Both the position numbers and the translations under genes were made by a program. Below are positions 1 through 64,000 of a DNA stretch of 64,000 bases, one piece after another. Position 1 is the first letter of the stretch. Every line of letters begins with the position of its first letter. The notes beneath the pieces are model-generated. The model searched no databases, had not been told where the DNA came from, and was given only the letters and a program-made list of their open reading frames with translations. The DNA comes from Sphingobium sp. AP49 (GTDB lineage: Bacteria > Pseudomonadota > Alphaproteobacteria > Sphingomonadales > Sphingomonadaceae). Location of the stretch: the NCBI RefSeq assembly GCF_000281715.2, contig NZ_CP124576.1, forward strand, positions 2,115,501-2,179,500, in the 5' to 3' direction.

Positions 1-1
1 C

Positions 2-505
2 GACGCGGGCGCGCGGCTGGCCGATGCGATCCCGCCTGACATGATTGCCGTGCCGATCTTTCCGCAACTGCGGATGATAGTCGTCGGCGCACCGGCCTAT
101 CTGGGTGGGCATCGTGCCCCGATGGTGCCGGCTGATCTGCTCGACCATCGCTGCATCGGCATGCGACTGTCCAGCGGGCGGCTCTATCGCTGGGAGTTCG
201 AGCGACATGGCGAGGCCATGCTGATCGACGCGCCGGGCAATCTCATCCTGGACGCGACCGACCTGATCCTAGACGCGGCCGTCAATGGCGCTGGGCTGGC
301 CTATGTCGAGGAGTGCGGCGCGCTACCCCATATCGCGGCCGGGCGACTGGTCCCGCTGCTCGACGAATGGACACCGCCCTTTGCCGGCCTGTCGCTCTAT
401 TTCGCCGGGCGGCGCCATATTCCGCGCAAGTTGCAGGCACTGATCGAACTAATCCGCGAGATGCACAGGCAGAACGAAGATTTGACCAACCTCATTCTGC
501 GCTAG
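2..505 (+). CDS. LysR-family regulator, 3' part (runs in from left edge)
   Basis: The frame is open from the first bases of the window and ends at the stop at 503-505, so only the C-terminal 167 or so residues are present. They read as a LysR substrate-binding domain: an early stretch ending RMIVVGAPAYL, then the segment around HRCIGMRLSSGRLYRWEF, which is typical of the GntR/LysR-type effector fold of the DsdC/AaeR kind, and a C-terminal GLSLYFAGRRHIPRKLQAL, the usual end of proteobacterial LysR proteins. The DNA-binding domain lies outside the window. The target is unknown; the truncated genes to the right give no clue. Confidence 0.8.
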   Translation, partial: DAGARLADAIPPDMIAVPIFPQLRMIVVGAPAYLGGHRAPMVPADLLDHRCIGMRLSSGRLYRWEFERHGEAMLIDAPGNLILDATDLILDAAVNGAGLAYVEECGALPHIAAGRLVPLLDEWTPPFAGLSLYFAGRRHIPRKLQALIELIREMHRQNEDLTNLILR

Positions 506-655
506 AGGGACCACAAGAAGCTATGATCGCCACAATGGTCGAAGAGATGCCTTACGTCTGATGCATTCTTTTCACCGTCTACTTCTCGCACTGCATGGGA
601 AAGCGGACGGTCGGCACTTAGATGATCAAAATTGCTGCCGGAATGACCGGCGTGG

Positions 656-1254
656 GTGTGCGCCGTGCGAAGGCGGCACTTTCTAGTGGGTGAAAGGCCC
701 ACCCGGCGATGCTCCAGCCGGAAGCAACCGGGGCAGGCATGGAGGTGACGATATGTCTGAAGCCCTCGGATGACGGTCACGTAGGTGACCGTGCGAGCGT
801 ACAGGTCGTAACGTGAGTGAACGCTGAGCAATCCTCGAAAAAGACGATGTGCAGGCCGACCCGTTAACCCTTACGGGGAAGGTTGATATGGACGGGCAAG
901 TTTGAGCGACGTTTGAGCCCGTCTGCTGCACCGGGGTAGTGGCGACAGCATGTACGCAAGGAAAGTGCACGCAACACGGGAAGCCCCATGGCGTGCCGAG
1001 GGATCGGCAACCGGACGCCCGCGAGGGATGGGACGGGCGCGATGGGGTGGCGGAGAGGCCCGTAATACCGAGGAAGTCGGGTAATGCCGGTGGAGGGAAG
1101 GAGCCTCAGTTCAAGATGAACGCAACAAGTGGTGAGGGCAGGAGATTGGGAAACCTATCAACTCCGAAAAGCGTCCAGAAACTACAGAAGGCGTTGCACG
1201 CGAAAGCGAAGGCGGAAGCCGGCTATCGTTTCTACGCGCTGTACGACAAGATCA
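656..1254 (+). mobile_element. 5' remnant of a group II intron
   Basis: The stretch begins with GTGTGCGCC, matching the GUGYG 5' end of bacterial group II introns. It continues with the hairpin-rich, non-coding sequence expected of intron domains I-III (for example the GTGGGTGAAAGGCCCAC element near 687-704) and then the start of an intron-encoded reverse transcriptase at 1116. Sequence characteristic of the intron stops at about 1254, where a TonB-receptor reading frame takes over. I saw no domain V/VI or RT catalytic domain to the right, so about two thirds of the element is missing and it cannot splice or move. The 5' boundary is placed by consensus only. Confidence 0.75.
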
Positions 1255-1255
1255 T
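1116..1255 (+). pseudogene. ltrA: N-terminal fragment of group II intron reverse transcriptase/maturase
   Basis: From the ATG at 1116 the translation begins MNATSGEGRRLGNLSTP and continues through SVQKLQKALHAKAKAEAGYR to FYALYDKI. I recognise this as the conserved start of the RT/maturase of proteobacterial group II introns. After about 46 residues the family sequence ends abruptly and the same frame continues as a TonB-receptor plug domain. All RT motifs, including the YADD active site, the maturase domain and the endonuclease domain are absent, so no enzyme is made. Confidence 0.75.
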
Positions 1256-3069
1256 CCGCGTCGACGTCATCAATCGTGAGGAAATTGAGGAGAAGCTCCT
1301 CATTCGCCCTGGCAACATCGCCATGCTGGTCAGTGAGACGCCGGGCGTGCGGGTTCAGGCCACATCGCCCGCCCTTGGGGCAGCCAATGTCCGCATCCAG
1401 GGCCTCAAGGGTCGCTACACGCAGATACTGGCTGACGGATTGCCGCTCTACGGCGGGCAGACGCCTTCCATCGGTTTGCTGCAAATCCCACCGACCGATC
1501 TTGGCCAAGTGGAGATCATCAAGGGCGCTGCCTCGGCGCTCTACGGCCCCTCCGCATTGGGCGGGGTCATCAATCTGGTCTCGCGTCGTCCGGCCGGCGA
1601 ACCGCAGGGCGAACTGCTGTTCAATGCCACTAGTCGCGACGGGTAGGATGTCACGGGCTATGTGGCCACGCCGCTCAGCAGCGTACTCAGCGCTTCGCTC
1701 ACGGCCGGCTACGACCGACAAAGCCGGAAGGACCTGAACGACGACGGATGGGCCGACATGCCCGGCTATGAGCGCTTCACGGCCCGACCACGGCTGTTTC
1801 TCGATGCTGCCGATGGCACCAAGGCCTTGTTGACTTTCGGCGCGATGGCAGAGCAACGCGACGGCGGAACGATGCCAGGCGCGAATGCGCTGGACGGATC
1901 GCCTTTCGCGCAGACGCTGCGCAGCCGACGCTACGATCTGGGCCTTACTGCCGAAACGCCCCTGGAAGGCATCGGGACGCTGCATCTGCGCGCCTCAGGC
2001 GTCACCCAGTCGCATCGCCATGTGTTCGGCGACACAGTGGAGAATGACCGCCATCGGACGGCATTTGCCGAGGCGTCGATCGGCGGCAAGGCAGGCGCGA
2101 CAACATGGCTGGCAGGCGCTGCGGTCCAGCTGGACGACTATCGTTCCAAGGCATTCTCGGCCTTCGACTACAGCTACACCGTGCCCGCGCTGTTCGTGCA
2201 GGGCGAGCAGGAGCTGGCTCGCAGGCTGACCTTGGCGGGAAGCCTGCGCTGGGACGCTCATAGCGATTATGGCTCGCACCTTAGCCCGCGCCTTTCCGCG
2301 CTTTATCGGCCCGGTGCTTGGACGATCCGCGCTTCGCTCGGGCGCGGCTTCTACGCGCCGACGCCGTTCGTCGAGGAGACAGAGGCCAACGGCCTCGCGC
2401 GCCTGCTACCCTATGGAAAGCTCAAGGCGGAGATTGCTGACAGCGGATCGATCGACTTCGGCTACGCCAGCGGACCGTTCGAGGCGAACCTCAGCCTGTT
2501 TGCCTCCAACATCGACCATGCCCAGCAGTTGCAGACGGTGGACGCCGTTGCAGACGGTGGACGCGGATCATATCACACTCATCAACGCCAATGGCGTAAC
2601 GCGGACGCGCGGCGCCGAAGTGCTGCTGCGCTATCATTGGCAGGGTCTTTCTCTAACCGGCAGTTACGTCCATGTTGCCGCGAGCGAACCGGATCCCGAT
2701 GATCCGGGACGCCGCACCGTGCCTCTGACACCGCGCGACAGTGCAGGCCTTATCGGCATGTGGGAGAAGGAAGAGCGCGGCCGCTTCGGGATCGAGGCCT
2801 ATTACACCGGGCGGCAATCGCTGGACGACAGTCCCTACAGGTCGCGAAGCAAGCCCCATGTTCAACTCGGCGCGATGGGTGAACTGATACTGGGCAAGGT
2901 CAGCCTGTTCCTCAATGCTGAGAACCTGCTCAATGTGCGGCAGACGAAATATGACCCGCTGCTGCTGCCACGCCGGGCGGCGACGGGGGCATGGACGGTC
3001 GATGCCTGGGCACCGACTGATGGGTTCGTCCTCAATGGAGGGGTGCGGATTCGCTTCGGCGGGGAATAG
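1256..3069 (+). pseudogene. TonB-dependent receptor, decayed (5' truncated, internal stop, frameshift)
   Basis: The frame entered from the intron remnant encodes a plug domain: REEIEEKLLIRPGNIAML, VRIQGLKGRYTQILADGLP, VEIIKGAASALYGPSALGG, of the ferrienterochelin/colicin receptor type. It is followed by a 22-strand barrel ending GGVRIRFGGE. Three lesions kill it: the signal peptide and TonB box are replaced by intron sequence; an in-frame TAG lies at 1644-1646, after which the same frame resumes; and a 19-bp tandem duplication at 2528-2564 shifts the frame, so the last 170 codons are read in another phase up to the stop at 3067-3069. The rest is well preserved, suggesting recent inactivation. 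Confidence 0.85.
2528..2564 (+). repeat. 18-bp perfect tandem repeat causing frameshift
   Basis: GTTGCAGACGGTGGACGC occurs at 2528-2545 and again at 2547-2564, separated by one C. The unit length of 19 is not divisible by three. Removing one copy restores a continuous receptor frame (..QLQTVDADHITLI..), so this is the exact frameshift lesion of the surrounding TonB-receptor pseudogene. Confidence 0.9.
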
Positions 3070-3688
3070 GCACGCGCCTCAGTTCACCACGGGCCTGGCG
3101 GATGATCTGCCATCCGCCGGACAGGGCAAGGCCGGCCATGATCGCCGCGACCATGATGTCCGGCCAACCCGTGCCAGTGCCGAACACGCCCAGCGCTGCG
3201 GCGACCACGGCGATATTGCCGATCGCATCGTTGCGCGAGCAGATCCATACCGAGCGCCGGTTCGCATCACCCGCTCGGTGACGCCACAGCATCGCGGCGC
3301 AGGCAAGGTTGGCGACAAGCGCTATCATGCCCACAATACCCATTGTCTCGGCAGCAGGAACTAAGCCCTGCGTCGCCATCCAGATGGTGCTGCCCAGCAC
3401 CCACAGACCGAACAGCAGTATCGATACGCCCTTGACCATCGCAGCCCGCGCCCGCCACGCCAGCGCCATGCCCGCGACACCAAGGCTGATCGCATAATTG
3501 GCAGCGTCGCCCAGAAAGTCGAGCGCGTCAGCTTTCAGTGAAGCTGACCCGGCGGTGACGCCGGCGACGATCTCCACGCCGAACATGACCGCATTGATGG
3601 CAAGCGCAATCCACAGCACGCGCCGCCAGGCTGCGTCACTGAGCTTATCCGTATCGTCCTGTGATCCGCTGCAGCATCCGCCAGCCAT
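3032..3688 (-). CDS. Cation diffusion facilitator-type metal efflux protein
   Basis: This is a 218-residue integral membrane protein beginning MAGGCCSGSQDD, with a possible Cys-rich metal-sensing or binding tip. It has about six hydrophobic segments. LKADALDFLGDAANYA carries the paired Asp of the CDF transport site in TM2, and SRNDAIGNIAVVAAA is its TM5 counterpart. It lacks the long cytoplasmic C-terminal domain of many CDFs, as in the short cation transporter subfamily. The start at 3688 is chosen because AGGAG lies six bases upstream; the ATG two codons earlier is worse placed. Transcription comes from the MerR-type promoter at 3718-3748, divergent from merR. The last dozen residues are antisense to the end of the TonB pseudogene, so the C-terminus may be a read-through tail. 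The metal is not predictable. Confidence 0.85.
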   Translation of the reverse strand: MAGGCCSGSQDDTDKLSDAAWRRVLWIALAINAVMFGVEIVAGVTAGSASLKADALDFLGDAANYAISLGVAGMALAWRARAAMVKGVSILLFGLWVLGSTIWMATQGLVPAAETMGIVGMIALVANLACAAMLWRHRAGDANRRSVWICSRNDAIGNIAVVAAALGVFGTGTGWPDIMVAAIMAGLALSGGWQIIRQARGELRRVPIPRRSESAPLH

Positions 3689-3717
3689 ATGCATCTCCTG
3701 TTTCGGTGATGACAGGC

Positions 3718-3748
3718 TATATAGTCCCTGTAGCAACTACAGGGTCAA
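3718..3748 (-). promoter_or_regulatory. MerR-type promoter/operator with 19-bp spacer
   Basis: On the minus strand TTGACC (3748-3743) and TATATA (3723-3718) are separated by exactly 19 bp. That is the over-long spacer that MerR activators correct by DNA distortion. The spacer contains a perfect dyad, CCCTGTAG-TTG-CTACAGGG (3726-3744). It drives the efflux gene; the merR ATG lies at 3753, five bases beyond the -35 hexamer, so occupancy by MerR also covers the start of its own gene. Confidence 0.85.
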
Positions 3749-3752
3749 GGGT

Positions 3753-4157
3753 ATGGCATTCACGATCGGCGACATGGGCAAGGCGACCGCCACGAAGATC
3801 GAGACGATCCGCTATTATGAGAAAATCGGTTTGCTACCCAAGCCGGCGCGCACAACGAGCAATTACCGGGATTATGGGCATGCGGAACTTGGCCGATTGT
3901 CCTTCATCCGCCGCGCCCGCGATCTCGGGTTTTCGCTCGATCAAGTCCGGGCGTTGCTCAGCATCTCAGGCGACCGCAGTTGTGATTGCGCCGGGATCGA
4001 CCGGATAGCCAGAGAGCATCTGCTAGAAGTGGATCGCAAGCTTGCGGACCTTACTTCGCTTCGCAAGGAACTGAAGGCCGTGATCGATTCCTGCGATGGC
4101 GGCATCGTTGCTGATTGCCGGATTATCGAGGCGCTTGGACCTGTGCTGCCAGCCTGA
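3753..4157 (+). CDS. MerR-family metal-responsive regulator
   Basis: The product is 134 residues, the usual MerR length. It begins MAFTIGDMGKATATKIETIR, continues YYEKIGLLPKPART (winged-helix with the invariant RYYE), then NYRDYGHAELGRLSFIRRAR. A long dimerisation helix and a C-terminal half follow, with cysteines at SCDCAG, SCDGG and ADCR that could bind metal. It sits back to back with the cation efflux gene and its presumed operator is the 3726-3744 dyad. No ribosome-binding site can be seen upstream of the ATG at 3753, which almost touches the divergent -35; it may be translated from a leaderless message, or start at the internal ATG 3774. A metal inducer is inferred from the partner and the cysteines. 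Confidence 0.88.
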   Translation: MAFTIGDMGKATATKIETIRYYEKIGLLPKPARTTSNYRDYGHAELGRLSFIRRARDLGFSLDQVRALLSISGDRSCDCAGIDRIAREHLLEVDRKLADLTSLRKELKAVIDSCDGGIVADCRIIEALGPVLPA

Positions 4158-4335
4158 CGATCACAATTGCTGGCTCTCCCAGGTTCAAAGCAGCTCGTCT
4201 CCTTCCGGCAAGTCTGGGGCATCCGGAATAGGGAAGCAGACGGTCCACTCTTGGAACGCAGAAATTTGCGGCTGAGCGTCCGGCGTGGGTCGGTTGTACC
4301 GCCGCACGAACAGCTCGATCCGGGGTGACAATACG

Positions 4336-7300
4336 CTATATTATAAAGTGATGATCGCCTGGTCCCACGGTGCGCAGACCGTCAGGTAAAGCGATATCCG
4401 CCCTGCTATTTGCAGGCACCGTCAGCTCAAGCTTCACAGCGTTTGCCTGATAGGCCCATCGGGTCTCAATCAATCCCCTGACGCTGATCAGTTTCGTGCT
4501 TGCCTGTGGCACACGAGCGTCAAAGACGGGGGCAACGCGAAACCGCGCGAAGCCCGGTTCGACAGGTTCGATGCCGCCCACTCGCCGGTACAGGAAGCCG
4601 CAGACGGCACCCAGCGCATAGTGGTTGAAACTGTTCATCGCGACATCGCCGGTGTCGCCATTCCATCGCTCCCATATCGTCGTAGCGCCCTTGCGCGCCA
4701 TATAGCCCCAGGAAGGAAATTTCGTGCGCAGCAGCAGATCGAAAGCGAGCCGAGTTTCTCCCACATCGACCAGCGCATCGAGCGCCAGCGGCGTGCCAAG
4801 GAACCCCGTTGTGAGCAGCGTTCCACGCTTGCGAATATCTGCCGCCAAGAGCGAGGCGGCTTTCGCGCGAAGCGCCTGCGGAACCAGATTGAGCCGGAGC
4901 GCCAGAATATAACTGCATTGGCTGCCGTTTCCGACTCTTCCGTCATCACGAACAAAGGCCGATGCGAAAGCGCTGCGGATCCGATCATGATGCGCGCGCC
5001 AAGTTCCGGCCTCGTCAGCGCGGCCCGTCCATTCCGCCATCTGCGCAATCTGCTCCACGGAGCGAGCAAGCATGGCTGTAGCGATAAGCGCCTTGGGGGT
5101 CGTCTCGTCCATCGGCGACTTCGCATCGAGCGCGAGCCAGTCGCCAAGATCTGCTCCACGCCCTGTCGACCACAGGCCATCGGGGTTTTTTGCGATTATG
5201 CCCTGCGCATAAGCGGTCATCGCCTGCCAATTTTCGTCGACGATCGTGCGATCGCCGCTGTGCAGATAGGCGGTATAGGGGAGCATAACACCGGCATCGC
5301 CCCAGCCTGGGGTCGGGCTGTCGGTGCCCCAACCCAGCCCCTGCGGAGAAGGGGTCCAGAGTGGGTAGGCGCCATTGCTGGCCTGCGCGTCGCGCATCGT
5401 GCGGGAGAAGGCGCGGGTATAAGCCCCGACATCCATGTTGAAGCTGGCGGCATCCCAGAAAATCTGCGCGTCGCCGGTCCAGCCAAGCCGCTCGTCACGT
5501 TGCGGGCAATCGGTCGGAATTCCCATGAAGTTGGAGCGCTGGCTCCACAGCGTATTCAGCCAGAGCTTCTGGACGTCCGGATTGCTGATCTGAAACGTCC
5601 CAATTTCAGGCATGGCACTCGAAAGGACCAGGCCAGCGATCATGTCCGAAGTTAGCGTGCTGACCCCGCTGATCTCCGCATAACGAAAGCCCTGGTAACT
5701 GAAGACGGGTTCGAGCGTCTCCGATCCGTCTCCGCGCAACCAATAGCGATCTTCCGCCCTTGCCGCCCGCAGGTTTCGACGGTCGAGCTCGCCCTGCTCA
5801 GACAAGATTTCAGCATGGCGCACGGTGATCGGCTGCCCTGCAACGCCCTTGACCTGAAGCCGCACGCGACCCGCAAAATTCTGGCCGAAGTCGACAATAT
5901 GGCGTGCTTCGCCAAGCTTGCGAATGGTGACTGGCGGCAGTTGTCTGATGATGCGTACCGGCTCGGCAAGTGCCGCCGAAATCGGGGCAATTGGCGTCGG
6001 CGCCGTCCAGCACCGATCCCATTTGCTATCGTCGAAGTCCGGACGATCCCAGCCCTGGGACTGCGATCGCAAATCCTGGTCTTCGCCGGCGTAAATTTCC
6101 GACATCAATATGGGGGCGCGCGCGTGTCGCCATTGGCCGTCGGTGATGATCCGCTCGATCGAGCCGTCGGACCGGGTCAGTTCCAGCATCAATTGCAGTC
6201 GGCGGGGCGCACCGCCAAATGCATAGCGGCCGTCGGGCGCCTGGTAGCTCGCATAATAGCCATCGCCGATCACAGCACCGAGGCAGTTGGTGCCCTTTTG
6301 GATCAAATCGGTAACATCATAGGCGCGGTAGGGAATGCGAACGGCGTAATTGACAGGCTCTGCCTGCAGTTCATCGTCATTTACCCGGCGTCCGTTGAGC
6401 GACAGGCGATAGCCGCCAAGCGCTGCCGCATAGAGCCGGGCTTGGACAATCGCACTATCGTTGGAGAAGCTGCGCCGCAGCAATCTTGCCGGCGTGGGAG
6501 GCCAGGGGAAAATGGGCTGTGAATCCAGCAGCGGCGCCACCACCCAGTTTTCTGCCTCGCCAAGGCGGGTTTCCCAGCTGCCGCTCAACCGTTCGCTCGA
6601 GCCACTCAATGCAGGAAGACGGATCTGTCCGGCAATCGAGACGAATGGCTTGATGAAGAAGCCCGGTGCAGGCGCAATATCCAGGCTAAGCAGATGATCA
6701 CCGGCCGGGAGCTGCAAGGCGAGGCGTGTTGCAGGCGCGCCGCCAAAAGCATTGGGATCGCGCGCAGGCAAGGCGAGTGGTTTGCCGTCGAGCTCCAGCC
6801 GTGACATCACGCCATCGCCGAAGATGGACAGCAGCGCGTCGCCTGCATCGCTGCGAAAGGCCAGACGAAAGCTGCGCGGCTTGTCGGGCGCAGGGGCGTT
6901 GCCGCCTACCCATTGGACACCGCTGAGCCGGTCTTCGCGCTCGACGGCATCTTCGGCGGCCAGCCAGTCACCCGTCCAGTCCTTCGTCTCGAGAAGGCCC
7001 ATTTCCCAAGAGGCTGGGTCGCTCCAGCCGGTGTTGCCCTTTCCATTCCAGACCTGCACTTTCCAATGGCAGGTCTCGCGCGAGCGCAAGGGTCTGCCTT
7101 CATACCGGATGCCCGTGCAGGCGGAGCCTTTGATGCGCCCGCTGTCCCATATGTCGCCGACATTGCGTCCAAGCAAAGACGAACTGGACGCGACGAGAAT
7201 GCGATATGCCGACTGCATCGTCTCGTCAGGGCCAGTGATCTGCCAGGACAGGCTGGGATGCCGGTCGTCAATTCCGATCGGGTTCTTCCGCATGGCGGCA

Positions 7301-7410
7301 CGCAACTGGGTGGCGCCGAACCGCAGCGTCGATGCGGCTCGTGCCTGATTGGCGCTCAAGCCCAGAATTGCGCTGGTCGCCATGAAGGAACGACGATCGA
7401 ATATGGGCAT
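4336..7410 (-). CDS. GH78 alpha-L-rhamnosidase, Tat-exported
   Basis: The 1024-residue protein starts MPIFDRRSFMATSAILGLSA, a twin-arginine signal with likely cleavage after ARA near residue 26. It should act in the periplasm. The order is the GH78 one: N-terminal fibronectin-like and beta-sandwich modules, then an (alpha/alpha)6 barrel. DCPQRDERLGWTGDA at about 633-647 holds the predicted general acid Glu, and IWERWNGDTG near 910 the predicted general base. The family releases terminal alpha-L-rhamnose from plant glycosides such as rutin, naringin and hesperidin, or from polysaccharides. It is the third gene of a TonB receptor - GH1 - GH78 operon, 45 bp after the GH1 stop, with AAGGAAC before the ATG. 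Substrate is inferred from the neighbours. Confidence 0.92.
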   Translation of the reverse strand: MPIFDRRSFMATSAILGLSANQARAASTLRFGATQLRAAMRKNPIGIDDRHPSLSWQITGPDETMQSAYRILVASSSSLLGRNVGDIWDSGRIKGSACTGIRYEGRPLRSRETCHWKVQVWNGKGNTGWSDPASWEMGLLETKDWTGDWLAAEDAVEREDRLSGVQWVGGNAPAPDKPRSFRLAFRSDAGDALLSIFGDGVMSRLELDGKPLALPARDPNAFGGAPATRLALQLPAGDHLLSLDIAPAPGFFIKPFVSIAGQIRLPALSGSSERLSGSWETRLGEAENWVVAPLLDSQPIFPWPPTPARLLRRSFSNDSAIVQARLYAAALGGYRLSLNGRRVNDDELQAEPVNYAVRIPYRAYDVTDLIQKGTNCLGAVIGDGYYASYQAPDGRYAFGGAPRRLQLMLELTRSDGSIERIITDGQWRHARAPILMSEIYAGEDQDLRSQSQGWDRPDFDDSKWDRCWTAPTPIAPISAALAEPVRIIRQLPPVTIRKLGEARHIVDFGQNFAGRVRLQVKGVAGQPITVRHAEILSEQGELDRRNLRAARAEDRYWLRGDGSETLEPVFSYQGFRYAEISGVSTLTSDMIAGLVLSSAMPEIGTFQISNPDVQKLWLNTLWSQRSNFMGIPTDCPQRDERLGWTGDAQIFWDAASFNMDVGAYTRAFSRTMRDAQASNGAYPLWTPSPQGLGWGTDSPTPGWGDAGVMLPYTAYLHSGDRTIVDENWQAMTAYAQGIIAKNPDGLWSTGRGADLGDWLALDAKSPMDETTPKALIATAMLARSVEQIAQMAEWTGRADEAGTWRAHHDRIRSAFASAFVRDDGRVGNGSQCSYILALRLNLVPQALRAKAASLLAADIRKRGTLLTTGFLGTPLALDALVDVGETRLAFDLLLRTKFPSWGYMARKGATTIWERWNGDTGDVAMNSFNHYALGAVCGFLYRRVGGIEPVEPGFARFRVAPVFDARVPQASTKLISVRGLIETRWAYQANAVKLELTVPANSRADIALPDGLRTVGPGDHHFII

Positions 7411-7455
7411 GGGCAGTTCCTTGGAAAATCAATATGCGTCGGGCGAGGGAACGGG

Positions 7456-8763
7456 TCAGATACTGTTGTCTCGCGCGTACCGGCCAAGATGCAAGCCGCT
7501 TGGCTTCAATGTGCGGCGGAAGTTCGTCCTGTCGACAGCTACCAGCCCGAATTGCGCCGTATAGGCCCTGTTCCACTCGAAATTATCGAGCAGCGACCAA
7601 TGGATATAGCCGCGCACGTCCACGCCATCGGCGATCGCTCGCGAGAGACCCGCGAGCGCTCCGTCGATATAGGCGATCCTGCGGCCGTCATCGGCAGTCG
7701 CCACGCCATTTTCAGTGACGATGATCGGCCGCTTGGTGGCTTTGGAGACCCAGCGTACCGTGGCTTCGAGCGCCTGTGGATAGAATTCCATCTCGGTTTG
7801 CGTGAGTTCCGCGCCGGATGCGGGCGGCAAGTCGATATCATTGCCAACCACGGCTCGGCCATAGGTCTGGACACCCACGAAATCATCCTTGGCGACCGCG
7901 TCGAACCAGGGCGCATAGACCTCCGCAATCTTGCGTTCCAACCCGTTCGCGCCAGGAGCGGATTGTTCGTCAGCAACAGAGAGGCTCAGCCCCAATTGCA
8001 GATCGGGGCGCACGGACTTGATCGCCTCGATGGCTCGGCGATGAGCCTCCGCCTGTATTGGGCCGGCACGGCGGATGTCAAAAATCGGCGTCGATGAAAA
8101 GCGGTCACTGCCCACCGCCTTGGCGGCGGCTGCCGAAGCCTGGATGAAATATGGCATGGTTGCGCGAAAACCGGGCTGCCATGATAGTTGGGCGGCCAGA
8201 TTGGGCTCGTTGAAGGTAAGCCCATGACTATAGTTCGGACCCAGCGCCTTGGCAGCCCGCTCGCAAAAGCGCAGGAAATGATCGACATTGGCCTGCTCTT
8301 CCCACCCGCCCTTTGCTGCGAACCAGCGCGGGACGGTGAAGTGCGAGTAGGTGATGAAGGGCTTCAGGCCCAGCTCGACGCATCCATCCACCATACGGCG
8401 ATAATGGTCGAGTTCAGCGTTGGAATATTCTCCCTGCTCCGGTTCGATGCGCGACCATTCGATGCCGAAGCGATAGCAGTTGAGGCCCATCTGCTTGACG
8501 AGTGCCATGTCCTCACGCCAGCGATGATAGCTGTCGCAGGCGTCGCCGGAGGGCGCTGCAAAGCTGTTGGGCGTCAGATGCTCCATGACCCAGCTGTCGC
8601 TGTTGACATTATTGCCTTCCACTTGATGGGCGGCGGTGGCTGCCCCCCAGAGGAAGTCAGGACGCAGCTTGCGACGCGCGGCGAGCGCAGGACTGGCAAG
8701 CATCATCGCAAGACTCCCTCCGGCAAGCTGAAGCATGGAGCGGCGTGAGAGCGCAAAGGGCAT
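7456..8763 (-). CDS. GH1 family beta-glucosidase, Tat-exported
   Basis: A (beta/alpha)8 GH1 enzyme of about 435 residues. The N-terminus MPFALSRRSMLQLAGGSL is a twin-arginine signal cleaved near SPALAA. DFLWGAATAAHQVEGN is the standard first strand; TFNEP near residue 187 carries the acid/base Glu and VTENG near 350 the nucleophile; HWSLLDNFEW forms the aglycone-site strand. An upstream ATG at 8772 lies only two bases after the TonB stop and directly on the GAGG, so the ATG at 8763, nine bases from GAGG, is preferred. With GH78 in the same operon it would remove glucose after rhamnose from rutinose- or neohesperidose-type glycosides; that pairing is inference. Confidence 0.9.
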   Translation of the reverse strand: MPFALSRRSMLQLAGGSLAMMLASPALAARRKLRPDFLWGAATAAHQVEGNNVNSDSWVMEHLTPNSFAAPSGDACDSYHRWREDMALVKQMGLNCYRFGIEWSRIEPEQGEYSNAELDHYRRMVDGCVELGLKPFITYSHFTVPRWFAAKGGWEEQANVDHFLRFCERAAKALGPNYSHGLTFNEPNLAAQLSWQPGFRATMPYFIQASAAAAKAVGSDRFSSTPIFDIRRAGPIQAEAHRRAIEAIKSVRPDLQLGLSLSVADEQSAPGANGLERKIAEVYAPWFDAVAKDDFVGVQTYGRAVVGNDIDLPPASGAELTQTEMEFYPQALEATVRWVSKATKRPIIVTENGVATADDGRRIAYIDGALAGLSRAIADGVDVRGYIHWSLLDNFEWNRAYTAQFGLVAVDRTNFRRTLKPSGLHLGRYARDNSI

Positions 8764-8774
8764 ATCATCCATCC

Positions 8775-11102
8775 TCAGAACCGGAACTGAATGTTGGCGC
8801 CGATGGTGCGTACGGAATCGAACCCGAATTGCTGCTGATAGGTGGCGACGCCGGAGATCGCGTCGCCGGAATCCAGCCCGATGAAGTTGGGATTATATTC
8901 GTTCGTGCAATTCTTGCAGAAGATCGACAGGCGCATGCCATTATCGATCCGCACGCCTGCGCTCGCCCCGATCAGATCGGTCGTCGGCACAGTGGCGCCT
9001 GGGGCCTGATTGATGAGGTAATTGATCGGGGTCCGATGGTACCAGTTGCCCTCGATGAAGGGATGCATGGTCCCGTCCGTCTGGAACTCGTAGCTGGCCT
9101 GGAGGGACGAAGTGAATTTCGGCGCGGTCGGCGTGCGCTTGCCGCCGGCGTTGAACGAACCGCTTGTTGCGCAGCTGGCGTCGGCTTGACCCGGATAGCA
9201 TTCGGCGCCCGCAAAATCCTTGAACTTGGAGCTGAGGAAGGTCGCCGACCCGTTGATCGAGAGCCCACGGAACGGGTTGGCATTGACGGTCAGCTCGACG
9301 CCTTTGCTGATGACCGATGCCGCGTTCTGGACCACGAAGCTCTGCAGCTGGGTGTCGAGCGACTGGGTCTGGTAATTCTTGAACTTCGTATGAAAGAGTG
9401 ATGCGTTGACCACGAGATGGCGATTGAACCAGCTCGTCTTGGCGCCGATTTCGGCGGTGTTCGATTTTTCCGGCTTGACCAGCAGCGAGGTCGTTGCGGT
9501 TGCGCCGGTGTCATTGAAACCGGGGCCCTTATAGCCGCGACCATAGGAGGCATAGATCATCGCATCGCGCGCCACCTGATATTGGCCGCCCGTGCGCCAG
9601 CTGAAATCGGTATGGCCATAGGATTGCGCAATTTCGCCGGGCACGCCGAGGGTCACAAAATAGGCACCGCGATTCTGGTCAAGATCGATGCTGATTTCGT
9701 CGCGCGTGACGCGGCCGCCGGCGAAGAGCTTCAGCGCGTCCGTCAGGGCATAGGTCAACTGCCCGAATGCAGCATAGCTGTCGGTCTTCATCCGATAGCG
9801 ATTGTCCCGCCCGAGGAAATAATCATTGCTGACCGAGCAGGTGGGAGGAAAGGCGCCGGGCACTGCAGCTGCGCCGACGCAGAAGGGGAATGTCGGCAGC
9901 AGGAAGTCGGGCAGATAATTATTGCCGGCAATCTGGCTGCGCTGATCGATCGTCGAATGGAAATAATAGAGGCCGGCCTGTCCCGTCAGGCGGTTTCCGG
10001 CCGGCAGGGCCACGCGCAGTTCGTTCGAAAACTGATCATAGTCGGCATGGGAATAGTTGATGTTCGCGCCGTTGCTGTTGGTGAAGTCGGTATCGAGCTG
10101 GGCGTCGAAATTATAGAATTTCCAGGCAAAGATATTGCTCACGACGAGGCCACTGTCTGCGGTGTAGGAGAGCGAAGCCTGGGCGCCGCCCAGCTTCAGG
10201 TCACGCCAATATCCGCCGTCGCCCGCGAAGGTGAAATTCTTGTCGCCTGGAACGATGCCAGATGCTGCAAGCGGGGCTGCATTGACACTTCCCTCGCCAA
10301 GCTCGCGATAGGTGCGGTCATAGATGCCCGCGACACCGTGAGATTCGGCATATTCGCCGATGACATAAAGCTCGAGCTCAGGCGTGATCTCCTGGAGATA
10401 TTTGGCGCGGACCCCATATTGCTTGCGATCCAGGTCGTTGCGGACACCGCCGGTACCGACGAAATTGGTGCCAGGCTCTTCCACGGAATAGGTTCCGTTG
10501 ATCCGCAATGCTGCGGTGTCGCCGACAGGAATATTGACCGTCTGTCGCGCAATCACGGACCAGGCCTCCGCATCGCTGCCCGGCGTGCTGCGATTGTTGA
10601 GCTCCAGGTTGGTCTCGCTGCCGAAACTGCCGAGCTTGGGACGGGTCGATACGACGTTTAGAAGTCCTGCCGAGGCATTTTTGCCAAAGAGAAGCCCTTG
10701 CGGCCCGTTCAGCACCTCGACCCGTTCGACGTCGTTGAAAAGTCCCTGGGCAAGGAATGGCCGGCCCAGATTGACGTCGTCGAGTGCGGTCGCCACGCTG
10801 GAATCGATCGTGGTCGCAAAGGCCTGCGTCCCGACCCCGCGAATGGCAAAGCTGTTGTCATTGCCGACCTGTAGGCTGGGCGCCGCCAGCGCGACTTGGC
10901 TCAAATCATTGAGGTTGCGCGATTTGAGCGTGTCGCCGCCAAGCGCCGTCACGCTCACCGGGACATCCTGAAGCCGTTCGGCGCGACGCTGCGCGGTCAC
11001 GACAATGTCGGTCACGCCCTCGTTCTGAGCGGTTTCCTGTGCATAGGCTGTATGGGCGACGGAGATCAGGCTCGCGCCAACAAACAATAGTGCCTTCCGC
11101 AT
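8775..11102 (-). CDS. TonB-dependent outer-membrane receptor
   Basis: The 775-residue protein starts MRKALLFVGASLISVAHTAY with a Sec signal ending AYAQ, followed by the TonB-box-like DIVVTAQRR. A plug domain (FAIRGVGTQAF, RVEVLNGPQGLLFGKNASAG) and a beta-barrel ending in NIQFRF follow. The start at 11102 has GGGAGGATGAA just upstream; longer in-frame extension is untranslated leader. It belongs to the large sphingomonad class used for plant oligosaccharides and aromatic glycosides rather than classic siderophores. It leads the operon with GH1 (2 bp gap) and GH78, and lies divergent from a TetR gene. The most likely role is import of the glycoside the two hydrolases act on. Confidence 0.9.
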   Translation of the reverse strand: MRKALLFVGASLISVAHTAYAQETAQNEGVTDIVVTAQRRAERLQDVPVSVTALGGDTLKSRNLNDLSQVALAAPSLQVGNDNSFAIRGVGTQAFATTIDSSVATALDDVNLGRPFLAQGLFNDVERVEVLNGPQGLLFGKNASAGLLNVVSTRPKLGSFGSETNLELNNRSTPGSDAEAWSVIARQTVNIPVGDTAALRINGTYSVEEPGTNFVGTGGVRNDLDRKQYGVRAKYLQEITPELELYVIGEYAESHGVAGIYDRTYRELGEGSVNAAPLAASGIVPGDKNFTFAGDGGYWRDLKLGGAQASLSYTADSGLVVSNIFAWKFYNFDAQLDTDFTNSNGANINYSHADYDQFSNELRVALPAGNRLTGQAGLYYFHSTIDQRSQIAGNNYLPDFLLPTFPFCVGAAAVPGAFPPTCSVSNDYFLGRDNRYRMKTDSYAAFGQLTYALTDALKLFAGGRVTRDEISIDLDQNRGAYFVTLGVPGEIAQSYGHTDFSWRTGGQYQVARDAMIYASYGRGYKGPGFNDTGATATTSLLVKPEKSNTAEIGAKTSWFNRHLVVNASLFHTKFKNYQTQSLDTQLQSFVVQNAASVISKGVELTVNANPFRGLSINGSATFLSSKFKDFAGAECYPGQADASCATSGSFNAGGKRTPTAPKFTSSLQASYEFQTDGTMHPFIEGNWYHRTPINYLINQAPGATVPTTDLIGASAGVRIDNGMRLSIFCKNCTNEYNPNFIGLDSGDAISGVATYQQQFGFDSVRTIGANIQFRF

Positions 11103-11168
11103 TTCATCCTCCCTATTTTTGCGCAGCTCGTCCTGCACTTGCCGACCGCTTTGGTCTTTGTCATAAAA

Positions 11169-11206
11169 ACAGTCAATCCTGATTGTTTGTATGGATATCG
11201 ATCCAT
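11169..11206. promoter_or_regulatory. Paired palindromes between TonB receptor and TetR genes
   Basis: Two dyads lie side by side in the 186-bp divergent gap. The first is ACAGTCAATC-CT-GATTGTTTGT (11169-11190), with 8 of 10 arm positions complementary. The second is ATGGAT-ATCG-ATCCAT (11191-11206), with perfect 6-bp arms. Their position 65-105 bp upstream of the receptor start and about 85-120 bp upstream of tetR suits a shared operator, probably for the adjacent TetR protein. Binding is inferred. Confidence 0.5.
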
Positions 11207-11288
11207 TTTTGTTATGCATGCGGTCAGCTGTGATAGATGAGAGGATGGCCGCCGGCGCCAAGCGTCGGCGACCTGTTCATGAAGGAAG

Positions 11289-11942
11289 ATGATGGATCGA
11301 GCAGCGCCCAGGGTCAGGCGGACTCAGGAAGAACGGACCACCCAGACGCGGCTGGCCCTCATCGAGGCGACCATCGCTTCGATCGGGGACCATGGATATG
11401 CCGGTGCCAGCACTACGTTGATTGCACAGCGCGCGGGTGTCAGCCGCGGTGCGATGCTGCACCATTTCGCCACGCGCGCGGCCTTGATGACGCAGGTGGT
11501 GCGCCACGTGTTCGACAATGAAATGGCAGAATATGAAGCGATCCGCGTGCGCACGGGAATGGGCGACAATCTGTTCGATTGGCCCAGCTTGCTCTGGTCG
11601 GTACTTAGTCGCCCTCCCGGCATGGCGGTACTCGAAATCCTTCAGGCGACCCGTAGCGATCCTGAGCTCGCCGCGCTCGTCGTGCCGATGCAGGAGGAGG
11701 TCGAGCAATCGGCTCTGGCGGTGATGCGGGGCGCTTTTGGCGGCGATGAAGCGCTTGCCCGAACGGTCATGCGCCTGATGGTGTGGTCCGTGCGCGGTTT
11801 GTCCATTGCGGACCGTTATCTGCCGCACCGAGCAGAAACTGAACATGCCATCCTCCTCCTAGGAGAGATGATGCGCCTGGCAGTGCCCGATGGGCGGATG
11901 GAAAAGATGCGCGCACTGATCGAGGGAAAGACGAAGGGATAG
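11289..11942 (+). CDS. TetR-family transcriptional regulator
   Basis: The product is 217 residues. The N-terminal domain (about 10-60) has TRLALIEATIASIGDHGYAG, then the helix-turn-helix ASTTLIAQRAGVSRGAMLHH and FATRAALM. The remainder is an all-helical ligand-binding domain of ordinary length. Two adjacent ATGs (11289, 11292) follow GAAGGAAG; either may be used. It is divergent from the TonB-GH1-GH78 operon and the two palindromes between them are its obvious candidate operators, so it probably represses glycoside uptake until a ligand such as an aglycone or sugar appears. The ligand is unknown. Confidence 0.88.
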   Translation: MMDRAAPRVRRTQEERTTQTRLALIEATIASIGDHGYAGASTTLIAQRAGVSRGAMLHHFATRAALMTQVVRHVFDNEMAEYEAIRVRTGMGDNLFDWPSLLWSVLSRPPGMAVLEILQATRSDPELAALVVPMQEEVEQSALAVMRGAFGGDEALARTVMRLMVWSVRGLSIADRYLPHRAETEHAILLLGEMMRLAVPDGRMEKMRALIEGKTKG

Positions 11943-11969
11943 GAGCATCATCGCCCCTATCCCATGCCC

Positions 11970-13037
11970 TCAGGCTTCCACGGCCTCTCGCTCCTGTTCG
12001 GCCCGAAACAGGTGCTGGATGAACTGGCGCGTCTGTCGGCCGCCAACATCGCTTGCGATGTCGATCAGCTGCCGCCCTGGCTCTCGCGCGATGCGCCGCT
12101 GCTGCATTTCCAGAACGGCCTGGTCTTCCTTGAAGGTGCGCGCCGTCTGTTCGAAGACTAGGTCGGGAATGTCGCCGCGCGTGATGTTTGTCGCCATCGA
12201 CCAGAAATAATGGGTCGTCGTCTCGGTCTCCGGGGTGATGCCATGAAAGCCGAGCATCGAGAGACCATGGGATCTATCGCCATCATAGGCGCCCGTCCCT
12301 TCGTCACATGCGCCGGTATGAATGCGGATGAAGACCGGCTGGAACTCGATCTCCTGCCAGCGATCGACGAGCCCCTTGAAGCCCGCAGCAGCCACATAGG
12401 TCGGCGGGGGGACAGAGGAAGGCATTTTTCGCTCGACGCGAACACCATTTGGCAGGCGGGTGGATATCGTCGGGGTCTTGAAATGCAGTTCCGGATCGCC
12501 CCCGATGGTCGAGGGGTGGATATAGGGCAGGTGTGACAAATCCATCAGATTGTCGACCAGCAGCTGCCAATTGCCCTGGACATCATAATGGGCGCTCCGC
12601 CAGGCCCAGGCTGGATCTTGATGATAGGGATGATCGGGAATGATCGCGATGTCCGCCTTGTCCGCATCCCCCATCCAGATCCACAGGAGTGCGTCCTTTT
12701 CGACCAGTGGGAAATGGCGAACGCGCGCAGTCCTGGGTATCTTGTCCTGTGCGGGGATATGCACGCAGGCACCGTCCGTGCCGAATTCAAGGCCATGATA
12801 GGGGCAGCGAATGCTCTCCCCAATCACGACACCCTCGCTCAGCGGCATGGCCCGATGGCAGCAGCGATCCTCGAGCGCAGAGACTTCGCCGCCTTCGGTG
12901 CGAAACAGCACGAGCGGTTGCCCCAATATGGTTCGGGAGGTCCGGCTCCCTGGCTGCAATTCATGTCCCCAACCCGCGACATACCAGATGTCGTGGAGGA
13001 ATGATGATCCGACCGTTGGCCCCGACTGCGCGCTCAC
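11970..13037 (-). CDS. Rieske non-haem iron oxygenase, alpha subunit
   Basis: The 355-residue protein has a Rieske [2Fe-2S] domain with C-x-H then 16 residues then CPYH (about C59, H61, C78, H81). The catalytic domain has the mononuclear-iron motif DNLMDLSHLPYIHPS (His near 169 and 174). Length and the LHDIWYVAGWGHEL start match vanillate O-demethylase-like and related oxygenases, which O-demethylate or hydroxylate aromatic acids and phenols in the cytoplasm. The GTG at 13037 is chosen as start because AGGAGA precedes it; a TTG further upstream is less likely. No ferredoxin or reductase gene is adjacent. It is divergent from a LysR gene and may tailor a methoxylated or partly degraded aromatic made by this locus. 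Confidence 0.88.
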   Translation of the reverse strand: MSAQSGPTVGSSFLHDIWYVAGWGHELQPGSRTSRTILGQPLVLFRTEGGEVSALEDRCCHRAMPLSEGVVIGESIRCPYHGLEFGTDGACVHIPAQDKIPRTARVRHFPLVEKDALLWIWMGDADKADIAIIPDHPYHQDPAWAWRSAHYDVQGNWQLLVDNLMDLSHLPYIHPSTIGGDPELHFKTPTISTRLPNGVRVERKMPSSVPPPTYVAAAGFKGLVDRWQEIEFQPVFIRIHTGACDEGTGAYDGDRSHGLSMLGFHGITPETETTTHYFWSMATNITRGDIPDLVFEQTARTFKEDQAVLEMQQRRIAREPGRQLIDIASDVGGRQTRQFIQHLFRAEQEREAVEA

Positions 13038-13101
13038 ATCGCTCTCCTGTCTTATTCTCAAGAAAGCCTAGCGCGCTGCCAGCCAATCAATGTAAATAGT
13101 T

Positions 13102-13111
13102 ATATCGATAT
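13102..13111. promoter_or_regulatory. Palindrome between Rieske oxygenase and LysR genes
   Basis: ATATCGATAT is a perfect 10-bp palindrome 14 bp before the LysR ATG in the 88-bp divergent gap, inside an AT-rich patch (about 13085-13112) that stands out from the GC-rich surroundings. It is a candidate for autoregulatory LysR binding, but short AT palindromes arise by chance, so this is tentative. Confidence 0.3.
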
Positions 13112-13125
13112 GCTGGATCAGTTTC

Positions 13126-14070
13126 ATGGATTACCGTAGGCTCGACCTCAATCTGCTGGTGGTGCTGGATGCCTTGCTGGAGGAACGCGGGGTGCACGCG
13201 ACCGCGCGGCGGCTCAACATGAGCCAGCCGAACGTCAGTTTCGCGCTGGGCAAGCTCCGGCAATTTTTCCAGGACCAGTTGCTGGTGCGGATCGGCAACG
13301 CCATGCACCCCACACCCATGGGCGACCGATTGCGGGAACCGGTCCGACGCATATTGGAGATGGTCGATGCCGATCTGCTGGGGCTGCCGGTCTTCGACCC
13401 GCTCCATGCGGAACGCTGCTTTTCGATCAGCACATCCGACATCGGCGAGCTCGTCTTCCTGCCGACCCTGCTGGAGGTGCTCAAGGAACGCGCGCCGCGT
13501 GCGACCCTGCGCTCCCACTCGATGCCGCCCCATGAGCTGGAGCGCGCCATGTCCGACGGGGTGGTCGATATGGCCATGGGCTATTTCCCGGATCTCCAGG
13601 GTAGCAATTTCCTGTGCCAGACATTGTTCGAACACCCCTTCAGCTGCATCCTGCGCAAGGATCATCCTGAGGTGGGTGACGCGCTTTCGCTCGAGCAATT
13701 TCTGGGGCTCGGCCATATCCTGGTGTCGCAGAAGGGACGGAGCCAGGAACTGGTGGAAATCCGAATGCAGCAGCTTGGCCTATCCCGCCGTATTCAACTG
13801 CAATCTCCCCATTTCATGAGCGTTCCGCTGCTTGTCGCCGGGTCCGACCTCATTTCGACCGTGCCGCATGCGGTCGCTGCCATCTTCGCCACCATGGCGC
13901 CACTCAAGCTCTTGCCGCCGCCTTTCGAGACGCCGCTGATAAGTCTCCAGCAATTCTGGCATCGGCGTGTCGATCGCGATCCGGCGATCGTCTGGTTTCG
14001 TAGCCTCGTCGCGGAGCTCTTCCTCGGCCGTGATCCGTCGATGCCGGCGGGTCGCGCTATAGGGCGATAG
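13126..14070 (+). CDS. LysR-family regulator (divergent from Rieske oxygenase)
   Basis: The 314-residue protein begins MDYRRLDLNLLVVLDALLEE, then GVHATARRLNMSQPNVSFAL, the winged helix-turn-helix of the NodD/LinR-like LysR group. It continues through the linker helix into an effector domain with SISTSDIGELVFLPTLLEVL. The C-terminal FWHRRVDRDPAIVWFRSLV is also typical of that group. Its gene overlaps the end of the convergent dehydrogenase gene by 14 bp. By position it most likely activates the Rieske oxygenase gene in response to an aromatic effector. The NodD group classically senses flavonoids and other aromatics, which suits the neighbourhood but proves nothing. Confidence 0.9.
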   Translation: MDYRRLDLNLLVVLDALLEERGVHATARRLNMSQPNVSFALGKLRQFFQDQLLVRIGNAMHPTPMGDRLREPVRRILEMVDADLLGLPVFDPLHAERCFSISTSDIGELVFLPTLLEVLKERAPRATLRSHSMPPHELERAMSDGVVDMAMGYFPDLQGSNFLCQTLFEHPFSCILRKDHPEVGDALSLEQFLGLGHILVSQKGRSQELVEIRMQQLGLSRRIQLQSPHFMSVPLLVAGSDLISTVPHAVAAIFATMAPLKLLPPPFETPLISLQQFWHRRVDRDPAIVWFRSLVAELFLGRDPSMPAGRAIGR

Positions 14071-14986
14071 AGGCCGCCTCAGCGCAAATCGAGGCGAACA
14101 CCGAAGCAATCAGCGCCTCAAGGCTTTCGTCGGCCCGGAAGCCGGCCTTGGTCGCTGATGGCGTTACAAGAGCGGGCTGGGATCCGAACAGGCACTGAAG
14201 CTCAGGATCGGGCGCATGAACGACCTGCGTCGGGTCTGAAAACAGTTGTTGGACCAGCTGTCCGATGGTGACATGCAGAGCCGGGCAGGTCAGGCTTATG
14301 CCGTCCTCGATGTCGCAATGAAGCGCATGGATCAGGTTCAAGGCTGCCCGCCGCGCAGACAATATCCAGATGCTGGCATCTGCCGATACGGGCAAAGTCA
14401 TCGGCCGCTGTTCCAGCGCCGCGTGGAAGAGGTCGCTCATGAAAGCAGAGGCGAGACCGCTTGGACCCATGGGGCGAGCAACGATACCTGGCAGGCGCAG
14501 CCCGACAGCTTTGATGCTCCCTCGACGAGCGAATTGCGTCAGTGCGATCTCGATCATGCGCTTATGTGCGCCATAAAGGGTGGCCGGCGCGGGCACCGTC
14601 TCATCATCGACGGGTGAAGGCGTCGGCCCCAATATCGCAATCGAGCTGGCATAGACGAAGCGGCACGGGCGCTTGGCCTGGTCCATCTGCTCGAGGATGG
14701 CGAGCGGGGCATCGACATTGATGCGGCGAGCAAATCCGGGCGTCTGCTCCGTCGCGCCTCCAGGAACGGCGGCGAGATGGATGACGCGGTCGACCCCTTC
14801 GAGCAATGCGTCGAGATGCTCCGTGGTGGCCAGGTCGAAAGCGACGGCTTCAAATCCGCTGCCGATCGGTATGGGGGGCGCAGTTAGATCCGTCAGCCTG
14901 ACAGCGCCATAGCCACCCTCATCGGCCAACAGGCGCGCCACTTGGCGGCCGACAAAACCGGATGCCCCGGTAACCAGCAGGGTCAT
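14057..14986 (-). CDS. NAD(P)-dependent epimerase/dehydrogenase (extended SDR)
   Basis: The product is 309 residues. MTLLVTGASGFVGRQVARLL carries the Rossmann GxxGxxG; VIHLAAVPGG is the expected beta-4 segment; SSIAILG gives the catalytic Ser and YGAHK the Tyr-x-x-x-Lys pair. The closest family I can name from memory is the D-erythronate dehydrogenase / UDP-sugar epimerase-like group, so a sugar-acid dehydrogenase is possible but not proven. The ATG overlaps the stop of the cupin gene (ATGA at 14986-14983), indicating translational coupling. It is the last gene of the TonB receptor - cupin - dehydrogenase set. Confidence 0.82.
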   Translation of the reverse strand: MTLLVTGASGFVGRQVARLLADEGGYGAVRLTDLTAPPIPIGSGFEAVAFDLATTEHLDALLEGVDRVIHLAAVPGGATEQTPGFARRINVDAPLAILEQMDQAKRPCRFVYASSIAILGPTPSPVDDETVPAPATLYGAHKRMIEIALTQFARRGSIKAVGLRLPGIVARPMGPSGLASAFMSDLFHAALEQRPMTLPVSADASIWILSARRAALNLIHALHCDIEDGISLTCPALHVTIGQLVQQLFSDPTQVVHAPDPELQCLFGSQPALVTPSATKAGFRADESLEALIASVFASICAEAASIAL

Positions 14987-15537
14987 GCCAGATCGTCGTC
15001 GAGGACGCCGTCGATGAGGATGAAGGCGATCCGGCAAGGTGCGCCGGAACGGTTGATCCAGCCATGATTGGTGCCACGCTGAATGATGATGTCGCCGGCA
15101 TGGGCAACGGTCTCGCCCTCGTCCATCATCAATGTGATGCTGCCCGAGAGCAGGATGCCGTAATCGATCGAACGGGTCCGATGGAAACTGGCATGCCGAT
15201 CGGATGTCTTGCCGACATGCGCGTCGCTGCCGCCGATCGCATCGAACACGGCATCGAAATCCGCCCCGGCTTGCTCCGGCGGGATGTCCAGGACACGGAT
15301 GCGTGTCCCGCCCGGCGGCGGCGCCAACAGCAGATGCGTTTCTGCAGGTTCGGCGTCGTTCCGGTCAAGGATGGCGGGTGTCTGCCTGGTGTTCCAGACT
15401 TCGTGGAACACCAGGCCCTCCTCCCCCAGATTGTCGAAAACCCGGACCGGGGGCGCATCGCTGGCGATGCGCGATCGTCGATCTGCATCATGGCCGGTTA
15501 CGATACGACGGAAAGATGTGCCGGGTTCTGTACCCAT
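14983..15537 (-). CDS. Cupin-domain protein
   Basis: The 184-residue protein has one clear cupin barrel in its C-terminal half: FHRTRSIDYGILLSGSITLM (motif 1 with a single His and a Tyr-Gly strand), GDIIIQRGTNHGWINRSG (motif 2 with His), then CRIAFILIDGV. The N-terminal 90 residues (FRRIVTGHDADRRSRIASDA onward) look like the extra strand pairing seen in this family. The start at 15537 has AGGAG six bases upstream. Cupins of this type bind a metal and act on small polar or aromatic compounds, as isomerases, dioxygenases or sensors; the reaction is not predictable. It is coupled to the dehydrogenase by ATGA overlap and lies 58 bp after the TonB receptor. Confidence 0.8.
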   Translation of the reverse strand: MGTEPGTSFRRIVTGHDADRRSRIASDAPPVRVFDNLGEEGLVFHEVWNTRQTPAILDRNDAEPAETHLLLAPPPGGTRIRVLDIPPEQAGADFDAVFDAIGGSDAHVGKTSDRHASFHRTRSIDYGILLSGSITLMMDEGETVAHAGDIIIQRGTNHGWINRSGAPCRIAFILIDGVLDDDLA

Positions 15538-15595
15538 ATATTCTCCTGACGCTCGCGCGAGCCAGAGGCTGACGCGCGAGCTGATTTGGGATCGA

Positions 15596-17878
15596 CTAGA
15601 AGCGGAAACCGGCGCGCACGCCATAGGTGCGGGGCGGCCTCAGCTGATTGTAAATGACGCCGGGCTTCGCCGGACTCTGCAGCGAATTGGCAAACACCAG
15701 CTCATTCTCGATATTGTTGATGAAGCCGGTCAGGGAGAAATTGCCCGACGGGCTTTCATAGGTGAGCCGCGCATTGGACATCATGTAGGAGCCCTGCCGC
15801 CCCAGCTCGAGGAAATCGAGCGAGAGATAGCGGGACGTTTCGATCCGCGTATCAGCTGCCGCAATCAGCTTGCCATGATCGCCGAGTTGGAAGCTATGTT
15901 CATAGCCCAGATTGAACACCCACCTGGGCGCGTTGACCAGCGGTCGACCCGAACAATCCACATCATAGATGCGGGCGGCCGGTGAGGCACCGGTCTGGCT
16001 CGTGGGCGTCACCGTGCAGCCGATGACCGGCGCCGTGCCGGTCGTCGAATAGGCCTGATAGGTCAGCTCATCATATTTGCTGTGCAGATACTGAATATTG
16101 GCCGAAAATTGGTCATTGCTCGTCGGCTGGAACAGCGCCTCCAGTTCAAGACCGTAGATGGTCGACTTACCCGCATTTTCCGTGGTGAAGACCGGGCCGT
16201 AGATCGCGCCCGCCGGCGTGCTTGCAACCTGGACTGGACCAAGATGCGAGATCTGCTGGTCTTTATATTTCCAGAGGAACGCTTCCGCGTTCAACTGGAC
16301 CTTGTTGTCGAAGAAGCGATTCTTCGAGCCGATCGTATAGGCCGTCATATTCTCGGGCGCTGAATAGTTGCGCCCTGTCGCCGCAAACAGCGCGCCCGAT
16401 TTGAAGCCGGTGGCAACCGATGCGTAGAGCAGCGATCGCGGTCCGACGTCATACTCCACGCCCGCCTTCCATGTGACCTTGTTGAAATCCACGTCGGTAC
16501 GCGGATAGCTGACGATATCGAGGATGATCGGGGTGAAGTTGCCCTGCGCGGGATTGACGAAACCGACGAAGGGAAGCGTATGCGCCTCGGTTGCCTGGCG
16601 TTTTGCATCGGTTGTGTAACGCAGCCCGCCTGTCAGCCGGAATCTGTCGGTTACCGAAAAAGTCGCCTGACCGAAGGCCGCGAGGCTTTCGGTTTCCAGT
16701 TCCGAGTTGATCCGGGTGCCATTGCTGGCCTGGTCGAATAGCTGCCGGGCGCTCACATCTTCGGCGAAATAATAGCCGCCAACGACCCATTCGAGGGGGC
16801 CGTTATGCCCGCCCAGTCGGGTCTCGAGTGACATCTGGCTCGACTTTTCCTGGACGTCGATCAGGAAACTCGAGGCATAGGAGCGAAAGTCGAGATCCGT
16901 CTTGCGATAGGCGGGAATGACGGTGAGCGTTGCAAAGCCAAGATCGGCATTGAGCGTCAGCGCTGCGCCGAAGAAGTCATTGTCCTGATAGCCATCATCG
17001 CTGGCGATCGCCTGCGGGACCGGCGGCGTTGGCGAACGGGACACATAAGCCGCAATGACACGCGGATCGCTGGGGCCGAGCCGATGCTTTCCATCGAGCA
17101 GCGGCATGATCGTGCCGCCGGAACCCATGCCGCCCACATGCGCATAATCGACCGAAAGGGTGGCGTCGAAACCGGTGCCGGTCTCGCCACGCAATTGGGC
17201 GCGAACAGCCTGGCTATCCTCGTCATCATAGCCATCGCTGTAATAGCCGTCGCGCTTCACATATTGCCCCGCGATACGGAAGGCGAGCTTCTCACCCAGG
17301 GGCAGGTTGAGCGCGGCCGAACCCTTGATGGCATCGTAATTGCCATATTCCGCGTTGATATATCCCGACGTCTCCCCAAGCTTGGGCTTGGCGGTGATGA
17401 CGTTGACGGCGCCGCCGGTGGCGTTGCGACCATAAAGGGTGCCCTGAGGCCCTTTGAGCACCTCGACGCGTTCGAGATCATAGAAGAGGCCGGCAGGTGC
17501 GGCGGGACGGGACAGATAGACCCCATCGAGATTGAAGGCGACGCCCTGCTCTGCAAAGGCATTGGCGCCAAAAGTGCCGACGCCGCGCAGATAGATCTGG
17601 GTGAAGGAAGCCGCAGGCGCCACCTGGAGCGCGGGCACGACCCGGGTGAGATCATTGGCCTGGGTGATGCTCTGCTGAACGAGCGTATCGCCGGCCACTG
17701 CGCTGACGGCTATCGCCGCCTTCTGCAAATTCTCGCTACGCCGCTGCGCTGTAACGATGATGTCGGCGATGCCGGATGCCTCGGCCTGCGCCGCCTCGCC
17801 GTTGGCCTGCTCCTGGACCAAGGCCGGCGTAACCGGGATCAATATCGCTGCAGCTGTCGCTAGTAGGGCCGCCTTCAT
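15596..17878 (-). CDS. TonB-dependent outer-membrane receptor
   Basis: The 760-residue protein starts MKAALLATAAAILIPVTPAL, a signal peptide followed by DIIVTAQRR (TonB box). The plug has IYLRGVGTFGANAF and ERVEVLKGPQGTLYGRNATG; the barrel ends VRAGFRF. The start at 17878 follows GAGAGGATTCAGGC. It is distinct from the receptor at 8775-11102 but of the same broad class (VFNLDGVYLSRPAAPAGLFY-like plug typical of sphingomonad aromatic and oligosaccharide receptors). It heads the set with the cupin and SDR genes and is divergent from a LysR gene, suggesting LysR-controlled uptake of a second substrate or of the aglycone. Confidence 0.9.
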   Translation of the reverse strand: MKAALLATAAAILIPVTPALVQEQANGEAAQAEASGIADIIVTAQRRSENLQKAAIAVSAVAGDTLVQQSITQANDLTRVVPALQVAPAASFTQIYLRGVGTFGANAFAEQGVAFNLDGVYLSRPAAPAGLFYDLERVEVLKGPQGTLYGRNATGGAVNVITAKPKLGETSGYINAEYGNYDAIKGSAALNLPLGEKLAFRIAGQYVKRDGYYSDGYDDEDSQAVRAQLRGETGTGFDATLSVDYAHVGGMGSGGTIMPLLDGKHRLGPSDPRVIAAYVSRSPTPPVPQAIASDDGYQDNDFFGAALTLNADLGFATLTVIPAYRKTDLDFRSYASSFLIDVQEKSSQMSLETRLGGHNGPLEWVVGGYYFAEDVSARQLFDQASNGTRINSELETESLAAFGQATFSVTDRFRLTGGLRYTTDAKRQATEAHTLPFVGFVNPAQGNFTPIILDIVSYPRTDVDFNKVTWKAGVEYDVGPRSLLYASVATGFKSGALFAATGRNYSAPENMTAYTIGSKNRFFDNKVQLNAEAFLWKYKDQQISHLGPVQVASTPAGAIYGPVFTTENAGKSTIYGLELEALFQPTSNDQFSANIQYLHSKYDELTYQAYSTTGTAPVIGCTVTPTSQTGASPAARIYDVDCSGRPLVNAPRWVFNLGYEHSFQLGDHGKLIAAADTRIETSRYLSLDFLELGRQGSYMMSNARLTYESPSGNFSLTGFINNIENELVFANSLQSPAKPGVIYNQLRPPRTYGVRAGFRF

Positions 17879-17978
17879 GCCTGAATCCTCTCCTGATGTG
17901 CGCGCCCGGTTCGACGCATCTGTGAGGAAACAGTAGCGGCTTGATGGTCCATAGGTTAAATCGTTTGATCTTATCGTT

Positions 17979-17997
17979 ATCCAATCATGAAATGGAT
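17979..17997. promoter_or_regulatory. Inverted repeat between TonB receptor and LysR genes
   Basis: ATCCA-N9-TGGAT (17979-17997) lies in the 124-bp divergent gap, directly before the LysR ATG at 18003. The arm sequence echoes the ATGGAT/ATCCAT dyad at 11191-11206. Spacing and placement fit a LysR autoregulatory site, but the arms are only 5 bp. Confidence 0.35.
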
Positions 17998-18002
17998 GGA
18001 TC

Positions 18003-18917
18003 ATGCGTTTCCGCGGCCTCGACCTCAATCTTCTGGCTGTCTTCGAAGGGCTCATGCAGACGCATTCGGTGTCCGGCGCGGCGCGGCAGATGCATCTGAG
18101 CCAGCCCGCGATGAGTGCTGCCCTAGCCCGGCTGCGCGACTATTTCGGTGATCCCCTGCTGGTGACCCATGGCAAACGCATGTATCCGACCGCCTTTGCA
18201 GAAAGTCTCGCGCCGCTGGTGCGTGAATGCCTCGGCGGGATTGAGACCCTCCTTGCGACATCGGCCTCCTTTGACCCGGCTGTTTCGCAACGAACCTTCA
18301 AGGTCATTGCGTCCGACTATGTGATCACGGCGCTCGTGGCGCCCTTGATGGCGGACCTGTCCAGCCTGGCGCCTGGCGTGAGGCTGCAGCTGATCTCGCC
18401 CGATCAGCACAGCCCCGAACTGATCGGGGATGGAAAGGCGGATCTGATGATCAGCCCGCGCGAATTTCTCTCCGCCGATCACCCGACGGAATTGCTGTTC
18501 GAGGAAGAGCATGTGGTGGTGGGATGGGACGAGAACCCGTTGCTTCAGGCTCCCATCGACGAAGCGAAATTTCTGGGAGCAGGCCATGTTGGCGTCGCCA
18601 TTGGTTCCCGGTCCAATATCGCCTTTGCCGATCGACATCTGGCGCTGATGGGCAAGCATCGCCGGATCGAGATATCGACCTCGTCCTTCACAACCGTTCC
18701 TTGGCTATTAGTGGGAACCCAGCGCCTGGCAGTCATGCATGAGCGGCTGGCGCGGGCGGCCATGCGCTTATTTCCGCTTACGTCGATGCCATTGCCTTTT
18801 GCCTTCCCTGTGATGCAGGAACTTGTCCAGTTCCATCAGACGCGCGCAGCTGACGAAGGGCTCAGCTGGCTTCGTGATCAATTGCGCCGTATAGCCTCCC
18901 ATCCACAAGATGGATAA
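18003..18917 (+). CDS. LysR-family regulator (next to ring-cleavage operon)
   Basis: The 304-residue protein starts MRFRGLDLNLLAVFEGLMQT, then SVSGAARQMHLSQPAMSAAL, a LysR winged helix of the NodD-like group. The effector domain has FKVIASDYVITALVAPLMAD and the C-terminal QLRRIASH. It is divergent from the TonB - cupin - SDR genes on its left and lies 81 bp upstream, in the same direction, of the six-gene ring-cleavage operon on its right. That makes it the natural candidate to control either or both. It is a paralogue of the LysR protein at 13126-14070 (same overall plan and similar N-terminus). Confidence 0.9.
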   Translation: MRFRGLDLNLLAVFEGLMQTHSVSGAARQMHLSQPAMSAALARLRDYFGDPLLVTHGKRMYPTAFAESLAPLVRECLGGIETLLATSASFDPAVSQRTFKVIASDYVITALVAPLMADLSSLAPGVRLQLISPDQHSPELIGDGKADLMISPREFLSADHPTELLFEEEHVVVGWDENPLLQAPIDEAKFLGAGHVGVAIGSRSNIAFADRHLALMGKHRRIEISTSSFTTVPWLLVGTQRLAVMHERLARAAMRLFPLTSMPLPFAFPVMQELVQFHQTRAADEGLSWLRDQLRRIASHPQDG

Positions 18918-18919
18918 AT

Positions 18920-18953
18920 TTCGATCCAAACAATCGAATTTTGATATTCAAAA
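18920..18953. promoter_or_regulatory. Two abutting palindromes ahead of the ring-cleavage operon
   Basis: TTCGAT-N7-ATCGAA (18920-18938) is immediately followed by TTTTGA-TAT-TCAAAA (18939-18953), both with perfect arms, in the 81-bp gap before the flavin monooxygenase gene. Two contiguous dyads filling one side of a short promoter region fit a regulator-binding array, plausibly for the upstream LysR protein. No convincing -35/-10 pair could be fixed. Confidence 0.5.
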
Positions 18954-18998
18954 GCGCGGCCTACACTTCTCCCATAACAGATTTGAGGAGAGGAACGC

Positions 18999-20114
18999 TT
19001 GGAAGCGCAGCGCATATTGGTCATTGGCGGTGGTATCGGGGGCCTGACGGCTGCGATTGCTCTCCGCGCCAAGGGGCACCAGGTAGATGTGATCGAGCGG
19101 GATCCCGACTGGTCTGTCTATGGCGTCGGCATCATCCAGCAGTCCAACGTCGTTCGCGCGATGGCGCAACTTGGCCTGCTGGACGATTATCTGTCTGCCG
19201 GAGTCGGCTTCGACGCGATCGAGATATTCCTTCCCAACGGGACGAAGATTGCCCGCGTGCCCTCGCCCCGGCTGGTCGAAGGGAAGCCCGCCAATGTCGG
19301 CATCGGTCGCCCAGCTCTCCACAAGGTGCTGGGCGACCGTACGCTGTCCAGCGGCGCGACCGTCCGTCTGGGCGTAACAGCCGAGCGCATCGTCGACGGA
19401 GCCGACTGCGTGACTGTCGATTTCTCCGATGGCAGCAGCGAGCGCTACGACCTGGTTGTGGGCGCGGACGGAGTCTATTCGCAGACGCGCGACCTCATTT
19501 TTCCCGATGCCCCCAAGCCCCAGTTCACCGGCCAGTCGGTATGGCGTTACAATTTCGCGCGCCCCGCAGGGCTGGATGCGCTGCAAGTCTATAACGGCCC
19601 AATCGGCGTTGGTCTCGTGCCCATCTCGGACGCGCTCATGTACATGTATGCGACCACGCCCGAGCCCGACAATCCGCGCTATCCGCTCGAGGGGCTGGCA
19701 GCGGTCATGCGTGCCAAGCTTTCGGGGACCGCGCCAGCCATTCAGGCGCTGGCGCAAGAGATCACACAAGATAGCGCTGTAGTCTATCGCCCGCTCGAAG
19801 GCCTGCTGGTCGAAGGGCCATGGCACAAGGGCAGGATCGTCCTGCTGGGAGACGCAGTCCACGCGACCACGCCGCATCTGGGGCAGGGCGCGGGTATGGC
19901 GATCGAAGACAGCCTGGTCCTGGCCGATGAACTCTCCAAACATGATGATCTGGAGAGCGTTTTTGAAGCCTATCATGCCCGCCGGTTCGAGCGGTGCGCC
20001 TATATCGTTCGGGCCAGCCTCGCCATCTGCCACGGTCAGATCGGCAAGGGGCCGCCTGTCGATAACGCGGCCGCCACCCATGAAATGTTCGAGATGATCG
20101 CCGAGCCGATCTGA
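18999..20114 (+). CDS. FAD-dependent aromatic monooxygenase
   Basis: The 371-residue protein is a group A flavin hydroxylase. GGGIGG at residues 10-15 binds the FAD ADP moiety; VVGADGVYSQTR is the DG motif; GRIVLLGDAVHATTPHLGQG near 278-297 is the GD motif contacting the ribityl chain. Such enzymes use NAD(P)H and O2 to put a hydroxyl group ortho or para to an existing phenol. The start is TTG at 18999, with GAGAGGA upstream; no nearby ATG gives the first beta strand. It leads the operon, so it should carry out the activating hydroxylation before the extradiol-type dioxygenase. The analogous step in the Herbaspirillum naringenin (fde) pathway is FdeE; this is functional analogy, not shown orthology. 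Confidence 0.88.
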   Translation: MEAQRILVIGGGIGGLTAAIALRAKGHQVDVIERDPDWSVYGVGIIQQSNVVRAMAQLGLLDDYLSAGVGFDAIEIFLPNGTKIARVPSPRLVEGKPANVGIGRPALHKVLGDRTLSSGATVRLGVTAERIVDGADCVTVDFSDGSSERYDLVVGADGVYSQTRDLIFPDAPKPQFTGQSVWRYNFARPAGLDALQVYNGPIGVGLVPISDALMYMYATTPEPDNPRYPLEGLAAVMRAKLSGTAPAIQALAQEITQDSAVVYRPLEGLLVEGPWHKGRIVLLGDAVHATTPHLGQGAGMAIEDSLVLADELSKHDDLESVFEAYHARRFERCAYIVRASLAICHGQIGKGPPVDNAAATHEMFEMIAEPI

Positions 20115-20157
20115 GGCGGCAGTCCGCCTCCCATGCTTTTACCCAAGGAGTTATCTG

Positions 20158-21060
20158 ATGAGCCGCGTTTCTGAAATTCGCTATGTCGGCTACGGCGTGC
20201 CCGACCTGGCCACCGAGCGGACCTTTTACGCCGATCAGTGGAAGCTGGTCGACGTAGGCGAGCAGGATGGCATGGTCCATTTTGCGGCCGATGGCGGCGA
20301 AGAGGCCTATGTCGTGCGCCTGCGCGAGAATGAAGATCGTCGCGTTGACGTGATCGCTCTTGCCGCTGAAAGCCAGGCCGATGTCGATGCGCTTCATGGC
20401 AAGGTGGTCGCCGCAGGCTGCCGGATTATCTTTCCACCTCGCAACCTAGCCACATTCGCGGGCGGCTATGGTTTTCGCTTCTTCTCGCTAGACGGCCTGC
20501 CATTCGAGATTTCCAGTGATGTCGAGCGGCGTACCGCACGAACGCTCAGCCGTTGGGACGGCATCCCACAGAAAATCAGTCACATCGTCCTCCATTCGCC
20601 CGATCATCAAGCTCTGGTCCGCTTCTTCGTCGACGTGTTGGGGTTCAAGATCAGCGACTGGCTGGGCGACTTCATGTGCTTCCTGCGCTGCAATGCAGCT
20701 CATCACCGGCTGGCCATCCTCCCGGGGCCTCCCTGTCTCAACCATGTCGCCTACGACATGCTGAGCGTCGACGACATGATGGTCGGCATCAACCGACTGC
20801 GCCAGAAGGGCACCGACATTCGTTGGGGTCCGGGCCGGCACACTGCGGGCAACAACACCTTCAGCTATTTCACGACGCCCACCGGCTTCGCCGTCGAATA
20901 CACTTCTGAACTGGAGGATGTCGATTTCGAGTCACATGAGCCACAGGTCCATGTGCCCGGCCCCAAGGTGATGGATCAGTGGGGCATCGGCACCGGCGGT
21001 CCTCAGACCATGCCACATCCCGAGGCCGACAAGGGCCTCTTCCAGCCGGTAGAGGCCTGA
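20158..21060 (+). CDS. Extradiol-type ring-cleavage dioxygenase (VOC superfamily)
   Basis: The 300-residue protein contains two vicinal-oxygen-chelate modules, as in type I extradiol dioxygenases. The C-terminal module has the 2-His-1-carboxylate iron site in the right places: H142 (HIVLHSPDH), H196 (LNHVAYDML) and E247 (FAVEYTSELE). The family opens catechol-type rings next to the diol. AAGGAG precedes the ATG. It directly follows the flavin hydroxylase, which would create the diol, and precedes the C-C hydrolase that would process the product. The exact substrate cannot be read from sequence; a flavonoid A ring or another acylated polyphenol is the working guess. Confidence 0.87.
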   Translation: MSRVSEIRYVGYGVPDLATERTFYADQWKLVDVGEQDGMVHFAADGGEEAYVVRLRENEDRRVDVIALAAESQADVDALHGKVVAAGCRIIFPPRNLATFAGGYGFRFFSLDGLPFEISSDVERRTARTLSRWDGIPQKISHIVLHSPDHQALVRFFVDVLGFKISDWLGDFMCFLRCNAAHHRLAILPGPPCLNHVAYDMLSVDDMMVGINRLRQKGTDIRWGPGRHTAGNNTFSYFTTPTGFAVEYTSELEDVDFESHEPQVHVPGPKVMDQWGIGTGGPQTMPHPEADKGLFQPVEA

Positions 21061-21063
21061 ACC

Positions 21064-22221
21064 ATGGCGCTGTTCGAATATTTCCCCAACTATATCTGGA
21101 ATCTCTCGATTTCGATCGCGATGGAGTCGGGCGCCCAACTCGGCGAAATCATCGACATGTGTCAGCCGATCCGGGATGCTGCCAATAGCGGCGCCGACGC
21201 CGGCACGCCCCAGTTCATGAAGGCCTGGGCGGCGATGGGCGACAAGCTGCTGGAACTAGCGGGAGAAGATGAAGCCAAAGGGCGCTATTTCTCCGCCTCG
21301 AACAAGCTGGAGCGGGCATCGCTCTATCTGATCACGGCCGAACGGATGCAGGGTCATGGCGCGCCCGGACGCGAGGCGACCTATGCCAAGGCGCGAGCGG
21401 CCTTCGACCGGTCGACCGCGCTTGGCCAGATCAATCGCGAGCGGGTGGAAATTCCGCTCGAGACCGGAACCATGCCTGCGCTTTTCACCCGTGCGCCCGG
21501 GGACGGCAGGAAGCCGGTAGTGGTGTTCTGCAATGGGCTCGATAGCTGCAAGGAGTTGCTTTACTGGAGCCGGCTCCCGGAAGAACTGGCTCGCCGGGGC
21601 ATATCTACCCTATGTGTGGATCAGCCCGGATCGGGCGAGGCGCTGCGACTGCAAGGTCTGCCTGTCGATCCGCATAGCGAAAGCTGGGCCAGCAAGGCCG
21701 TCGACTGGCTCGAGCAACAGCCCGAAGTCGACCCAAAAGCGATCGGCATGACCGGCATCTCGCTGGGGGGGCATTTTGCGCCACGCGCGGTCGCCTATGA
21801 GCCGCGCTTTGCCAGTGGCGCGGTCTGGGGGGCCAACCATAATTGGCGTGAGGTGCAGGACAAGCGCATGTCTCGCGAAGGGGAGAATCCGGTTCCCCAT
21901 TATTGGGCGCATGTCCATTGGGCGTTCGGTGCCAGCGATCAGGAGGACTTCCTGGCGAAATCGCAAGCCATGAATCTCAATGGCCATATGGACCGCATTG
22001 AGGTGCCATTCCTCGTCACCCATGGCGGAGACGATCGGCAGATCAGCGTCTCCTACGCAGATGATCTCTATGATCAGCTGATCAATTCACCTCGCCGTGA
22101 GAAGGTCATTTTCACTGCGCGAGAAGGCGGCGTCGAGCATGTCGGCGCCGACAATATGGCCTATGGCCGCGACCTCATCTCGGACTGGTTCGCCGAGACG
22201 CTGGGTGAGCACGCCCGATAA
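21064..22221 (+). CDS. Alpha/beta hydrolase, DHPON hydrolase/FrsA-like, probable C-C bond hydrolase
   Basis: The 385-residue protein has a long helical N-terminal cap (about 1-130), then a hydrolase core: VVVFCNGLDSCKEL (oxyanion region), GMTGISLGGHFAPR with nucleophile near Ser233, VTHGGDDRQIS with the acid near 322, and GGVEHVG with His near 359. The cap-plus-core layout matches 2,6-dihydroxypseudooxynicotine hydrolase and FrsA-like enzymes, which split C-C bonds of aryl ketones or diketones. The gene starts 3 bp after the dioxygenase stop, so it likely hydrolyses the ring-fission product or an acyl side chain in the cytoplasm. Confidence 0.82.
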   Translation: MALFEYFPNYIWNLSISIAMESGAQLGEIIDMCQPIRDAANSGADAGTPQFMKAWAAMGDKLLELAGEDEAKGRYFSASNKLERASLYLITAERMQGHGAPGREATYAKARAAFDRSTALGQINRERVEIPLETGTMPALFTRAPGDGRKPVVVFCNGLDSCKELLYWSRLPEELARRGISTLCVDQPGSGEALRLQGLPVDPHSESWASKAVDWLEQQPEVDPKAIGMTGISLGGHFAPRAVAYEPRFASGAVWGANHNWREVQDKRMSREGENPVPHYWAHVHWAFGASDQEDFLAKSQAMNLNGHMDRIEVPFLVTHGGDDRQISVSYADDLYDQLINSPRREKVIFTAREGGVEHVGADNMAYGRDLISDWFAETLGEHAR

Positions 22222-22688
22222 TGACAGAGGTTGCGGTCATCAACGCCTATATCCGCAGGGAGACGCGCATCAGCATGGCAATCAACGCCTTGTTGTCGCT
22301 GGTGATCTTCTTTGCGGTGTTCGGAATCGGCCGGCCGGTGGAAAGCTGGGGCGTCGGGCAATGGGTGTTCGATTTTCTTCCGCAGAGCTTCATGATCGCC
22401 TTGATGAGCGTTCTCATTCCTGGTGCGCTCGCCCGACAAAAGCTCAAAAATGGGACGCTGGCGCCTGGTCCTCATCGCTCGGTCCTTCCGCGCAATCTGC
22501 TGGTGCGCGCACTAATCCTGGCGGGATTATCGGCTAGCATCGGCACAGCTTTGGTTGCCGGATTGGTCTGGATGACGGGTATGGCGACGATCGCCCCAAT
22601 CCCTGCTCTGCTCTTCAAGACGACCTATGGTGCCATTCTCGCCCTGATCGTCACGCCTCCCGCTCTTCGCGCGGCTTTGGCCGCATGA
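22221..22688 (+). CDS. Small four-helix membrane protein of unknown function
   Basis: The 155-residue protein overlaps the hydrolase stop by one base (TAATG at 22219-22223) and therefore belongs to the operon. I see four hydrophobic helices: about 20-40, 50-70, 93-118 and 125-150. A basic loop RQKLKNGTLAPGPHRSVLPR sits between helices 2 and 3. No catalytic or binding motif is recognisable. It is too short for a classical transporter and resembles DUF2798-like two- or four-helix proteins only in general plan. A role in substrate entry, efflux or membrane anchoring of the pathway is possible but unsupported. Confidence 0.75.
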   Translation: MTEVAVINAYIRRETRISMAINALLSLVIFFAVFGIGRPVESWGVGQWVFDFLPQSFMIALMSVLIPGALARQKLKNGTLAPGPHRSVLPRNLLVRALILAGLSASIGTALVAGLVWMTGMATIAPIPALLFKTTYGAILALIVTPPALRAALAA

Positions 22689-22722
22689 TTTCATCATATC
22701 CCGTATTTCAAGGAATGCCCCG

Positions 22723-23514
22723 ATGACCCGCCGTTTCGTCGATCTGTCGATCACGCTCGACAATGATGTGGTTTCCGATCCGCCGTTTCTTCGGCCCAAA
22801 ATAACCTATCAGGCGCATGGTGAAACCGTCGCCGAGCTCCAGCATTTTTTCCCTGGCGTGACGGCGGAAGACACGCCTGATGGCGCGGGTTTCGCCGCCG
22901 CGGAATGGGTGACGCTCACGACCCATAACGGCACGCATCTGGACGCGCCCTATCATTTCCATCCCACCATGGATGGCCGCGACGGCGAACCGCAACGCTC
23001 GATCACGATCGACGAAGTGCCGCTGGAATGGTGTTTCCAGCCCGGCGTGAAGCTCGACTTCCGCCATTTCCCCGATGGCTATGTCGCCACCGCAGCCGAT
23101 GTCGAGGCCGAACTGGCCCGTCTCGGCCACAGCCTCCAGCCGCTCGACATCGTCCTGGTCAACACGGCCGCCGGCACGGCGCTGGGGCAGCCCGACTTTG
23201 TCAATCGCGGCTGCGGCATGGGCTATGAGGCGACCATCTATCTGACCGAGCGGGGCGTGCGCGTCACCGGCACCGATGCCTGGTCCTGGGATGCGCCGTT
23301 CAGCTACACTGCGCAGAAGGTCAAGGAGACCGGCGACACCTCACTGATCTGGGAAGGGCACAAGGCCGGCCGCGACATCGGCTATTGCCACCTGGAAAAG
23401 CTGCACAATCTGGAAAGCCTGCCCGGCTATGGCTTCATGGTCAGCTGCTTCCCGCACAAGATCAAGGGCGCGTCAGCCGGCTGGACCCGCGCGGTCGCAA
23501 TCTTCGAGGAATAG
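22723..23514 (+). CDS. Cyclase-family metal hydrolase (kynurenine formamidase/isatin hydrolase fold)
   Basis: The 263-residue protein has the family signature HNGTHLDAPYHFH at 68-80, which binds the metal (HxGTHxDxPxH). It starts with RRFVDLSITLDNDV, the usual first strand. Members hydrolyse amide, lactam or lactone-like bonds in small ring compounds. AAGGA precedes the ATG. In this operon, between the C-C hydrolase and the FAH-family enzyme, it most likely opens a lactone or acts on an enol/keto intermediate. The FAH gene begins two bases after its stop, indicating tight coupling. Confidence 0.85.
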   Translation: MTRRFVDLSITLDNDVVSDPPFLRPKITYQAHGETVAELQHFFPGVTAEDTPDGAGFAAAEWVTLTTHNGTHLDAPYHFHPTMDGRDGEPQRSITIDEVPLEWCFQPGVKLDFRHFPDGYVATAADVEAELARLGHSLQPLDIVLVNTAAGTALGQPDFVNRGCGMGYEATIYLTERGVRVTGTDAWSWDAPFSYTAQKVKETGDTSLIWEGHKAGRDIGYCHLEKLHNLESLPGYGFMVSCFPHKIKGASAGWTRAVAIFEE

Positions 23515-23516
23515 AG

Positions 23517-24485
23517 ATGCGCCTCGCCACTCTCAGCAATGGTCAGCCGGACGGCTGCCTGATCCTCGTCTCCCGCGATGCCTGTCGTTACCTGTCTGCA
23601 GTGGGCATTACGAACACGCTGCAGCAGGCGATCGAGCAATGGGACAGCGTCGAGCCGGCGCTGCGCCAGCTTGCCGACCGACTGGAACAGGGGGACGGCG
23701 ATGTGCTGGACGAAAGCCGCCTGCTCGCGCCTCTGCCTCGTGCCTGGCAATGGCTCGATGGTTCCGCTTTCCCGCAGCATGGCGAACTGATGCAGAAGGC
23801 GTTCAACCTGCCGCCGATCGAGACCGACCGGCCGCTCATGTATCAGGGCCTGTCCGACCGCTTCCTGTCCGGAACGCAGGATGTGGTACTTCCCAGCGAA
23901 GCTGACGGCATCGATTTCGAGGGCGAGTTCGGCATCATTACCGATGCCGTGCCGATGGGCACCAGCGCGCAGGACGCTCTGCCCCATATCAAGCTGGTCC
24001 TGCTCATCAACGACTGGTCGCTGCGCGCGATCGCACCGATCGAGATGAAGACCGGGTTTGGCTGGGTCCAGGCCAAGCCCGCCTGCTCTGTCGCGCCCTT
24101 TGCGGTCACGCCCGATGAACTGGGCGACGCATGGCAGGACGGTCGCGTCCATCTGCCGCTGCAGGTGCACGTCAACGATGTCTGGTTCGGAAATCCCCAT
24201 GGCGGCGAAATGGCGTTCGGCTTCCATGAACTGGTCGCCCACGCCGCCCGCACCCGCGATCTGGTCGCTGGAACCATCCTTGGCTCTGGAACGGTATCAA
24301 ACGCCAATTTTGAAGAGGTTGGTTCCTGCTGCGTGTCGGAACGACGCGCCATCGAGATGATCGAAAAAGGTGAACCTCAAACCCCCTTCCTGAGCTTCGG
24401 TGATCACGTTTCGCTCGGCGTAGCTGGGAACAACAGATCCGTTTTTGGCAACATCAACCAACAGATCATTGCCGCAAATTTCTGA
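23517..24485 (+). CDS. Fumarylacetoacetate hydrolase-family protein
   Basis: The 322-residue protein has the FAH core: FEGEFGIITD with metal ligands near E135/E137, LINDWSLRAI, then VNDVWFGNPHGGEMAFGFHE and GTILGSGTVSN. Length and KTGFGWVQAKPACSVAPFAV fit bacterial fumarylpyruvate/acylpyruvate hydrolase-like members, which cleave C-C bonds of diketo acids using Mg2+. The ATG at 23517 is fixed by GAGGA upstream and by its position two bases after the cyclase stop; longer in-frame extension lies within the cyclase gene. As the last gene of the ring-cleavage operon it would release central metabolites such as pyruvate or oxaloacetate; that is inference. Confidence 0.87.
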   Translation: MRLATLSNGQPDGCLILVSRDACRYLSAVGITNTLQQAIEQWDSVEPALRQLADRLEQGDGDVLDESRLLAPLPRAWQWLDGSAFPQHGELMQKAFNLPPIETDRPLMYQGLSDRFLSGTQDVVLPSEADGIDFEGEFGIITDAVPMGTSAQDALPHIKLVLLINDWSLRAIAPIEMKTGFGWVQAKPACSVAPFAVTPDELGDAWQDGRVHLPLQVHVNDVWFGNPHGGEMAFGFHELVAHAARTRDLVAGTILGSGTVSNANFEEVGSCCVSERRAIEMIEKGEPQTPFLSFGDHVSLGVAGNNRSVFGNINQQIIAANF

Positions 24486-24651
24486 TTCCCAAATTTTCAT
24501 GCGATCCGGGTTTCTTTGATAGAACCAATTTTGTCAGGACCCGGCGTTGACGGGAGATGATTCGAATGGCCGACGTTGGTCGAGAGCCGTTGAACCGGAA
24601 CGTCCGGAACTGGGCGACGAAAATTGATGGCTGAGAGTCTCATAAGGGTCG

Positions 24652-25152
24652 TCAAAGTGGCTGGGAGCGGTCGATCCGGCCGCTGTCGAGCAGCGGTGCG
24701 GCGTCGATCCAATCTGCGTCCATCAGCACGGCCAGCCTTTCCGTCGCGGCGAGGATCATGGCCTGTTCCCAGGTGGGGAGAGCGTCGAAGCGATCGGTGA
24801 AGCGCTTCTGCAACGGGTCGGGGGCGTCGGCCAGGGCGTCGCGGCCGGCGGGCAGCAGGGTCAGGTTGATCTGGCGCTTGTCGCGTTCGCCGCGCTGGCG
24901 CTGGACGAAGCCGAGCGCGACCAGCCGGTCGACGATCGCGGTGATCGTCGCCTGGCTGAATTGCAACGCCTGCGCCACGGCGGAGGGGGTGACGGACAGG
25001 CGCGTGTCGATTTCCCGCAGCACCAGCAATTGCGATGGCGTGAGCCCGGTCGTCGTCGCCAGCTGACGGCTGCCGATTTCGGTCGCGCGCAGGATGCGGC
25101 GCAGCGCGCGCAGGGTCAGGGAGGCGATTTCGGAATCCATGGGAAGGCGCAT
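24652..25152 (-). CDS. ectR: MarR-family regulator, EctR-type
   Basis: The 166-residue protein reads MRLPMDSEIASLTLRALRRI, then GLTPSQLLVLREID, TPSAVAQALQFSQATITAIV (recognition helix) and QRQRGERDKRQINLTLLPAG (wing), i.e. a MarR repressor. It is divergent from ectA, the place occupied by ectR in many ectoine clusters, where EctR1 of methylotrophs is a known repressor. Start at 25152 is chosen because a TATAAT reading leftward at 25201-25196 would put transcription near 25189; ATG 25140 is an alternative and neither has a strong ribosome-binding site. The gene symbol rests on family plus position. Confidence 0.8.
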   Translation of the reverse strand: MRLPMDSEIASLTLRALRRILRATEIGSRQLATTTGLTPSQLLVLREIDTRLSVTPSAVAQALQFSQATITAIVDRLVALGFVQRQRGERDKRQINLTLLPAGRDALADAPDPLQKRFTDRFDALPTWEQAMILAATERLAVLMDADWIDAAPLLDSGRIDRSQPL

Positions 25153-25195
25153 AGCGCGAAGTCCCGCAAAGCGCCAACGGGGCCAAAAATTCCTC

Positions 25196-25224
25196 ATTAT
25201 ATACTTCATCATATAAAATATAAT
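25196..25224. promoter_or_regulatory. Divergent ectR-ectA control region with facing TATAAT boxes
   Basis: ATTATAT (25196-25202) and ATATAAT (25218-25224) are perfect inverted arms 15 bp apart in an AT-rich island. Each arm supplies a TATAAT: rightward at 25219-25224 for ectA and leftward at 25201-25196 for ectR. No good -35 was found for either. A MarR dimer on this dyad would block both promoters. A related sequence, TAAAATATAATTCGG, recurs 86 bp to the right (25302-25316), against TAAAATATAATTTCGG here. Confidence 0.5.
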
Positions 25225-25280
25225 TTCGGCTTTGGGGTTGAAGATGGCGCTGATGATCGGCATATAACCGCCCGTCTCGC

Positions 25281-25312
25281 CGGAGAATCTGCTTCTCCGA
25301 GTAAAATATAAT
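25281..25312 (+). promoter_or_regulatory. Leader hairpin plus second TATAAT ahead of ectA
   Basis: CGGAGAA-TCTGC-TTCTCCG (25281-25299) is a perfect 7-bp stem with a 5-nt loop. It is followed by an AT-rich patch with TATAAT at 25307-25312 and the GGGAG ribosome-binding site at 25315-25319. If transcription starts near 25231 the hairpin lies in the ectA leader and could modulate translation; if the second TATAAT is used, it lies in the -35 to -10 region as a possible operator. The two readings cannot be separated by eye. Confidence 0.4.
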
Positions 25313-25323
25313 TCGGGAGATGA

Positions 25324-25896
25324 ATAATCTTCGATTCCCAAGCTACAGCGGCAGCTTCGCCGCCACGGGCTTCTGCGCGCTCTCGATCGGGCGAGGGGCA
25401 GGACATCGTCTTACGCAAGCCCGTCGCCACGGACGGGCCGGCCATCAGCGGATTGATCGCGGCCTGTCCGCCGCTCGATCCCAATTCGGCCTATTGCAAC
25501 CTGCTGCAATGCACCGACTTTTCCGACAGCTGCGTCGTTGCGGAGCGGGGTGGTGAAGTGGTCGGCTGGGTATCGGGCTATCGCCCGCCGGCAGCGCCCG
25601 ACAATTTCTTCGTGTGGCAGGTCGCGGTGTCGTCCGCCGCGCGCGGCCAGCGCCTTGCCGGGCGCATGATCGAGGCGCTGCTGGCCCGGCCCGAGCAGGC
25701 CGGCGTCACTCATCTGACGACGACCATCACCGACGATAATCGCGCATCCTGGGCCTTGTTTCAGGGGCTGGCGCGGCGGTGGGGCGTTCGGATCGAAAAG
25801 ACCGCCCGCTTTGAAGAACAGGCCCATTTTGCCAGCGCCCACGCCACCGAATGGCAGGCGCGCATCGGCCCACTGCCGACCCCGGCGCAGAGTTGA
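25324..25896 (+). CDS. ectA: L-2,4-diaminobutyrate N-gamma-acetyltransferase
   Basis: EctA acetylates 2,4-diaminobutyrate from acetyl-CoA, the second step of ectoine synthesis in the cytoplasm. The conserved part runs from VLRKPVATDGPAISGLIAAC through PPLDPNSAYCNLLQCTDF, VAERGGEVVGWVSGYRPP and the GNAT acetyl-CoA loop SSAARGQRLAGRMIEALL to DDNRASWALF. The frame is closed upstream by TGA at 25321, and between it and the conserved RKP segment there is no ATG, GTG or TTG. The first TTG, 25453, would delete about 40 residues including RKPVATDG. GGGAG (25315-25319) points to ATA 25324 or ATC 25327 as start; ATG 25320 is out of frame. A mutated or misread start ATG is equally possible. Confidence 0.85.
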   Translation: MIFDSQATAAASPPRASARSRSGEGQDIVLRKPVATDGPAISGLIAACPPLDPNSAYCNLLQCTDFSDSCVVAERGGEVVGWVSGYRPPAAPDNFFVWQVAVSSAARGQRLAGRMIEALLARPEQAGVTHLTTTITDDNRASWALFQGLARRWGVRIEKTARFEEQAHFASAHATEWQARIGPLPTPAQS

Positions 25897-25911
25897 GAGA
25901 GATTGAAAAGA

Positions 25912-27222
25912 ATGACCGTCACGACCCAGCCCAAACCCACCAGCGCCATGCCCGACACGGCCATTTATGAGCGGCGCGAGTCCGCCGTGCGCAGCTATGC
26001 CCGCGCCATGCCGCGCCAGTTCAACCGCGCGGAAGGCGTGTGGATGCACGACAATCAGGGCGGCCGCTATCTCGACTTCCTGTCGGGTTGCTCCACGCTC
26101 AACTATGGCCACAATCACTCGGTCCTGAAGGCTGCGCTGGTCGACTATATCGCCGGCGACGGCATCACCCATGGCCTCGACCTGCACACCGATGCCAAGG
26201 CCGACTTCCTTGTCACGCTGGAGGATGTGATCCTGCGTCCCCGCGGGCTTGATTATCGCGCCATGTTCACCGGGCCGACCGGTACCAATGCGGTCGAGGC
26301 CGCGATCAAGCTGGCGCGCAAGATCACTGGCCGCGAACTGGTGATCGCCTTCACCAACGGCTTCCACGGCATGACGCTGGGCGCGCTCGCCTGCACCGGC
26401 AATGCCGCCAAGCGCGGCGGCGCGGGCGTGCCGCTGAGCCATGTCGCCCATGAACCCTATGACGGTTATCATGGTCCCGATGTCGATACCGCCGACCTGC
26501 TGGAGCGGCGCCTGTCCGATCCGTCGAGCGGTCTCGACGCGCCGGCCGCCATCCTGGTGGAAACGGTGCAGGGGGAAGGCGGCCTCAATGCCGCCTCGCC
26601 GCAATGGCTGCGCCGGATCGCCGAGATCGCCAGGCGCCATGGCGCGCTGATGATCGTTGACGACATCCAGGCCGGCTGTGGCCGTACCGGCAATTTCTTC
26701 AGCTTCGAAGGCATGGGTTTCACCCCCGACATCGTCACCATGGCGAAGTCGCTGTCGGGCATGGGCCTGCCCTTCGCGCTCACCCTGTTCCGTCCGGAAC
26801 TGGATCAATGGGCACCGGGCGAACATAATGGCACCTTCCGGGGCAATAACCATGCCTTCGTCACCGCCACCGCTGCGCTGCGCCATTTCTGGGGCGATGC
26901 GCAGTTCGAACAGGATATCGCCCGTCGCGGCGCGCTGCTGGAACGGCGGCTGGACGCGATGGCGGCCGAACATGGCCTGTCGACGCGCGGCCGCGGCATG
27001 ATGCGCGGCATCGACGTCGGATCGGGCGAAATCGCGCAAACCATCACCGCCGCCTGCTTTGCGCAGGGGCTCATCATCGAAACCAGCGGTGCGCATGACG
27101 AGATCGTCAAGGTGCTGGCGCCCCTCGTGATCGAGGACGCCGTGCTGTCGGCCGGCCTCGACATTCTTGAGGAGAGCATCCGGTCCGCGCTGACCGTCAC
27201 CTATGGCGTCGCTGCAGAATAA
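25912..27222 (+). CDS. ectB: Diaminobutyrate-2-oxoglutarate transaminase
   Basis: EctB makes L-2,4-diaminobutyrate from aspartate semialdehyde and glutamate using PLP, the first committed ectoine step. The 436-residue protein is a class III aminotransferase: YLDFLSGCSTLNYGHNH, MFTGPTGTNAVEAAIKLARK (phosphate-binding), GFHGMTLGALACTGN, then IVDDIQAGCGRTGNFFSFE with the PLP-binding Asp, and MAKSLSGMGLPFAL with the Schiff-base Lys near 279. The ATG at 25912 is preferred over TTG 25903. It follows ectA by 15 bp. Length and motifs are ordinary for the family. Confidence 0.95.
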   Translation: MTVTTQPKPTSAMPDTAIYERRESAVRSYARAMPRQFNRAEGVWMHDNQGGRYLDFLSGCSTLNYGHNHSVLKAALVDYIAGDGITHGLDLHTDAKADFLVTLEDVILRPRGLDYRAMFTGPTGTNAVEAAIKLARKITGRELVIAFTNGFHGMTLGALACTGNAAKRGGAGVPLSHVAHEPYDGYHGPDVDTADLLERRLSDPSSGLDAPAAILVETVQGEGGLNAASPQWLRRIAEIARRHGALMIVDDIQAGCGRTGNFFSFEGMGFTPDIVTMAKSLSGMGLPFALTLFRPELDQWAPGEHNGTFRGNNHAFVTATAALRHFWGDAQFEQDIARRGALLERRLDAMAAEHGLSTRGRGMMRGIDVGSGEIAQTITAACFAQGLIIETSGAHDEIVKVLAPLVIEDAVLSAGLDILEESIRSALTVTYGVAAE

Positions 27223-27237
27223 GAGGAGATTTCAGAC

Positions 27238-27651
27238 ATGATCGTTCGCAAGCTTCAGGACATCCGCAAGTCCGACCGCAATGTGAAGTCCAAGGGTTGG
27301 GAAAGTGCCCGCCTTCTGCTGAAGGACGACAATATGGGCTTTTCCTTCCACGTCACCACCATGTACGCGGGCGAGGAATTGCACATGCACTACCAGAACC
27401 ATCTGGAGGCGGTGCTGGTGCTCAAGGGCACGGGCACGATCGAGGATCTGGGCACCGGCATCACCCATCAGCTGGCGCCCGGCGTCATGTATGCGCTCAA
27501 TGCCCATGACCAGCATATCGTGCGGCCGGAAACCGATATCCTGTGCGCCTGCACCTTCAATCCTCCGGTCACCGGCAAGGAAGTGCATGACGAGAATGGC
27601 GCCTATCCCGCTGATACCAGCGCCGCGCGCGAGCCTGCGCTGGCCGACTGA
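27238..27651 (+). CDS. ectC: Ectoine synthase
   Basis: EctC cyclises N-gamma-acetyl-diaminobutyrate to ectoine with loss of water. The 137-residue cupin matches the family length and reads [43 protein letters not shown] (metal/substrate strand), [39 protein letters not shown] and [20 protein letters not shown], all well-known EctC signatures. AGGAGA lies upstream of the ATG and the gene follows ectB by 15 bp. Confidence 0.97.
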
Positions 27652-27725
27652 TGCGTGACGCCGGCTTGGGGGCTGCCCGAGCCTGCCACGCCCTTATTAC
27701 CTTAGATTGAAAAAGGGGGAGTCCC

Positions 27726-28646
27726 ATGAAAGACCTCTACCCGTCCCGCCATGCCGACATGGCGGAATTCTTGCCGCGCCACGATCCGGTCGTCCATGCC
27801 GACTGGAGCGCAGGCGCGCCGATCAGCCGCGACCAGGCCGAAGCCTTCGAGCGCGACGGCTATCTGGTGCTGGAAGACATCTTCCCCGACGCGGAAGTCG
27901 CCTTCCTCCAGCACGAGGCCCGCAAGCTGCTGGCCGATCCCGATGCACTGGAAGCCGAAACGGTCATCACCGAACCGGGCGGCAAGGAAGTCCGTTCCAT
28001 CTTCCGCATCCATGCCCAGAGCCGGGTGATCGAGCGGCTGGCGGCGGACAGCCGCCTGGCCGGCGTGGCCCGCTTCCTGCTGGGTGACGATGTCTATATC
28101 CACCAGTCGCGGCTCAACTATAAGCCTGGTTTCCAGGGCAAGGAATTCTACTGGCACAGCGATTTCGAGACCTGGCATGTGGAGGATGGCATGCCGCGCA
28201 TGCGCGCGCTGTCCATGTCCGTGCTGCTGGTGGAAAATACGCCGCATAACGGCCCGTTGATGCTGATCCCCGGATCGCATCGCCAGTATCTGACCTGCGT
28301 CGGCGAAACGCCGGAAGACCATTATCGCCAGTCGCTCAAGCGCCAGGAATATGGCGTTCCCGACGAGGATAGCCTGGCCGAACTGGCGCATCATCATGGC
28401 ATCGTCGCGCCGACCGGCAAGCCCGGATCGGTGGTGATCTTCGACTGCAACATCATGCACGGGTCGAACGGCAACATCACGCCCTTCCCGCGCGCCAATG
28501 CCTTTCTGGTCTATAATGCGGTGTCCAACCGGCTGGAGGCGCCCTTTGGTGTCGATCGGCCGCGTCCCGCCTTCATCGCCGCGCGCGGCGAACCGCCAGT
28601 CATCACGCCCATCACCGGCCCCCTGATGCAGGAGGCGCTGGCATGA
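27726..28646 (+). CDS. ectD: Ectoine 5-hydroxylase
   Basis: EctD is a 2-oxoglutarate and Fe(II)-dependent dioxygenase converting ectoine to 5-hydroxyectoine. The 306-residue protein shows the iron facial triad FYWHSDFETWH (H144, D146) and FDCNIMHGSNGN (H245). The family segment HQSRLNYKPGFQGKEFYWHS-type strand and MPRMRALSMSVLLVENTPHN are also clear. AAGGGGGAG precedes the ATG, 74 bp after ectC, a gap without a visible terminator. Its stop overlaps the aspartokinase start (ATGA). Presence of ectD means the cell should make both protectants. Confidence 0.96.
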   Translation: MKDLYPSRHADMAEFLPRHDPVVHADWSAGAPISRDQAEAFERDGYLVLEDIFPDAEVAFLQHEARKLLADPDALEAETVITEPGGKEVRSIFRIHAQSRVIERLAADSRLAGVARFLLGDDVYIHQSRLNYKPGFQGKEFYWHSDFETWHVEDGMPRMRALSMSVLLVENTPHNGPLMLIPGSHRQYLTCVGETPEDHYRQSLKRQEYGVPDEDSLAELAHHHGIVAPTGKPGSVVIFDCNIMHGSNGNITPFPRANAFLVYNAVSNRLEAPFGVDRPRPAFIAARGEPPVITPITGPLMQEALA

Positions 28647-30085
28647 GCAGCCTGCATAGCGTCGAGAAGATCGGCGGCACGTCCATGGCCGCGACCGCGA
28701 CATTGTTCGACAATGTGCTGATCGCCGGCCGAAAGGGCGCGGACCTCTATCATCGCATCTTCGTCGTGTCGGCCTATGCCGGCATGACCGACCTGCTGCT
28801 GGAGCACAAGAAAAGCGGCGAACCGGGTGTCTATGCCCGCTTCGTGGCGGACGAGGATGCGGACGGCTGGCGCCAGGCGATGGAGGCGGTGCGCCGCGCC
28901 ATGCAGGAGCGCAATGCGACGATGTTCGTCCGCGCCGACCGGCTGGCGGAGGCCAATGCCTTTGTCGACATGCGGATCGATGCTGTCGCCGCCTGTCTTG
29001 ACGATCTGGCGCGGCTGCGCAGCCATGGTCGCTTCTGCGTCAAGGAACAACTGGTGACGGTGCGCGAACTGCTGGCGGGTCTCGGTGAAGCGCATAGTGC
29101 GCATTCGACCGCGCTGCTGCTGCGCGACCGGGGCGTCAATGCGCAGTTTGTCGACCTGACCCTGTGGGACCAGCAGGACATGCGCGAACTGGACGACCGG
29201 ATCGGCCAGGCGTTCGCGCCGATCGACCTTTCCACCACCCTGCCGATCGTCACCGGCTATGCCGGATGCAGCGAGGGCATGGTGCGCCTCTATGCGCGCG
29301 GCTATTCGGAAATGACCTTTTCGCGCATTGCCGTGCTGACGAAGGCGCGCGAGGCGATCATCCACAAGGAGTTTCACCTGTCGAGTGCGGACCCGCGCCT
29401 GGTCGGCACGGACAAGGCGCGCAAGATCGGCCGGACCAATTATGACGTGGCGGACCAGCTTGCCAATCTGGGCATGGAGGCGATCCATCCCGGCGCGGGC
29501 AGGGGGCTGCGCCAGACCGACATTCCGCTGCGGGTGCGCAACACCTTCGACCGGGAGGATGGCGGGACGCTGATCTGCGGCGCCTATGTCTCCGACACGC
29601 CGCGCGTCGAGATCGTCACCGGCGTGCGCCAAGCGCAGGCGCTTCAGTTCTTCGAGCAGGATATGGTCGGCGTGAAAGGCTATGACGCGGCGATATTGGA
29701 CGCGCTGGCCCGCCATGGCGCCTGGATCGTCAGCAAGGCGTCGAACGCCAACACCATCACCCATTATCTGTCCGCCGATGCGGCGACGGTGAAGCGGGTG
29801 ATCGCGGATTTGCAGGCGCGCTATCCCGACGCTGCCATATCGGCCCAGCCGGTGGCGATCGTGTCGGTCATCGGCAGCGACATCGCGCGACCGGGGCTGG
29901 TGCCCGACGCCCTGCGGGCGCTGGCCGATGCCCATGTGCCGATCGTCGCGATGCAGCACCAGATCCGCAATGTCGACGTGCAGTTCATCGTCGATGTCGA
30001 TCATTATGAGACCGCCGTGGGCGCGCTGCACCGCGCCCTGGTGGAGGACGGGGCGGAACCGGCGGAGGATCGGCGCGCGGCCTGA
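28643..30085 (+). CDS. ask: Aspartate kinase, ectoine-dedicated isoform
   Basis: The 480-residue aspartokinase starts SVEKIGGTSMA (kinase N-loop, K-x-GGTS). It has SEMTFSRIAVLTKAREAIIH, FHLSSADPRLVGTDKARKIG and two C-terminal ACT-type regulatory segments, the last around PIVAMQHQIRNVDVQFIVD. Ectoine clusters of many proteobacteria carry such an isoform (Ask_Ect), which phosphorylates aspartate to feed aspartate semialdehyde to EctB while escaping feedback by lysine or threonine. The start codon overlaps the ectD stop, so it is translationally coupled. Identification as the ectoine isoform rests on sequence character plus position. Confidence 0.93.
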   Translation: MSSLHSVEKIGGTSMAATATLFDNVLIAGRKGADLYHRIFVVSAYAGMTDLLLEHKKSGEPGVYARFVADEDADGWRQAMEAVRRAMQERNATMFVRADRLAEANAFVDMRIDAVAACLDDLARLRSHGRFCVKEQLVTVRELLAGLGEAHSAHSTALLLRDRGVNAQFVDLTLWDQQDMRELDDRIGQAFAPIDLSTTLPIVTGYAGCSEGMVRLYARGYSEMTFSRIAVLTKAREAIIHKEFHLSSADPRLVGTDKARKIGRTNYDVADQLANLGMEAIHPGAGRGLRQTDIPLRVRNTFDREDGGTLICGAYVSDTPRVEIVTGVRQAQALQFFEQDMVGVKGYDAAILDALARHGAWIVSKASNANTITHYLSADAATVKRVIADLQARYPDAAISAQPVAIVSVIGSDIARPGLVPDALRALADAHVPIVAMQHQIRNVDVQFIVDVDHYETAVGALHRALVEDGAEPAEDRRAA

Positions 30086-30105
30086 TCCGCCCCCGGTCAC
30101 CCCCC

Positions 30106-31341
30106 ATGTTCGCCGCGATTCACCCCGTCCGCAGCCTGCTGCTCGCCATCTTCATGCTGATGGCGGGCAGCGGCTTCCTGTCCACGCTGACCGGCCTGCG
30201 GCTGGAGCGGGCAGGGGCAGGCACGATGGCGATCGGTGCGGTCGCCACCGCCTATTTCGGTGGACTTGTGGTGGGCGCGTTGCGGGCTGGGGCGATCGTG
30301 CGACAGGTGGGGCATATCCGCGCCTTCGCCGCCTTCGTTTCGCTGTTGTCCGCCAGTACGCTGGCCTATGCGCTGGTCCAGTATCCGCTCTTCTGGGCGT
30401 GCCTGCGCCTGATCGACGGCATCTGCGTCGCGGGCGTGTTCATCTGTCTGGAAAGCTGGCTCAACGATCGGGCCGAGGCGGAAACGCGCGGCAGCGTGCT
30501 CGCCGCCTATATGGTCGCCCTTTATTCCGGGCAGGCGGTCGGGCAATTGCTGCTGGGCGCCAGCGGCGCCTTGCCGGCGGTGCCGTTCCAGATCGCATCC
30601 ATCCTCATTTCCCTGGCCATCATCCCGCTCTGCCTGACGCGCAGCAGCGCGCCCGCGCCGGTCGATGCCCAGGCCTTCACCATCCGCGCCCTCTATGCCG
30701 CGTCACCGCTTGGCACGGTCGGCTCGGTCGCGACCGGGCTGATGCTGGGCGCCTTCTATGGCATGGCGGCGGTGCATGTGCGCCGGCTGGGACTGGACCT
30801 TGGCGCGACCGCCAGTTTCATGATGATCGTCATCCTGGGCGGCGTCGCGTTGCAATGGCCGCTGGGGCGTCTGTCGGACCGGCTCGACCGGCGCCGGGTG
30901 ATCGTCGGCTGCTTTGCCGCGACGCTGGCGGTCTGCTCGGCACTGGCGATGCTGGTGGCGGGCGGCCCGCTGTTGCTGGCACTCGGCGCCCTGTTCGGGG
31001 GGCTCAGCTTCGCCCTCTATCCGCTCTGCGTCGCGCACTGCAACGACCGGCTGCTCGCGACCGAGCGGGTTGCGGCGAGCGGGCGGCTGGTGCTGCTTTA
31101 TTCGGTTGGGGCGGCGATCGGTCCGCTCGGCGCTGCCCTGCTGATGAGCCTGGCGCCGACGAGCGGCCTCTTCCTCTTCATCGCCTTGTGTGCCGGCGCG
31201 ACACTGGCCTTCGGTCTCTGGCGCCAGGCGGCCACCCCGCCCGTGCCGGTGCCCGACCAGCAGGAATTCCAGATCGTGCCGCGCACGACGCCGGTGGCGT
31301 CGCTGCTCGATCCCAATACCGTAGACGGACAGACTCAATGA
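30106..31341 (+). CDS. MFS transporter (YcaD-like)
   Basis: The 411-residue protein has about 12 hydrophobic segments and the MFS loop signature GRLSDRLDRRRVIV after TM8. The N-terminal half (FMLMAGSGFLSTLTGLRLER and GAVATAYFGGLVVGALRAGA) resembles the YcaD/CmlA-like drug or metabolite efflux class. It starts 20 bp after ask and overlaps the next gene by 4 bp (ATGA), placing it firmly in the ectoine operon. Export or import of ectoine, or of a precursor, is possible; the family does not settle direction. Confidence 0.85.
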   Translation: MFAAIHPVRSLLLAIFMLMAGSGFLSTLTGLRLERAGAGTMAIGAVATAYFGGLVVGALRAGAIVRQVGHIRAFAAFVSLLSASTLAYALVQYPLFWACLRLIDGICVAGVFICLESWLNDRAEAETRGSVLAAYMVALYSGQAVGQLLLGASGALPAVPFQIASILISLAIIPLCLTRSSAPAPVDAQAFTIRALYAASPLGTVGSVATGLMLGAFYGMAAVHVRRLGLDLGATASFMMIVILGGVALQWPLGRLSDRLDRRRVIVGCFAATLAVCSALAMLVAGGPLLLALGALFGGLSFALYPLCVAHCNDRLLATERVAASGRLVLLYSVGAAIGPLGAALLMSLAPTSGLFLFIALCAGATLAFGLWRQAATPPVPVPDQQEFQIVPRTTPVASLLDPNTVDGQTQ

Positions 31342-32672
31342 CCACTTCCGCAGTTTCCGCCACCCCCGCTGCCCCGGTGCAGGCCGACAAGGCCACGCTG
31401 CGCCGGGCCATCGCTGCATCGACATTGGGCAATGCCACCGAATGGTTCGACTATGGCATCTACGCCTATGGCGTGACCTATATTTCCGCCGCGCTCTTTC
31501 CGGGCGAGGTGGACGATGCCGTTCTGTTCGCGCTGGCGACCTTCGCTATTTCCTTCCTTGTCCGGCCCATTGGTGGCCTGTTCTGGGGACCGCTGGGTGA
31601 CCGGCTGGGGCGCAAGTCGGTGCTGGCGCTGACCATCCTGCTGATGTCGGGCGCGACGCTCGCCGTCGGCCTCATCCCTTCCTATGCACAGATTGGATGG
31701 GCTGCGCCCGGGCTGCTCATCCTGCTGCGCATGGTGCAGGGCTTTTCCACTGGCGGCGAATATGGTGGGGCCGCGACCTTCATGGCCGAATATGCACCCG
31801 ACGACCGACGCGGCTTCTATGGCAGCTTCCTGGAATTCGGCACGCTCGCCGGCTTCTCCTTCGGTGCGGCGCTGATGCTGGGCTTTTCGCTGCTGCTCGG
31901 GGATGCGGTCATGCACGCCTGGGGCTGGCGCATTCCCTTCCTGGTGGCCGCGCCGATGGGCCTCATCGGCATGTATCTGCGATCGAGGATGGAGGACACG
32001 CCGGTCTTTCGCGAGCAGGCGGCCGAAGGCAGCGGATCGCCGTCCCTTTCCCGACTGCTGCGCGATCATAGGCGGCCGATGCTGGTCGTGGGCGGGCTGG
32101 TCGTGGCGCTCAATGTCGTCAACTATACGCTGCTCAGCTACATGCCGACCTATTTGCAGCGCCGCATCGGCCTGTCCCCGGACGAGGCGCTGGTGGTGCC
32201 GATCATCGGCATGCTCTTCATGATGGTCTTCCTGCCGATCGCCGGCCATATGTCCGATCGGGTGGGCCGGCGTCCGATGTGGCGGCTGTCGCTAATCGGC
32301 CTTCTGGTCGCGGTGGTGCCGCTCTACATGCTGATGGCGACCGGATTTGCCGGCGCGATCATCGGCTTTGTCCTGCTCGGCCTGCTCTATGTGCCGCAAC
32401 TGGCGACGATCTCGGCGACCTTCCCGGCGCTGTTCCCCACCGCCGCGCGTTTCGCCGGCTTTGCGATCGCCTATAATCTGTCAACTTCGCTGTTCGGCGG
32501 TACGGCGCCGGCGATCGGTAGCGCGCTGATCGGCGCGACCGGCAATGAACTCATGCCCGCCTTTTACATGATGGCGGCCTGCATCATTGGCCTGATTGCG
32601 CTACATTTCATGCCGGAAACGGCGGGTCGATCGCTCCACGACGATCCGTTCGCGCAGGAGCGCGCCGCATGA
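31338..32672 (+). CDS. Metabolite:H+ symporter, ProP-like (compatible-solute uptake)
   Basis: The 444-residue protein belongs to the MHS branch of the MFS: NATEWFDYGIYAYGVTY (the ProP-type first helix), FWGPLGDRLGRKSVLALTIL (loop 2-3), RMVQGFSTGGEYGGAATFMA, APDDRRGFYGSFLEFGTLAG, and GHMSDRVGRRPMWRLSLIG in the second half. ProP takes up proline, betaine and ectoine under osmotic stress. ATGA overlaps on both sides link it to the neighbouring genes. It lacks the long C-terminal coiled coil that senses osmolality in E. coli ProP; the tail after TM12 is only about 15 residues. Confidence 0.88.
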   Translation: MTTSAVSATPAAPVQADKATLRRAIAASTLGNATEWFDYGIYAYGVTYISAALFPGEVDDAVLFALATFAISFLVRPIGGLFWGPLGDRLGRKSVLALTILLMSGATLAVGLIPSYAQIGWAAPGLLILLRMVQGFSTGGEYGGAATFMAEYAPDDRRGFYGSFLEFGTLAGFSFGAALMLGFSLLLGDAVMHAWGWRIPFLVAAPMGLIGMYLRSRMEDTPVFREQAAEGSGSPSLSRLLRDHRRPMLVVGGLVVALNVVNYTLLSYMPTYLQRRIGLSPDEALVVPIIGMLFMMVFLPIAGHMSDRVGRRPMWRLSLIGLLVAVVPLYMLMATGFAGAIIGFVLLGLLYVPQLATISATFPALFPTAARFAGFAIAYNLSTSLFGGTAPAIGSALIGATGNELMPAFYMMAACIIGLIALHFMPETAGRSLHDDPFAQERAA

Positions 32673-33931
32673 TCAGCCAGCTCTATATCGCGTCGGACAG
32701 CCTTCAGATTCTCACCCGCGGCTATGTCGACAACGCCTGGTTGCAGGCCGTGACGGGATTGCTGCTGCTTGGCGCATTCGCCTGGGCGGCCAACTGGGTG
32801 GCCAAGCGTATCGTCCTGACCCTGTTGCTGCGGCTGATCGATCATCTGCCGTTCCGGGTCGAGGCCGCGCATATCGGTGCCGTAGTCGCGCGCCTGTCCA
32901 ACATCGTGCCGGCGCTCATCATCCAGTCGGGCGTCGCCGCCGTCCCGCATCTGCCGGTCAGGCTCGCCGGCTTCATCGCCAGCCTGTGCTCCGCCTTCAT
33001 CATCCTGACCTTGGCCATCGCCTTGAGCGGCCTGCTGACGCTCGGCAACGACCTGTATCAGCGCCGCCCTGACGCCGCGAACCGGCCGATCAAGGGCTAT
33101 GTCCAGGTGGCCAAGTTGCTGGTCTATGGCGCGGCGAGCATCCTGATGATCGCGGCGCTGATGGACCAGTCGCCCTTCCTGCTGCTGTCGGGGCTGGGGG
33201 CGATGGCGGCCGTGCTGATGCTGGTATTCAAGGACACGATCCTGTCGCTGGTCGCATCCGTCCAGATCGGCTCCAACGACATGATCCGGGTGGGCGACTG
33301 GATCGAGATGCCGCAGCTCGACGCCAATGGCGACGTGATCGATATCGCGCTGCACACGGTGAAAGTCCAGAATTTTGATCGCACCATCACCACCATCCCG
33401 ACGCACAGGCTGATCAGCGAGAGTTTTCGCAACTGGCGCGGGATGCAGGAATCGGGTGGCCGCCGGATCATGCGGGCACTGGTGATCGACCAGAACAGCG
33501 TCGGTTTTCTCGATGAATTTGGGCTGGGGGCTGTCTCGCGCTTTGGTTTGTTGCAGGACTATCTACATGATAAACAGGATGATCTGTTACGCTGGAATGT
33601 GGACCATGCGGCGGACAACGGGGTAGACAGTCGGCGGCTGACCAATATCGGCACCTTTCGTGCCTATGTCCTGGCCTATCTGCGTGCGCATCCCAATATA
33701 CGTGCTGATCAGACCCTGCTGGCGCGCCAGTTGGCACCCAGCGAAAATGGACTGCCGCTGGAAATCTATGCCTTTGCCAACACCACCGTCTGGGCCGCCT
33801 ATGAAGGGATACAGGCCGACATATTCGACCATCTCATCGCGATCTTGCCCGAATTTGGCCTGCGCCTATTCCAGCGGCCTGCGGGAAGTGATCTGAGGTC
33901 GTTCACACATCGTCCACGTAATCGAACCTGA
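32669..33931 (+). CDS. Mechanosensitive channel, MscS/YbdG family
   Basis: The 420-residue protein has about five N-terminal helices, then the MscS pore and beta domain: GLGAMAAVLMLVFKDTILSL (pore-lining helix), ASVQIGSNDMIRVGDWIEMP, DVIDIALHTVKVQNFDRTIT and TIPTHRLISESFRNWRGMQE. The YbdG-like insert and long C-terminal domain fit the size. Such channels open on hypo-osmotic shock and let solutes out. As the last gene of the ectoine operon, joined by an ATGA overlap, it would let the cell dump ectoines when salinity drops. Confidence 0.9.
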   Translation: MISQLYIASDSLQILTRGYVDNAWLQAVTGLLLLGAFAWAANWVAKRIVLTLLLRLIDHLPFRVEAAHIGAVVARLSNIVPALIIQSGVAAVPHLPVRLAGFIASLCSAFIILTLAIALSGLLTLGNDLYQRRPDAANRPIKGYVQVAKLLVYGAASILMIAALMDQSPFLLLSGLGAMAAVLMLVFKDTILSLVASVQIGSNDMIRVGDWIEMPQLDANGDVIDIALHTVKVQNFDRTITTIPTHRLISESFRNWRGMQESGGRRIMRALVIDQNSVGFLDEFGLGAVSRFGLLQDYLHDKQDDLLRWNVDHAADNGVDSRRLTNIGTFRAYVLAYLRAHPNIRADQTLLARQLAPSENGLPLEIYAFANTTVWAAYEGIQADIFDHLIAILPEFGLRLFQRPAGSDLRSFTHRPRNRT

Positions 33932-34172
33932 TGGGTTCTCCTATCAACTTCCATTGCTACGCGGTGATAATGAAATCGGTCAGGCGCCTTAAGAAGTTGA
34001 AGGCGGCGTCGAAAAGCGGACGGGCTGCAACTGGATAGCAGGATTTTCGGGGGCAGCGTCTCGAATGGGTCGGCAGCAGCACGGCTTCAGTCAGTCACCG
34101 CACCACCGTGGCAAACTTGCAAACATACGGGAATGAGTTAACCCCGGCAGCCATGTGACCTGTGGGGGAAAC

Positions 34173-36905
34173 ATGGCGATCAGCGATGGCCTTGACGCGC
34201 CAATACAGCGTTCAGTCTATGAGTTCGGCGATTTTCGTCTGCTGCCGGAACGACAGACCTTGCTATTCAAGGGGCAGCCCGTCGCCTTGGGCGCGCGCGC
34301 CTTCGACATTCTGACCCTGCTTGCGTCGCGGGCGGGCGAAGTTGTCAGCAAGGCGGACCTTTTTGCGCATGTCTGGCCGGGCTACATAGTTCACGAGCAT
34401 AATCTCAAGGTGAATATGGGTGCGCTCCGCCGCAGCCTGGCAGAGCTTGATCCCGAAACGGAATATATCGCCACGATTGCCGGACGCGGATACAAGTTCG
34501 TTCGGGAAGTTGGAGGCGGCCGCCAGCATTCTGTTACTGCGAGCGCGAAATTGGCCGGGCCTCATGTCGGGCCGCCCGATGTGCCACATCTCTTCGGCCG
34601 CGAAGAGGCTATCCGCCTCATCAACGCGCAGCTTCAGCATCCAGGCTATCTATCTATCGTTGGACCGGGGGGCGCGGGAAAGACGTCGATCGCCATCGCT
34701 GCGGCGCAGATAAGCTGCGAGGCGCATGAAGCTGTCGCCTTCGTCGATCTTTCGACCTTGAGCGATCCGCATTTTGTCGTGCCTGCCATGGCATCGGGGG
34801 TTGGGGTTTCGCTCGGGCTGGACGATCCGATCGCTGCCGTCATCGACCGCCTCAGCCGCGACGACATGATCCTGATCATCGACAATTGCGAACATGTGCT
34901 CTCGATGGCTGCGTCCATAGTCGAGCGGATTTCTTCAGCGCTTCCGCAGGCCCGGCTTATCATCACGACCCGAGAACCATTGCGAACTCGCCACGAAGAA
35001 GTCTATTTTCTGCCTGGCCTCCTCTATCCCGATGGAGCGGGGAATATAGACGCCGGCGAGGCGCTTACTTATCCTGCGGTTCAGCTTTTCCTGGCAAAGG
35101 TTCAGAATGCGAGTGTCGCGGAACTGACCGACGAATATATTCGCAACATCGCGTCGATCTGCGGGAGACTGGAAGGACTGGCGCTGGCGATCGAACTGGC
35201 GGCCGGCACTGCCAGTGTGCTTGCCCCCACCGCGCTCAAACAATTCTTTGAACAGGGCTTCGACGTAATGGGCCGCGGTCCAAGAAATATGCCGCTGCGC
35301 CACCAGACATTGGAGGCGACGCTCGACTGGAGTTACCGCCTCCTTCCCGAACGGGAGGCCGTTCTGCTCGAACTGCTCTCACTATTCTCCGGCCGTTTTA
35401 GTGCCGATGATGTGGAGGCGCTCTACGCTGCCGGGGGGATGGAGCCGATGGCGGGACGCGACGCCCTATCCCAGCTGGCCACAAAATCGCTGGTAACCAC
35501 GGAATTCAACCAGGGCGCGTTGCTCTACAGACTGCCCGAAAGCACATCCGCCTACGCAGCCCAGCGGCTTTTCGGAGCGCCCCATCGTCAACTGGCGCGG
35601 CGCCATTTTGCAATCGGTATGCGCGACAAGTTGCAGGTCGCTGAGCGCGAATGGTCGCTCCAGACTTCCCGACAATGGCTGGAAAAATATCGGGCGCTCA
35701 TCGACGATGTTCGCTCCCTGATGATCTGGGCGTTCGACCCAGCGGGCGATGCGGAGATCGGCGCAGCCGTCGTGGTTGCGGCCCTGCCACTGTGGCAGGA
35801 ATTGTCGGCGTTCAAGGAGCTGCTGGCCGCTATCGAGATGACCGAAGCGGCAGCGCCGGCGATGTCGGCCTTGTCGCCGGTGGACCGCGTCAAGCTCTCG
35901 ACGGCTAAGGCTTGGGCTATGACGCTGTCCCGCCAGATGCATCCAAGGACCAATCTGGCGTGGCGGGGCAGCATCGATGATGCCCGCGACACCGCAGATC
36001 CGGAATTCGAACTCCCGGCTGTTTGCGGTCAAGCCGTGTTCCTGACCTATTCCGGCAAGCCGCTCGCGGCCGTACGCAGCATGCACCGCTATGCCGCCGC
36101 CACCGGTCTCAACTGGGCGGCAGCGCCCGACGGCAAGCGCTTCCTGGCGCATGCCGAAATCTATGCGGGAAGATTCTCATGTGCGTCGGTTCGGCTGGAG
36201 GAGTTGACGGCAAGCTGGGGGAGCTTGGCCGATGGACGTCGATTGTCGAGATTTCAGGTGGAACTGCCCGTAGCGATCGGCCTTTCCCATGCCTTTCTGC
36301 TCTGGTTGCAGGGAGATAGCGAACGCGCGTCCGACGTTGCCGGTCGGGCAATCGCGCGGGCGACCGAACTCGACCATATGATCTCGCTCGGCAATGCGCT
36401 CTGTCTAGCGGGCTTGCCTGTTGCCTTCCTGACCGGCGATCTGTCGGCGGCTTCCCGACTTCAGGCGCAATTGGCGGACGTCAGCAAGCGCGAGAATATC
36501 GGGATCTACGAAGGGACGAGTCAATTTTTCGCAGGCGCCATCCAGGTGGCTCGCGGCGATGAGGCTGGCCTTGCCACCATGCAAAGGAGCATCGCCGACC
36601 TCGAGGCCAATAGCTGGGTCGCCCGGGTGGCATTTTACCGCTGTCTGCTCGCGGAGGCCTGGCTCAAGGCTGGAAATGTGCGGCATGCAGAACAGTGCCT
36701 GACAGACGCGCTCGGTCAGCCTGATGTTCGTGAAGAACGCTGGTGCCATCCGGAACTCCTGCGGGTCGCGGGCTTGGTCGAAGGCGAGAAGGGGCATGTC
36801 GAAAAGGCAAAACGGCTCCTGGAAAAGTCGGTCCGATGGGCGCGGAGCATGGGTGGCGGGGCCGCAGTCCAGCGTGCCAGCACGTCGCTTTTCCAGATCG
36901 GATAG
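34173..36905 (+). CDS. Winged-helix regulator with NB-ARC-like ATPase and TPR-like repeats
   Basis: The 910-residue protein has three parts. Residues about 15-105 are an OmpR/CadC-type winged helix (FGDFRLLPERQTLLFKGQPV, VWPGYIVHEHNLKVNMGALR, YIATIAGRGYKFV). Residues about 135-450 are a STAND-type NTPase: Walker A GPGGAGKTS near 165, Walker B MILIIDNCEH near 232, and the LIITTREPLRT sensor. The rest is helical repeat with TPR flavour. Such one-component regulators switch on target genes on ligand or protein binding. ATG 34173 is chosen because GGGGG lies upstream; a GTG at 34155 is less likely. It lies convergent with the hydrolase cluster to its right, its best candidate target. Confidence 0.87.
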   Translation: MAISDGLDAPIQRSVYEFGDFRLLPERQTLLFKGQPVALGARAFDILTLLASRAGEVVSKADLFAHVWPGYIVHEHNLKVNMGALRRSLAELDPETEYIATIAGRGYKFVREVGGGRQHSVTASAKLAGPHVGPPDVPHLFGREEAIRLINAQLQHPGYLSIVGPGGAGKTSIAIAAAQISCEAHEAVAFVDLSTLSDPHFVVPAMASGVGVSLGLDDPIAAVIDRLSRDDMILIIDNCEHVLSMAASIVERISSALPQARLIITTREPLRTRHEEVYFLPGLLYPDGAGNIDAGEALTYPAVQLFLAKVQNASVAELTDEYIRNIASICGRLEGLALAIELAAGTASVLAPTALKQFFEQGFDVMGRGPRNMPLRHQTLEATLDWSYRLLPEREAVLLELLSLFSGRFSADDVEALYAAGGMEPMAGRDALSQLATKSLVTTEFNQGALLYRLPESTSAYAAQRLFGAPHRQLARRHFAIGMRDKLQVAEREWSLQTSRQWLEKYRALIDDVRSLMIWAFDPAGDAEIGAAVVVAALPLWQELSAFKELLAAIEMTEAAAPAMSALSPVDRVKLSTAKAWAMTLSRQMHPRTNLAWRGSIDDARDTADPEFELPAVCGQAVFLTYSGKPLAAVRSMHRYAAATGLNWAAAPDGKRFLAHAEIYAGRFSCASVRLEELTASWGSLADGRRLSRFQVELPVAIGLSHAFLLWLQGDSERASDVAGRAIARATELDHMISLGNALCLAGLPVAFLTGDLSAASRLQAQLADVSKRENIGIYEGTSQFFAGAIQVARGDEAGLATMQRSIADLEANSWVARVAFYRCLLAEAWLKAGNVRHAEQCLTDALGQPDVREERWCHPELLRVAGLVEGEKGHVEKAKRLLEKSVRWARSMGGGAAVQRASTSLFQIG

Positions 36906-36937
36906 TTTGTCCGACGCGCGCTGGCCACTTTCCGACA

Positions 36938-36966
36938 CCGACGCGATGTGGAAGCTATCGCGTCGG
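36938..36966. terminator. Strong inverted repeat after the STAND regulator
   Basis: CCGACGCGAT (36938-36947) and ATCGCGTCGG (36957-36966) form a perfect 10-bp stem with a 9-nt loop, 33 bp after the regulator stop. There is no T run on either side, so it would be a poor intrinsic terminator; an operator or an RNA 3'-end stabiliser is an alternative reading. Confidence 0.35.
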
Positions 36967-37157
36967 CCGATGACCGCCATGTCTCCAGCCGAAAGCCGGT
37001 CAAAGTCACGACGGCCTTTGAAATGGGAGCAGAGATGGTCCGCTCCCATTTCCTCGTACACTCTGCAAACGGCGAGCGTGATGACGATGTCGATGAAGCC
37101 ATATGCCATAGCCGATACGTCTCGCGCCTGTCGTCCGCAGGGTGGATTGATGTGGCG

Positions 37158-37835
37158 TCAGAGTGCGTCCCTCGCGGCCTGTTGCGCGCGAGCGTAGCTT
37201 TCCGCCACGGCGGCATAGTTTGGCGCCACTAGCCCGTAGAGGGTGGCGAGCTCCGCCGCCTCCGGGCGCGCCCAGGTGCGGTGGAGTTCGGACAGCAGGG
37301 CGTTTGTGGAGGTCGGCTTGACCCCGCCCTGGACGAAGCGCGCCAGCGACACGCGTGAGGCCATCTCGCTGGGATCGCCAGAAGCATCGGGCACAGCATA
37401 GACATCATAGCCTGCCGCGCGCGCATCGAGCGCCGGGAACATGACGCACACGCTTGTCCAGACGCCCGCCATGATCAGCGTCTTGCGTCCCGTCGATCGA
37501 ACCGCGGCAACGAAATCGTCATTGTCCCAAGCATTCACCTCGCCCTTGCGCGGCACATAGACGGCATGGGGGGCATGGTGATGGATTTCGGGCATGAGCG
37601 GGCCGTTGGGGCCGGCAGGCTCCGATGCCGTGGTAATCACCGGAATGTCGAGCAATGTCGCAAGCCTGGCGATCATCTCGACATTGCGGCGCAGGTCGGA
37701 CACGGCACTGTCCTTCACGGTCTGGAACAGGCCTGATTGATGATCGAGCAGCAGGATCAGGGCGTCGGACGGATCGATCAGCGCAGCGCCGCCGCCTGAG
37801 GGCAGGACGCTTGATTTGGATTTGCTGTTGTACAT
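37158..37835 (-). CDS. Isochorismatase-family cysteine hydrolase (YcaC-like)
   Basis: The 225-residue protein has LILLLDHQSGLFQTV with the catalytic Asp, PRKGEVNAWDNDDFV, and MAGVWTSVCVMFPALDARAA with the nucleophilic Cys in SVCV. NGPLMPEIHHHAPHAVYVPR and VSLARFVQGGVKPTSTNALL follow the YcaC subgroup closely. These enzymes hydrolyse small amides; the YcaC substrate is unsettled. ATG 37835 is preferred to GTG 37841 on spacing from GGAGAG. The alpha/beta hydrolase gene ends 27 bp upstream, so this is the distal gene of a minus-strand cluster of hydrolases. Confidence 0.88.
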   Translation of the reverse strand: MYNSKSKSSVLPSGGGAALIDPSDALILLLDHQSGLFQTVKDSAVSDLRRNVEMIARLATLLDIPVITTASEPAGPNGPLMPEIHHHAPHAVYVPRKGEVNAWDNDDFVAAVRSTGRKTLIMAGVWTSVCVMFPALDARAAGYDVYAVPDASGDPSEMASRVSLARFVQGGVKPTSTNALLSELHRTWARPEAAELATLYGLVAPNYAAVAESYARAQQAARDAL

Positions 37836-37862
37836 GGTCACTCTCCGTTGCTTGCATTTTGG

Positions 37863-38735
37863 TCAGTGGGGCAGGTGGCACGCCAGGAAGTCACGCATCA
37901 GGGGGATCATCTCATCGGCCTTTTCCTCGAGTGCGAAGTGGCCGGTCGCGAGAAAATGGAGCGTTGCATCGGGCAAGTCGCGCAGGAATGCGCGCGCGCC
38001 GTTGGGCAGGAAGATGGGATCATTTTCTCCCCACAGGATCAGCGCCGGCGGCCGATATTCGCGGAAATAGGCATGAAATGCAGGGTAGAGCGCGACATTG
38101 GTCTGATAGTCGGTGATGATGTCCAACTGGATGTCGACGCTGCCAGGACGATCGAGGAACATCTGGTCGTACAGCCAGGCTGCCGGATCGATACGCGCCG
38201 GGTCGCTGGCACCAGTAAGATATTGAAAGCGCGTCCCGTCCAGCGACAGAAAGGGCCGCATGGCGTCGCGGTTCGCGGCTCCACTATCGGCCCAATAGGT
38301 GCGGGTGGGCTCCCAGAAATCGCCCATGCCTTCCTCATAGGCGTTGCCGTTCTGGATGATCAGAGCGCGCACCCGGTCGGGATGCGCGAGCGCCAGGCGG
38401 AAACCGGTGGGGGCGCCATAATCCATCACATAGAGCGCGAAACGGCCAATCTCCAACTGATCGAGCAGGCCAGCCATGATCTCGGCAAAGCGCGCGAAGC
38501 CATAGGCGAAGTCGGCCGGGGAAGGCATCGCGGACAGGCCAAATCCCGGCAGATCGGGCGCGATCACATGATAGCGATCGGCCAGCGCTGGCATGAGGTT
38601 GCGGTACATGTGTGAAGAGCTGGGAAATCCATGGAGCAACAGCAGGACGGGCTGCCCGCGCTGGCCGGCCTCGCGATAGAATATCTCGATGCCGTCGACA
38701 GTCGCGGTCCGGTGGTAGGTGGCAGGGTATGTCAT
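37863..38735 (-). CDS. Alpha/beta hydrolase (haloalkane dehalogenase/epoxide hydrolase-like)
   Basis: The 290-residue protein has [18 protein letters not shown] (oxyanion strand HGFP), VIAPDLPGFGLS, nucleophile Asp in [12 protein letters not shown], a helical cap, LWGENDPIF with the second acid, and ATGHFALEEKADEM with the catalytic His. An Asp nucleophile followed by Tyr points to dehalogenase or epoxide hydrolase-type chemistry rather than esterase. It has no signal peptide. A close paralogue with a signal peptide lies at 39035-40006, suggesting tandem duplication and relocation of one copy to the periplasm. Substrate unknown. Confidence 0.87.
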   Translation of the reverse strand: MTYPATYHRTATVDGIEIFYREAGQRGQPVLLLLHGFPSSSHMYRNLMPALADRYHVIAPDLPGFGLSAMPSPADFAYGFARFAEIMAGLLDQLEIGRFALYVMDYGAPTGFRLALAHPDRVRALIIQNGNAYEEGMGDFWEPTRTYWADSGAANRDAMRPFLSLDGTRFQYLTGASDPARIDPAAWLYDQMFLDRPGSVDIQLDIITDYQTNVALYPAFHAYFREYRPPALILWGENDPIFLPNGARAFLRDLPDATLHFLATGHFALEEKADEMIPLMRDFLACHLPH

Positions 38736-38750
38736 GATCTTTCTCCAGGC

Positions 38751-38984
38751 TCATGCCAGGGTGGCGGCAGCGGCCGCGATGAAATCGGCCACCTCGTGGG
38801 GATGGGACAGCATCGCCGCGTGGCTGCTGTCGATCTCGCTGACTGTTGCACATGTGTGATGCGTCGCTGCGCTCTTGGCGGGACCACCCTGTCGGCCAGA
38901 GCCATCGACGAAGGCGCCATGGACAAGGACGATGGACAGGGATGGGGCACTTGTGGCCCGGGTGTCGGAAGCGGGAACCGTCAT
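38751..38984 (-). pseudogene. Alpha/beta hydrolase collapsed by internal deletion
   Basis: The 77-codon frame starts MTVPASDTRATSAP, continues with the family's first strand SIVLVHGAFVDGSG, then jumps to a C-terminal segment EIDSSHAAMLSHPHEVADFI with the catalytic-His region, ending AAAAATLA. Intact relatives of this VHGAFADGS...SSHAVMLSHP type are about 230-270 residues, so roughly 150-180 codons, including the nucleophile elbow and cap, have been lost between about 38855 and 38925. The frame is preserved across the junction but no active enzyme can result. It lies between the two paralogous hydrolases. Confidence 0.75.
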
Positions 38985-39034
38985 GTCTGTTCCTTTCGGG
39001 TGATGCGGGCGGAGCCGTAGCCCCGCCATGCGCG

Positions 39035-40006
39035 TCACTTGCAGAGGTTGCGGTCGAGGAAGTCGCGGATCAGCGGCGCCATCACATCCAGCCTGTCCTC
39101 CAGCGCGAAATGACCGCTGTCGAGGATGTGCATCTCCGCGTTGGGAAGGTCGCGCAGATAGGGATGCGCGCCGGCCTCGGGGAATATCACATCATTCTTG
39201 CCCCAGACGATCAGCGTCGGCGGCTTGCGCTCCCGGAAAAAGGCCTGGAACTGCGGGTAGAGCGGGACATTGCTGCCATAGTCGCCCAGAAGATCGAGCT
39301 GGATATCCTTGTTGCCCGGCCGATCGAGCAGCGCCTGGTCCACCACCCAGTTGTCGGGGCTGATCCTGGCGACGTCACCCATCCCGTCGGTATATTGGAA
39401 TTTCGTCGTTTCAAGCGTCAGCAGGCCGGCCAGCGCTTCGCGGCGGGCTGGCGTCTTTTCGGCCCAATAGGCCTTGATCGGATCCCAGAAGGCGGCAAGC
39501 CCTTCGGTATAGGCGTTGCCATTCTGGACGATGAGGGTCTCGACCCGTTCGGGATGCTTGAGCGCGAGCCGATATCCAATCGGTGCACCATAATCCATGA
39601 CGTACATGCTGTAGCGCTTTGCGCCGACCTTGTCGGTCAGTTGGTCGACGATGTCGGTCAGGTGCGCGAATGTATAGGCGAACTTGCCATGGGCGGGCGC
39701 GTCGCTCTGGCCGTATCCCGGATAGTCGGGCGCGATCACCCGGTAGCGGTCCGCCAGCAGTGGGATGAGATTGCGGAACATATGGGATGAGGTCGGGAAG
39801 CCGTGCAGCAGGAGCAGGACGGGCGCGTCTGCAGGCCCGGCTTCACGATAGAAGACCTTCACGCCGTCGATGGTGGTGTTCCTGTAATGAATGACGGGAA
39901 CCGCCTTGGCGGCGATGCTGGTGGGGGCCGGCGCGCAAGCTGCGTAAGCTGCGGCAGGGCTGATCGCCGCGAGGATGGCGATGGCACTGACGAAATGCTT
40001 CTTCAT
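39035..40006 (-). CDS. Exported alpha/beta hydrolase, paralogue of neighbour
   Basis: The 323-residue protein starts [20 protein letters not shown], a Sec signal peptide ending near AYA, followed by a hydrolase domain: [32 protein letters not shown], nucleophile Asp in [21 protein letters not shown], and [14 protein letters not shown] with His. It aligns along its length with the cytoplasmic protein at 37863-38735. The ATG at 40006 has AAGG upstream. It probably acts on a related substrate in the periplasm. Promoter sequence should lie in the 40007-40499 gap. Confidence 0.87.
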
Positions 40007-40499
40007 GATCCTTACCTTTCCGGGGTGGGTGCAGACCAATCAGCACCTCGGAAATTGGGCTATCATCGCAGGTCTCTGGCCCCGGGATAAATTAGGGTAA
40101 AAAGTTGGAAGTCGGTTGTGCTTCGCTCCAATCAGGGAGCGCATCGCTTCGCCAGCAAATAATCAAAACACCTGATACGCCGGATTACATTTCAAAACAC
40201 TCATCGCCATCTCGATCGACGACGTCGGTCGCGACACGATAGTCATCCAGTTGATCTGCGTTTTCTATGCAGGGCTTTGCAAAATGCAGACGGTCGGCAA
40301 TCGGTGATGAGAAAATTACGGCTGAGTGAGCGGGAAGGGTCGTTCCCGAATTAAGAGGATTCTTCGAAAAATCGGCACCTGCATCTCAAATCAAAATCGC
40401 GCCGTAAATCAGCTCTTTCTGCATCCGACAATCGAGAGCATGTCAAAGGCGAAGCCGCTTCCCTCATAGGGGTCGCCAAGGTTTGTTGGCCTGTGTCGA
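40007..40499. other. Intergenic region upstream of exported hydrolase
   Basis: About 490 bp without a supported gene. It is less GC-rich than its surroundings and has several short open frames that show no family sequence. It should hold the leftward promoter for the exported hydrolase, but no clear -35/-10 pair or operator dyad was identified. It ends at the CTAG flanking the IS remnant. Confidence 0.5.
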
Positions 40500-40503
40500 C
40501 TAG

Positions 40504-41126
40504 GCTCAGGACTCATTGATTGAGCCAAAAGATGAAGCTGGCGGCGAAAGCGACGGCTGAGAGGAAGGTGTGAGCACATCGGTCGTATCGTGTGTGGATA
40601 CGGCGCCAATCCTTGAGGCGTCCGAACATGTTCTCGATACGATGACGCTGACGATAAAGAGTGCGGTCGTGAGGTATGGAGCTTGGTCGTTACTCCACCG
40701 CGACTGCGTCCGACACAGCGGGATAGAGCCCCTTTTTGAGCAGGCTGGCGGCGGTGCGGTGGGCCTTGATGTGCGTCGCGTCGATCATCAGCCGATCCGC
40801 AGCATCGCCGTCGGCTGCCAGTTCGGCAAAGATGCGATTGAATACACCAAGCCGGCTCCACCGGATGAAGCGGTTGTAGATCGTCTTGTGCGGTCCGTAG
40901 GCCGCAGGCGCATCCCGCCACCGCAACCCGTTGCGGATCACGAACAGGATGCCGCTTAGCACGCGCCGGTCGTCCACTCGCCCGATGCCGTGAGACAATG
41001 GGAAATACGGCTCGATCCGGCGCATCTGCGCTTCCGATAACAACAGCAGATCATCCATGACGGCACCTCCGCCACCAATGAATCAAACCCGTCGCTCGCG
41101 CACAACCGATTTAATAGGTCCTGAGC
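40504..41126 (-). mobile_element. IS5-family insertion sequence, internally deleted
   Basis: The element is bounded by inverted ends GCTCAGGAC (40504-40512) and GTCCTGAGC (41118-41126), each flanked outward by CTAG (40500-40503, 41127-41130), a likely target duplication. It contains one transposase gene on the minus strand that has lost its middle. At 623 bp it is about 200-250 bp shorter than full IS427/IS1031-type members of the IS5 family. Both ends look intact, so it could still be moved in trans. Confidence 0.85.
40513..41058 (-). pseudogene. IS5-family transposase with internal deletion
   Basis: The N-terminal 122 residues are MDDLLLLSEAQMRRIEPYFP, SGILFVIRNGLRWRDAPAAY, GPHKTIYNRFIRWSRLGVF and LMIDATHIKAHRTAASLLKK, with the first catalytic Asp, ending at the stop at 40690 as in the two-frame IS427 organisation. 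The second frame (from GVTTKLHT) jumps after about eight residues to HDRTLYRQRHRIENMFGRLK, read in a third phase, then DWRRIHTRYDRCAHTF to a stop at 40513-40515. The deleted part includes the GDRGYD segment with the second catalytic Asp, so the enzyme is inactive. Confidence 0.85.
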
Positions 41127-41130
41127 CTAG

Positions 41131-41947
41131 CTCAAACCTACGGGCAGAAAGGAGCGGGGAGGAGGGTGAGTCGAAATTAAGTGGTTGTAAAAATAGGAGA
41201 ATATTGGTACTTTTGGACCTGGGTTTCTCTGCGGGCATGATCGCAATCGCCACAGAAAAAATCCTTTGTTTTCAATCTGATAATTAACAATTTCGGTTGC
41301 TGCTAGGCCCACCACGGACATTTTATCAAGATAAATTGATCAGCCGATGATATTTCATGTCTTGACCAACGGCATGTCGGCAGGGCGGATGTCGATCGGA
41401 GCAAGCCGTCCTGGCCGCGATCATCAGCGGGGCGGCACGGCCTGATCCTTTCATCATAGAAAAAATCAAATAATTACATATGGTTGATATGTGATCCTGT
41501 GGCGCATGCCTCAGTCGCACGGTCATGTTTCGCTTCCGGCACAGATCTGCCGAACAGCGCCCGGTCTATGGAAGCGCTAGCGTGTTCGGGTGCTTGGGCG
41601 ACGGCACCGGAATCATGCGGGATAATTGACTACTTTAATTGTAGAGATTAAGCGGATTGCCCTGAAGCTTATCACCATGCCCGGGCGTCCACGCCAGCAG
41701 CTTTGGCTCTCTTCTGTCCGGGGATATCCAGTGTCTTCAATTCCGCGCAACCTCGCGCAATCATGGCCTGTTTCAATGCGTCGATGGCGTGGAGGAGGCC
41801 CTATTCCGAAACCCGTGCGATCGCGCCGCCATTAGCCGCAATGCGTCCCGGGCGATCGGTGCTCGGGCGGCGCATTTGCGCAATATGCTGATGGAAATCG
41901 CGGTGACGCTCGTTTCTCCTCATGGGTCGAAGGAATAAGGTTTCAAA
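41131..41947. other. Long intergenic stretch, AT-richer, no assigned gene
   Basis: About 820 bp between the IS remnant and the fecA-like gene. The first half (41150-41500) is clearly AT-richer than the rest of the window. In the second half a frame without a start codon runs from just after a TGA at 41663 to a TAA at 41936-41938, ending AHLRNMLMEIAVTLV then SPHGSKE. Its residue make-up looks protein-like but I recognise no family, and it may be the tail of a decayed gene. The receptor's promoter must lie here. Confidence 0.4.
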
Positions 41948-44485
41948 TTGGTGTGCGCACGAAAAATGGCGTTTGCCGCGTCGTGCGGGCGTCAGAGGCG
42001 ATCATGGCGGGATTGGAAGGCAGCATTCGTCCTGTCGGCCATGGCCACACTGCCCCTTCCCCCTGTCGAGGCCAGGACAGCGGCGGATGTGCGCGTCGAT
42101 ATCAGCCGGCAGAGATTGGCAAATGCGGTCCAGCAACTGGCGCTGCAGAGCGGTCGTCAGGTGGTGTTCCGGTCTTCAGTCATCGGCGAACGCCTCTCCC
42201 CCCGCCTGGCGGGTATGATGTCGTTCGAGGCGGCCTTGCGGCGTCTGCTGAAGGGTAGCGGCCTCGGTTTTCGGGAAACGGCTGGCGGGGTGATCGTGAT
42301 TGATCCGCTCAGGGCGCCGACCGAACCGTTGGTGCCGGGCAGGGAGGGCGCACGGCCCACGCCGGTTCCCGCCCTGGTCGTGACGGCGGCGCGGCAGACC
42401 GATCCGGTGAGCTTTTTCGGCGATCTGCGTCTGCGCCCGCGCCCATCCGCCGGCATCGCCGCGCTGCTCGATTCCAGCCCGGGCATCAGCAGTGAGCCGG
42501 GTAATGCGGGGCAAAATGCCCTGATCGTGCGTGGGGTCGGGATGGCCGGCGAGGCGACGACCCTGGTCTATTTCGCCGATGTTCCGGTCGTCGGCCCGTC
42601 TGGCACCGGCAGCGATGCTGCGCGCACCACCAGCGACCTGTCCCTGGTGGACGTGGCGCAGGTGCGCATATCGCGCACGGCGCGCAGCGCTGAGCATGGC
42701 GTAGGCGCATTGGCCGGCGAGATAGAGATAGAGCCGGAAGAACCGCATCTGGGCCAGTGGGGCGGGGGCGCTGGGTTGAGCCTTGGCATCCAGCAGGGCG
42801 GCGAACCGGGCTTGTCGGCTTCCTCCACCCTCAACATTCCACTGGGTACGCGCGCCGCGCTGCGTGCGACTGCCTATGCCAGCCGAGAGGGCGGCTATGT
42901 CGACAATGTCCGGACCGGCGCCCGCAATATCAATGATGACGATATTTCCGGCCTGCGCCTGATCGCTCGGATCGCACCGCAGCCCGATCTCGACATCTCC
43001 GCTCTTCTGGCCTGGCAGCATCGTCGTATCGCGGATGCCTCATCCTGGTTCCAGTCGCTCGGTCCATATCGCACCGACCGATATTTTGCGGCGGCGACTA
43101 CGCATGATTTCCTGATGGGCCGGTTGAAGATCGGCTATGGTACCGGCGCCATCCGCCTGACCAGCATCACGTCCGCGTATCGCTGGACGCTTGACCGCCA
43201 CTATGATCGGACCAATGCCACCTTGTTGCAGGGGCAGGATCCAGACGGTTGCCAACGCTATTTCGGGCTCGACACGCCGACCTGCGATCCCGCCCAGGCT
43301 CAGCAATTCGCCGACTATGCCGCCAGCCTCGCGCCGTCGCTGCTGCATATCCCCATCGTGTCGACGCGGATATTGCAGGAACTGCGCCTGAGCCATGACA
43401 ACGCGCATGGGCTGGGCTGGATCGCCGGCGTGCTGATCGATCACCGGACCGAGAGGCTGCGCAGCGAATTGTCGTCGTATAGCGACGATCCGGGCGCTAC
43501 CGGAGAGATATTTGGCGCGCGCAGGCTGGCGATCACGCGCGATCAGGCCGCGCTGTTCGGGACGCTCTCCTATCGCGAGGAGGATCTGCTCGTGTCGCTG
43601 GGATTGCGCTATGACGATTATCGCGTCTCGTCACAGAATGACGTGGTCGTGCCCAATCTGCTCAGCGGGTCGATCGATTCCTGGCCGCGCACCGTCAATC
43701 GCTCGGGCGGGCTGAGCGCGCGGCTGCATGTCGACCTGCCAATCGCGCCGGGCGCGACTTGGCACACCCAGTTGACCCGCAGCATCCGTCCGGGCGGGGT
43801 CAATACCGCGTCGGTATTGCTGGCCGATCGTCGTACCTATGACGGTGACAGCCTGTGGGGGGCCGAGCTGGGACTGAACCTGCATCTGGGCCGAGACGTT
43901 GAAATGACGCTGACCGCCTATATGAACGACTGGCGCGACATGCAGTATCGCGCCCTGTCGGAAAACCGGTCGCACGCCTATCTGGTCAATATCGGCAACG
44001 CCATGATCCTGGGATCGGAGTTCGAGCTGGTCGCGCGGCCCTTACCGGGCCTGACCGCCCGGCTGGAAGCCAGTCTGATCCGGTCCGACCTGACCCGTGT
44101 GTCCGATGCCGCATCGCTGGTCGGCGGCGCGGAGCAGGGCGACGCCATCCCGTTCGTACCGCACCGCCGGTTGCGGGTTAGCCTGACGCATGGTTGGGCG
44201 GTCGGCGGCCATGGCCAGCTGGCGATCGAGGGTGACGGGCAATATCAGTCCGGCTCCTGGTCCACCTTCACCCGGGACGATCCGGATTTTACTGCCACCA
44301 AGGGATTTTCATTGTTCGGCGCGGCGCTGACCTGGCGCCGGGAACGGACCAGCCTGTCGCTGCGGGCACGCAATATTTTCAATCGCGTCGCAAATCTGCG
44401 CGCCGTGACTAACGGATATGGGGTCGGTCAAACGTTCAGTTCTGGACCGCGATCGATCCAGCTGAGCTGGGATCGGCATTGGTAG
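41948..44485 (+). CDS. FecA-like TonB-dependent transducer with STN domain
   Basis: The 845-residue protein has an N-terminal extension and signal (about 1-42), then a secretin/TonB N-terminal signalling (STN) domain: VDISRQRLANAVQQLALQSG and VVFRSSVIGERLSPRLAGMM (about 48-120). A plug (GQNALIVRGVGMAGEATTLV, VDVAQVRISRTARSAEHGVG) and barrel ending PRSIQLSWDRHW follow. The STN domain marks receptors that signal through FecR to an ECF sigma factor; both genes follow. The start is probably TTG 41948, seven bases after AAGG, with GTG 41951 or ATG 41966 as alternatives. Ligand unknown: iron chelate or another substrate. Confidence 0.88.
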   Translation: MVCARKMAFAASCGRQRRSWRDWKAAFVLSAMATLPLPPVEARTAADVRVDISRQRLANAVQQLALQSGRQVVFRSSVIGERLSPRLAGMMSFEAALRRLLKGSGLGFRETAGGVIVIDPLRAPTEPLVPGREGARPTPVPALVVTAARQTDPVSFFGDLRLRPRPSAGIAALLDSSPGISSEPGNAGQNALIVRGVGMAGEATTLVYFADVPVVGPSGTGSDAARTTSDLSLVDVAQVRISRTARSAEHGVGALAGEIEIEPEEPHLGQWGGGAGLSLGIQQGGEPGLSASSTLNIPLGTRAALRATAYASREGGYVDNVRTGARNINDDDISGLRLIARIAPQPDLDISALLAWQHRRIADASSWFQSLGPYRTDRYFAAATTHDFLMGRLKIGYGTGAIRLTSITSAYRWTLDRHYDRTNATLLQGQDPDGCQRYFGLDTPTCDPAQAQQFADYAASLAPSLLHIPIVSTRILQELRLSHDNAHGLGWIAGVLIDHRTERLRSELSSYSDDPGATGEIFGARRLAITRDQAALFGTLSYREEDLLVSLGLRYDDYRVSSQNDVVVPNLLSGSIDSWPRTVNRSGGLSARLHVDLPIAPGATWHTQLTRSIRPGGVNTASVLLADRRTYDGDSLWGAELGLNLHLGRDVEMTLTAYMNDWRDMQYRALSENRSHAYLVNIGNAMILGSEFELVARPLPGLTARLEASLIRSDLTRVSDAASLVGGAEQGDAIPFVPHRRLRVSLTHGWAVGGHGQLAIEGDGQYQSGSWSTFTRDDPDFTATKGFSLFGAALTWRRERTSLSLRARNIFNRVANLRAVTNGYGVGQTFSSGPRSIQLSWDRHW

Positions 44486-44543
44486 TGCTGGCGGCCATGG
44501 GCGGCGGACGAGGCATTGGGAAGCGCGGGCAAGGGGTATCGGA

Positions 44544-45077
44544 TTGAACCGTCTATCAGGATCATCGTTGCGGCAGTCGGGAAAGGCGGAGGATAAGACG
44601 GCGGACTATTCCGCCTATATTCCTGCGCTGCGCCGCTATTTTGCCCGTCGCGTCGCCGGCGCCCATATCGTCGATGATCTGGTGCAGGATGTGATGTTGC
44701 GCATGCATGTGCGGGATTCACCCGATGGCATCGACAATCTGGAAGGCTATATTTTCCGCACCGCATCGAGCGTCCTGCGCGATCAGGCCCGGCGCGACCA
44801 GGTTCGTCATGCCAAGGGCCACGATGAACTGACGGAGAAGGATCATCCTGCTGAGGAACGGACCGCTGATCGCGTCTTACAGGCAAGGGAAGAGATCGCC
44901 CAGGTCGTCCGCGCGCTGGAAGAGCTGCCGGAACGGACGCGCGACATTTTCCTGATGCGGCGCTATGAAGGGCTGGCCTATGGCGAGATTGCGGAAAGGC
45001 TGGGCATTTCGGTGAGCGCGATTGAAAAGCATGTTGCCAAGGCCGTCGCGCATATCGCCCGGCGCCTGGCACGATAG
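44544..45077 (+). CDS. ECF sigma factor, FecI-like
   Basis: The 177-residue protein has sigma region 2 (YIPALRRYFARRVAGAHIVD, DLVQDVMLRMHVR, NLEGYIFRTASSVLRDQARR) and region 4 (LEELPERTRDIFLMRRYEGL, AYGEIAERLGISVSAIEKHV). That is the FecI group of extracytoplasmic-function sigma factors. It is the second gene of a receptor-sigma-antisigma set, 58 bp after the receptor and 15 bp before fecR. The start at 44544 is TTG, preceded by AAGGGG; no better ATG gives the full region 2. Target promoters should include the receptor's own. Confidence 0.9.
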   Translation: MNRLSGSSLRQSGKAEDKTADYSAYIPALRRYFARRVAGAHIVDDLVQDVMLRMHVRDSPDGIDNLEGYIFRTASSVLRDQARRDQVRHAKGHDELTEKDHPAEERTADRVLQAREEIAQVVRALEELPERTRDIFLMRRYEGLAYGEIAERLGISVSAIEKHVAKAVAHIARRLAR

Positions 45078-45092
45078 GATAACGGTCGGTTC

Positions 45093-46157
45093 ATGACCCA
45101 GGATGGGGACGACCCCTTCGACATCGCGGCAGCCCATTGGGCACGGTTGCAATCCGGCATGGCGACGCCTGCTGAACGGGCGGCGATCGCGGCATGGTGC
45201 GATGCGCCGGCGCATCGCACGGCGATGAATGCAGTTCAGCAGGGCTGGGACAGCGCGGGCCGGGCGCAGGCGGATGATGCGATTACGGCGATGCTGGCAC
45301 AGATGCAGGCCAGACAGACCGAAGCCGCGGCGCCATCGACCGGGCGCCGCCCCTGGCGTGCGGCCTTGTTGGCGGCGTCGCTGACTGCTTTGCTGGCGGT
45401 GCCGGCGACCCTGTGGTTCACCAGCCGCCCGGCCGAGCATCCCGTCCCGCCCGCGCTGTCCGGCGAGCAGGTGGCGCAAGCCACGGGCACGCGCCTGTTC
45501 AGCCCGGCCGGCCGTCGCCGCAATATCCAGCTGCCCGATGGCTCGCGCGTGATCCTGGACGCGGACAGCGCGATCCGCTTCGCCTTCTCCGCCGACAAGC
45601 GGGCGGTCGCGCTGGAATCGGGCCGTGCCTATTTCGCCGTCCACAAGGACAAGAGCCGTCCTTTCAGCGTATCGGCCGGCAAGCTGACGGCCACGGCGGT
45701 CGGCACCGCCTTCGACGTGTCGCGCCTGGCTGGCCGGGAACAGGTGACCACGACCGAGGGACTGGTGCGCGTCGTCACCGCTGCGGCGACCCGCGATGGC
45801 AGCCGTGCCACCCTGCTGCCCGCCGGCATGCGCCTGACGCAGAAGGACCAGAGCGTCTCGGTTGATCCGGTCGATGTGACCCGCGAAAGCGCCTGGCGTG
45901 ATGGGCGCATCGTCTTCACCGGCCGCTGCCTGTCGGACGTCGCGGCGGAAATGAACCGCTATGGATCGGGCCGGCTGGAGGTGAAGGAGGGGGCCGCCCA
46001 TATCGCCATCAGCGGCGTGTTCGACATCGACAATGCCGACGGCCTGGCGGAGGCGCTGGAGCAGCAGGGACTGGTGCATGTCGCGCGCAGCGCCGACCGG
46101 ATCGTCCTGACCCGCGGCGATCAGATCATCCCCGGCGACTGCGCCGTCCGGGGCTGA
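45093..46157 (+). CDS. FecR-like anti-sigma/signal transducer
   Basis: The 354-residue protein starts with a DUF4880-type cytoplasmic domain (DPFDIAAAHWARLQSG, ERAAIAAWCDAPAHRTAMN) that holds the sigma factor. One membrane helix follows at about 88-107 (AALLAASLTALLAVPATLWF). The periplasmic FecR domain comes next (IQLPDGSRVILDADSAIRFA, VALESGRAYFAVHKDKSRPF, TATAVGTAFDVSR) and then a C-terminal STN-like segment (FDIDNADGLAEALEQQGLVH) that contacts the receptor. It passes the receptor's ligand-bound state to FecI, often through regulated proteolysis. Confidence 0.92.
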   Translation: MTQDGDDPFDIAAAHWARLQSGMATPAERAAIAAWCDAPAHRTAMNAVQQGWDSAGRAQADDAITAMLAQMQARQTEAAAPSTGRRPWRAALLAASLTALLAVPATLWFTSRPAEHPVPPALSGEQVAQATGTRLFSPAGRRRNIQLPDGSRVILDADSAIRFAFSADKRAVALESGRAYFAVHKDKSRPFSVSAGKLTATAVGTAFDVSRLAGREQVTTTEGLVRVVTAAATRDGSRATLLPAGMRLTQKDQSVSVDPVDVTRESAWRDGRIVFTGRCLSDVAAEMNRYGSGRLEVKEGAAHIAISGVFDIDNADGLAEALEQQGLVHVARSADRIVLTRGDQIIPGDCAVRG

Positions 46158-46167
46158 TCGAGAAGAA

Positions 46168-46206
46168 CGGGGCGGTTGCCGCCGCCCCGATCCTTTCCTT
46201 GTTTCC
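46168..46206 (+). terminator. Terminator after fecR
   Basis: CGGGGCGG (46168-46175) and CCGCCCCG (46182-46189) form a perfect 8-bp GC stem with a 6-nt loop, followed by the T-rich run TCCTTTCCTTGTTT (46191 onward), 10 bp after the fecR stop. It also separates fecR from the convergent M14 peptidase gene, whose stop is at 46211. Confidence 0.8.
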
Positions 46207-46210
46207 GGCC

Positions 46211-48946
46211 TTATTTCCGATCGGCCGCGCCATAGAAGAGCGCGTTGAACAGGAATTTGAACGTGCCATAGGATTGGGCGCGCTGCGCTACTTCCGGCCC
46301 CATGACCAGCAGCTTGCCCTTGCCGATATCGACATCGGCGACGGCGATCGTGCCGGCCAGCTTCTCCTGCCCTACGGCCCAGCCGCTGCGCAGCAGGTCG
46401 CGGCCCTCGAACCAGGAAACCCGGCCATAGGGTGTCGCGTTCGCTGTCACCGTAAAGGTCTGCGCCTGGTTGAAGAAGATATCGACCTGGTCGGGCAGGC
46501 CATAGCCCAGCGGCTGGCGGTTATCGACCCGGGCGCGCAGGATCGAGCCGGGGATGTAGAAGCTCTTGGTGTCGAGTGGCTTCAACGCGCCTTCCACCTC
46601 GCGCGACAAAGCCGGCTTCAGCGGCGTGCCGAGCAGGTCGATGAACCGCGCCGAACTGCCGATGGCGACCACCGCGCCGCCATTGCGGGCGAATTCGGCC
46701 ACCGCCGGCACGGTCTTGGCGTCGGTCGCCTCGCCCAGCATCGGCACGAACTCGGCCGGCGTGTCCTTGATGTCGGGCTGCTTGCCCGCCCGCATCGCGC
46801 CCCAGGCACCGCTGGGCGGCAGGGCATCGTCCGCGAACAGCAGGACGTCATAATCCTTGGCCAGATTGCCCGCATCGAGGCGCTTGGGATAGACCGGCGC
46901 GAAGGGGAATTCGAACTTCTCCAGCAGGAAGCGGGTCCAGCCGGTCGGGATATTGCCGCCATAGCGATCGACCAGGCCGATGCGCAGGGGCTTGAGCGCA
47001 ATGCGCTCGCCCTGCGGCGCGGCGTCGAGCGCATGGGCGGTCAGGCCCAGCCCGGTCACCGCGTCGCCGACGATCTTCTGCGCGCCGGCCGATGCCGGGA
47101 TCCAGATCGCGCCCGCCTGCATCGCCTCGCCATCGGCGCTCATCGCCTGCTTCAGCCAGGCCGGACGCTCGCCGGCCTTCAACAGACGGTTGGTCAGGAT
47201 GAAGCTGTTGTTGCTTTCATGACCGACGATCCAGCCGGCCTTGCCCTGGCCGATGATCCGGCCGGGCGGCGGCGCCAGCAGGTCGGGCACCGGGGTGAAA
47301 TGCTGGTCCAGTCCGTCGAGCAGCCGGTCGAAGCCGATCCCCATCTGATAGGCCAAAGTATAGCCGGTAATATCATAGGGCGCCTTGGGCGGGCCACCCG
47401 GGAAATCCGTGTCGTGCGGATGGTCCTGCGGCTCGAACATGTCGATCACATGCGGGCGATAGGCCTGGTCGGTGCGCACGATATAGGAGCCGGCGGCATA
47501 GCTTTTCCCGCCCGCCTGGAACGGCGCATCGGCCCGCTCCACCTCGACGCCATTCTTGATGAGTGCATTGAGGAAGGCGATCGCGGTCGGCATGTCGCGC
47601 TGGTCGGCGGGGATGATGTAGGCGCGCGGATCACGCTCGGCCGGGGCCTGCAACATCGTCTTGTAAAGGCCGGGATCGACCTTCTTGGGGCCGCGCCCTT
47701 CGTCCAGCGCCTTGGCATTGGCCAGCCGGTCGACCTTGGACGGGGTGATGGTCCAGCTATCCTTGCGGCCCTTCTCGATGCTGTTGGCACCCATCTTCCA
47801 GATGTTGAACAGCAGCCGCTCGCGATTGCGCGAGGCATAGTCGATGACGGCGCGGTCCAGTGTCCACTGATAGTCGAGTGAATCCTGCAAATGCCAGTCG
47901 CGCGGGCCGATCGGCATCATCTCGTCGCCGCGCGGCAATTGGGTCGATGGCACCAGCGGGATCTTCGCCGGGGTCGGCCCGCCGATGATCTCGGTCAGCA
48001 GGCCGATGCTGTTGTGGAAATAGGCGACCGACCGTTCCATGCCATTGTGCCAGGTCGAATAGGGTGCCGCGCTGCGTGTGCCCGACCCGGCCTTGCCTTC
48101 CGAAATCAGGCGGGAGTGCATGGCGAAGCCGACTTCGTTGAGCTGCGCCATGACGATCGGGTCATAGTTGAAATTGAACGGATCGCGGAACGGCGGCACG
48201 AACACCACCATGCCCTCCGGCCCGGTCTGATGCTGGTTATAGACGATCTGCGGATACCATTGGCGGAACAGCACCCGATTGACATTCTCGGTCTCGGGCA
48301 TCGCCGCCATGAAGCTGTCGCGGTTATTATCGTGGCCGATATATTTCTGGTAGAGGCGCGGCAGCGTCGCCATCTCGCGCTTCTTGGGATCGGCAGACCG
48401 CATATACCAGTTGGCGACCAGTTCCATGCCGTCGGGATTGTCATGCGCGAACAGGATGATGCAGTCGTCCAGCATGCGCATCGTTTCCGGGTCCGACTGG
48501 GTCAGCATCCGGTAGAGCACCTGGATCTGCCCCTGCGACGTCACCGTCTCGGTCGCGTGCATGCCCGCGTCGATCCAGACCACCGCCTTGCCCTGGGCCG
48601 CCAGCTTACGCGCCTCGACCTCGTCCACGCCATGGGCGCGGGCCAGCTTCTCGGCAATGGCGCGATACTCGTCCAGCTTGGCGAGGTTCGCGGGCGAGGA
48701 GACGATCGCCATCCACTGGCTGCGCCCTTCCGCGCTCTTGCCGATGTCGACCAGCTTCATCCGGTCGCTCTCGGTCGCCAGCTTCTGGAGATAGGCCTCA
48801 TATTCGCTGTAGTTGGCGAGATAATAGTCGGTCCCCGGCGGCTGCTTGAAGAAGCGCTCGGGCGGGGTCGGCGTGCTGGTCTGAGCCGCGGCCGGGACCG
48901 CCTGCAACAGCAGCGCGCCCGACAGGAAAAGCCAATGGGGTTTCAT
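46211..48946 (-). CDS. M14-family zinc carboxypeptidase, exported
   Basis: The 911-residue protein starts MKPHWLFLSGALLLQAVPAA with Sec cleavage near AAAQ. The M14 fold begins about residue 40; IDAGMHATETVTSQGQ gives Zn ligands H130 and E133 (HxxE). IILFAHDNPDGMELV and SIEKGRKDSWTITPS follow. The C-terminal half (about 560-900) is a flavodoxin-like or glutaminase-type domain (LKPLRIGLVDRYGGNIPTGW, VVAIGSSARFIDLLGTPL), as in the long M14 proteins of Sphingomonadales and Bacteroidetes. GGAGAG precedes the ATG at 48946. It would trim peptides in the periplasm next to the peptide-type TonB receptor. A terminator separates it from the upstream amidohydrolase gene. Confidence 0.87.
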   Translation of the reverse strand: MKPHWLFLSGALLLQAVPAAAQTSTPTPPERFFKQPPGTDYYLANYSEYEAYLQKLATESDRMKLVDIGKSAEGRSQWMAIVSSPANLAKLDEYRAIAEKLARAHGVDEVEARKLAAQGKAVVWIDAGMHATETVTSQGQIQVLYRMLTQSDPETMRMLDDCIILFAHDNPDGMELVANWYMRSADPKKREMATLPRLYQKYIGHDNNRDSFMAAMPETENVNRVLFRQWYPQIVYNQHQTGPEGMVVFVPPFRDPFNFNYDPIVMAQLNEVGFAMHSRLISEGKAGSGTRSAAPYSTWHNGMERSVAYFHNSIGLLTEIIGGPTPAKIPLVPSTQLPRGDEMMPIGPRDWHLQDSLDYQWTLDRAVIDYASRNRERLLFNIWKMGANSIEKGRKDSWTITPSKVDRLANAKALDEGRGPKKVDPGLYKTMLQAPAERDPRAYIIPADQRDMPTAIAFLNALIKNGVEVERADAPFQAGGKSYAAGSYIVRTDQAYRPHVIDMFEPQDHPHDTDFPGGPPKAPYDITGYTLAYQMGIGFDRLLDGLDQHFTPVPDLLAPPPGRIIGQGKAGWIVGHESNNSFILTNRLLKAGERPAWLKQAMSADGEAMQAGAIWIPASAGAQKIVGDAVTGLGLTAHALDAAPQGERIALKPLRIGLVDRYGGNIPTGWTRFLLEKFEFPFAPVYPKRLDAGNLAKDYDVLLFADDALPPSGAWGAMRAGKQPDIKDTPAEFVPMLGEATDAKTVPAVAEFARNGGAVVAIGSSARFIDLLGTPLKPALSREVEGALKPLDTKSFYIPGSILRARVDNRQPLGYGLPDQVDIFFNQAQTFTVTANATPYGRVSWFEGRDLLRSGWAVGQEKLAGTIAVADVDIGKGKLLVMGPEVAQRAQSYGTFKFLFNALFYGAADRK

Positions 48947-48988
48947 GCAATCTCTCCAGATATCTGGTCGTAAGCGGGCAGAAAGAGG

Positions 48989-49017
48989 AAAGGGCGCGAT
49001 GCTCGATCGCGCCCTTT
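48989..49017 (-). terminator. Terminator after amidohydrolase gene
   Basis: AAAGGGCGCGAT (48989-49000) and ATCGCGCCCTTT (49006-49017) form a perfect 12-bp stem with loop GCTCG. Reading leftward, the stem ends in TTT and is followed by CCTCTTTC. It lies 18 bp beyond the amidohydrolase stop and 42 bp ahead of the M14 start, so the M14 gene probably has its own promoter or is expressed by read-through. Confidence 0.8.
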
Positions 49018-49035
49018 GAAAGAGGCCGTCAGCCC

Positions 49036-50832
49036 TTAGTAGAAGCGGACATTGTCGATCTGCAACCACATGCGCTTGCCGGGACCGCGCGATCCGCCGA
49101 ACTCGACCTGGGTGATGCCGTCGCCGGTGAAGGCCGGGCCAGTCTTGCCGCGCCGCTCAACCGGCTTGAACTGGCTGAACGGCACCTCGACCGCAGCCCA
49201 GCCCGCGCCGCCCTGCACCTGCGCTTCCCAGACGCCATCGAGGCCGTTCAGGCGAACGGTATAGGTGCCGTCGCCCTTCAGCTCGAAGCGCAGGCCCTTA
49301 TAGCCGCTGATCTTCGCCGGGGTGATCGACCCGCGGCTCAGCGGAATGGCAAAGCCGGCATAGGCAGCGTCCTTGACCGCCATGCGCGCCGACAGCGACA
49401 GCGCCTTGCCGCCCTCGTCACGCGGCACCGTCTGGGTGATCTCGACCGACCGGTCGATGCCGCCATCGGGCGTGTCGACGCGCAGCGTATCGATCGACGA
49501 GCGGCGATCGTCGCGCTCGAAATCGTCGATCAGCGCGGGCACGCTGATCGAGGGCAGACGGTCGGTCTTGTTGGCGGCGGGCAGCGCCGGGGCGCCGGCG
49601 CCAAAGGCCAGCTTGCCGTCGATCAGCACCTGCGAGACTTTGTAGACATCCTTGATGTTGGTCCAGGGCGTGCCGTCGATCAGCACGATGTCGGCGCGCT
49701 TGCCGACCGCGATGGTGCCGCGATCGGCATCGATGCGCATGATCTTCGCGCTGGTCTGGGTGCCGGCGACCAGCGCCTGGCTGGGCGTCAGGCCGGCCTG
49801 CACCAGCAATTCCAGCTCGTGCAGGGTCGACGGACCATGCGGCGTGCCCGGCATGCCCGCATCGGTGCCCAGCGCGATCGGCACGCCGGCATCGAACAGC
49901 GCCTTCACATTGCCCAGCGCAAAGCCGAACTTGCGGAAGCTCTGCTTCAGGCGCGGATCGTCGGCCTTCACGTCGCCGCGCTTATAGGGATCATAGACCG
50001 CCAGCGTCGGCGCCATCGCCATGCCGCTCTGCTTGATCGCGGCGACTTCCTCGGCGGTGATCGGCCGATCCTGCAGGCCATGGGCCAGCGAGTCCACGCC
50101 CGCCCGCGCCGCGACCAGGCCGCGATCGACGGTGACGGTGTGGGTCAGCACCGGCCAGTTCTGGACATGCGCCGCCTCGACCGTCGCCTTCAGCGTCCAT
50201 TCGTCCATGCTGGTATTGTCGGGCGACACGCCATAGCGCCAGCCGTCGGAGAAGATCTTCACCAGATCGGGCTGATAGGGCACCAGGCTCTCGATCGCGG
50301 CCTTGCCGGCGCCGGGGGTGTTTACCCAGATGGTGGTCGCCTGATCGGCCCAGTCGGCGCCATGGCCGCCGGGCGTGCTGATGCGCGCGGCAAAGCGGAC
50401 ATGGGGGGCGTTCATCTGGCCCAGCCAGGCGCGCAGCGGCGCGAACGCCTCGGGCGCCTCGTTGAAATCATTCACCGTGGTCACACCAGCCGCGACATAG
50501 GCATTGGCGATCTGCGGGAAGGTGCTGGGGCTGCCTCCGGCGGTCCAGTGGGTATGAACGTCGAAGAAGCCGGGCAGCAACGCCTTGCCCTTGGCGTTGA
50601 TGACCCTGGCGCCGCGCGGCACCTTCACATCGGCGCCGATGGCGGTGATGCGACCATCCTGGATCAGCACGGTGCCGGGTGCGGGCGCCGCGCCGGTGCC
50701 GTCGAAAATGGTCGCGCCGACGATGGCGACCGTGCCGCCATCGGCCGGGGCCGAGACGGAGGCAGCGGAATGCAGCGCGATCGGCAGGGCGATGGCCGAG
50801 GCCAGCAGAGCAGTGACAACAGATTTACGCAT
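49036..50832 (-). CDS. Amidohydrolase with C-terminal CIA30-like beta-sandwich, exported
   Basis: The 598-residue protein starts MRKSVVTALLASAIALPIAL (Sec signal). Residues about 30-410 are a metal-dependent amidohydrolase: GKALLPGFFDVHTHWTAG (HxH metal motif), DLVKIFSDGWRYG with a Lys where a bridging carbamate can form, VLTHTVTVDRGL, DSLAHGLQ, and IALGTDAGMPGTPHGPS with the metal Asp. Residues about 440-598 form a separate domain, LPSISVPALIDDFERDDRRS through GYKGLRFELKGDGTYTVRLN to MWLQIDNVRFY, resembling CIA30/galactose-binding sandwiches. Relatives of the first part are prolidase- or imidazolonepropionase-like. It lies 25 bp downstream of the metalloprotease gene and is probably co-transcribed. 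Confidence 0.85.
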   Translation of the reverse strand: MRKSVVTALLASAIALPIALHSAASVSAPADGGTVAIVGATIFDGTGAAPAPGTVLIQDGRITAIGADVKVPRGARVINAKGKALLPGFFDVHTHWTAGGSPSTFPQIANAYVAAGVTTVNDFNEAPEAFAPLRAWLGQMNAPHVRFAARISTPGGHGADWADQATTIWVNTPGAGKAAIESLVPYQPDLVKIFSDGWRYGVSPDNTSMDEWTLKATVEAAHVQNWPVLTHTVTVDRGLVAARAGVDSLAHGLQDRPITAEEVAAIKQSGMAMAPTLAVYDPYKRGDVKADDPRLKQSFRKFGFALGNVKALFDAGVPIALGTDAGMPGTPHGPSTLHELELLVQAGLTPSQALVAGTQTSAKIMRIDADRGTIAVGKRADIVLIDGTPWTNIKDVYKVSQVLIDGKLAFGAGAPALPAANKTDRLPSISVPALIDDFERDDRRSSIDTLRVDTPDGGIDRSVEITQTVPRDEGGKALSLSARMAVKDAAYAGFAIPLSRGSITPAKISGYKGLRFELKGDGTYTVRLNGLDGVWEAQVQGGAGWAAVEVPFSQFKPVERRGKTGPAFTGDGITQVEFGGSRGPGKRMWLQIDNVRFY

Positions 50833-50857
50833 GGGACTTCCCCCTCAAAGGCAATGA

Positions 50858-53326
50858 TTATTCTTCGGTCGCCGGCACCGCCGGCATGCAGAACCAGCAT
50901 TCGGCATCGCTGCCGATCGGCGCGCCCGGCGGGATCGGCGGCGGCGGCGCGATCGGCTCGGCCAGCTTGGCGCGCTCCTCGGGCGAGGCGGTCAGCAGGA
51001 CGGCGAGATAGCGGTTATGCGCGGCGTCGGCGGCAGCGCCGCGTTTGCCGAGGCGCCCGGCCAGGCTCTCCATATGCGCCCGCACGATGGCGATCGCGGT
51101 CGACGACAATTGCTTGTCATCGGCCAGGCTGATCAGGCGCAGGACATAGCGGGCACGGACCTGCCGCGCGATTTCCGCCTGCCGGCCCGTTGCCCCGGCG
51201 GCCATCACCCGATCGTCGATCGCGCCCAGATATTCGTCGAGCGACAACTGGTCGGCATCGGCGGCATTCTGCGCCACCAGCCGGTTGAGCCGCTCGGGCG
51301 CCAGCATCGCGATGAAGCTGCCGTCGGCCGCGACCTCGGCCGCGCGGGTCCAGTCGAAGGCGGCGGCGGTGCGGCCGGGCAGCAGTTCGATGTCGGTCTG
51401 GCGGTCGCTCATGCCCGACTGGATCGATGACAGCAAAGGGGACAGGCGATCGGGGAGATCGAGCGCCGCGGGATCGAGCGTCGCGAGCAAGGCGCGCAGC
51501 GCCGCCCGCTGCTGCGCGGCGTCGACCGGCAGCGCCTGCTCATGGCCGTCGCCCTTCACCGCATAGCTGTAATCCACCCCGCCGATCAGCTTCGACGCGG
51601 CCGTCACCTGGTAACGGTGGAACAGGTAGATCGGCACGATCATCCGGCGCAGATCGGCGGCGGCTGCCCCGGCGGGCAGATTGTCGAGCCCGAAGCGGTC
51701 GAGCGCGATCCGGCGCACATCCATGATATGGGTCAGCTGCGCGGCAGCATCCGTGCCGTCATCCCACATATTGCCCCAGGGCTGGGCATCGCCATCGCCG
51801 CGTGTGTCACCATCGGCGACAAAGCGATAGCCCTTGGCCTGGACCGCGCGGGTCATGGCGTCCAGCGCGCCCTTCTCGTCGGTGCCGGCCGGGAACTGGC
51901 GATAGAGCCAGTCGATCGCGAACCTGTCCCAGGCACCGACGCCGGTGGCATAGGCGTCGGAAAAGTCTAGCGCGCCATCCCGCACGGCAATGCGCGGCGC
52001 GGGATAGTCCATCACCGACGCCCGGTTCTCGAAGGTCGAACCGGCGAAATTGTGCGACAGGCCCAGCGCATGGCCGACCTCATGCACGGCCAGCTGGCGC
52101 AGCCGCGCCTTGACCAGCATGATCGGGTCGTCGCTGGCGCCACTGCCTTCCTTGGATGCACCGGCCAACCCCTCGAAGATCAGCTTGTCCTGCCAGGCGC
52201 GCAGCGATCCCAGCTGCACCACGCCGCGCACGATCTCGCCGCTGCGCGGATCGACGATGGTGGTGCCGGTCGACCAGCCGCGCGTTTCGCGATGGACCCA
52301 GGCGATGACATTGTAGCGCGCGTCCATCGGATTGGCGCCGACCGGCAGTTCCTCCACCCGGAAGGCATCGATGAAGCCGGCGGCGTCGAACGCCTGCGCC
52401 CACCATTGGGCACCTTCCTTCAGCGCATCGCGGATCGCCTGCGGCGCGGCCCGGTCGACATAGAAGATGATCGGTTTCTTGACCGCCGAACGCTCGGCAT
52501 TGGGATCGGTCTTCTCCAGCCGGAACCGGCGCACCAGCCGGGTGACGATCGGCTCGTCCAGCGCGGCGGCATAATTGTTGCGGATCACCTGCACCGACGT
52601 GCCGGTGCGCGGATCATGGTCACGCGTGTGGAACTTGTCGTCGGGCAGGCGGATGAAGCTGTGATGCACCCGCACCGTCAGGCCCCGCGCGTCGGGCAGC
52701 ACCCGCTCGATGCTGCGCCCCGGCTCGTCGCTGGTGAAGGTCAGCGCCGCCTCGAACTCGACATTGTCGGGAAAGGCCAGGCTCTGCGCGGGATCGACAT
52801 AGGACAGGGTCGGCGTAATCTTGAAATTGCCGACCTTGGTCGCCTTGAGCCGCCCGGCAACGTCAAAGGCGTCGCGCATCAGCAGGCCGGACAGGTCGAG
52901 CGTGATCCCCCTGTCATCTTCGCTGACAATATCGCCCGACCAGATCGGCGAATTGGAGAAGGAGCGCGCAACCGCCTGCTCCTCGCCGGCGTCGCCATTG
53001 AGCGCACGGAAGCGGTAATTTTCGAACTCGGCCAGCACCTTGTTGCCGACCTTGCGGAACAGCAGCACCTGGGTCTCGCCCAGCCGCGCGCGATCCAGGC
53101 CGATCTCGGCTGCGCCCAGGCCTCCGGCGATCGAGGGGGTGTAGAGATAGCGGGCGATGACGCCATTGGCGCCCGCCCTGGGCAGGATGACCTTCTGCCC
53201 GCCAGCAAGGGCAAACAGACTGGTCGGGGCGGGGTTGAGGGCCGGCACCGGCTGGGCCAGCGCGGTGCCGCCGGGCACGCTCAGGATCATAAGGGCCATG
53301 AGCGGAAGCGCGCGCAAAGATGTCAT
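50858..53326 (-). CDS. Zinc metalloprotease, metzincin-like, exported
   Basis: The 822-residue protein starts MTSLRALPLMALMILSVPGG with signal cleavage near ALAQ. HEVGHALGLSHNFAGS near residue 414-429 is the HExxHxxGxxH zinc site, followed by SVMDYP, the Met-turn of metzincins. The N-terminal region (FALAGGQKVILPRAGANGVI) and C-terminal helical region match the DUF5117/DUF4953 zinc-dependent metalloprotease family common in Sphingomonadales and Bacteroidetes. The ATG at 53326 is used; longer in-frame extension runs into the terminator of the receptor gene. It probably breaks proteins or peptides in the envelope to feed the neighbouring receptor. Confidence 0.87.
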   Translation of the reverse strand: MTSLRALPLMALMILSVPGGTALAQPVPALNPAPTSLFALAGGQKVILPRAGANGVIARYLYTPSIAGGLGAAEIGLDRARLGETQVLLFRKVGNKVLAEFENYRFRALNGDAGEEQAVARSFSNSPIWSGDIVSEDDRGITLDLSGLLMRDAFDVAGRLKATKVGNFKITPTLSYVDPAQSLAFPDNVEFEAALTFTSDEPGRSIERVLPDARGLTVRVHHSFIRLPDDKFHTRDHDPRTGTSVQVIRNNYAAALDEPIVTRLVRRFRLEKTDPNAERSAVKKPIIFYVDRAAPQAIRDALKEGAQWWAQAFDAAGFIDAFRVEELPVGANPMDARYNVIAWVHRETRGWSTGTTIVDPRSGEIVRGVVQLGSLRAWQDKLIFEGLAGASKEGSGASDDPIMLVKARLRQLAVHEVGHALGLSHNFAGSTFENRASVMDYPAPRIAVRDGALDFSDAYATGVGAWDRFAIDWLYRQFPAGTDEKGALDAMTRAVQAKGYRFVADGDTRGDGDAQPWGNMWDDGTDAAAQLTHIMDVRRIALDRFGLDNLPAGAAAADLRRMIVPIYLFHRYQVTAASKLIGGVDYSYAVKGDGHEQALPVDAAQQRAALRALLATLDPAALDLPDRLSPLLSSIQSGMSDRQTDIELLPGRTAAAFDWTRAAEVAADGSFIAMLAPERLNRLVAQNAADADQLSLDEYLGAIDDRVMAAGATGRQAEIARQVRARYVLRLISLADDKQLSSTAIAIVRAHMESLAGRLGKRGAAADAAHNRYLAVLLTASPEERAKLAEPIAPPPPIPPGAPIGSDAECWFCMPAVPATEE

Positions 53327-53346
53327 CAATAACCTGTCCCGAAAGG

Positions 53347-53380
53347 AAAAAAGGGGGCACCGGCACGACACCGGTGCCCC
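53347..53380 (-). terminator. Terminator after the peptide-island TonB receptor
   Basis: GGGGCACCGG (53354-53363) and CCGGTGCCCC (53371-53380) form a perfect 10-bp stem with a 7-nt loop. Reading leftward it is followed by a six-T run (complement of 53347-53352), 9 bp beyond the receptor stop: a classic intrinsic terminator. The metalloprotease gene starts 21 bp further on, so its expression depends on read-through or on a promoter within this short gap. Confidence 0.85.
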
Positions 53381-53388
53381 AGGGGGCA

Positions 53389-56300
53389 TCAGAATTTGTG
53401 GCTGACGTTCATGTACCAGTAGCGACGCAGCGGGGAATAGAGCGTCCCCTCATAGCCGTCCGACGACAGCGGTGGGGCCTTGTCGAACAGGTTGCGCACG
53501 CCCAGGCGCATGCTGGTGCCGTTGAGTGGCCCTTCGCTGAAGCGATACTGGCCATAGAGATTGGCCGTGGTGGTCGCCTTGATCGCCCAATAGTCGCCAT
53601 CGCTGTCGATCAGACCGGTATCATAGACCTTGCCGGTATATTGGGCGAAGGCACCGACCGTGACATTGCCCAGCGACCAGGTGAGCGAGGCAGAGCCGCG
53701 CCATTTGGGCTTGCCGTCCAACTGCAGAAGGCTGCCGCCACCGCTGATCGTCGTGCCGGCGTTGATGTCGCCCGCCGCGCGCGCGTCCAGCAGTTGCTGG
53801 ATGCCCGGCGAAGGTTCCTGATAATATTTCAGGAAGTGCGACGCATTGGCCGCGAAGCTGAAGCGCCCGATTCCGGTTTCCGGCGAGCTATAGGTCAGGT
53901 TGAAATCCAGGCCCTTCACTGTCTGCGGCTGCAGGTTGGTATATTGGTCGAGCACATAGAGGACCTGTCCCGCAGGGGTCAGGCCGGTGCCGTCGAACGC
54001 CTCAATGTCCGAAGCGGTGGGCGTGGCGCGGATCACGTTGGGATTGCTCGATCCCTGCTGGCGCAACAGATAGTCGAGGATCAGCGCATTGCCTTCGCCG
54101 AAGATGCCGACCAGGCCGGTCTGGCGCACCCGCCACCAGTCGGTGGTAAAGGTCAGGTGGCCCATGCCGTCAGGCAGCGGCGGTTCCAGCACCACACCAA
54201 AGGACAGGGTCTTGGCCCGTTCGGGCTTCAGGTCCGGATTGCCCGACCGGCGGGCCGAGGTGGTCTGGGCGCGCGAACAGTCGGAGAAACTGTCGATCCG
54301 CCCGGCGCGCAGGTCCGCCTCGCAATAGACATAGTCGGTGCGGCTATTGGCCCGGGTCACGACCGTCGCGTTGACCTGTTCCAGGTTCGGCGCGCGGAAG
54401 GACTTGGCCCAGGAACCACGGAAGCGGATACCCTTGACCACGTCCCAGGCGCCCGCCACCTTGGGCACCGCGACATCGCCGAAGTCGCTATAATGTTCGT
54501 AGCGGCCGGCGACCTGCAGGTCGAGGCTGCGCACCAGCGGTACGCCCATTTCCGGCGATACGACCGGAATGGCGAATTCGGCATAGGCGCCGAACACTTC
54601 GCGATGGCCCGATGTGTCGTTGTTGAGCGCCGAGTTGACGAAGTCGCCTGACGTCGCGCCGCTCAGCGGATCGGTATAGGTGATGGTGCCGTCGATGCGC
54701 GGATCGCGATCATCAAGCTGGGTCTCGCGCCGCGCCTCGATGCCGGCAGCAAAGCCGACATTGCCGCCGGGCAGGGTGAACAGGTCGGCCTTCGACACGC
54801 GGAAGTCATAGGTCGCCAGCGTCGACTTGGTATAGCGGACCAGATCCTCGCGCATCGCATCGATGGTCGACTGGCTGTTCACCGACGTGCCAAAGATATT
54901 ATAGGCCTCGGGCGTCGACAGGGAGAGATATTCCTGCAGCTTGGTCCGGCTGATATTATCGCTGACGTCTCGCGCCCAGGCTTCCGAATAGCTGACCGCG
55001 CTTTCCCAGTTGAAGCCCTTGAATTCGCCGCGCAGTCCCGCCAGCAGGCGAAGCTGCTGGTTGGTGACGGTGACGGTCATCGGACCGAAATCCTCAAACA
55101 GATAATTGTTGATCGTCAGCGGCAGGCCCGATGTCGGCGCATTGGTGCCGGCCAGGCGATTGGGATTTGCGGTGCCGTTCGCGAACACGGCCTGGCCCAG
55201 CGGGTTCCAATAATTGCTGGCCGGCACATAGATCGGGATCGAGCTCAGCGTCGCGACCGGGCTCTGCTGCGCCTTGGTCTTGCTGCGATAGAAGCCGGCT
55301 TCGGTGAAGAAGGTGACGTCGTCGGTCAGGTCATACTTACCGGTCAGGAACAGGTTGAGGCGGTTGAGGCGCGGCATGATCGACGTGCCGGCCGCCAAGG
55401 AGTCATAGCGCAGGTCGCGATCCGCGCCGGCGGTGGCCATGGCGCCATTCTGAAGACAACGATCATTGCCGATCGTGGCGACGCAACCCGCGCTGCTGGT
55501 CGGCTGGACATGGAACTGGCCCGACGCATTGGTCAGGGCTGAGCCGTTGATCGTGACCGGGACATTCCCGTAGGTGCGCAGATTGGCATAGGGCGTGGTG
55601 GTCGATCGGCCATCGAGCGAGGTTGCGCCCTCGAACCGCGTTCCCTCGAACAGGCTGCGCCGGTCCGATGATGCGGTGAAATATTGATCGGTGGAATCGA
55701 GGCCGGTGCCATGGTCATAGCTGCCGAACAGGGTGATGTTGCCGCGATTTTCGGCGAAGTTGGTGCCGATGACGCCATTGCCGTTAAATTCGCGCAGGCC
55801 CGTGCCTTCGGCGTCGCCATATTGCAGCGACAGTTCCGCGCCCTGATAATCCTGCTTGAGCACGGTGTTGACCACGCCGGCGACGGCATCCGCGCCATAG
55901 ATCGCGGCCGCGCCGTCGCGCAGCACTTCCAGCCGTTCGAGGCCATTAACCGGAATGGCGTTGGTGTTATAGGTCAGGACCGGCACCAGCTGGTTATTGG
56001 CCTGGCTGGTCGGGTTGACGACGACGCGACGGCCATTGAGCAGTACCAGGGTATTGCCGATGCCCAGGCTGCGCAGATCGAGCGAGCCGACGTCGCCGCG
56101 CGCGCCGTTGGAGCTGCCGGGCAGATACTGGCTGTTGAACTGGACATCGCCAAACTGGGGGATGGAGCGGAACAGCTCGTCGCCCGATACGGCGGCCGAT
56201 GCCTTGATCTGCTCGGTGGATATGACGGTGACGGGCAGCGCCTCGTTGATCTTCGCGCCCTTGATCTGCGAACCGACGACGACGATTTCCGCCGACGCAG

Positions 56301-56409
56301 CCTCATCCGCCGGTGCAGCATCCTGTGCTGCCGCCATGCCGGCCGTCATGGCCCAGCCCATCGCGATCAGGCTTGCCGCGCAGGCGCCCTTGTTCCGATA
56401 CAGTCCCAT
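53389..56409 (-). CDS. Large TonB-dependent receptor of the peptide/oligomer class
   Basis: The 1006-residue protein starts MGLYRNKGACAASLIAMGWA with signal cleavage near AAAQD. The TonB box AEIVVVGSQIKG follows, then a plug with LDLRSLGIGNTLVLLNGRRV and GLERLEVLRDGAAAIYGADA, and a long barrel ending RRYWYMNVSHKF. The LRSLG..TLVLLNGRR and DGAAAIYGADAVAGVVN patterns define the Xanthomonas/Caulobacter-type receptors often linked to peptidases. GGGGAAG precedes the ATG at 56409. It is divergent from the M20 gene and upstream of three hydrolases on the same strand. Confidence 0.92.
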   Translation of the reverse strand: MGLYRNKGACAASLIAMGWAMTAGMAAAQDAAPADEAASAEIVVVGSQIKGAKINEALPVTVISTEQIKASAAVSGDELFRSIPQFGDVQFNSQYLPGSSNGARGDVGSLDLRSLGIGNTLVLLNGRRVVVNPTSQANNQLVPVLTYNTNAIPVNGLERLEVLRDGAAAIYGADAVAGVVNTVLKQDYQGAELSLQYGDAEGTGLREFNGNGVIGTNFAENRGNITLFGSYDHGTGLDSTDQYFTASSDRRSLFEGTRFEGATSLDGRSTTTPYANLRTYGNVPVTINGSALTNASGQFHVQPTSSAGCVATIGNDRCLQNGAMATAGADRDLRYDSLAAGTSIMPRLNRLNLFLTGKYDLTDDVTFFTEAGFYRSKTKAQQSPVATLSSIPIYVPASNYWNPLGQAVFANGTANPNRLAGTNAPTSGLPLTINNYLFEDFGPMTVTVTNQQLRLLAGLRGEFKGFNWESAVSYSEAWARDVSDNISRTKLQEYLSLSTPEAYNIFGTSVNSQSTIDAMREDLVRYTKSTLATYDFRVSKADLFTLPGGNVGFAAGIEARRETQLDDRDPRIDGTITYTDPLSGATSGDFVNSALNNDTSGHREVFGAYAEFAIPVVSPEMGVPLVRSLDLQVAGRYEHYSDFGDVAVPKVAGAWDVVKGIRFRGSWAKSFRAPNLEQVNATVVTRANSRTDYVYCEADLRAGRIDSFSDCSRAQTTSARRSGNPDLKPERAKTLSFGVVLEPPLPDGMGHLTFTTDWWRVRQTGLVGIFGEGNALILDYLLRQQGSSNPNVIRATPTASDIEAFDGTGLTPAGQVLYVLDQYTNLQPQTVKGLDFNLTYSSPETGIGRFSFAANASHFLKYYQEPSPGIQQLLDARAAGDINAGTTISGGGSLLQLDGKPKWRGSASLTWSLGNVTVGAFAQYTGKVYDTGLIDSDGDYWAIKATTTANLYGQYRFSEGPLNGTSMRLGVRNLFDKAPPLSSDGYEGTLYSPLRRYWYMNVSHKF

Positions 56410-56650
56410 AAGTCTTCCCCTGGCTCCCGCCATCCGATCCCTTTCGGATGGGCTAATAGTTTCGGTGGCTTCCCCTCGTCCGGGTGTTCGGCCGGAAACC
56501 CTCTCATGGTCGGAGACGCAGGCCCGAAAATTTCCCCCATCAAAAATTTCAGTTTTGTGATGGCGGTATCCATGCCCCTGATCGATAAGCGCTTTCACCA
56601 TCGGGAACGCGCTGGCGCTATCCCGCATTGCAGCTTCAGGGGATCTGTCC

Positions 56651-58105
56651 ATGCCACGCTTTGTCCGCTCGCTTGTCGGCCTTCTCGCACTGGGTGTATC
56701 GGGGCCGGCGCTGGCCGGACCGCTGGCGGACGGCGACCGGATGGCAATCATGGCCGATGTCGATCGCGGCGCCGATACGCTGGCGAAGAATGCCCTGCAG
56801 ATCTGGAACTATGCCGAAGTCGGTTTTCAGGAGACGAAGAGTTCGGCCCTGTTGCAGCAGGAACTGAAGACCGCCGGCTTCACGGTCGAGGCCGGCGTTG
56901 CCGGCATGCCGACCGCCTTCATCGCCCGTTTCCGGACCGGCGATGGCCCGGTGATCGGCCTGCTTGCCGAATATGACGCCCTGCCGGGTCTGCCCCAGGC
57001 AGCCGAGCCGGTGCGCAAGCCACTGGACGGCGCGGCGGGCCATGGCTGCGGCCATAACCTCTTTGGCGCCGCATCTGTTGCCGCTGCCATAGCTACCAAG
57101 GACTGGATGGTCGCACACAAGATCAAGGGCGAACTGCGCCTTTATGGTACGCCGGCAGAAGAAGGCGGATCGGGCAAGGTCTTCATCGTCCGCGCAGGCC
57201 TGACCAAGGATGTGTCCGCCATGATCCACTGGCATGCGGCCGACAGCAACAGCGCGTCACAGAATACGGCGCTCGCCAATATCAGCGGTAAATTCCGTTT
57301 TCACGGCATCGCTGCACACGCGGCCGCTGCGCCCGAACGCGGGCGATCGGCGCTCGATGGCGTGGAGGCGATGGACGCGATGGTCAACATGATGCGCGAA
57401 CATGTGCCGCAGGAAACCCGCATCCATTATGTCATCACCGATGGCGGCAAGGCGCCCAATGTCGTGCCCGACACGGCCGAGGTCTATTATTATGTCCGCC
57501 ACCCCAATCAGCAGGTGGTCGCCGACATCATGGAGCGCGTGAAGAAGGCAGCCGAGGGCGCAGCGCTGGGTACCGGCACGACGGTGGAGTTCAACCAGGT
57601 GGGCGGCACGTTCGACCTGCTGCCCAACGACGTGCTGGGCCATGTGATGTACGACAACCTCAAGCAGGTAGCGCTGCCCAGCTATACCGCGCAGGAACAG
57701 GATTTCATCACCAAGATCCAGTCGAGCTTTCCCAAGGGGACACGGATGGGTGACGGCAGTGTCGAACCCTATAGCAGCGGCGGCCTGACCCCGGCGTCGA
57801 CCGATGTCGGCGATGTCAGCTACACGACGCCGACGGTCGGCATGGTCGCTGCCACCTGGGCACCCGGCACCCCGCCGCACAGTTGGCAGGCGGTTGCGGC
57901 CAGTGGCACCAGCGTGGGCACCAAGGGGGCCGTGGTTGCGGCCAAGGCGATGGCGCTGACCGCTGCCCAGTTGTTCCAGAGCCCGGATATATTGACGGAA
58001 GCGAAGGCCGAACTGGATCGTCGGCGTGGCCAGGACTTCGTCTACCGCTCGCTATTGGGCGACAAGGGGCCGGCGCTCGAATATCGCACCGACGCGAAGA
58101 AATAA
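56651..58105 (+). CDS. M20-family amidohydrolase (AbgB-like), exported
   Basis: The 484-residue protein starts MPRFVRSLVGLLALGVSGPA (Sec signal, cleavage near ALAG). The M20 metal site shows as LLAEYDALPG, AAGHGCGHNLFGAAS near 128-142 and YGTPAEEGGSGK. IHWHAADSNSASQNTA and KFRFHGIAAHAAAAPERGRS (dimerisation-lid region) match AbgB, the p-aminobenzoyl-glutamate hydrolase subunit, and N-acyl-amino-acid amidohydrolases. It is divergent from the receptor across a 241-bp gap that must carry both promoters. It would release amino acids from amides or dipeptides imported by, or produced before, the receptor. Confidence 0.88.
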   Translation: MPRFVRSLVGLLALGVSGPALAGPLADGDRMAIMADVDRGADTLAKNALQIWNYAEVGFQETKSSALLQQELKTAGFTVEAGVAGMPTAFIARFRTGDGPVIGLLAEYDALPGLPQAAEPVRKPLDGAAGHGCGHNLFGAASVAAAIATKDWMVAHKIKGELRLYGTPAEEGGSGKVFIVRAGLTKDVSAMIHWHAADSNSASQNTALANISGKFRFHGIAAHAAAAPERGRSALDGVEAMDAMVNMMREHVPQETRIHYVITDGGKAPNVVPDTAEVYYYVRHPNQQVVADIMERVKKAAEGAALGTGTTVEFNQVGGTFDLLPNDVLGHVMYDNLKQVALPSYTAQEQDFITKIQSSFPKGTRMGDGSVEPYSSGGLTPASTDVGDVSYTTPTVGMVAATWAPGTPPHSWQAVAASGTSVGTKGAVVAAKAMALTAAQLFQSPDILTEAKAELDRRRGQDFVYRSLLGDKGPALEYRTDAKK

Positions 58106-58118
58106 GGCGATAGGAAAA

Positions 58119-58146
58119 CGGCCCGGCATCATGGGATGCCGGGCCG
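58119..58146 (-). terminator. Terminator of the glycoside hydrolase operon
   Basis: CGGCCCGGCATC (58119-58130) and GATGCCGGGCCG (58135-58146) form a perfect 12-bp stem with loop ATGG. Reading leftward it runs into TTTTCC. It begins 7 bp after the GH1 stop (58154), so it terminates the leftward operon; for the convergent M20 gene, whose stop is at 58105, it lacks a following T run. Confidence 0.85.
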
Positions 58147-58153
58147 GTCGATA

Positions 58154-59623
58154 TCACACCAATTTGTTGGTGCGCACCAGTTCGCGATACCAGTCGGCGC
58201 TGAGCTTGGGCGTGCGCTTCTGGGTCTTGAAGTCGACATGGTGGATGCCGAACAGCTTGGTATAGCCATCCTCCCACTCGAAATTGTCCATCAGGCTCCA
58301 GACGAAATAGCCCTTTACCGGGATGCCTTCGCGGGTCGCGCGCTGGAGGTGGGTGAGGTAGTTGCGCAGATACATGACGCGGTCGGTGTCATAGACCTTG
58401 CCGTCTTCCGCCAGCTTGTCGTCGGCCGAGCAGCCATTTTCGGAGATATAGAGGCCCTTGGGCTTCCAGTTCTCGGCTATGGCGCGCATCCCCCAATAGA
58501 TGACCTCCGGCGTGACATAGAGCCAGGGGGAGGGCATGCGCGGTGCCTGACCCGGATGCGGCAGGATCTTGTAGCCCGACGGCGCGGTCTCGTCGGCGCG
58601 GACGGTGTTGCCGGTATAGACATTGACCGACAGGAAATCGAGCGGCGCGCCGATCAGCTTCATGTCGCCATCCTTGACCACCGGGGCGTCCTTGCCCTGC
58701 GCGGTCAGATAGCTGTCGATATAGCGGCCTTCCATGATCGCGGTGAGGAACATGGCGTTCTCTTCGCGCACCGCCTTCTTCACCGCCTCGATATGCTCGG
58801 GCGTCTCGATCGCGGGCACATAGATGTTGGGATTGTCGGCAATGCCGACCTGCGTGCCCGCCTTGGTCGCGGCGCGGATCGCCTGTAGCCCCAGGCCATG
58901 GGCCAGCACGCCATGGTGACGCACCTGGTTCACCTCCTTCATCGGCAGCTTCAGGCCCGGCGCCTTGCCGCCGGTCATGTAGCTGAGGTCGGTGAAGCAG
59001 CGCAGTTCGTTGAGCGTCATGAAATGGTTGACGCGGTCGCCCAGCTTGCCGGCCGTGTAGCTGGCATAATCGGCAAAGGCGTAAGCGGTGTCGCGATTTT
59101 GCCAGCCGCCCGGCAGGGCATTGGGCAGGTCCCAGTGGAACATGGTGACATGCGGGGTGATGCCCGCCGCCAGCAGTCCGTCGACCAGCCGGTTATAATA
59201 ATCCAGCCCCTTGGCGTTGGGCTGGCCCCGGCCATCGGGGAAGATGCGCGACCAGGCGATCGAGAAGCGATAGGCCTTGACGCCCAGCGCCTTCAGCAGG
59301 GCGATATCGTCCTGATAGCGGTTGTAGCTGTCGCAGGCGATATCGCCGGTGTCGCCATTGGCGACCTTGCCGGGCGTGTGCGAAAACACGTCCCAGTTGG
59401 TCTGCCCACGGCCATCCGCGTTCACGGCGCCCTCGATCTGATAGGCGGCGGTGGCGCAGCCCCACAGGAAGTCGGAGGGGAAGGCGAGGTCGCCTTGCGG
59501 CGCAGCCCCCGCCGCATTCTGGGTGCTCGCGGAGCTGCACCCGGCCAGGCCCGCGCCCAGCGCGGCGGCGCCCAGACCCATGCCAAGCCCCAGACCCAGT
59601 TCGCGGCGATTGATACCCGTCAT
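58154..59623 (-). CDS. GH1 family beta-glucosidase, lipoprotein-like, with altered acid/base motif
   Basis: The 489-residue protein starts MTGINRRELGLGLGMGLGAA: a twin-arginine motif, then LAGCSS, a possible lipobox, so a Tat-exported lipoprotein is plausible. The GH1 barrel shows DFLWGCATAAYQIEGAVN, YRFSIAWSRIFPDG, the nucleophile in YISENGCSADD near 394, and WSLMDNFEWEDGYTKLFG. The acid/base segment reads FMTLNELRCFTD near 204 instead of the usual T-x-N-E-P: Glu is kept, Pro is Leu. It is the last gene of the operon with GH29 and GH31, 13 bp after GH31, and probably removes beta-linked glucose or a related sugar from trimmed oligosaccharides. Confidence 0.9.
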   Translation of the reverse strand: MTGINRRELGLGLGMGLGAAALGAGLAGCSSASTQNAAGAAPQGDLAFPSDFLWGCATAAYQIEGAVNADGRGQTNWDVFSHTPGKVANGDTGDIACDSYNRYQDDIALLKALGVKAYRFSIAWSRIFPDGRGQPNAKGLDYYNRLVDGLLAAGITPHVTMFHWDLPNALPGGWQNRDTAYAFADYASYTAGKLGDRVNHFMTLNELRCFTDLSYMTGGKAPGLKLPMKEVNQVRHHGVLAHGLGLQAIRAATKAGTQVGIADNPNIYVPAIETPEHIEAVKKAVREENAMFLTAIMEGRYIDSYLTAQGKDAPVVKDGDMKLIGAPLDFLSVNVYTGNTVRADETAPSGYKILPHPGQAPRMPSPWLYVTPEVIYWGMRAIAENWKPKGLYISENGCSADDKLAEDGKVYDTDRVMYLRNYLTHLQRATREGIPVKGYFVWSLMDNFEWEDGYTKLFGIHHVDFKTQKRTPKLSADWYRELVRTNKLV

Positions 59624-59636
59624 CTTCTTTGTCTCC

Positions 59637-61997
59637 TTATTGACCGACGATCTGCACCAGGCCGCTGATGGCCTGGCCGGTGGGCAGCTTCGTCTTGCTC
59701 GTCAGCGTCTTTGCCTTGTCGTCCCAGACCAGCTCGGCCTTCATGCCGCCCTTGCGATAATCATTGGTCTTGCCGTCATCGTCATAGAGGGTGAAGCGGG
59801 CATCGGCACCGGGATAGACGCGGATGCCTTCCAGCGCTTGGCGTTCGGCCGTGCTCTTGATCTGCACGCCCATCGGCACGATCGACCCAGCCTTCACGAA
59901 CAGGGGGATGCGGTTGATCGGGCTGTCGACCTCGATCGTCTGGCCGCCCTCGAACTTCTGGTTGGTCCAATAATCATACCAGGCGGTGCCGGCCGGCAGA
60001 TAGACCGACCGCTTGGTCTGGCCCTGCTTGGTCACCGGGGCGACCAGGAAGGCGGGGCCGAACATATATTGGTCGCCGATGTCCGACACCTTGGGATCGT
60101 TGGGGAAGTCCATGAACAGGCCGCGCATGAACGGCGCGCCGCTGTCGTAGGTGTGGCGGCCCAGTGCATAGATATAGGGCATCAGTGTGTAGCGCAGGCG
60201 CAGCCAGTCGGCCAGGATCGGCTCGGCCGCCTTGCCATATTCCCACAGCGCCGTGCCGGGGCGCTGGCCATGGATGCGCAGCGTCGGCGTGAACACGCTA
60301 TACTGGAACCAGCGCACGAACAGTTCGGGATAGTCGGGATAGTCCGCGCCCATCGCGGTCGCCCCGGTCGGATCGACCAGGATCGGGTTCTGCGCCTTGG
60401 GACCGCTCGGCCACTGCCAGCCGCCAATGTCGCTGCCCCAATAGGCCAGGCCCGACGCGGTGAAGTTGAGGCCGGCGGGCACCTGCCGTTCTAGCGCTTC
60501 CCAGGTTGATTTGACGTCCGACGACCAGAACAGGCCGCCATTGCGCTGTGAACCCAGATAGGCGGCGCGGGCCAGGATCATGTTGCGGAAACCGGGGCGG
60601 TCGCGCTCCGACCCTTCGGCCACGCCGGTGGTGTGCACCAGCGGGAACAGATTGTGATAACGATCGCCCGACCCGATCGAATATTGATAGCCATCGGGGA
60701 TCAGGTCCGGCTCGGTCTCGTCCAGCCAGAACCAGTCGAAGCCCTGGCTTGCGATATTGTCGCGGATCTTGCCCCAGAACCATTCGCGCGCTTCCGGATT
60801 GGTGCTGTCGATCAGCGCGCCGGCCCGGTCGGAGCGCATCGGCAGGCCGTCTACGGGCAAGCCGTCCTTGTCGTGCAGGAACCAGCCCTTGGCTTTCAGA
60901 AACTCGAAATAGCGACCCTCGCGCTCGAAACGCGGCCAGACGCTGATGATCGATCGCATGCCCATGGCGTTGAGCTGGTCGTTCATGCCCTTGGGATCGG
61001 GATAATAGGTGCGGTCGATGTCGAGCTGGCCCATGCGGGTCCAGTAGAACCAGTCGAGCACCATGACATCGAGCGGCAGATTGCGCTGGCGATAGCCATT
61101 GGCGATGTCGAGCAGTTCTTTCTGGCTTTCGTAGCGCGCCTTGCTCTGGATCAGGCCGAAGCCGGCCTTGGGCGGCAACGGCGTCGCGCCGGTCAGCTTG
61201 GCATAGCCTGCATAGAGTTCGTCGGTGGTCTTGCCGGTGATGACGAAGAAGGAGACGCGCTCGCCGACCTGGCTCTGGAAGCGGGTGGAGCTGTGCAGGC
61301 CTGGCCATACCAAAGTGCGGGCGGGATTGTCCCAGACGATGCCATAGCCCTTGTTGGTGACCAGGAAGGGCACGCAGACGGTCTCGCCGGCCGGCGCATC
61401 ATAGCTGTGCGAACAGTCGATCTGCTTGCCGCGCAGATCCATATAGCCTTCCTGGTTCTGGCCCAGGCCGTAATAATGCTCGTCCAGCGGCGCGTCGAAG
61501 CTGGCACCGACCTTGAAGGTCTTCTCGCCATTGACCGTCACCGGGGACATTTCCCAGCCGGTCATCTTGGTGAGGACCGTGCCGCTGGCATCCTTCACCG
61601 ACAGGCTGACCGGTGGCAGGGCAGGGGCGAAATAACGCTCCATCTGGGTCGGTGCCTTGGGCCAGGGCTGGGCATCGACGGTCAGCGACAGGGCCGACGA
61701 GGTGAAGATGTCGCCGGTGGCGTTGCTGCTGTGGTTCCAGCCGGTGGTGTCGGTCTTGGCATTGGGGCCTTCGCCCGGTGCCGCCTGCGCCAGATCGGGA
61801 TCGACGGCGATGGTGACGCGCACGATGTTCGGGGCATAGGGTTCGATGGCGACCTTGGCGCCGTTGCGGTCCAGCAGCGCCATCGGTGCGGCGAGCGCGG
61901 GGGCGGCGATGGCAATGCAGGACGCACCCAATGCGATGCCTGCCAATCTTGCCTTGAAGCCTGTTGCGATCATCCCTGTCATTCCCTGTACTTGCAT
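59637..61997 (-). CDS. GH31 family alpha-glycosidase (alpha-xylosidase/glucosidase)
   Basis: The 786-residue protein has an N-terminal signal (GIALGASCIAIAAPALAAP), a beta-sandwich, and a (beta/alpha)8 barrel with nucleophile Asp in DWFWLDETEPDLIPDG near 425, and GGLFWSSDVKSTWEALE carrying the predicted acid/base Asp. YWGSDIGGWQWPSGP and TLMPYIYALGRHTYDSGAPF also fit GH31. The layout is closer to alpha-xylosidase/alpha-glucosidase-like members than to processing glucosidases. ATG 61997 overlaps the GH29 stop by one base; ATG 61973, placed at the signal peptide, is an alternative with AGGGA nearby. Confidence 0.9.
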   Translation of the reverse strand: MQVQGMTGMIATGFKARLAGIALGASCIAIAAPALAAPMALLDRNGAKVAIEPYAPNIVRVTIAVDPDLAQAAPGEGPNAKTDTTGWNHSSNATGDIFTSSALSLTVDAQPWPKAPTQMERYFAPALPPVSLSVKDASGTVLTKMTGWEMSPVTVNGEKTFKVGASFDAPLDEHYYGLGQNQEGYMDLRGKQIDCSHSYDAPAGETVCVPFLVTNKGYGIVWDNPARTLVWPGLHSSTRFQSQVGERVSFFVITGKTTDELYAGYAKLTGATPLPPKAGFGLIQSKARYESQKELLDIANGYRQRNLPLDVMVLDWFYWTRMGQLDIDRTYYPDPKGMNDQLNAMGMRSIISVWPRFEREGRYFEFLKAKGWFLHDKDGLPVDGLPMRSDRAGALIDSTNPEAREWFWGKIRDNIASQGFDWFWLDETEPDLIPDGYQYSIGSGDRYHNLFPLVHTTGVAEGSERDRPGFRNMILARAAYLGSQRNGGLFWSSDVKSTWEALERQVPAGLNFTASGLAYWGSDIGGWQWPSGPKAQNPILVDPTGATAMGADYPDYPELFVRWFQYSVFTPTLRIHGQRPGTALWEYGKAAEPILADWLRLRYTLMPYIYALGRHTYDSGAPFMRGLFMDFPNDPKVSDIGDQYMFGPAFLVAPVTKQGQTKRSVYLPAGTAWYDYWTNQKFEGGQTIEVDSPINRIPLFVKAGSIVPMGVQIKSTAERQALEGIRVYPGADARFTLYDDDGKTNDYRKGGMKAELVWDDKAKTLTSKTKLPTGQAISGLVQIVGQ

Positions 61998-63622
61998 TAA
62001 ACCAGACCCCGACCGTCGATGCGGACGGCGGGGACGAAATCGATGCCGTGCGGCATGGTGAAGTGGAGGCCCGCGCCATCCTGACGGAAGGGTAGCGAAC
62101 CACCGCCGAGCAGCGTCACCCGCTCGATTGTGCCAGCGACCTGGCCGCGCGCCAGTGAGCGGATGGTCGTAGATCCGGCGGGCTTGCCCAGGAACAGCGC
62201 ATAGAGCGCGCCCTTGTTGGTGGTGAAGCGGATGTCCTGCGCGGTGAAGGGCTTGGCCTTCTCCTCATTCTGCATGCCGACGATCGCCTGGGTCGGCCCT
62301 TCGCCATAGCGCTTCCACGGCCGCGAACCGAAGATCGCCTCGCCGCCATGCACCATCCATCCGGCCATGGCGTCCAGGATCTTCTCCGCCTCGCTGTCGA
62401 TGGCGCCGTCGCCGGGCTGGGGAATGGACAGCATCAGATTGCCGTTCTTCGACACGACATCGGCCAGCCGCTGGATCACCTGCTCGGCGCTCTTGTAGCT
62501 TTTGTCGGTCAGGCGGGCGACATTGTAGAACCAGTCGCCGATGCAGGTATCGGTCTGCCAGGGTTCGTCCCAGATATGGTCGGTATAGCCGCGCTCGACA
62601 TCCTGGACGATGCCGAACCGGGCATAGGGCTTCAACTGCTTGCCGGTCATGACCACGTCGATCTTGCCGTGCCATTCGATCGAGCGGTTATAATAGTCCG
62701 CCGCCGCTTCCAGCCCGACCGGGCCGAAGGGCAGTTCATGATCGTCCATATAGACCATGTCGGGCTTGTATTTCGCGACCAGGTCGGTCTGGCGCAGCAG
62801 CCAGCGGGTGACATAGGCCGGGTCATCCTTCGGCCCGGTCTCGATCCACTGGCCATTATTGGCGTCGTGCCACTTGTCCATCGCCTCGATCGTGTCGATG
62901 CCGTCGGGCAGCACGGCATGGCCGCCGGTATAGAGTTCCTGCGGGTCGAGGCCTTCCCACCATTTGCCCGTGCCGTCTTCCTTGCGCAGCCGGAACGCGT
63001 CGTAACGCACGCCCTTTTGCGGGCCGACCGGATCATAGCCATAAGCGGGCTGATACCAGTGCCAGGCATGGGCGGCATGGTTGGACACGCCGAACTTCAT
63101 GCCCGCGCGGCGCGCGGCCTTTTCCCAGATGCCGACAATATCCTTCTTCGGCCCGACGCGCAGGCTGTTCCAGGCATGATAGCGGCTGTCATAGCAATCG
63201 AGATTGTCGTGATGGCAGGCCAGCGCCATGAAATATTTGGCGCCCGCCTTCTGATATCTGGCGATCAGCGCATCGGGGTCCCACTTGTCGGCGGTCCAGA
63301 GGTTCTGGATGTCCTTCATCCCCGCGACCGACGGATGGCCGTAGGTCTTGAGGTGATGCTCGTACATCGGGTGGCCCTGCATATACATGAAGCGGCCATA
63401 CCAGTCGCCCTGCGCCGGCACCGATTGCGGCCCCCAATGCGACCACATGCCCAGCTTCGCGTCGCGGAACCAGTCGGGATAGCGGTAATTGCTGACCAGC
63501 GAGGGCCAGTTGGCCTGCACCGGCCCCTTGGCGGTGCCCATCGGGCTGGCCGCACGGGCGGCATTGGCCAGGCCCAGCGCAGCCGCGCCCGCCAGGAAGG
63601 ATCGGCGTCCGAAATCCTGCAT
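61997..63622 (-). CDS. GH29 family alpha-L-fucosidase, Tat-exported
   Basis: The 541-residue protein starts MQDFGRRSFLAGAAALGLAN, a twin-arginine signal cleaved near ARA. GH29 features follow: YPDWFRDAKLGMWSHWGPQS, GAKYFMALACHHDNLDCYDS (fucose-binding His pair), and KPDMVYMDDHELPFGP near 247-262 with the predicted nucleophile Asp. A C-terminal beta-sandwich ends VPAVRIDGRGLV. Fucosidases of this family cut terminal alpha-L-fucose, for example from xyloglucan or arabinogalactan side chains. The ATG overlaps the stop of the SGNH hydrolase gene (TGATG), so the two are coupled. Confidence 0.9.
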   Translation of the reverse strand: MQDFGRRSFLAGAAALGLANAARAASPMGTAKGPVQANWPSLVSNYRYPDWFRDAKLGMWSHWGPQSVPAQGDWYGRFMYMQGHPMYEHHLKTYGHPSVAGMKDIQNLWTADKWDPDALIARYQKAGAKYFMALACHHDNLDCYDSRYHAWNSLRVGPKKDIVGIWEKAARRAGMKFGVSNHAAHAWHWYQPAYGYDPVGPQKGVRYDAFRLRKEDGTGKWWEGLDPQELYTGGHAVLPDGIDTIEAMDKWHDANNGQWIETGPKDDPAYVTRWLLRQTDLVAKYKPDMVYMDDHELPFGPVGLEAAADYYNRSIEWHGKIDVVMTGKQLKPYARFGIVQDVERGYTDHIWDEPWQTDTCIGDWFYNVARLTDKSYKSAEQVIQRLADVVSKNGNLMLSIPQPGDGAIDSEAEKILDAMAGWMVHGGEAIFGSRPWKRYGEGPTQAIVGMQNEEKAKPFTAQDIRFTTNKGALYALFLGKPAGSTTIRSLARGQVAGTIERVTLLGGGSLPFRQDGAGLHFTMPHGIDFVPAVRIDGRGLV

Positions 63623-64000
63623 CACTTGGCTCCCAGCGCTTTGGCGATCGCGGCCTCGGCCAGCGGGCGCATGATGGCATAGCCTTCCTTGGTCGGATGG
63701 ACGCCGTCGCTGGACAGGCCCGGCTTCATCGCGCCGTCGGTCTGCGCCATCGCCTTGTGATAGTCGACAAAGGTGAAGCCGTTGGCGCGGGCATAGTCGG
63801 CCAGCCACGTGTTGATCGCGGCGACCTGCGGCGCGGGCGTCATGCCGGGGCTCCAGGGGAAGGCGGCAGCGGGCGGCACGGAGGCGATGATGACCTTGAT
63901 GCCGTGCGCACGGGCGAGGTCGGCCATGGTCTGGATATTGCCCAGCACCGTTTCCATCGTCGCCGCGCCGGTATTGCCGGCGATGTCGTTGGTCATCGCC
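63622..64000 (-). CDS. SGNH/GDSL-type hydrolase, C-terminal part (runs off right edge)
   Basis: The last 125 or so residues of a leftward gene whose start is beyond position 64000. They show TNDIAGNTGAATM (block III, with the G/N-x-N-D), VIIASVPPAAAFPW, and DGVHPTKEGYAIM with the D-x-x-H of block V, so two of the catalytic residues are visible and the GDS nucleophile is outside. The family removes acetyl or other ester groups; with GH29, GH31 and GH1 downstream in the same operon, a carbohydrate esterase acting on decorated plant glycan is likely. Confidence 0.85.
   Translation of the reverse strand, partial: AMTNDIAGNTGAATMETVLGNIQTMADLARAHGIKVIIASVPPAAAFPWSPGMTPAPQVAAINTWLADYARANGFTFVDYHKAMAQTDGAMKPGLSSDGVHPTKEGYAIMRPLAEAAIAKALGAK

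Follow-up and report, generated by a model that had tools for sequence, protein, structure and literature searches.

Plant flavonoids are mostly glycosides, and bacterial genes for degradation of the flavonoid A ring, as described for the fde and ifc systems, begin from the aglycone. The locus studied here lies within a stretch of 64,000 nucleotides of the Sphingobium sp. AP49 genome (the window) and raises the question of whether uptake, sugar removal and ring cleavage are encoded side by side. We consider it likely that the locus serves the use of rhamnosyl-glucosylated flavonoids of the rutin, naringin or hesperidin kind. Its genes are as follows:

4336..7410, minus strand: GH78 alpha-L-rhamnosidase with Tat-type signal (five GH78 Pfam domains above cut-off)
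7456..8772, minus strand: GH1 glycosidase, probable beta-glucosidase, with Tat-type signal (PF00232)
8775..11102, minus strand (start re-estimated; long frame 8775-11261): TonB-dependent receptor 1, head of the glycosidase operon (PF00593/PF07715)
11289..11942, plus strand: TetR-family regulator, divergent from the TonB1-GH1-GH78 operon (PF00440)
11970..13061, minus strand: Rieske non-haem oxygenase of the VanA / dicamba O-demethylase type (PF19112 VanA_C, PF00355)
13126..14070, plus strand: LysR regulator 1, divergent from the Rieske gene (PF00126/PF03466)
14057..14986, minus strand (start re-estimated; long frame 14057-15037): NAD-dependent epimerase/dehydrogenase, FdeJ counterpart (similarity to ASV7 J)
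14983..15537, minus strand (start re-estimated; long frame 14983-15624): cupin-domain protein, FdeH counterpart (PF07883)
15596..17878, minus strand (start re-estimated; long frame 15596-18055): TonB-dependent receptor 2, divergent from LysR2 (PF00593/PF07715)
18003..18917, plus strand: LysR regulator 2, FdeR-like (similarity to ASV7 R)
18999..20114, plus strand: FAD monooxygenase, FdeE-like candidate flavonoid A-ring hydroxylase (PRK06847 above cut-off)
20158..21060, plus strand: VOC-fold extradiol-type ring-cleavage dioxygenase (PF00903)
21064..22221, plus strand: alpha/beta C-C hydrolase of the DHPON-hydrolase type, FdeB counterpart (similarity to ASV7 B)
22221..22688, plus strand: small membrane protein (four hydrophobic segments by hydropathy)
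22723..23514, plus strand: cyclase-family hydrolase, FdeG counterpart (PF04199)
23517..24485, plus strand (start re-estimated; long frame 23385-24485): FAH-family hydrolase, FdeI counterpart (PF01557 and PF18288)

The genes named in a first-pass annotation of this DNA are all present as long open frames with a family match, except for the small membrane protein, which matched nothing in Pfam or NCBIfam and has homologues in the same position in Sphingobium yanoikuyae pKN1 (80%) and at loci L204 (54%) and L014 (52%). Three of the annotated frames begin too early, those of both TonB receptors and the FAH hydrolase, with likelier starts at about 11102, 17878 and 23517: Met54 and Met60 of the respective receptor frames open signal-like stretches, and the alignment of the FAH hydrolase to I of Herbaspirillum sp. 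ASV7 starts at Met45. Likewise, the epimerase aligns to ASV7 J from residue 18 of its long frame, and the pKN1 genes for the TonB2 homologue, epimerase and cupin measure 2283, 930 and 555 bp. Receptor 1 stops 3 bp from the GH1 start, and LysR2 is divergent from TonB2-cupin-epimerase and co-directional with the hydroxylase operon. The Rieske oxygenase, epimerase and cupin had been omitted from the earlier annotation; judged by similarity, the latter two belong to an fde-type pathway and enlarge the fde gene set in the window. On its left side, the window has a match to a group II intron, and a receptor there is spread across two frames.

The published fde operon comprises ten ORFs (PMC9422121), with fdeR adjoining fdeA (PMC10799723), and our comparison was made through the Herbaspirillum sp. 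ASV7 locus, whose layout of a divergent R and ten genes A-J agrees with it. R and six genes out of the ten, namely B, E, G, H, I and J, have counterparts among the 16 window proteins compared, at 38-77% identity: the cyclase (77% over 259 aa to G), FAH hydrolase (53% over 328 aa to I), C-C hydrolase (51% over 385 aa to B), cupin (46% to H), epimerase (39% over 323 aa to J) and flavin hydroxylase (42% to E). The C-C hydrolase also matched the DHPON hydrolase 2jbw (3.3e-14) and carries the GISLGG motif. No counterpart of FdeA, FdeD or FdeF was found among the same 16 proteins, which speaks against the flavonoid-glycoside reading, and the locus is therefore filed as an fde variant rather than a strict member; FdeD may be dispensable, because purified FdeE was active according to the accessible part of its description (PMC11303751). 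The naringenin-type logic put forward at first, a flavin hydroxylase followed by an extradiol dioxygenase, is common to the window and the H. seropedicae system (fdeR, fdeA-J), as are counterparts of B, E, G, H, I and J and an FdeR-like LysR. The window differs in that its dioxygenase is of another VOC lineage, remote from FdeC, that the locus has no FdeA, Rieske ferredoxin FdeD or MFS protein FdeF, that it adds TonB receptors, adjoining glycosidases and a Rieske oxygenase, and that its genes are arranged in two divergent units around LysR2. On sequence grounds, the label that fits best is that of an fde pathway variant, modular and TonB-linked. The isoflavone ifc cluster of Variovorax sp. V35, in the accessible text of its report, likewise has an FAD 8-hydroxylase, a glyoxalase-type dioxygenase, a DHPON-like hydrolase and cupins, and that text mentions no glycosidases, which the window has (PMC11069340). 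The same text gives IfcB as 65.8% identical to FdeC, unlike the window dioxygenase, and reports daidzein degradation as unaffected by disruption of the DHPON-like hydrolase gene (PMC11069340), a result that counts against a flavonoid-glycoside function of our locus.

Would the two oxygenases group instead with enzymes of unrelated substrates, as the first-pass annotation had allowed? The hydroxylase favours FdeE: the presumed FdeE of H. seropedicae gives 295 bits (blastp), and no structurally solved enzyme gives more than 110 bits (phmmer). With P0125 of H. seropedicae it has 41% identity over 374 aa (41-42% over the full length) and shares the GxGxxG and GDAxHxxxPxxxxG motifs and the absence of the F motif, a signature also given for FdeE in the accessible part of PMC11303751; full-length similarity and shared motifs place it among the FdeE-type FAD hydroxylases. 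A tree of 51 chosen rows sets the window enzyme apart from five of six paralogues. Two of its features count against the flavonoid-glycoside reading: it gives no firm order among the window's group, three single rows and the FDE group, and five further hydroxylases from sphingomonads are closer to FDE than the window's is. The dioxygenase is uninformative either way, scoring 68-83 bits with FdeC types and 68 bits with BphC; its PDB relative is 3b59 (1.7e-145). It does not look like an FdeC orthologue, the similarity covering only 124 aa (32%) and hhalign (probability 98.7, 242 columns, 25% identity) indicating a remote relative, and this too weighs against the flavonoid-glycoside reading. Candidate ligands for the 2-His-1-Glu site previously noticed are H142, H196 and E247, invariant in all seven aligned dioxygenases and assigned by analogy with the BphC family. 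The enzyme is presumed to fill the role of FdeC while stemming from a different lineage.

That lineage difference, together with a 41% identity that cannot fix a substrate, leaves some room for a core whose substrate is not a true flavonoid but some other polyhydroxylated aromatic glycoside sharing the A-ring pattern, for instance a dihydrochalcone, xanthone, chromone or acylphloroglucinol. A fungal pigment protein, 'yellowish-green 1-like', is among the relatives of the C-C hydrolase, and one of the known systems for deglycosylating C-glycosides acts on carminic acid, a compound outside the flavonoids (PMC12724307). We nevertheless regard such a substrate as quite improbable, since the identities of the cyclase (77%) and hydrolases (51-53%) to the fde layout point to the same ring-opened intermediates, and FdeE, in the available part of its description, takes flavanones, flavones, isoflavones and flavonols (PMC11303751).

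The sugar-removing side of the locus shows the expected family features. The best relative of solved structure for GH78 is 3w5m, and two motifs line up with it, RDERLGWTGD (from 638) and TTIWERW (from 910); we take their Glu residues to be the acid and base, and the domain set and motifs identify the protein as a GH78 member. GH1 carries the NEP and TENG motifs, finds its nearest solved structure in 6ier, 'beta-glucosidase 1317' (411 bits), and scores 247 bits against the NCBIfam BGL equivalog, under the cut-off of 478.5; beta-glucosidase is a probable assignment. Tat export of both, as first proposed, is supported by twin-arginine N-termini in the window and in all relatives inspected (6/6 GH78, 5/5 GH1). 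The specificity of the two glycosidases is not readable from their sequences, a point against the flavonoid-glycoside reading. The best solved relative of the Rieske enzyme is dicamba O-demethylase (2.5e-52), making it a possible O-demethylase.

Do the two parts belong together? Among 94 genomes of the genus, window included, 11 close GH78 loci were found, nine of them linked (within 20 kb of the core cyclase), as against none of 15 distant GH78 loci, six of which are in genomes without a cyclase match. The co-conservation of glycosidase and ring-cleavage operons is thereby sustained in nine of the ten genomes with a close GH78, the window's included, and the earlier reading is borne out in outline as to gene content, fde homology and conserved linkage. 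Two linked layouts occur, a long one (TonB1-GH1-GH78 / TetR / Rieske / LysR1 / TonB2) and a compact one with GH1-GH78 directly behind TonB2 (G036 and G873:C76). Some loci count against the flavonoid-glycoside reading: on the G873:C58 contig no cyclase match was found, G033 has lost the FAD gene and most of VOC, and the GH78 reading frame is broken in two in G856 and G873:C76. Mere chance proximity of catabolic genes that are unrelated and share an accessory region, for which the intron match and two-frame receptor could speak, is scarcely credible given the gene-by-gene match to one known operon, and is contradicted by linkage conserved across species.

A more serious alternative, still an unlikely one, is that the core handles free flavonoid aglycones and the GH78-GH1-TonB1 operon another rhamnose-capped compound (saponin or oligosaccharide), the two adjoining through plant-associated life. 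The GH78 operon is equipped with a separate receptor and TetR, the modules lie 508 kb apart in G847, and putative activity on steroidal saponins has been described for a Sphingobium GH78 of tomato-root origin (PMC10653915). No GH78 was found in 17 of 26 core loci within the stretch searched, nor did the 40.9 kb fetched from S. yanoikuyae pKN1, where the core is 80-99% identical and the TonB2 homologue 96%, show a match to GH78 or GH1. The fetched stretches of this sphingomonad cluster (TonB-FAD-VOC-hydrolase-cyclase-FAH; also in N. resinovorum pHR1a and N. pentaromativorans pLA3), annotated by family only, have the window's core genes and order and no GH78/GH1 match. Against separate functions stand the nine linked loci of 11, in two layouts, one with the glycosidases directly behind TonB2, and the frequent presence of another sugar-removal module at core loci without GH78: nine of the 26 carry GH78 and GH1, and nine others oxidative or C-glycoside deglycosylation genes, six of these with a relative of the C-glycoside deglycosidase beta subunit. 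No core locus had both modules in the fetched stretch. Those sister loci hold family-level relatives of the CarABC, PurABC and DgpABC systems (GMC oxidoreductase, PF19906 subunit, TIM-barrel proteins). Next to the core of the window no such relative turned up, and the glycosidases there are O-glycoside hydrolases.

As for regulators, the TetR and LysR family assignments stand and the label 'NodD-like' was not borne out, the best NCBIfam matches of the LysR proteins being BsrA and LeuO, below cut-off. Both LysR proteins are 32-38% identical to the ASV7 LysR in the FdeR position, LysR1 at 32% and LysR2 at 38% over 292 aa (37.5% to Burkholderia anthina R); LysR2, divergent from catabolic genes, has the features of an FdeR-type regulator and probably senses the flavonoid. 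TetR adjoins the glycosidase module in G022, G018, G856, G014, G033, G847 and G873:C58.

Import, each catalytic step and the exact substrate we infer as follows for a flavonoid rhamnoglucoside. The glycoside would cross the outer membrane via TonB receptor 1, its terminal rhamnose would be cut off by the exported GH78 and its glucose by the exported GH1, and the aglycone would then enter the cytoplasm. There, the Rieske enzyme may strip an O-methyl group, the FdeE-like enzyme would hydroxylate the A ring (position 8 for FdeE and IfcA), the VOC dioxygenase would open it, and the DHPON-type hydrolase, cyclase-family hydrolase, cupin, FAH hydrolase and epimerase/dehydrogenase would break down the product. 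Genome matches to PRK15440, which we take to be L-rhamnonate dehydratase (768 bits, cut-off 393), and to pbenz_hydroxyl, 4-hydroxybenzoate hydroxylase (635 bits, cut-off 538.7), count in favour of this reading.

It is tempting to speculate, with the balance tipping slightly that way, that sphingomonads share a flavonoid A-ring-cleavage core fitted locus by locus with alternative sugar modules, TonB-linked rhamnosidase/glucosidase for O-rhamnoglucosides in the window and oxidative C-glycoside deglycosylases at sister loci, the whole forming modular loci through which intact plant flavonoid glycosides are taken up and consumed, in analogy to polysaccharide utilisation loci. A locus joining uptake, deglycosylation and ring cleavage would make flavonoid-glycoside use in plant-associated sphingomonads directly testable and would assign a function to a widespread sphingomonad operon at present annotated by family only. 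It offers candidate 8-hydroxylases and rhamnosidases, and the two alternative sugar modules predict the glycosides that each strain can eat.

All the genes named in the first-pass annotation were found in the window, which belongs to a genome assembled as a single contig of 4.5 Mb. The locus under study (4336-24485) comprises a reverse-strand glycosidase operon (the receptor gene TonB1, GH1 and GH78) and a forward-strand ring-cleavage operon (18999-24485), hereafter the core, encoding an FAD hydroxylase (18999), a VOC dioxygenase (20158), a C-C hydrolase (21064), a conserved 155-aa membrane protein, a cyclase and an FAH-family protein. Catalytic motifs and a twin-arginine N-terminus are preserved in both glycosidases of the locus, GH78 and GH1. 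Between both operons, together with the TetR, LysR1, TonB2 and LysR2 genes, lie a Rieske oxygenase gene of the VanA/dicamba type and NAD-epimerase/dehydrogenase and cupin genes, all absent from the earlier account; its 'NodD-like' label for the LysR regulators has been dropped, their best NCBIfam matches being BsrA/LeuO, below cut-off. GC content is 0.60-0.61 across the locus, 0.60-0.63 at 32-44 kb and 0.64-0.67 past 44 kb, and no tRNA was detected in the window; therefore, no island is called. Several other features of the window lie outside the locus:

41-505, frame adjoining the intron match below, only part of a LysR substrate domain being matched
684-816 (+), group-II-D1D4-4 catalytic intron match (Rfam; 102 bits, gathering 49), close to the left edge of the locus
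939-2702 (+), TonB-dependent receptor apparently split over two reading frames (plug 939-1646, barrel 1662-2702), which looks like a decayed gene
27726-30085 (+), PhyH-type dioxygenase gene with an amino-acid-kinase/ACT (aspartokinase-like) gene directly after it, an unusual pairing that may form part of a small-molecule biosynthetic cluster
58154-61997 (-), second GH1 gene adjoining a GH31 gene, apparently a separate sugar-use region

GH78 and the cyclase were searched in 94 genomes of the genus, taking a GH78 of at least 60% identity as close. Close GH78 genes occur at 11 loci in 10 genomes, window included, with GH1 beside them in all 11 cases and the core cyclase within 20 kb in 9, which bears out the proposed packaging of the glycosidase and ring-cleavage operons. 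At the remaining two loci the cyclase lies 508 kb away on the same contig (genome G847) or has no match on the contig (G873:C58). A GH78 of 54% identity lies 19 kb from the cyclase in G871, with no GH1 match beside it, and none of the 15 GH78 matches below 50% is linked to the core, 6 of them being in genomes without a cyclase match. The long layout of the window recurs in G022 and G018 and, minus cupin and epimerase, in G014, G033 and G856; in G036 and G873:C76 the arrangement is compact, GH1 and GH78 following directly after TonB2, and G001 is without a close TonB2. The linked loci share descent and are thus non-independent; the existence of two layouts argues that linkage has been kept through rearrangement. 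In G856 and G873:C76, GH78 is split into two frame pieces, and at L185/L186 (G033:C5:2896001-2931000) the flavin gene is gone, as is most of the dioxygenase gene, glycosidases and hydrolases being retained. The idea that any GH78 travels with the core was rejected: in a family search (GH78 in 18 of 397 genomes, own included), the 17 places covered out of 18 other GH78 places (all but G283:C6; 11-20 kb each) showed no relative of the window GH1, nor any core gene apart from five weak FAH-fold matches of 22-27% in five loci and TonB matches of 28-32% in one. The core is commoner than the glycosidase module, with the cyclase in 27/94 genomes versus close GH78 in 10/94, and this counts against the combined reading.

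Sugar removal beside the core takes more than one form. Among 26 cyclase loci of at least 80% identity (9 weaker rows left out; 19-40 kb searched), 9 carry GH78 and GH1, 9 oxidative deglycosylation genes (a lone GMC gene in two of these loci, just two genes in another) and 8 neither. Both modules together were found at none of the 26, disregarding a 25% GMC match in G873:C76; the distant GH78 of G871 lies outside the stretch counted. Sphingobium TomTYG65 encodes a GMC oxidoreductase, a Gfo/Idh oxidoreductase and two xylose-isomerase-like TIM barrels, and also a match to PF19906, the C-glycoside deglycosidase beta subunit (4.3e-33), with a relative at 6/26 core loci. PF19906 relatives stand beside the core at L013, L192, L231 and others. 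According to the accessible part of PMC12724307, the substrates of C-glycoside deglycosidase systems are flavonoid C-glycosides, one system acting on carminic acid. That one and the same core is accompanied at other loci by a sugar-removal system of different chemistry speaks for a substrate class of flavonoid-like glycosides.

A search of plasmid records with the window dioxygenase (best 60 of 391 matched records) placed the nearest named dioxygenases, among the matches listed, in S. yanoikuyae (95%), in keeping with Sphingobium as the genus. The same core, with some genes absent or substituted, was found in S. yanoikuyae pKN1, Sphingobium TomTYG65, N. resinovorum pHR1a, Sphingomonas sp. R1 and N. 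pentaromativorans pLA3; on pKN1, where it is 80-99% identical, GH78/GH1 were not found in 40.9 kb, again a point against the combined reading. A Burkholderia anthina plasmid carries a LysR gene, then ten genes plus an EthD gene, subsets of which appear in Diaphorobacter and Azospirillum records. In a genome scan (best 80 of 512 relatives) Herbaspirillum sp. ASV7 (L110) showed the order R-ABCDEFGHIJ of fde, the naringenin degradation operon reportedly defined by Marin in 2013 and 2016; H. seropedicae itself was absent from these 80. Three H. seropedicae proteins sharing 85% identity with E of ASV7 were retrieved, and one of them we take to be FdeE (D8J0W9).

Gene by gene, fde G is 77% identical to the window cyclase, I 53% to the FAH protein, B 51% to the hydrolase, H 46% to the cupin, E 42% to the FAD hydroxylase (41% for the H. 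seropedicae protein), J 39% to the epimerase and R 38% to LysR2 and 32% to LysR1; none of the 16 window proteins compared matched A, D or F. Identity of the dioxygenase with FdeC was rejected, likeness being 32% across 124 aa only and 25% over 242 columns in a profile comparison (probability 98.7); from these values both enzymes would belong to one superfamily, as separate lineages.

The flavin hydroxylase stands closer to its fde counterpart. In the accessible part of PMC11303751 the FdeE signature has two motifs present and the F motif absent, and the window enzyme shares it. An unrelated phenol pathway for the hydroxylase was rejected by score, the enzyme reaching 110 bits at most with solved relatives, the best of which include a flavoprotein monooxygenase and 6-hydroxynicotinate 3-monooxygenase, versus 295 bits with an FdeE-type protein. 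In a tree of 51 flavin monooxygenases picked from 133 distinct ones, the sphingomonad group with the window enzyme has 99/99 support, the FdeE-type sequences fall together with three ungrouped ones behind a 100/97 branch, and a 100/100 branch separates five of the six paralogues, the other being a very long branch. Since the window group, the FdeE side, three single sequences and the paralogues join in no supported order, and a further five sphingomonad hydroxylases (L016, L150, L151, L194 and one of L228) join the FdeE side at 97/100, the window enzyme falls close to FdeE on this tree, which stops short of making FdeE its nearest characterised kin. At L140, L143, L200, L229 and L231 a luciferase-like monooxygenase gene adjoins the core (PF00296 in L013) and may replace the FAD hydroxylase, to which the stretches fetched for these five loci gave no match.

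In the genome as a whole, the use of rhamnose finds context in a match to PRK15440 (L-rhamnonate dehydratase), and an enzyme matching 4-hydroxybenzoate hydroxylase could serve a B-ring acid; PRK06847 has a single match over cut-off, that of the window. These three matches are permissive, not diagnostic. In the isoflavone catabolism (ifc) cluster of Variovorax sp. V35, disruption of the DHPON-like hydrolase gene left daidzein degradation unaffected, as stated in the accessible part of PMC11069340, and this step may thus be dispensable or late. None of the open-literature matches listed describes a glycosidase-bearing cluster of the fde type from a sphingomonad. The flavonoid-glycoside reading of the first-pass annotation thus holds in outline, through the co-conserved operons and the FdeE-type score of the hydroxylase, the dioxygenase favouring neither side. 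With the sugar linkage and aglycone class not readable from sequence, the window probably carries a utilisation locus for rhamnosyl-glucosylated flavonoids, a judgement very slightly less confident than before because of the less decisive hydroxylase tree and the ifc disruption without effect. Judged by its gene content, the locus would be an fde pathway variant that has a dioxygenase lineage and TonB receptors of its own and is coupled to an O-rhamnoglucosidase module.
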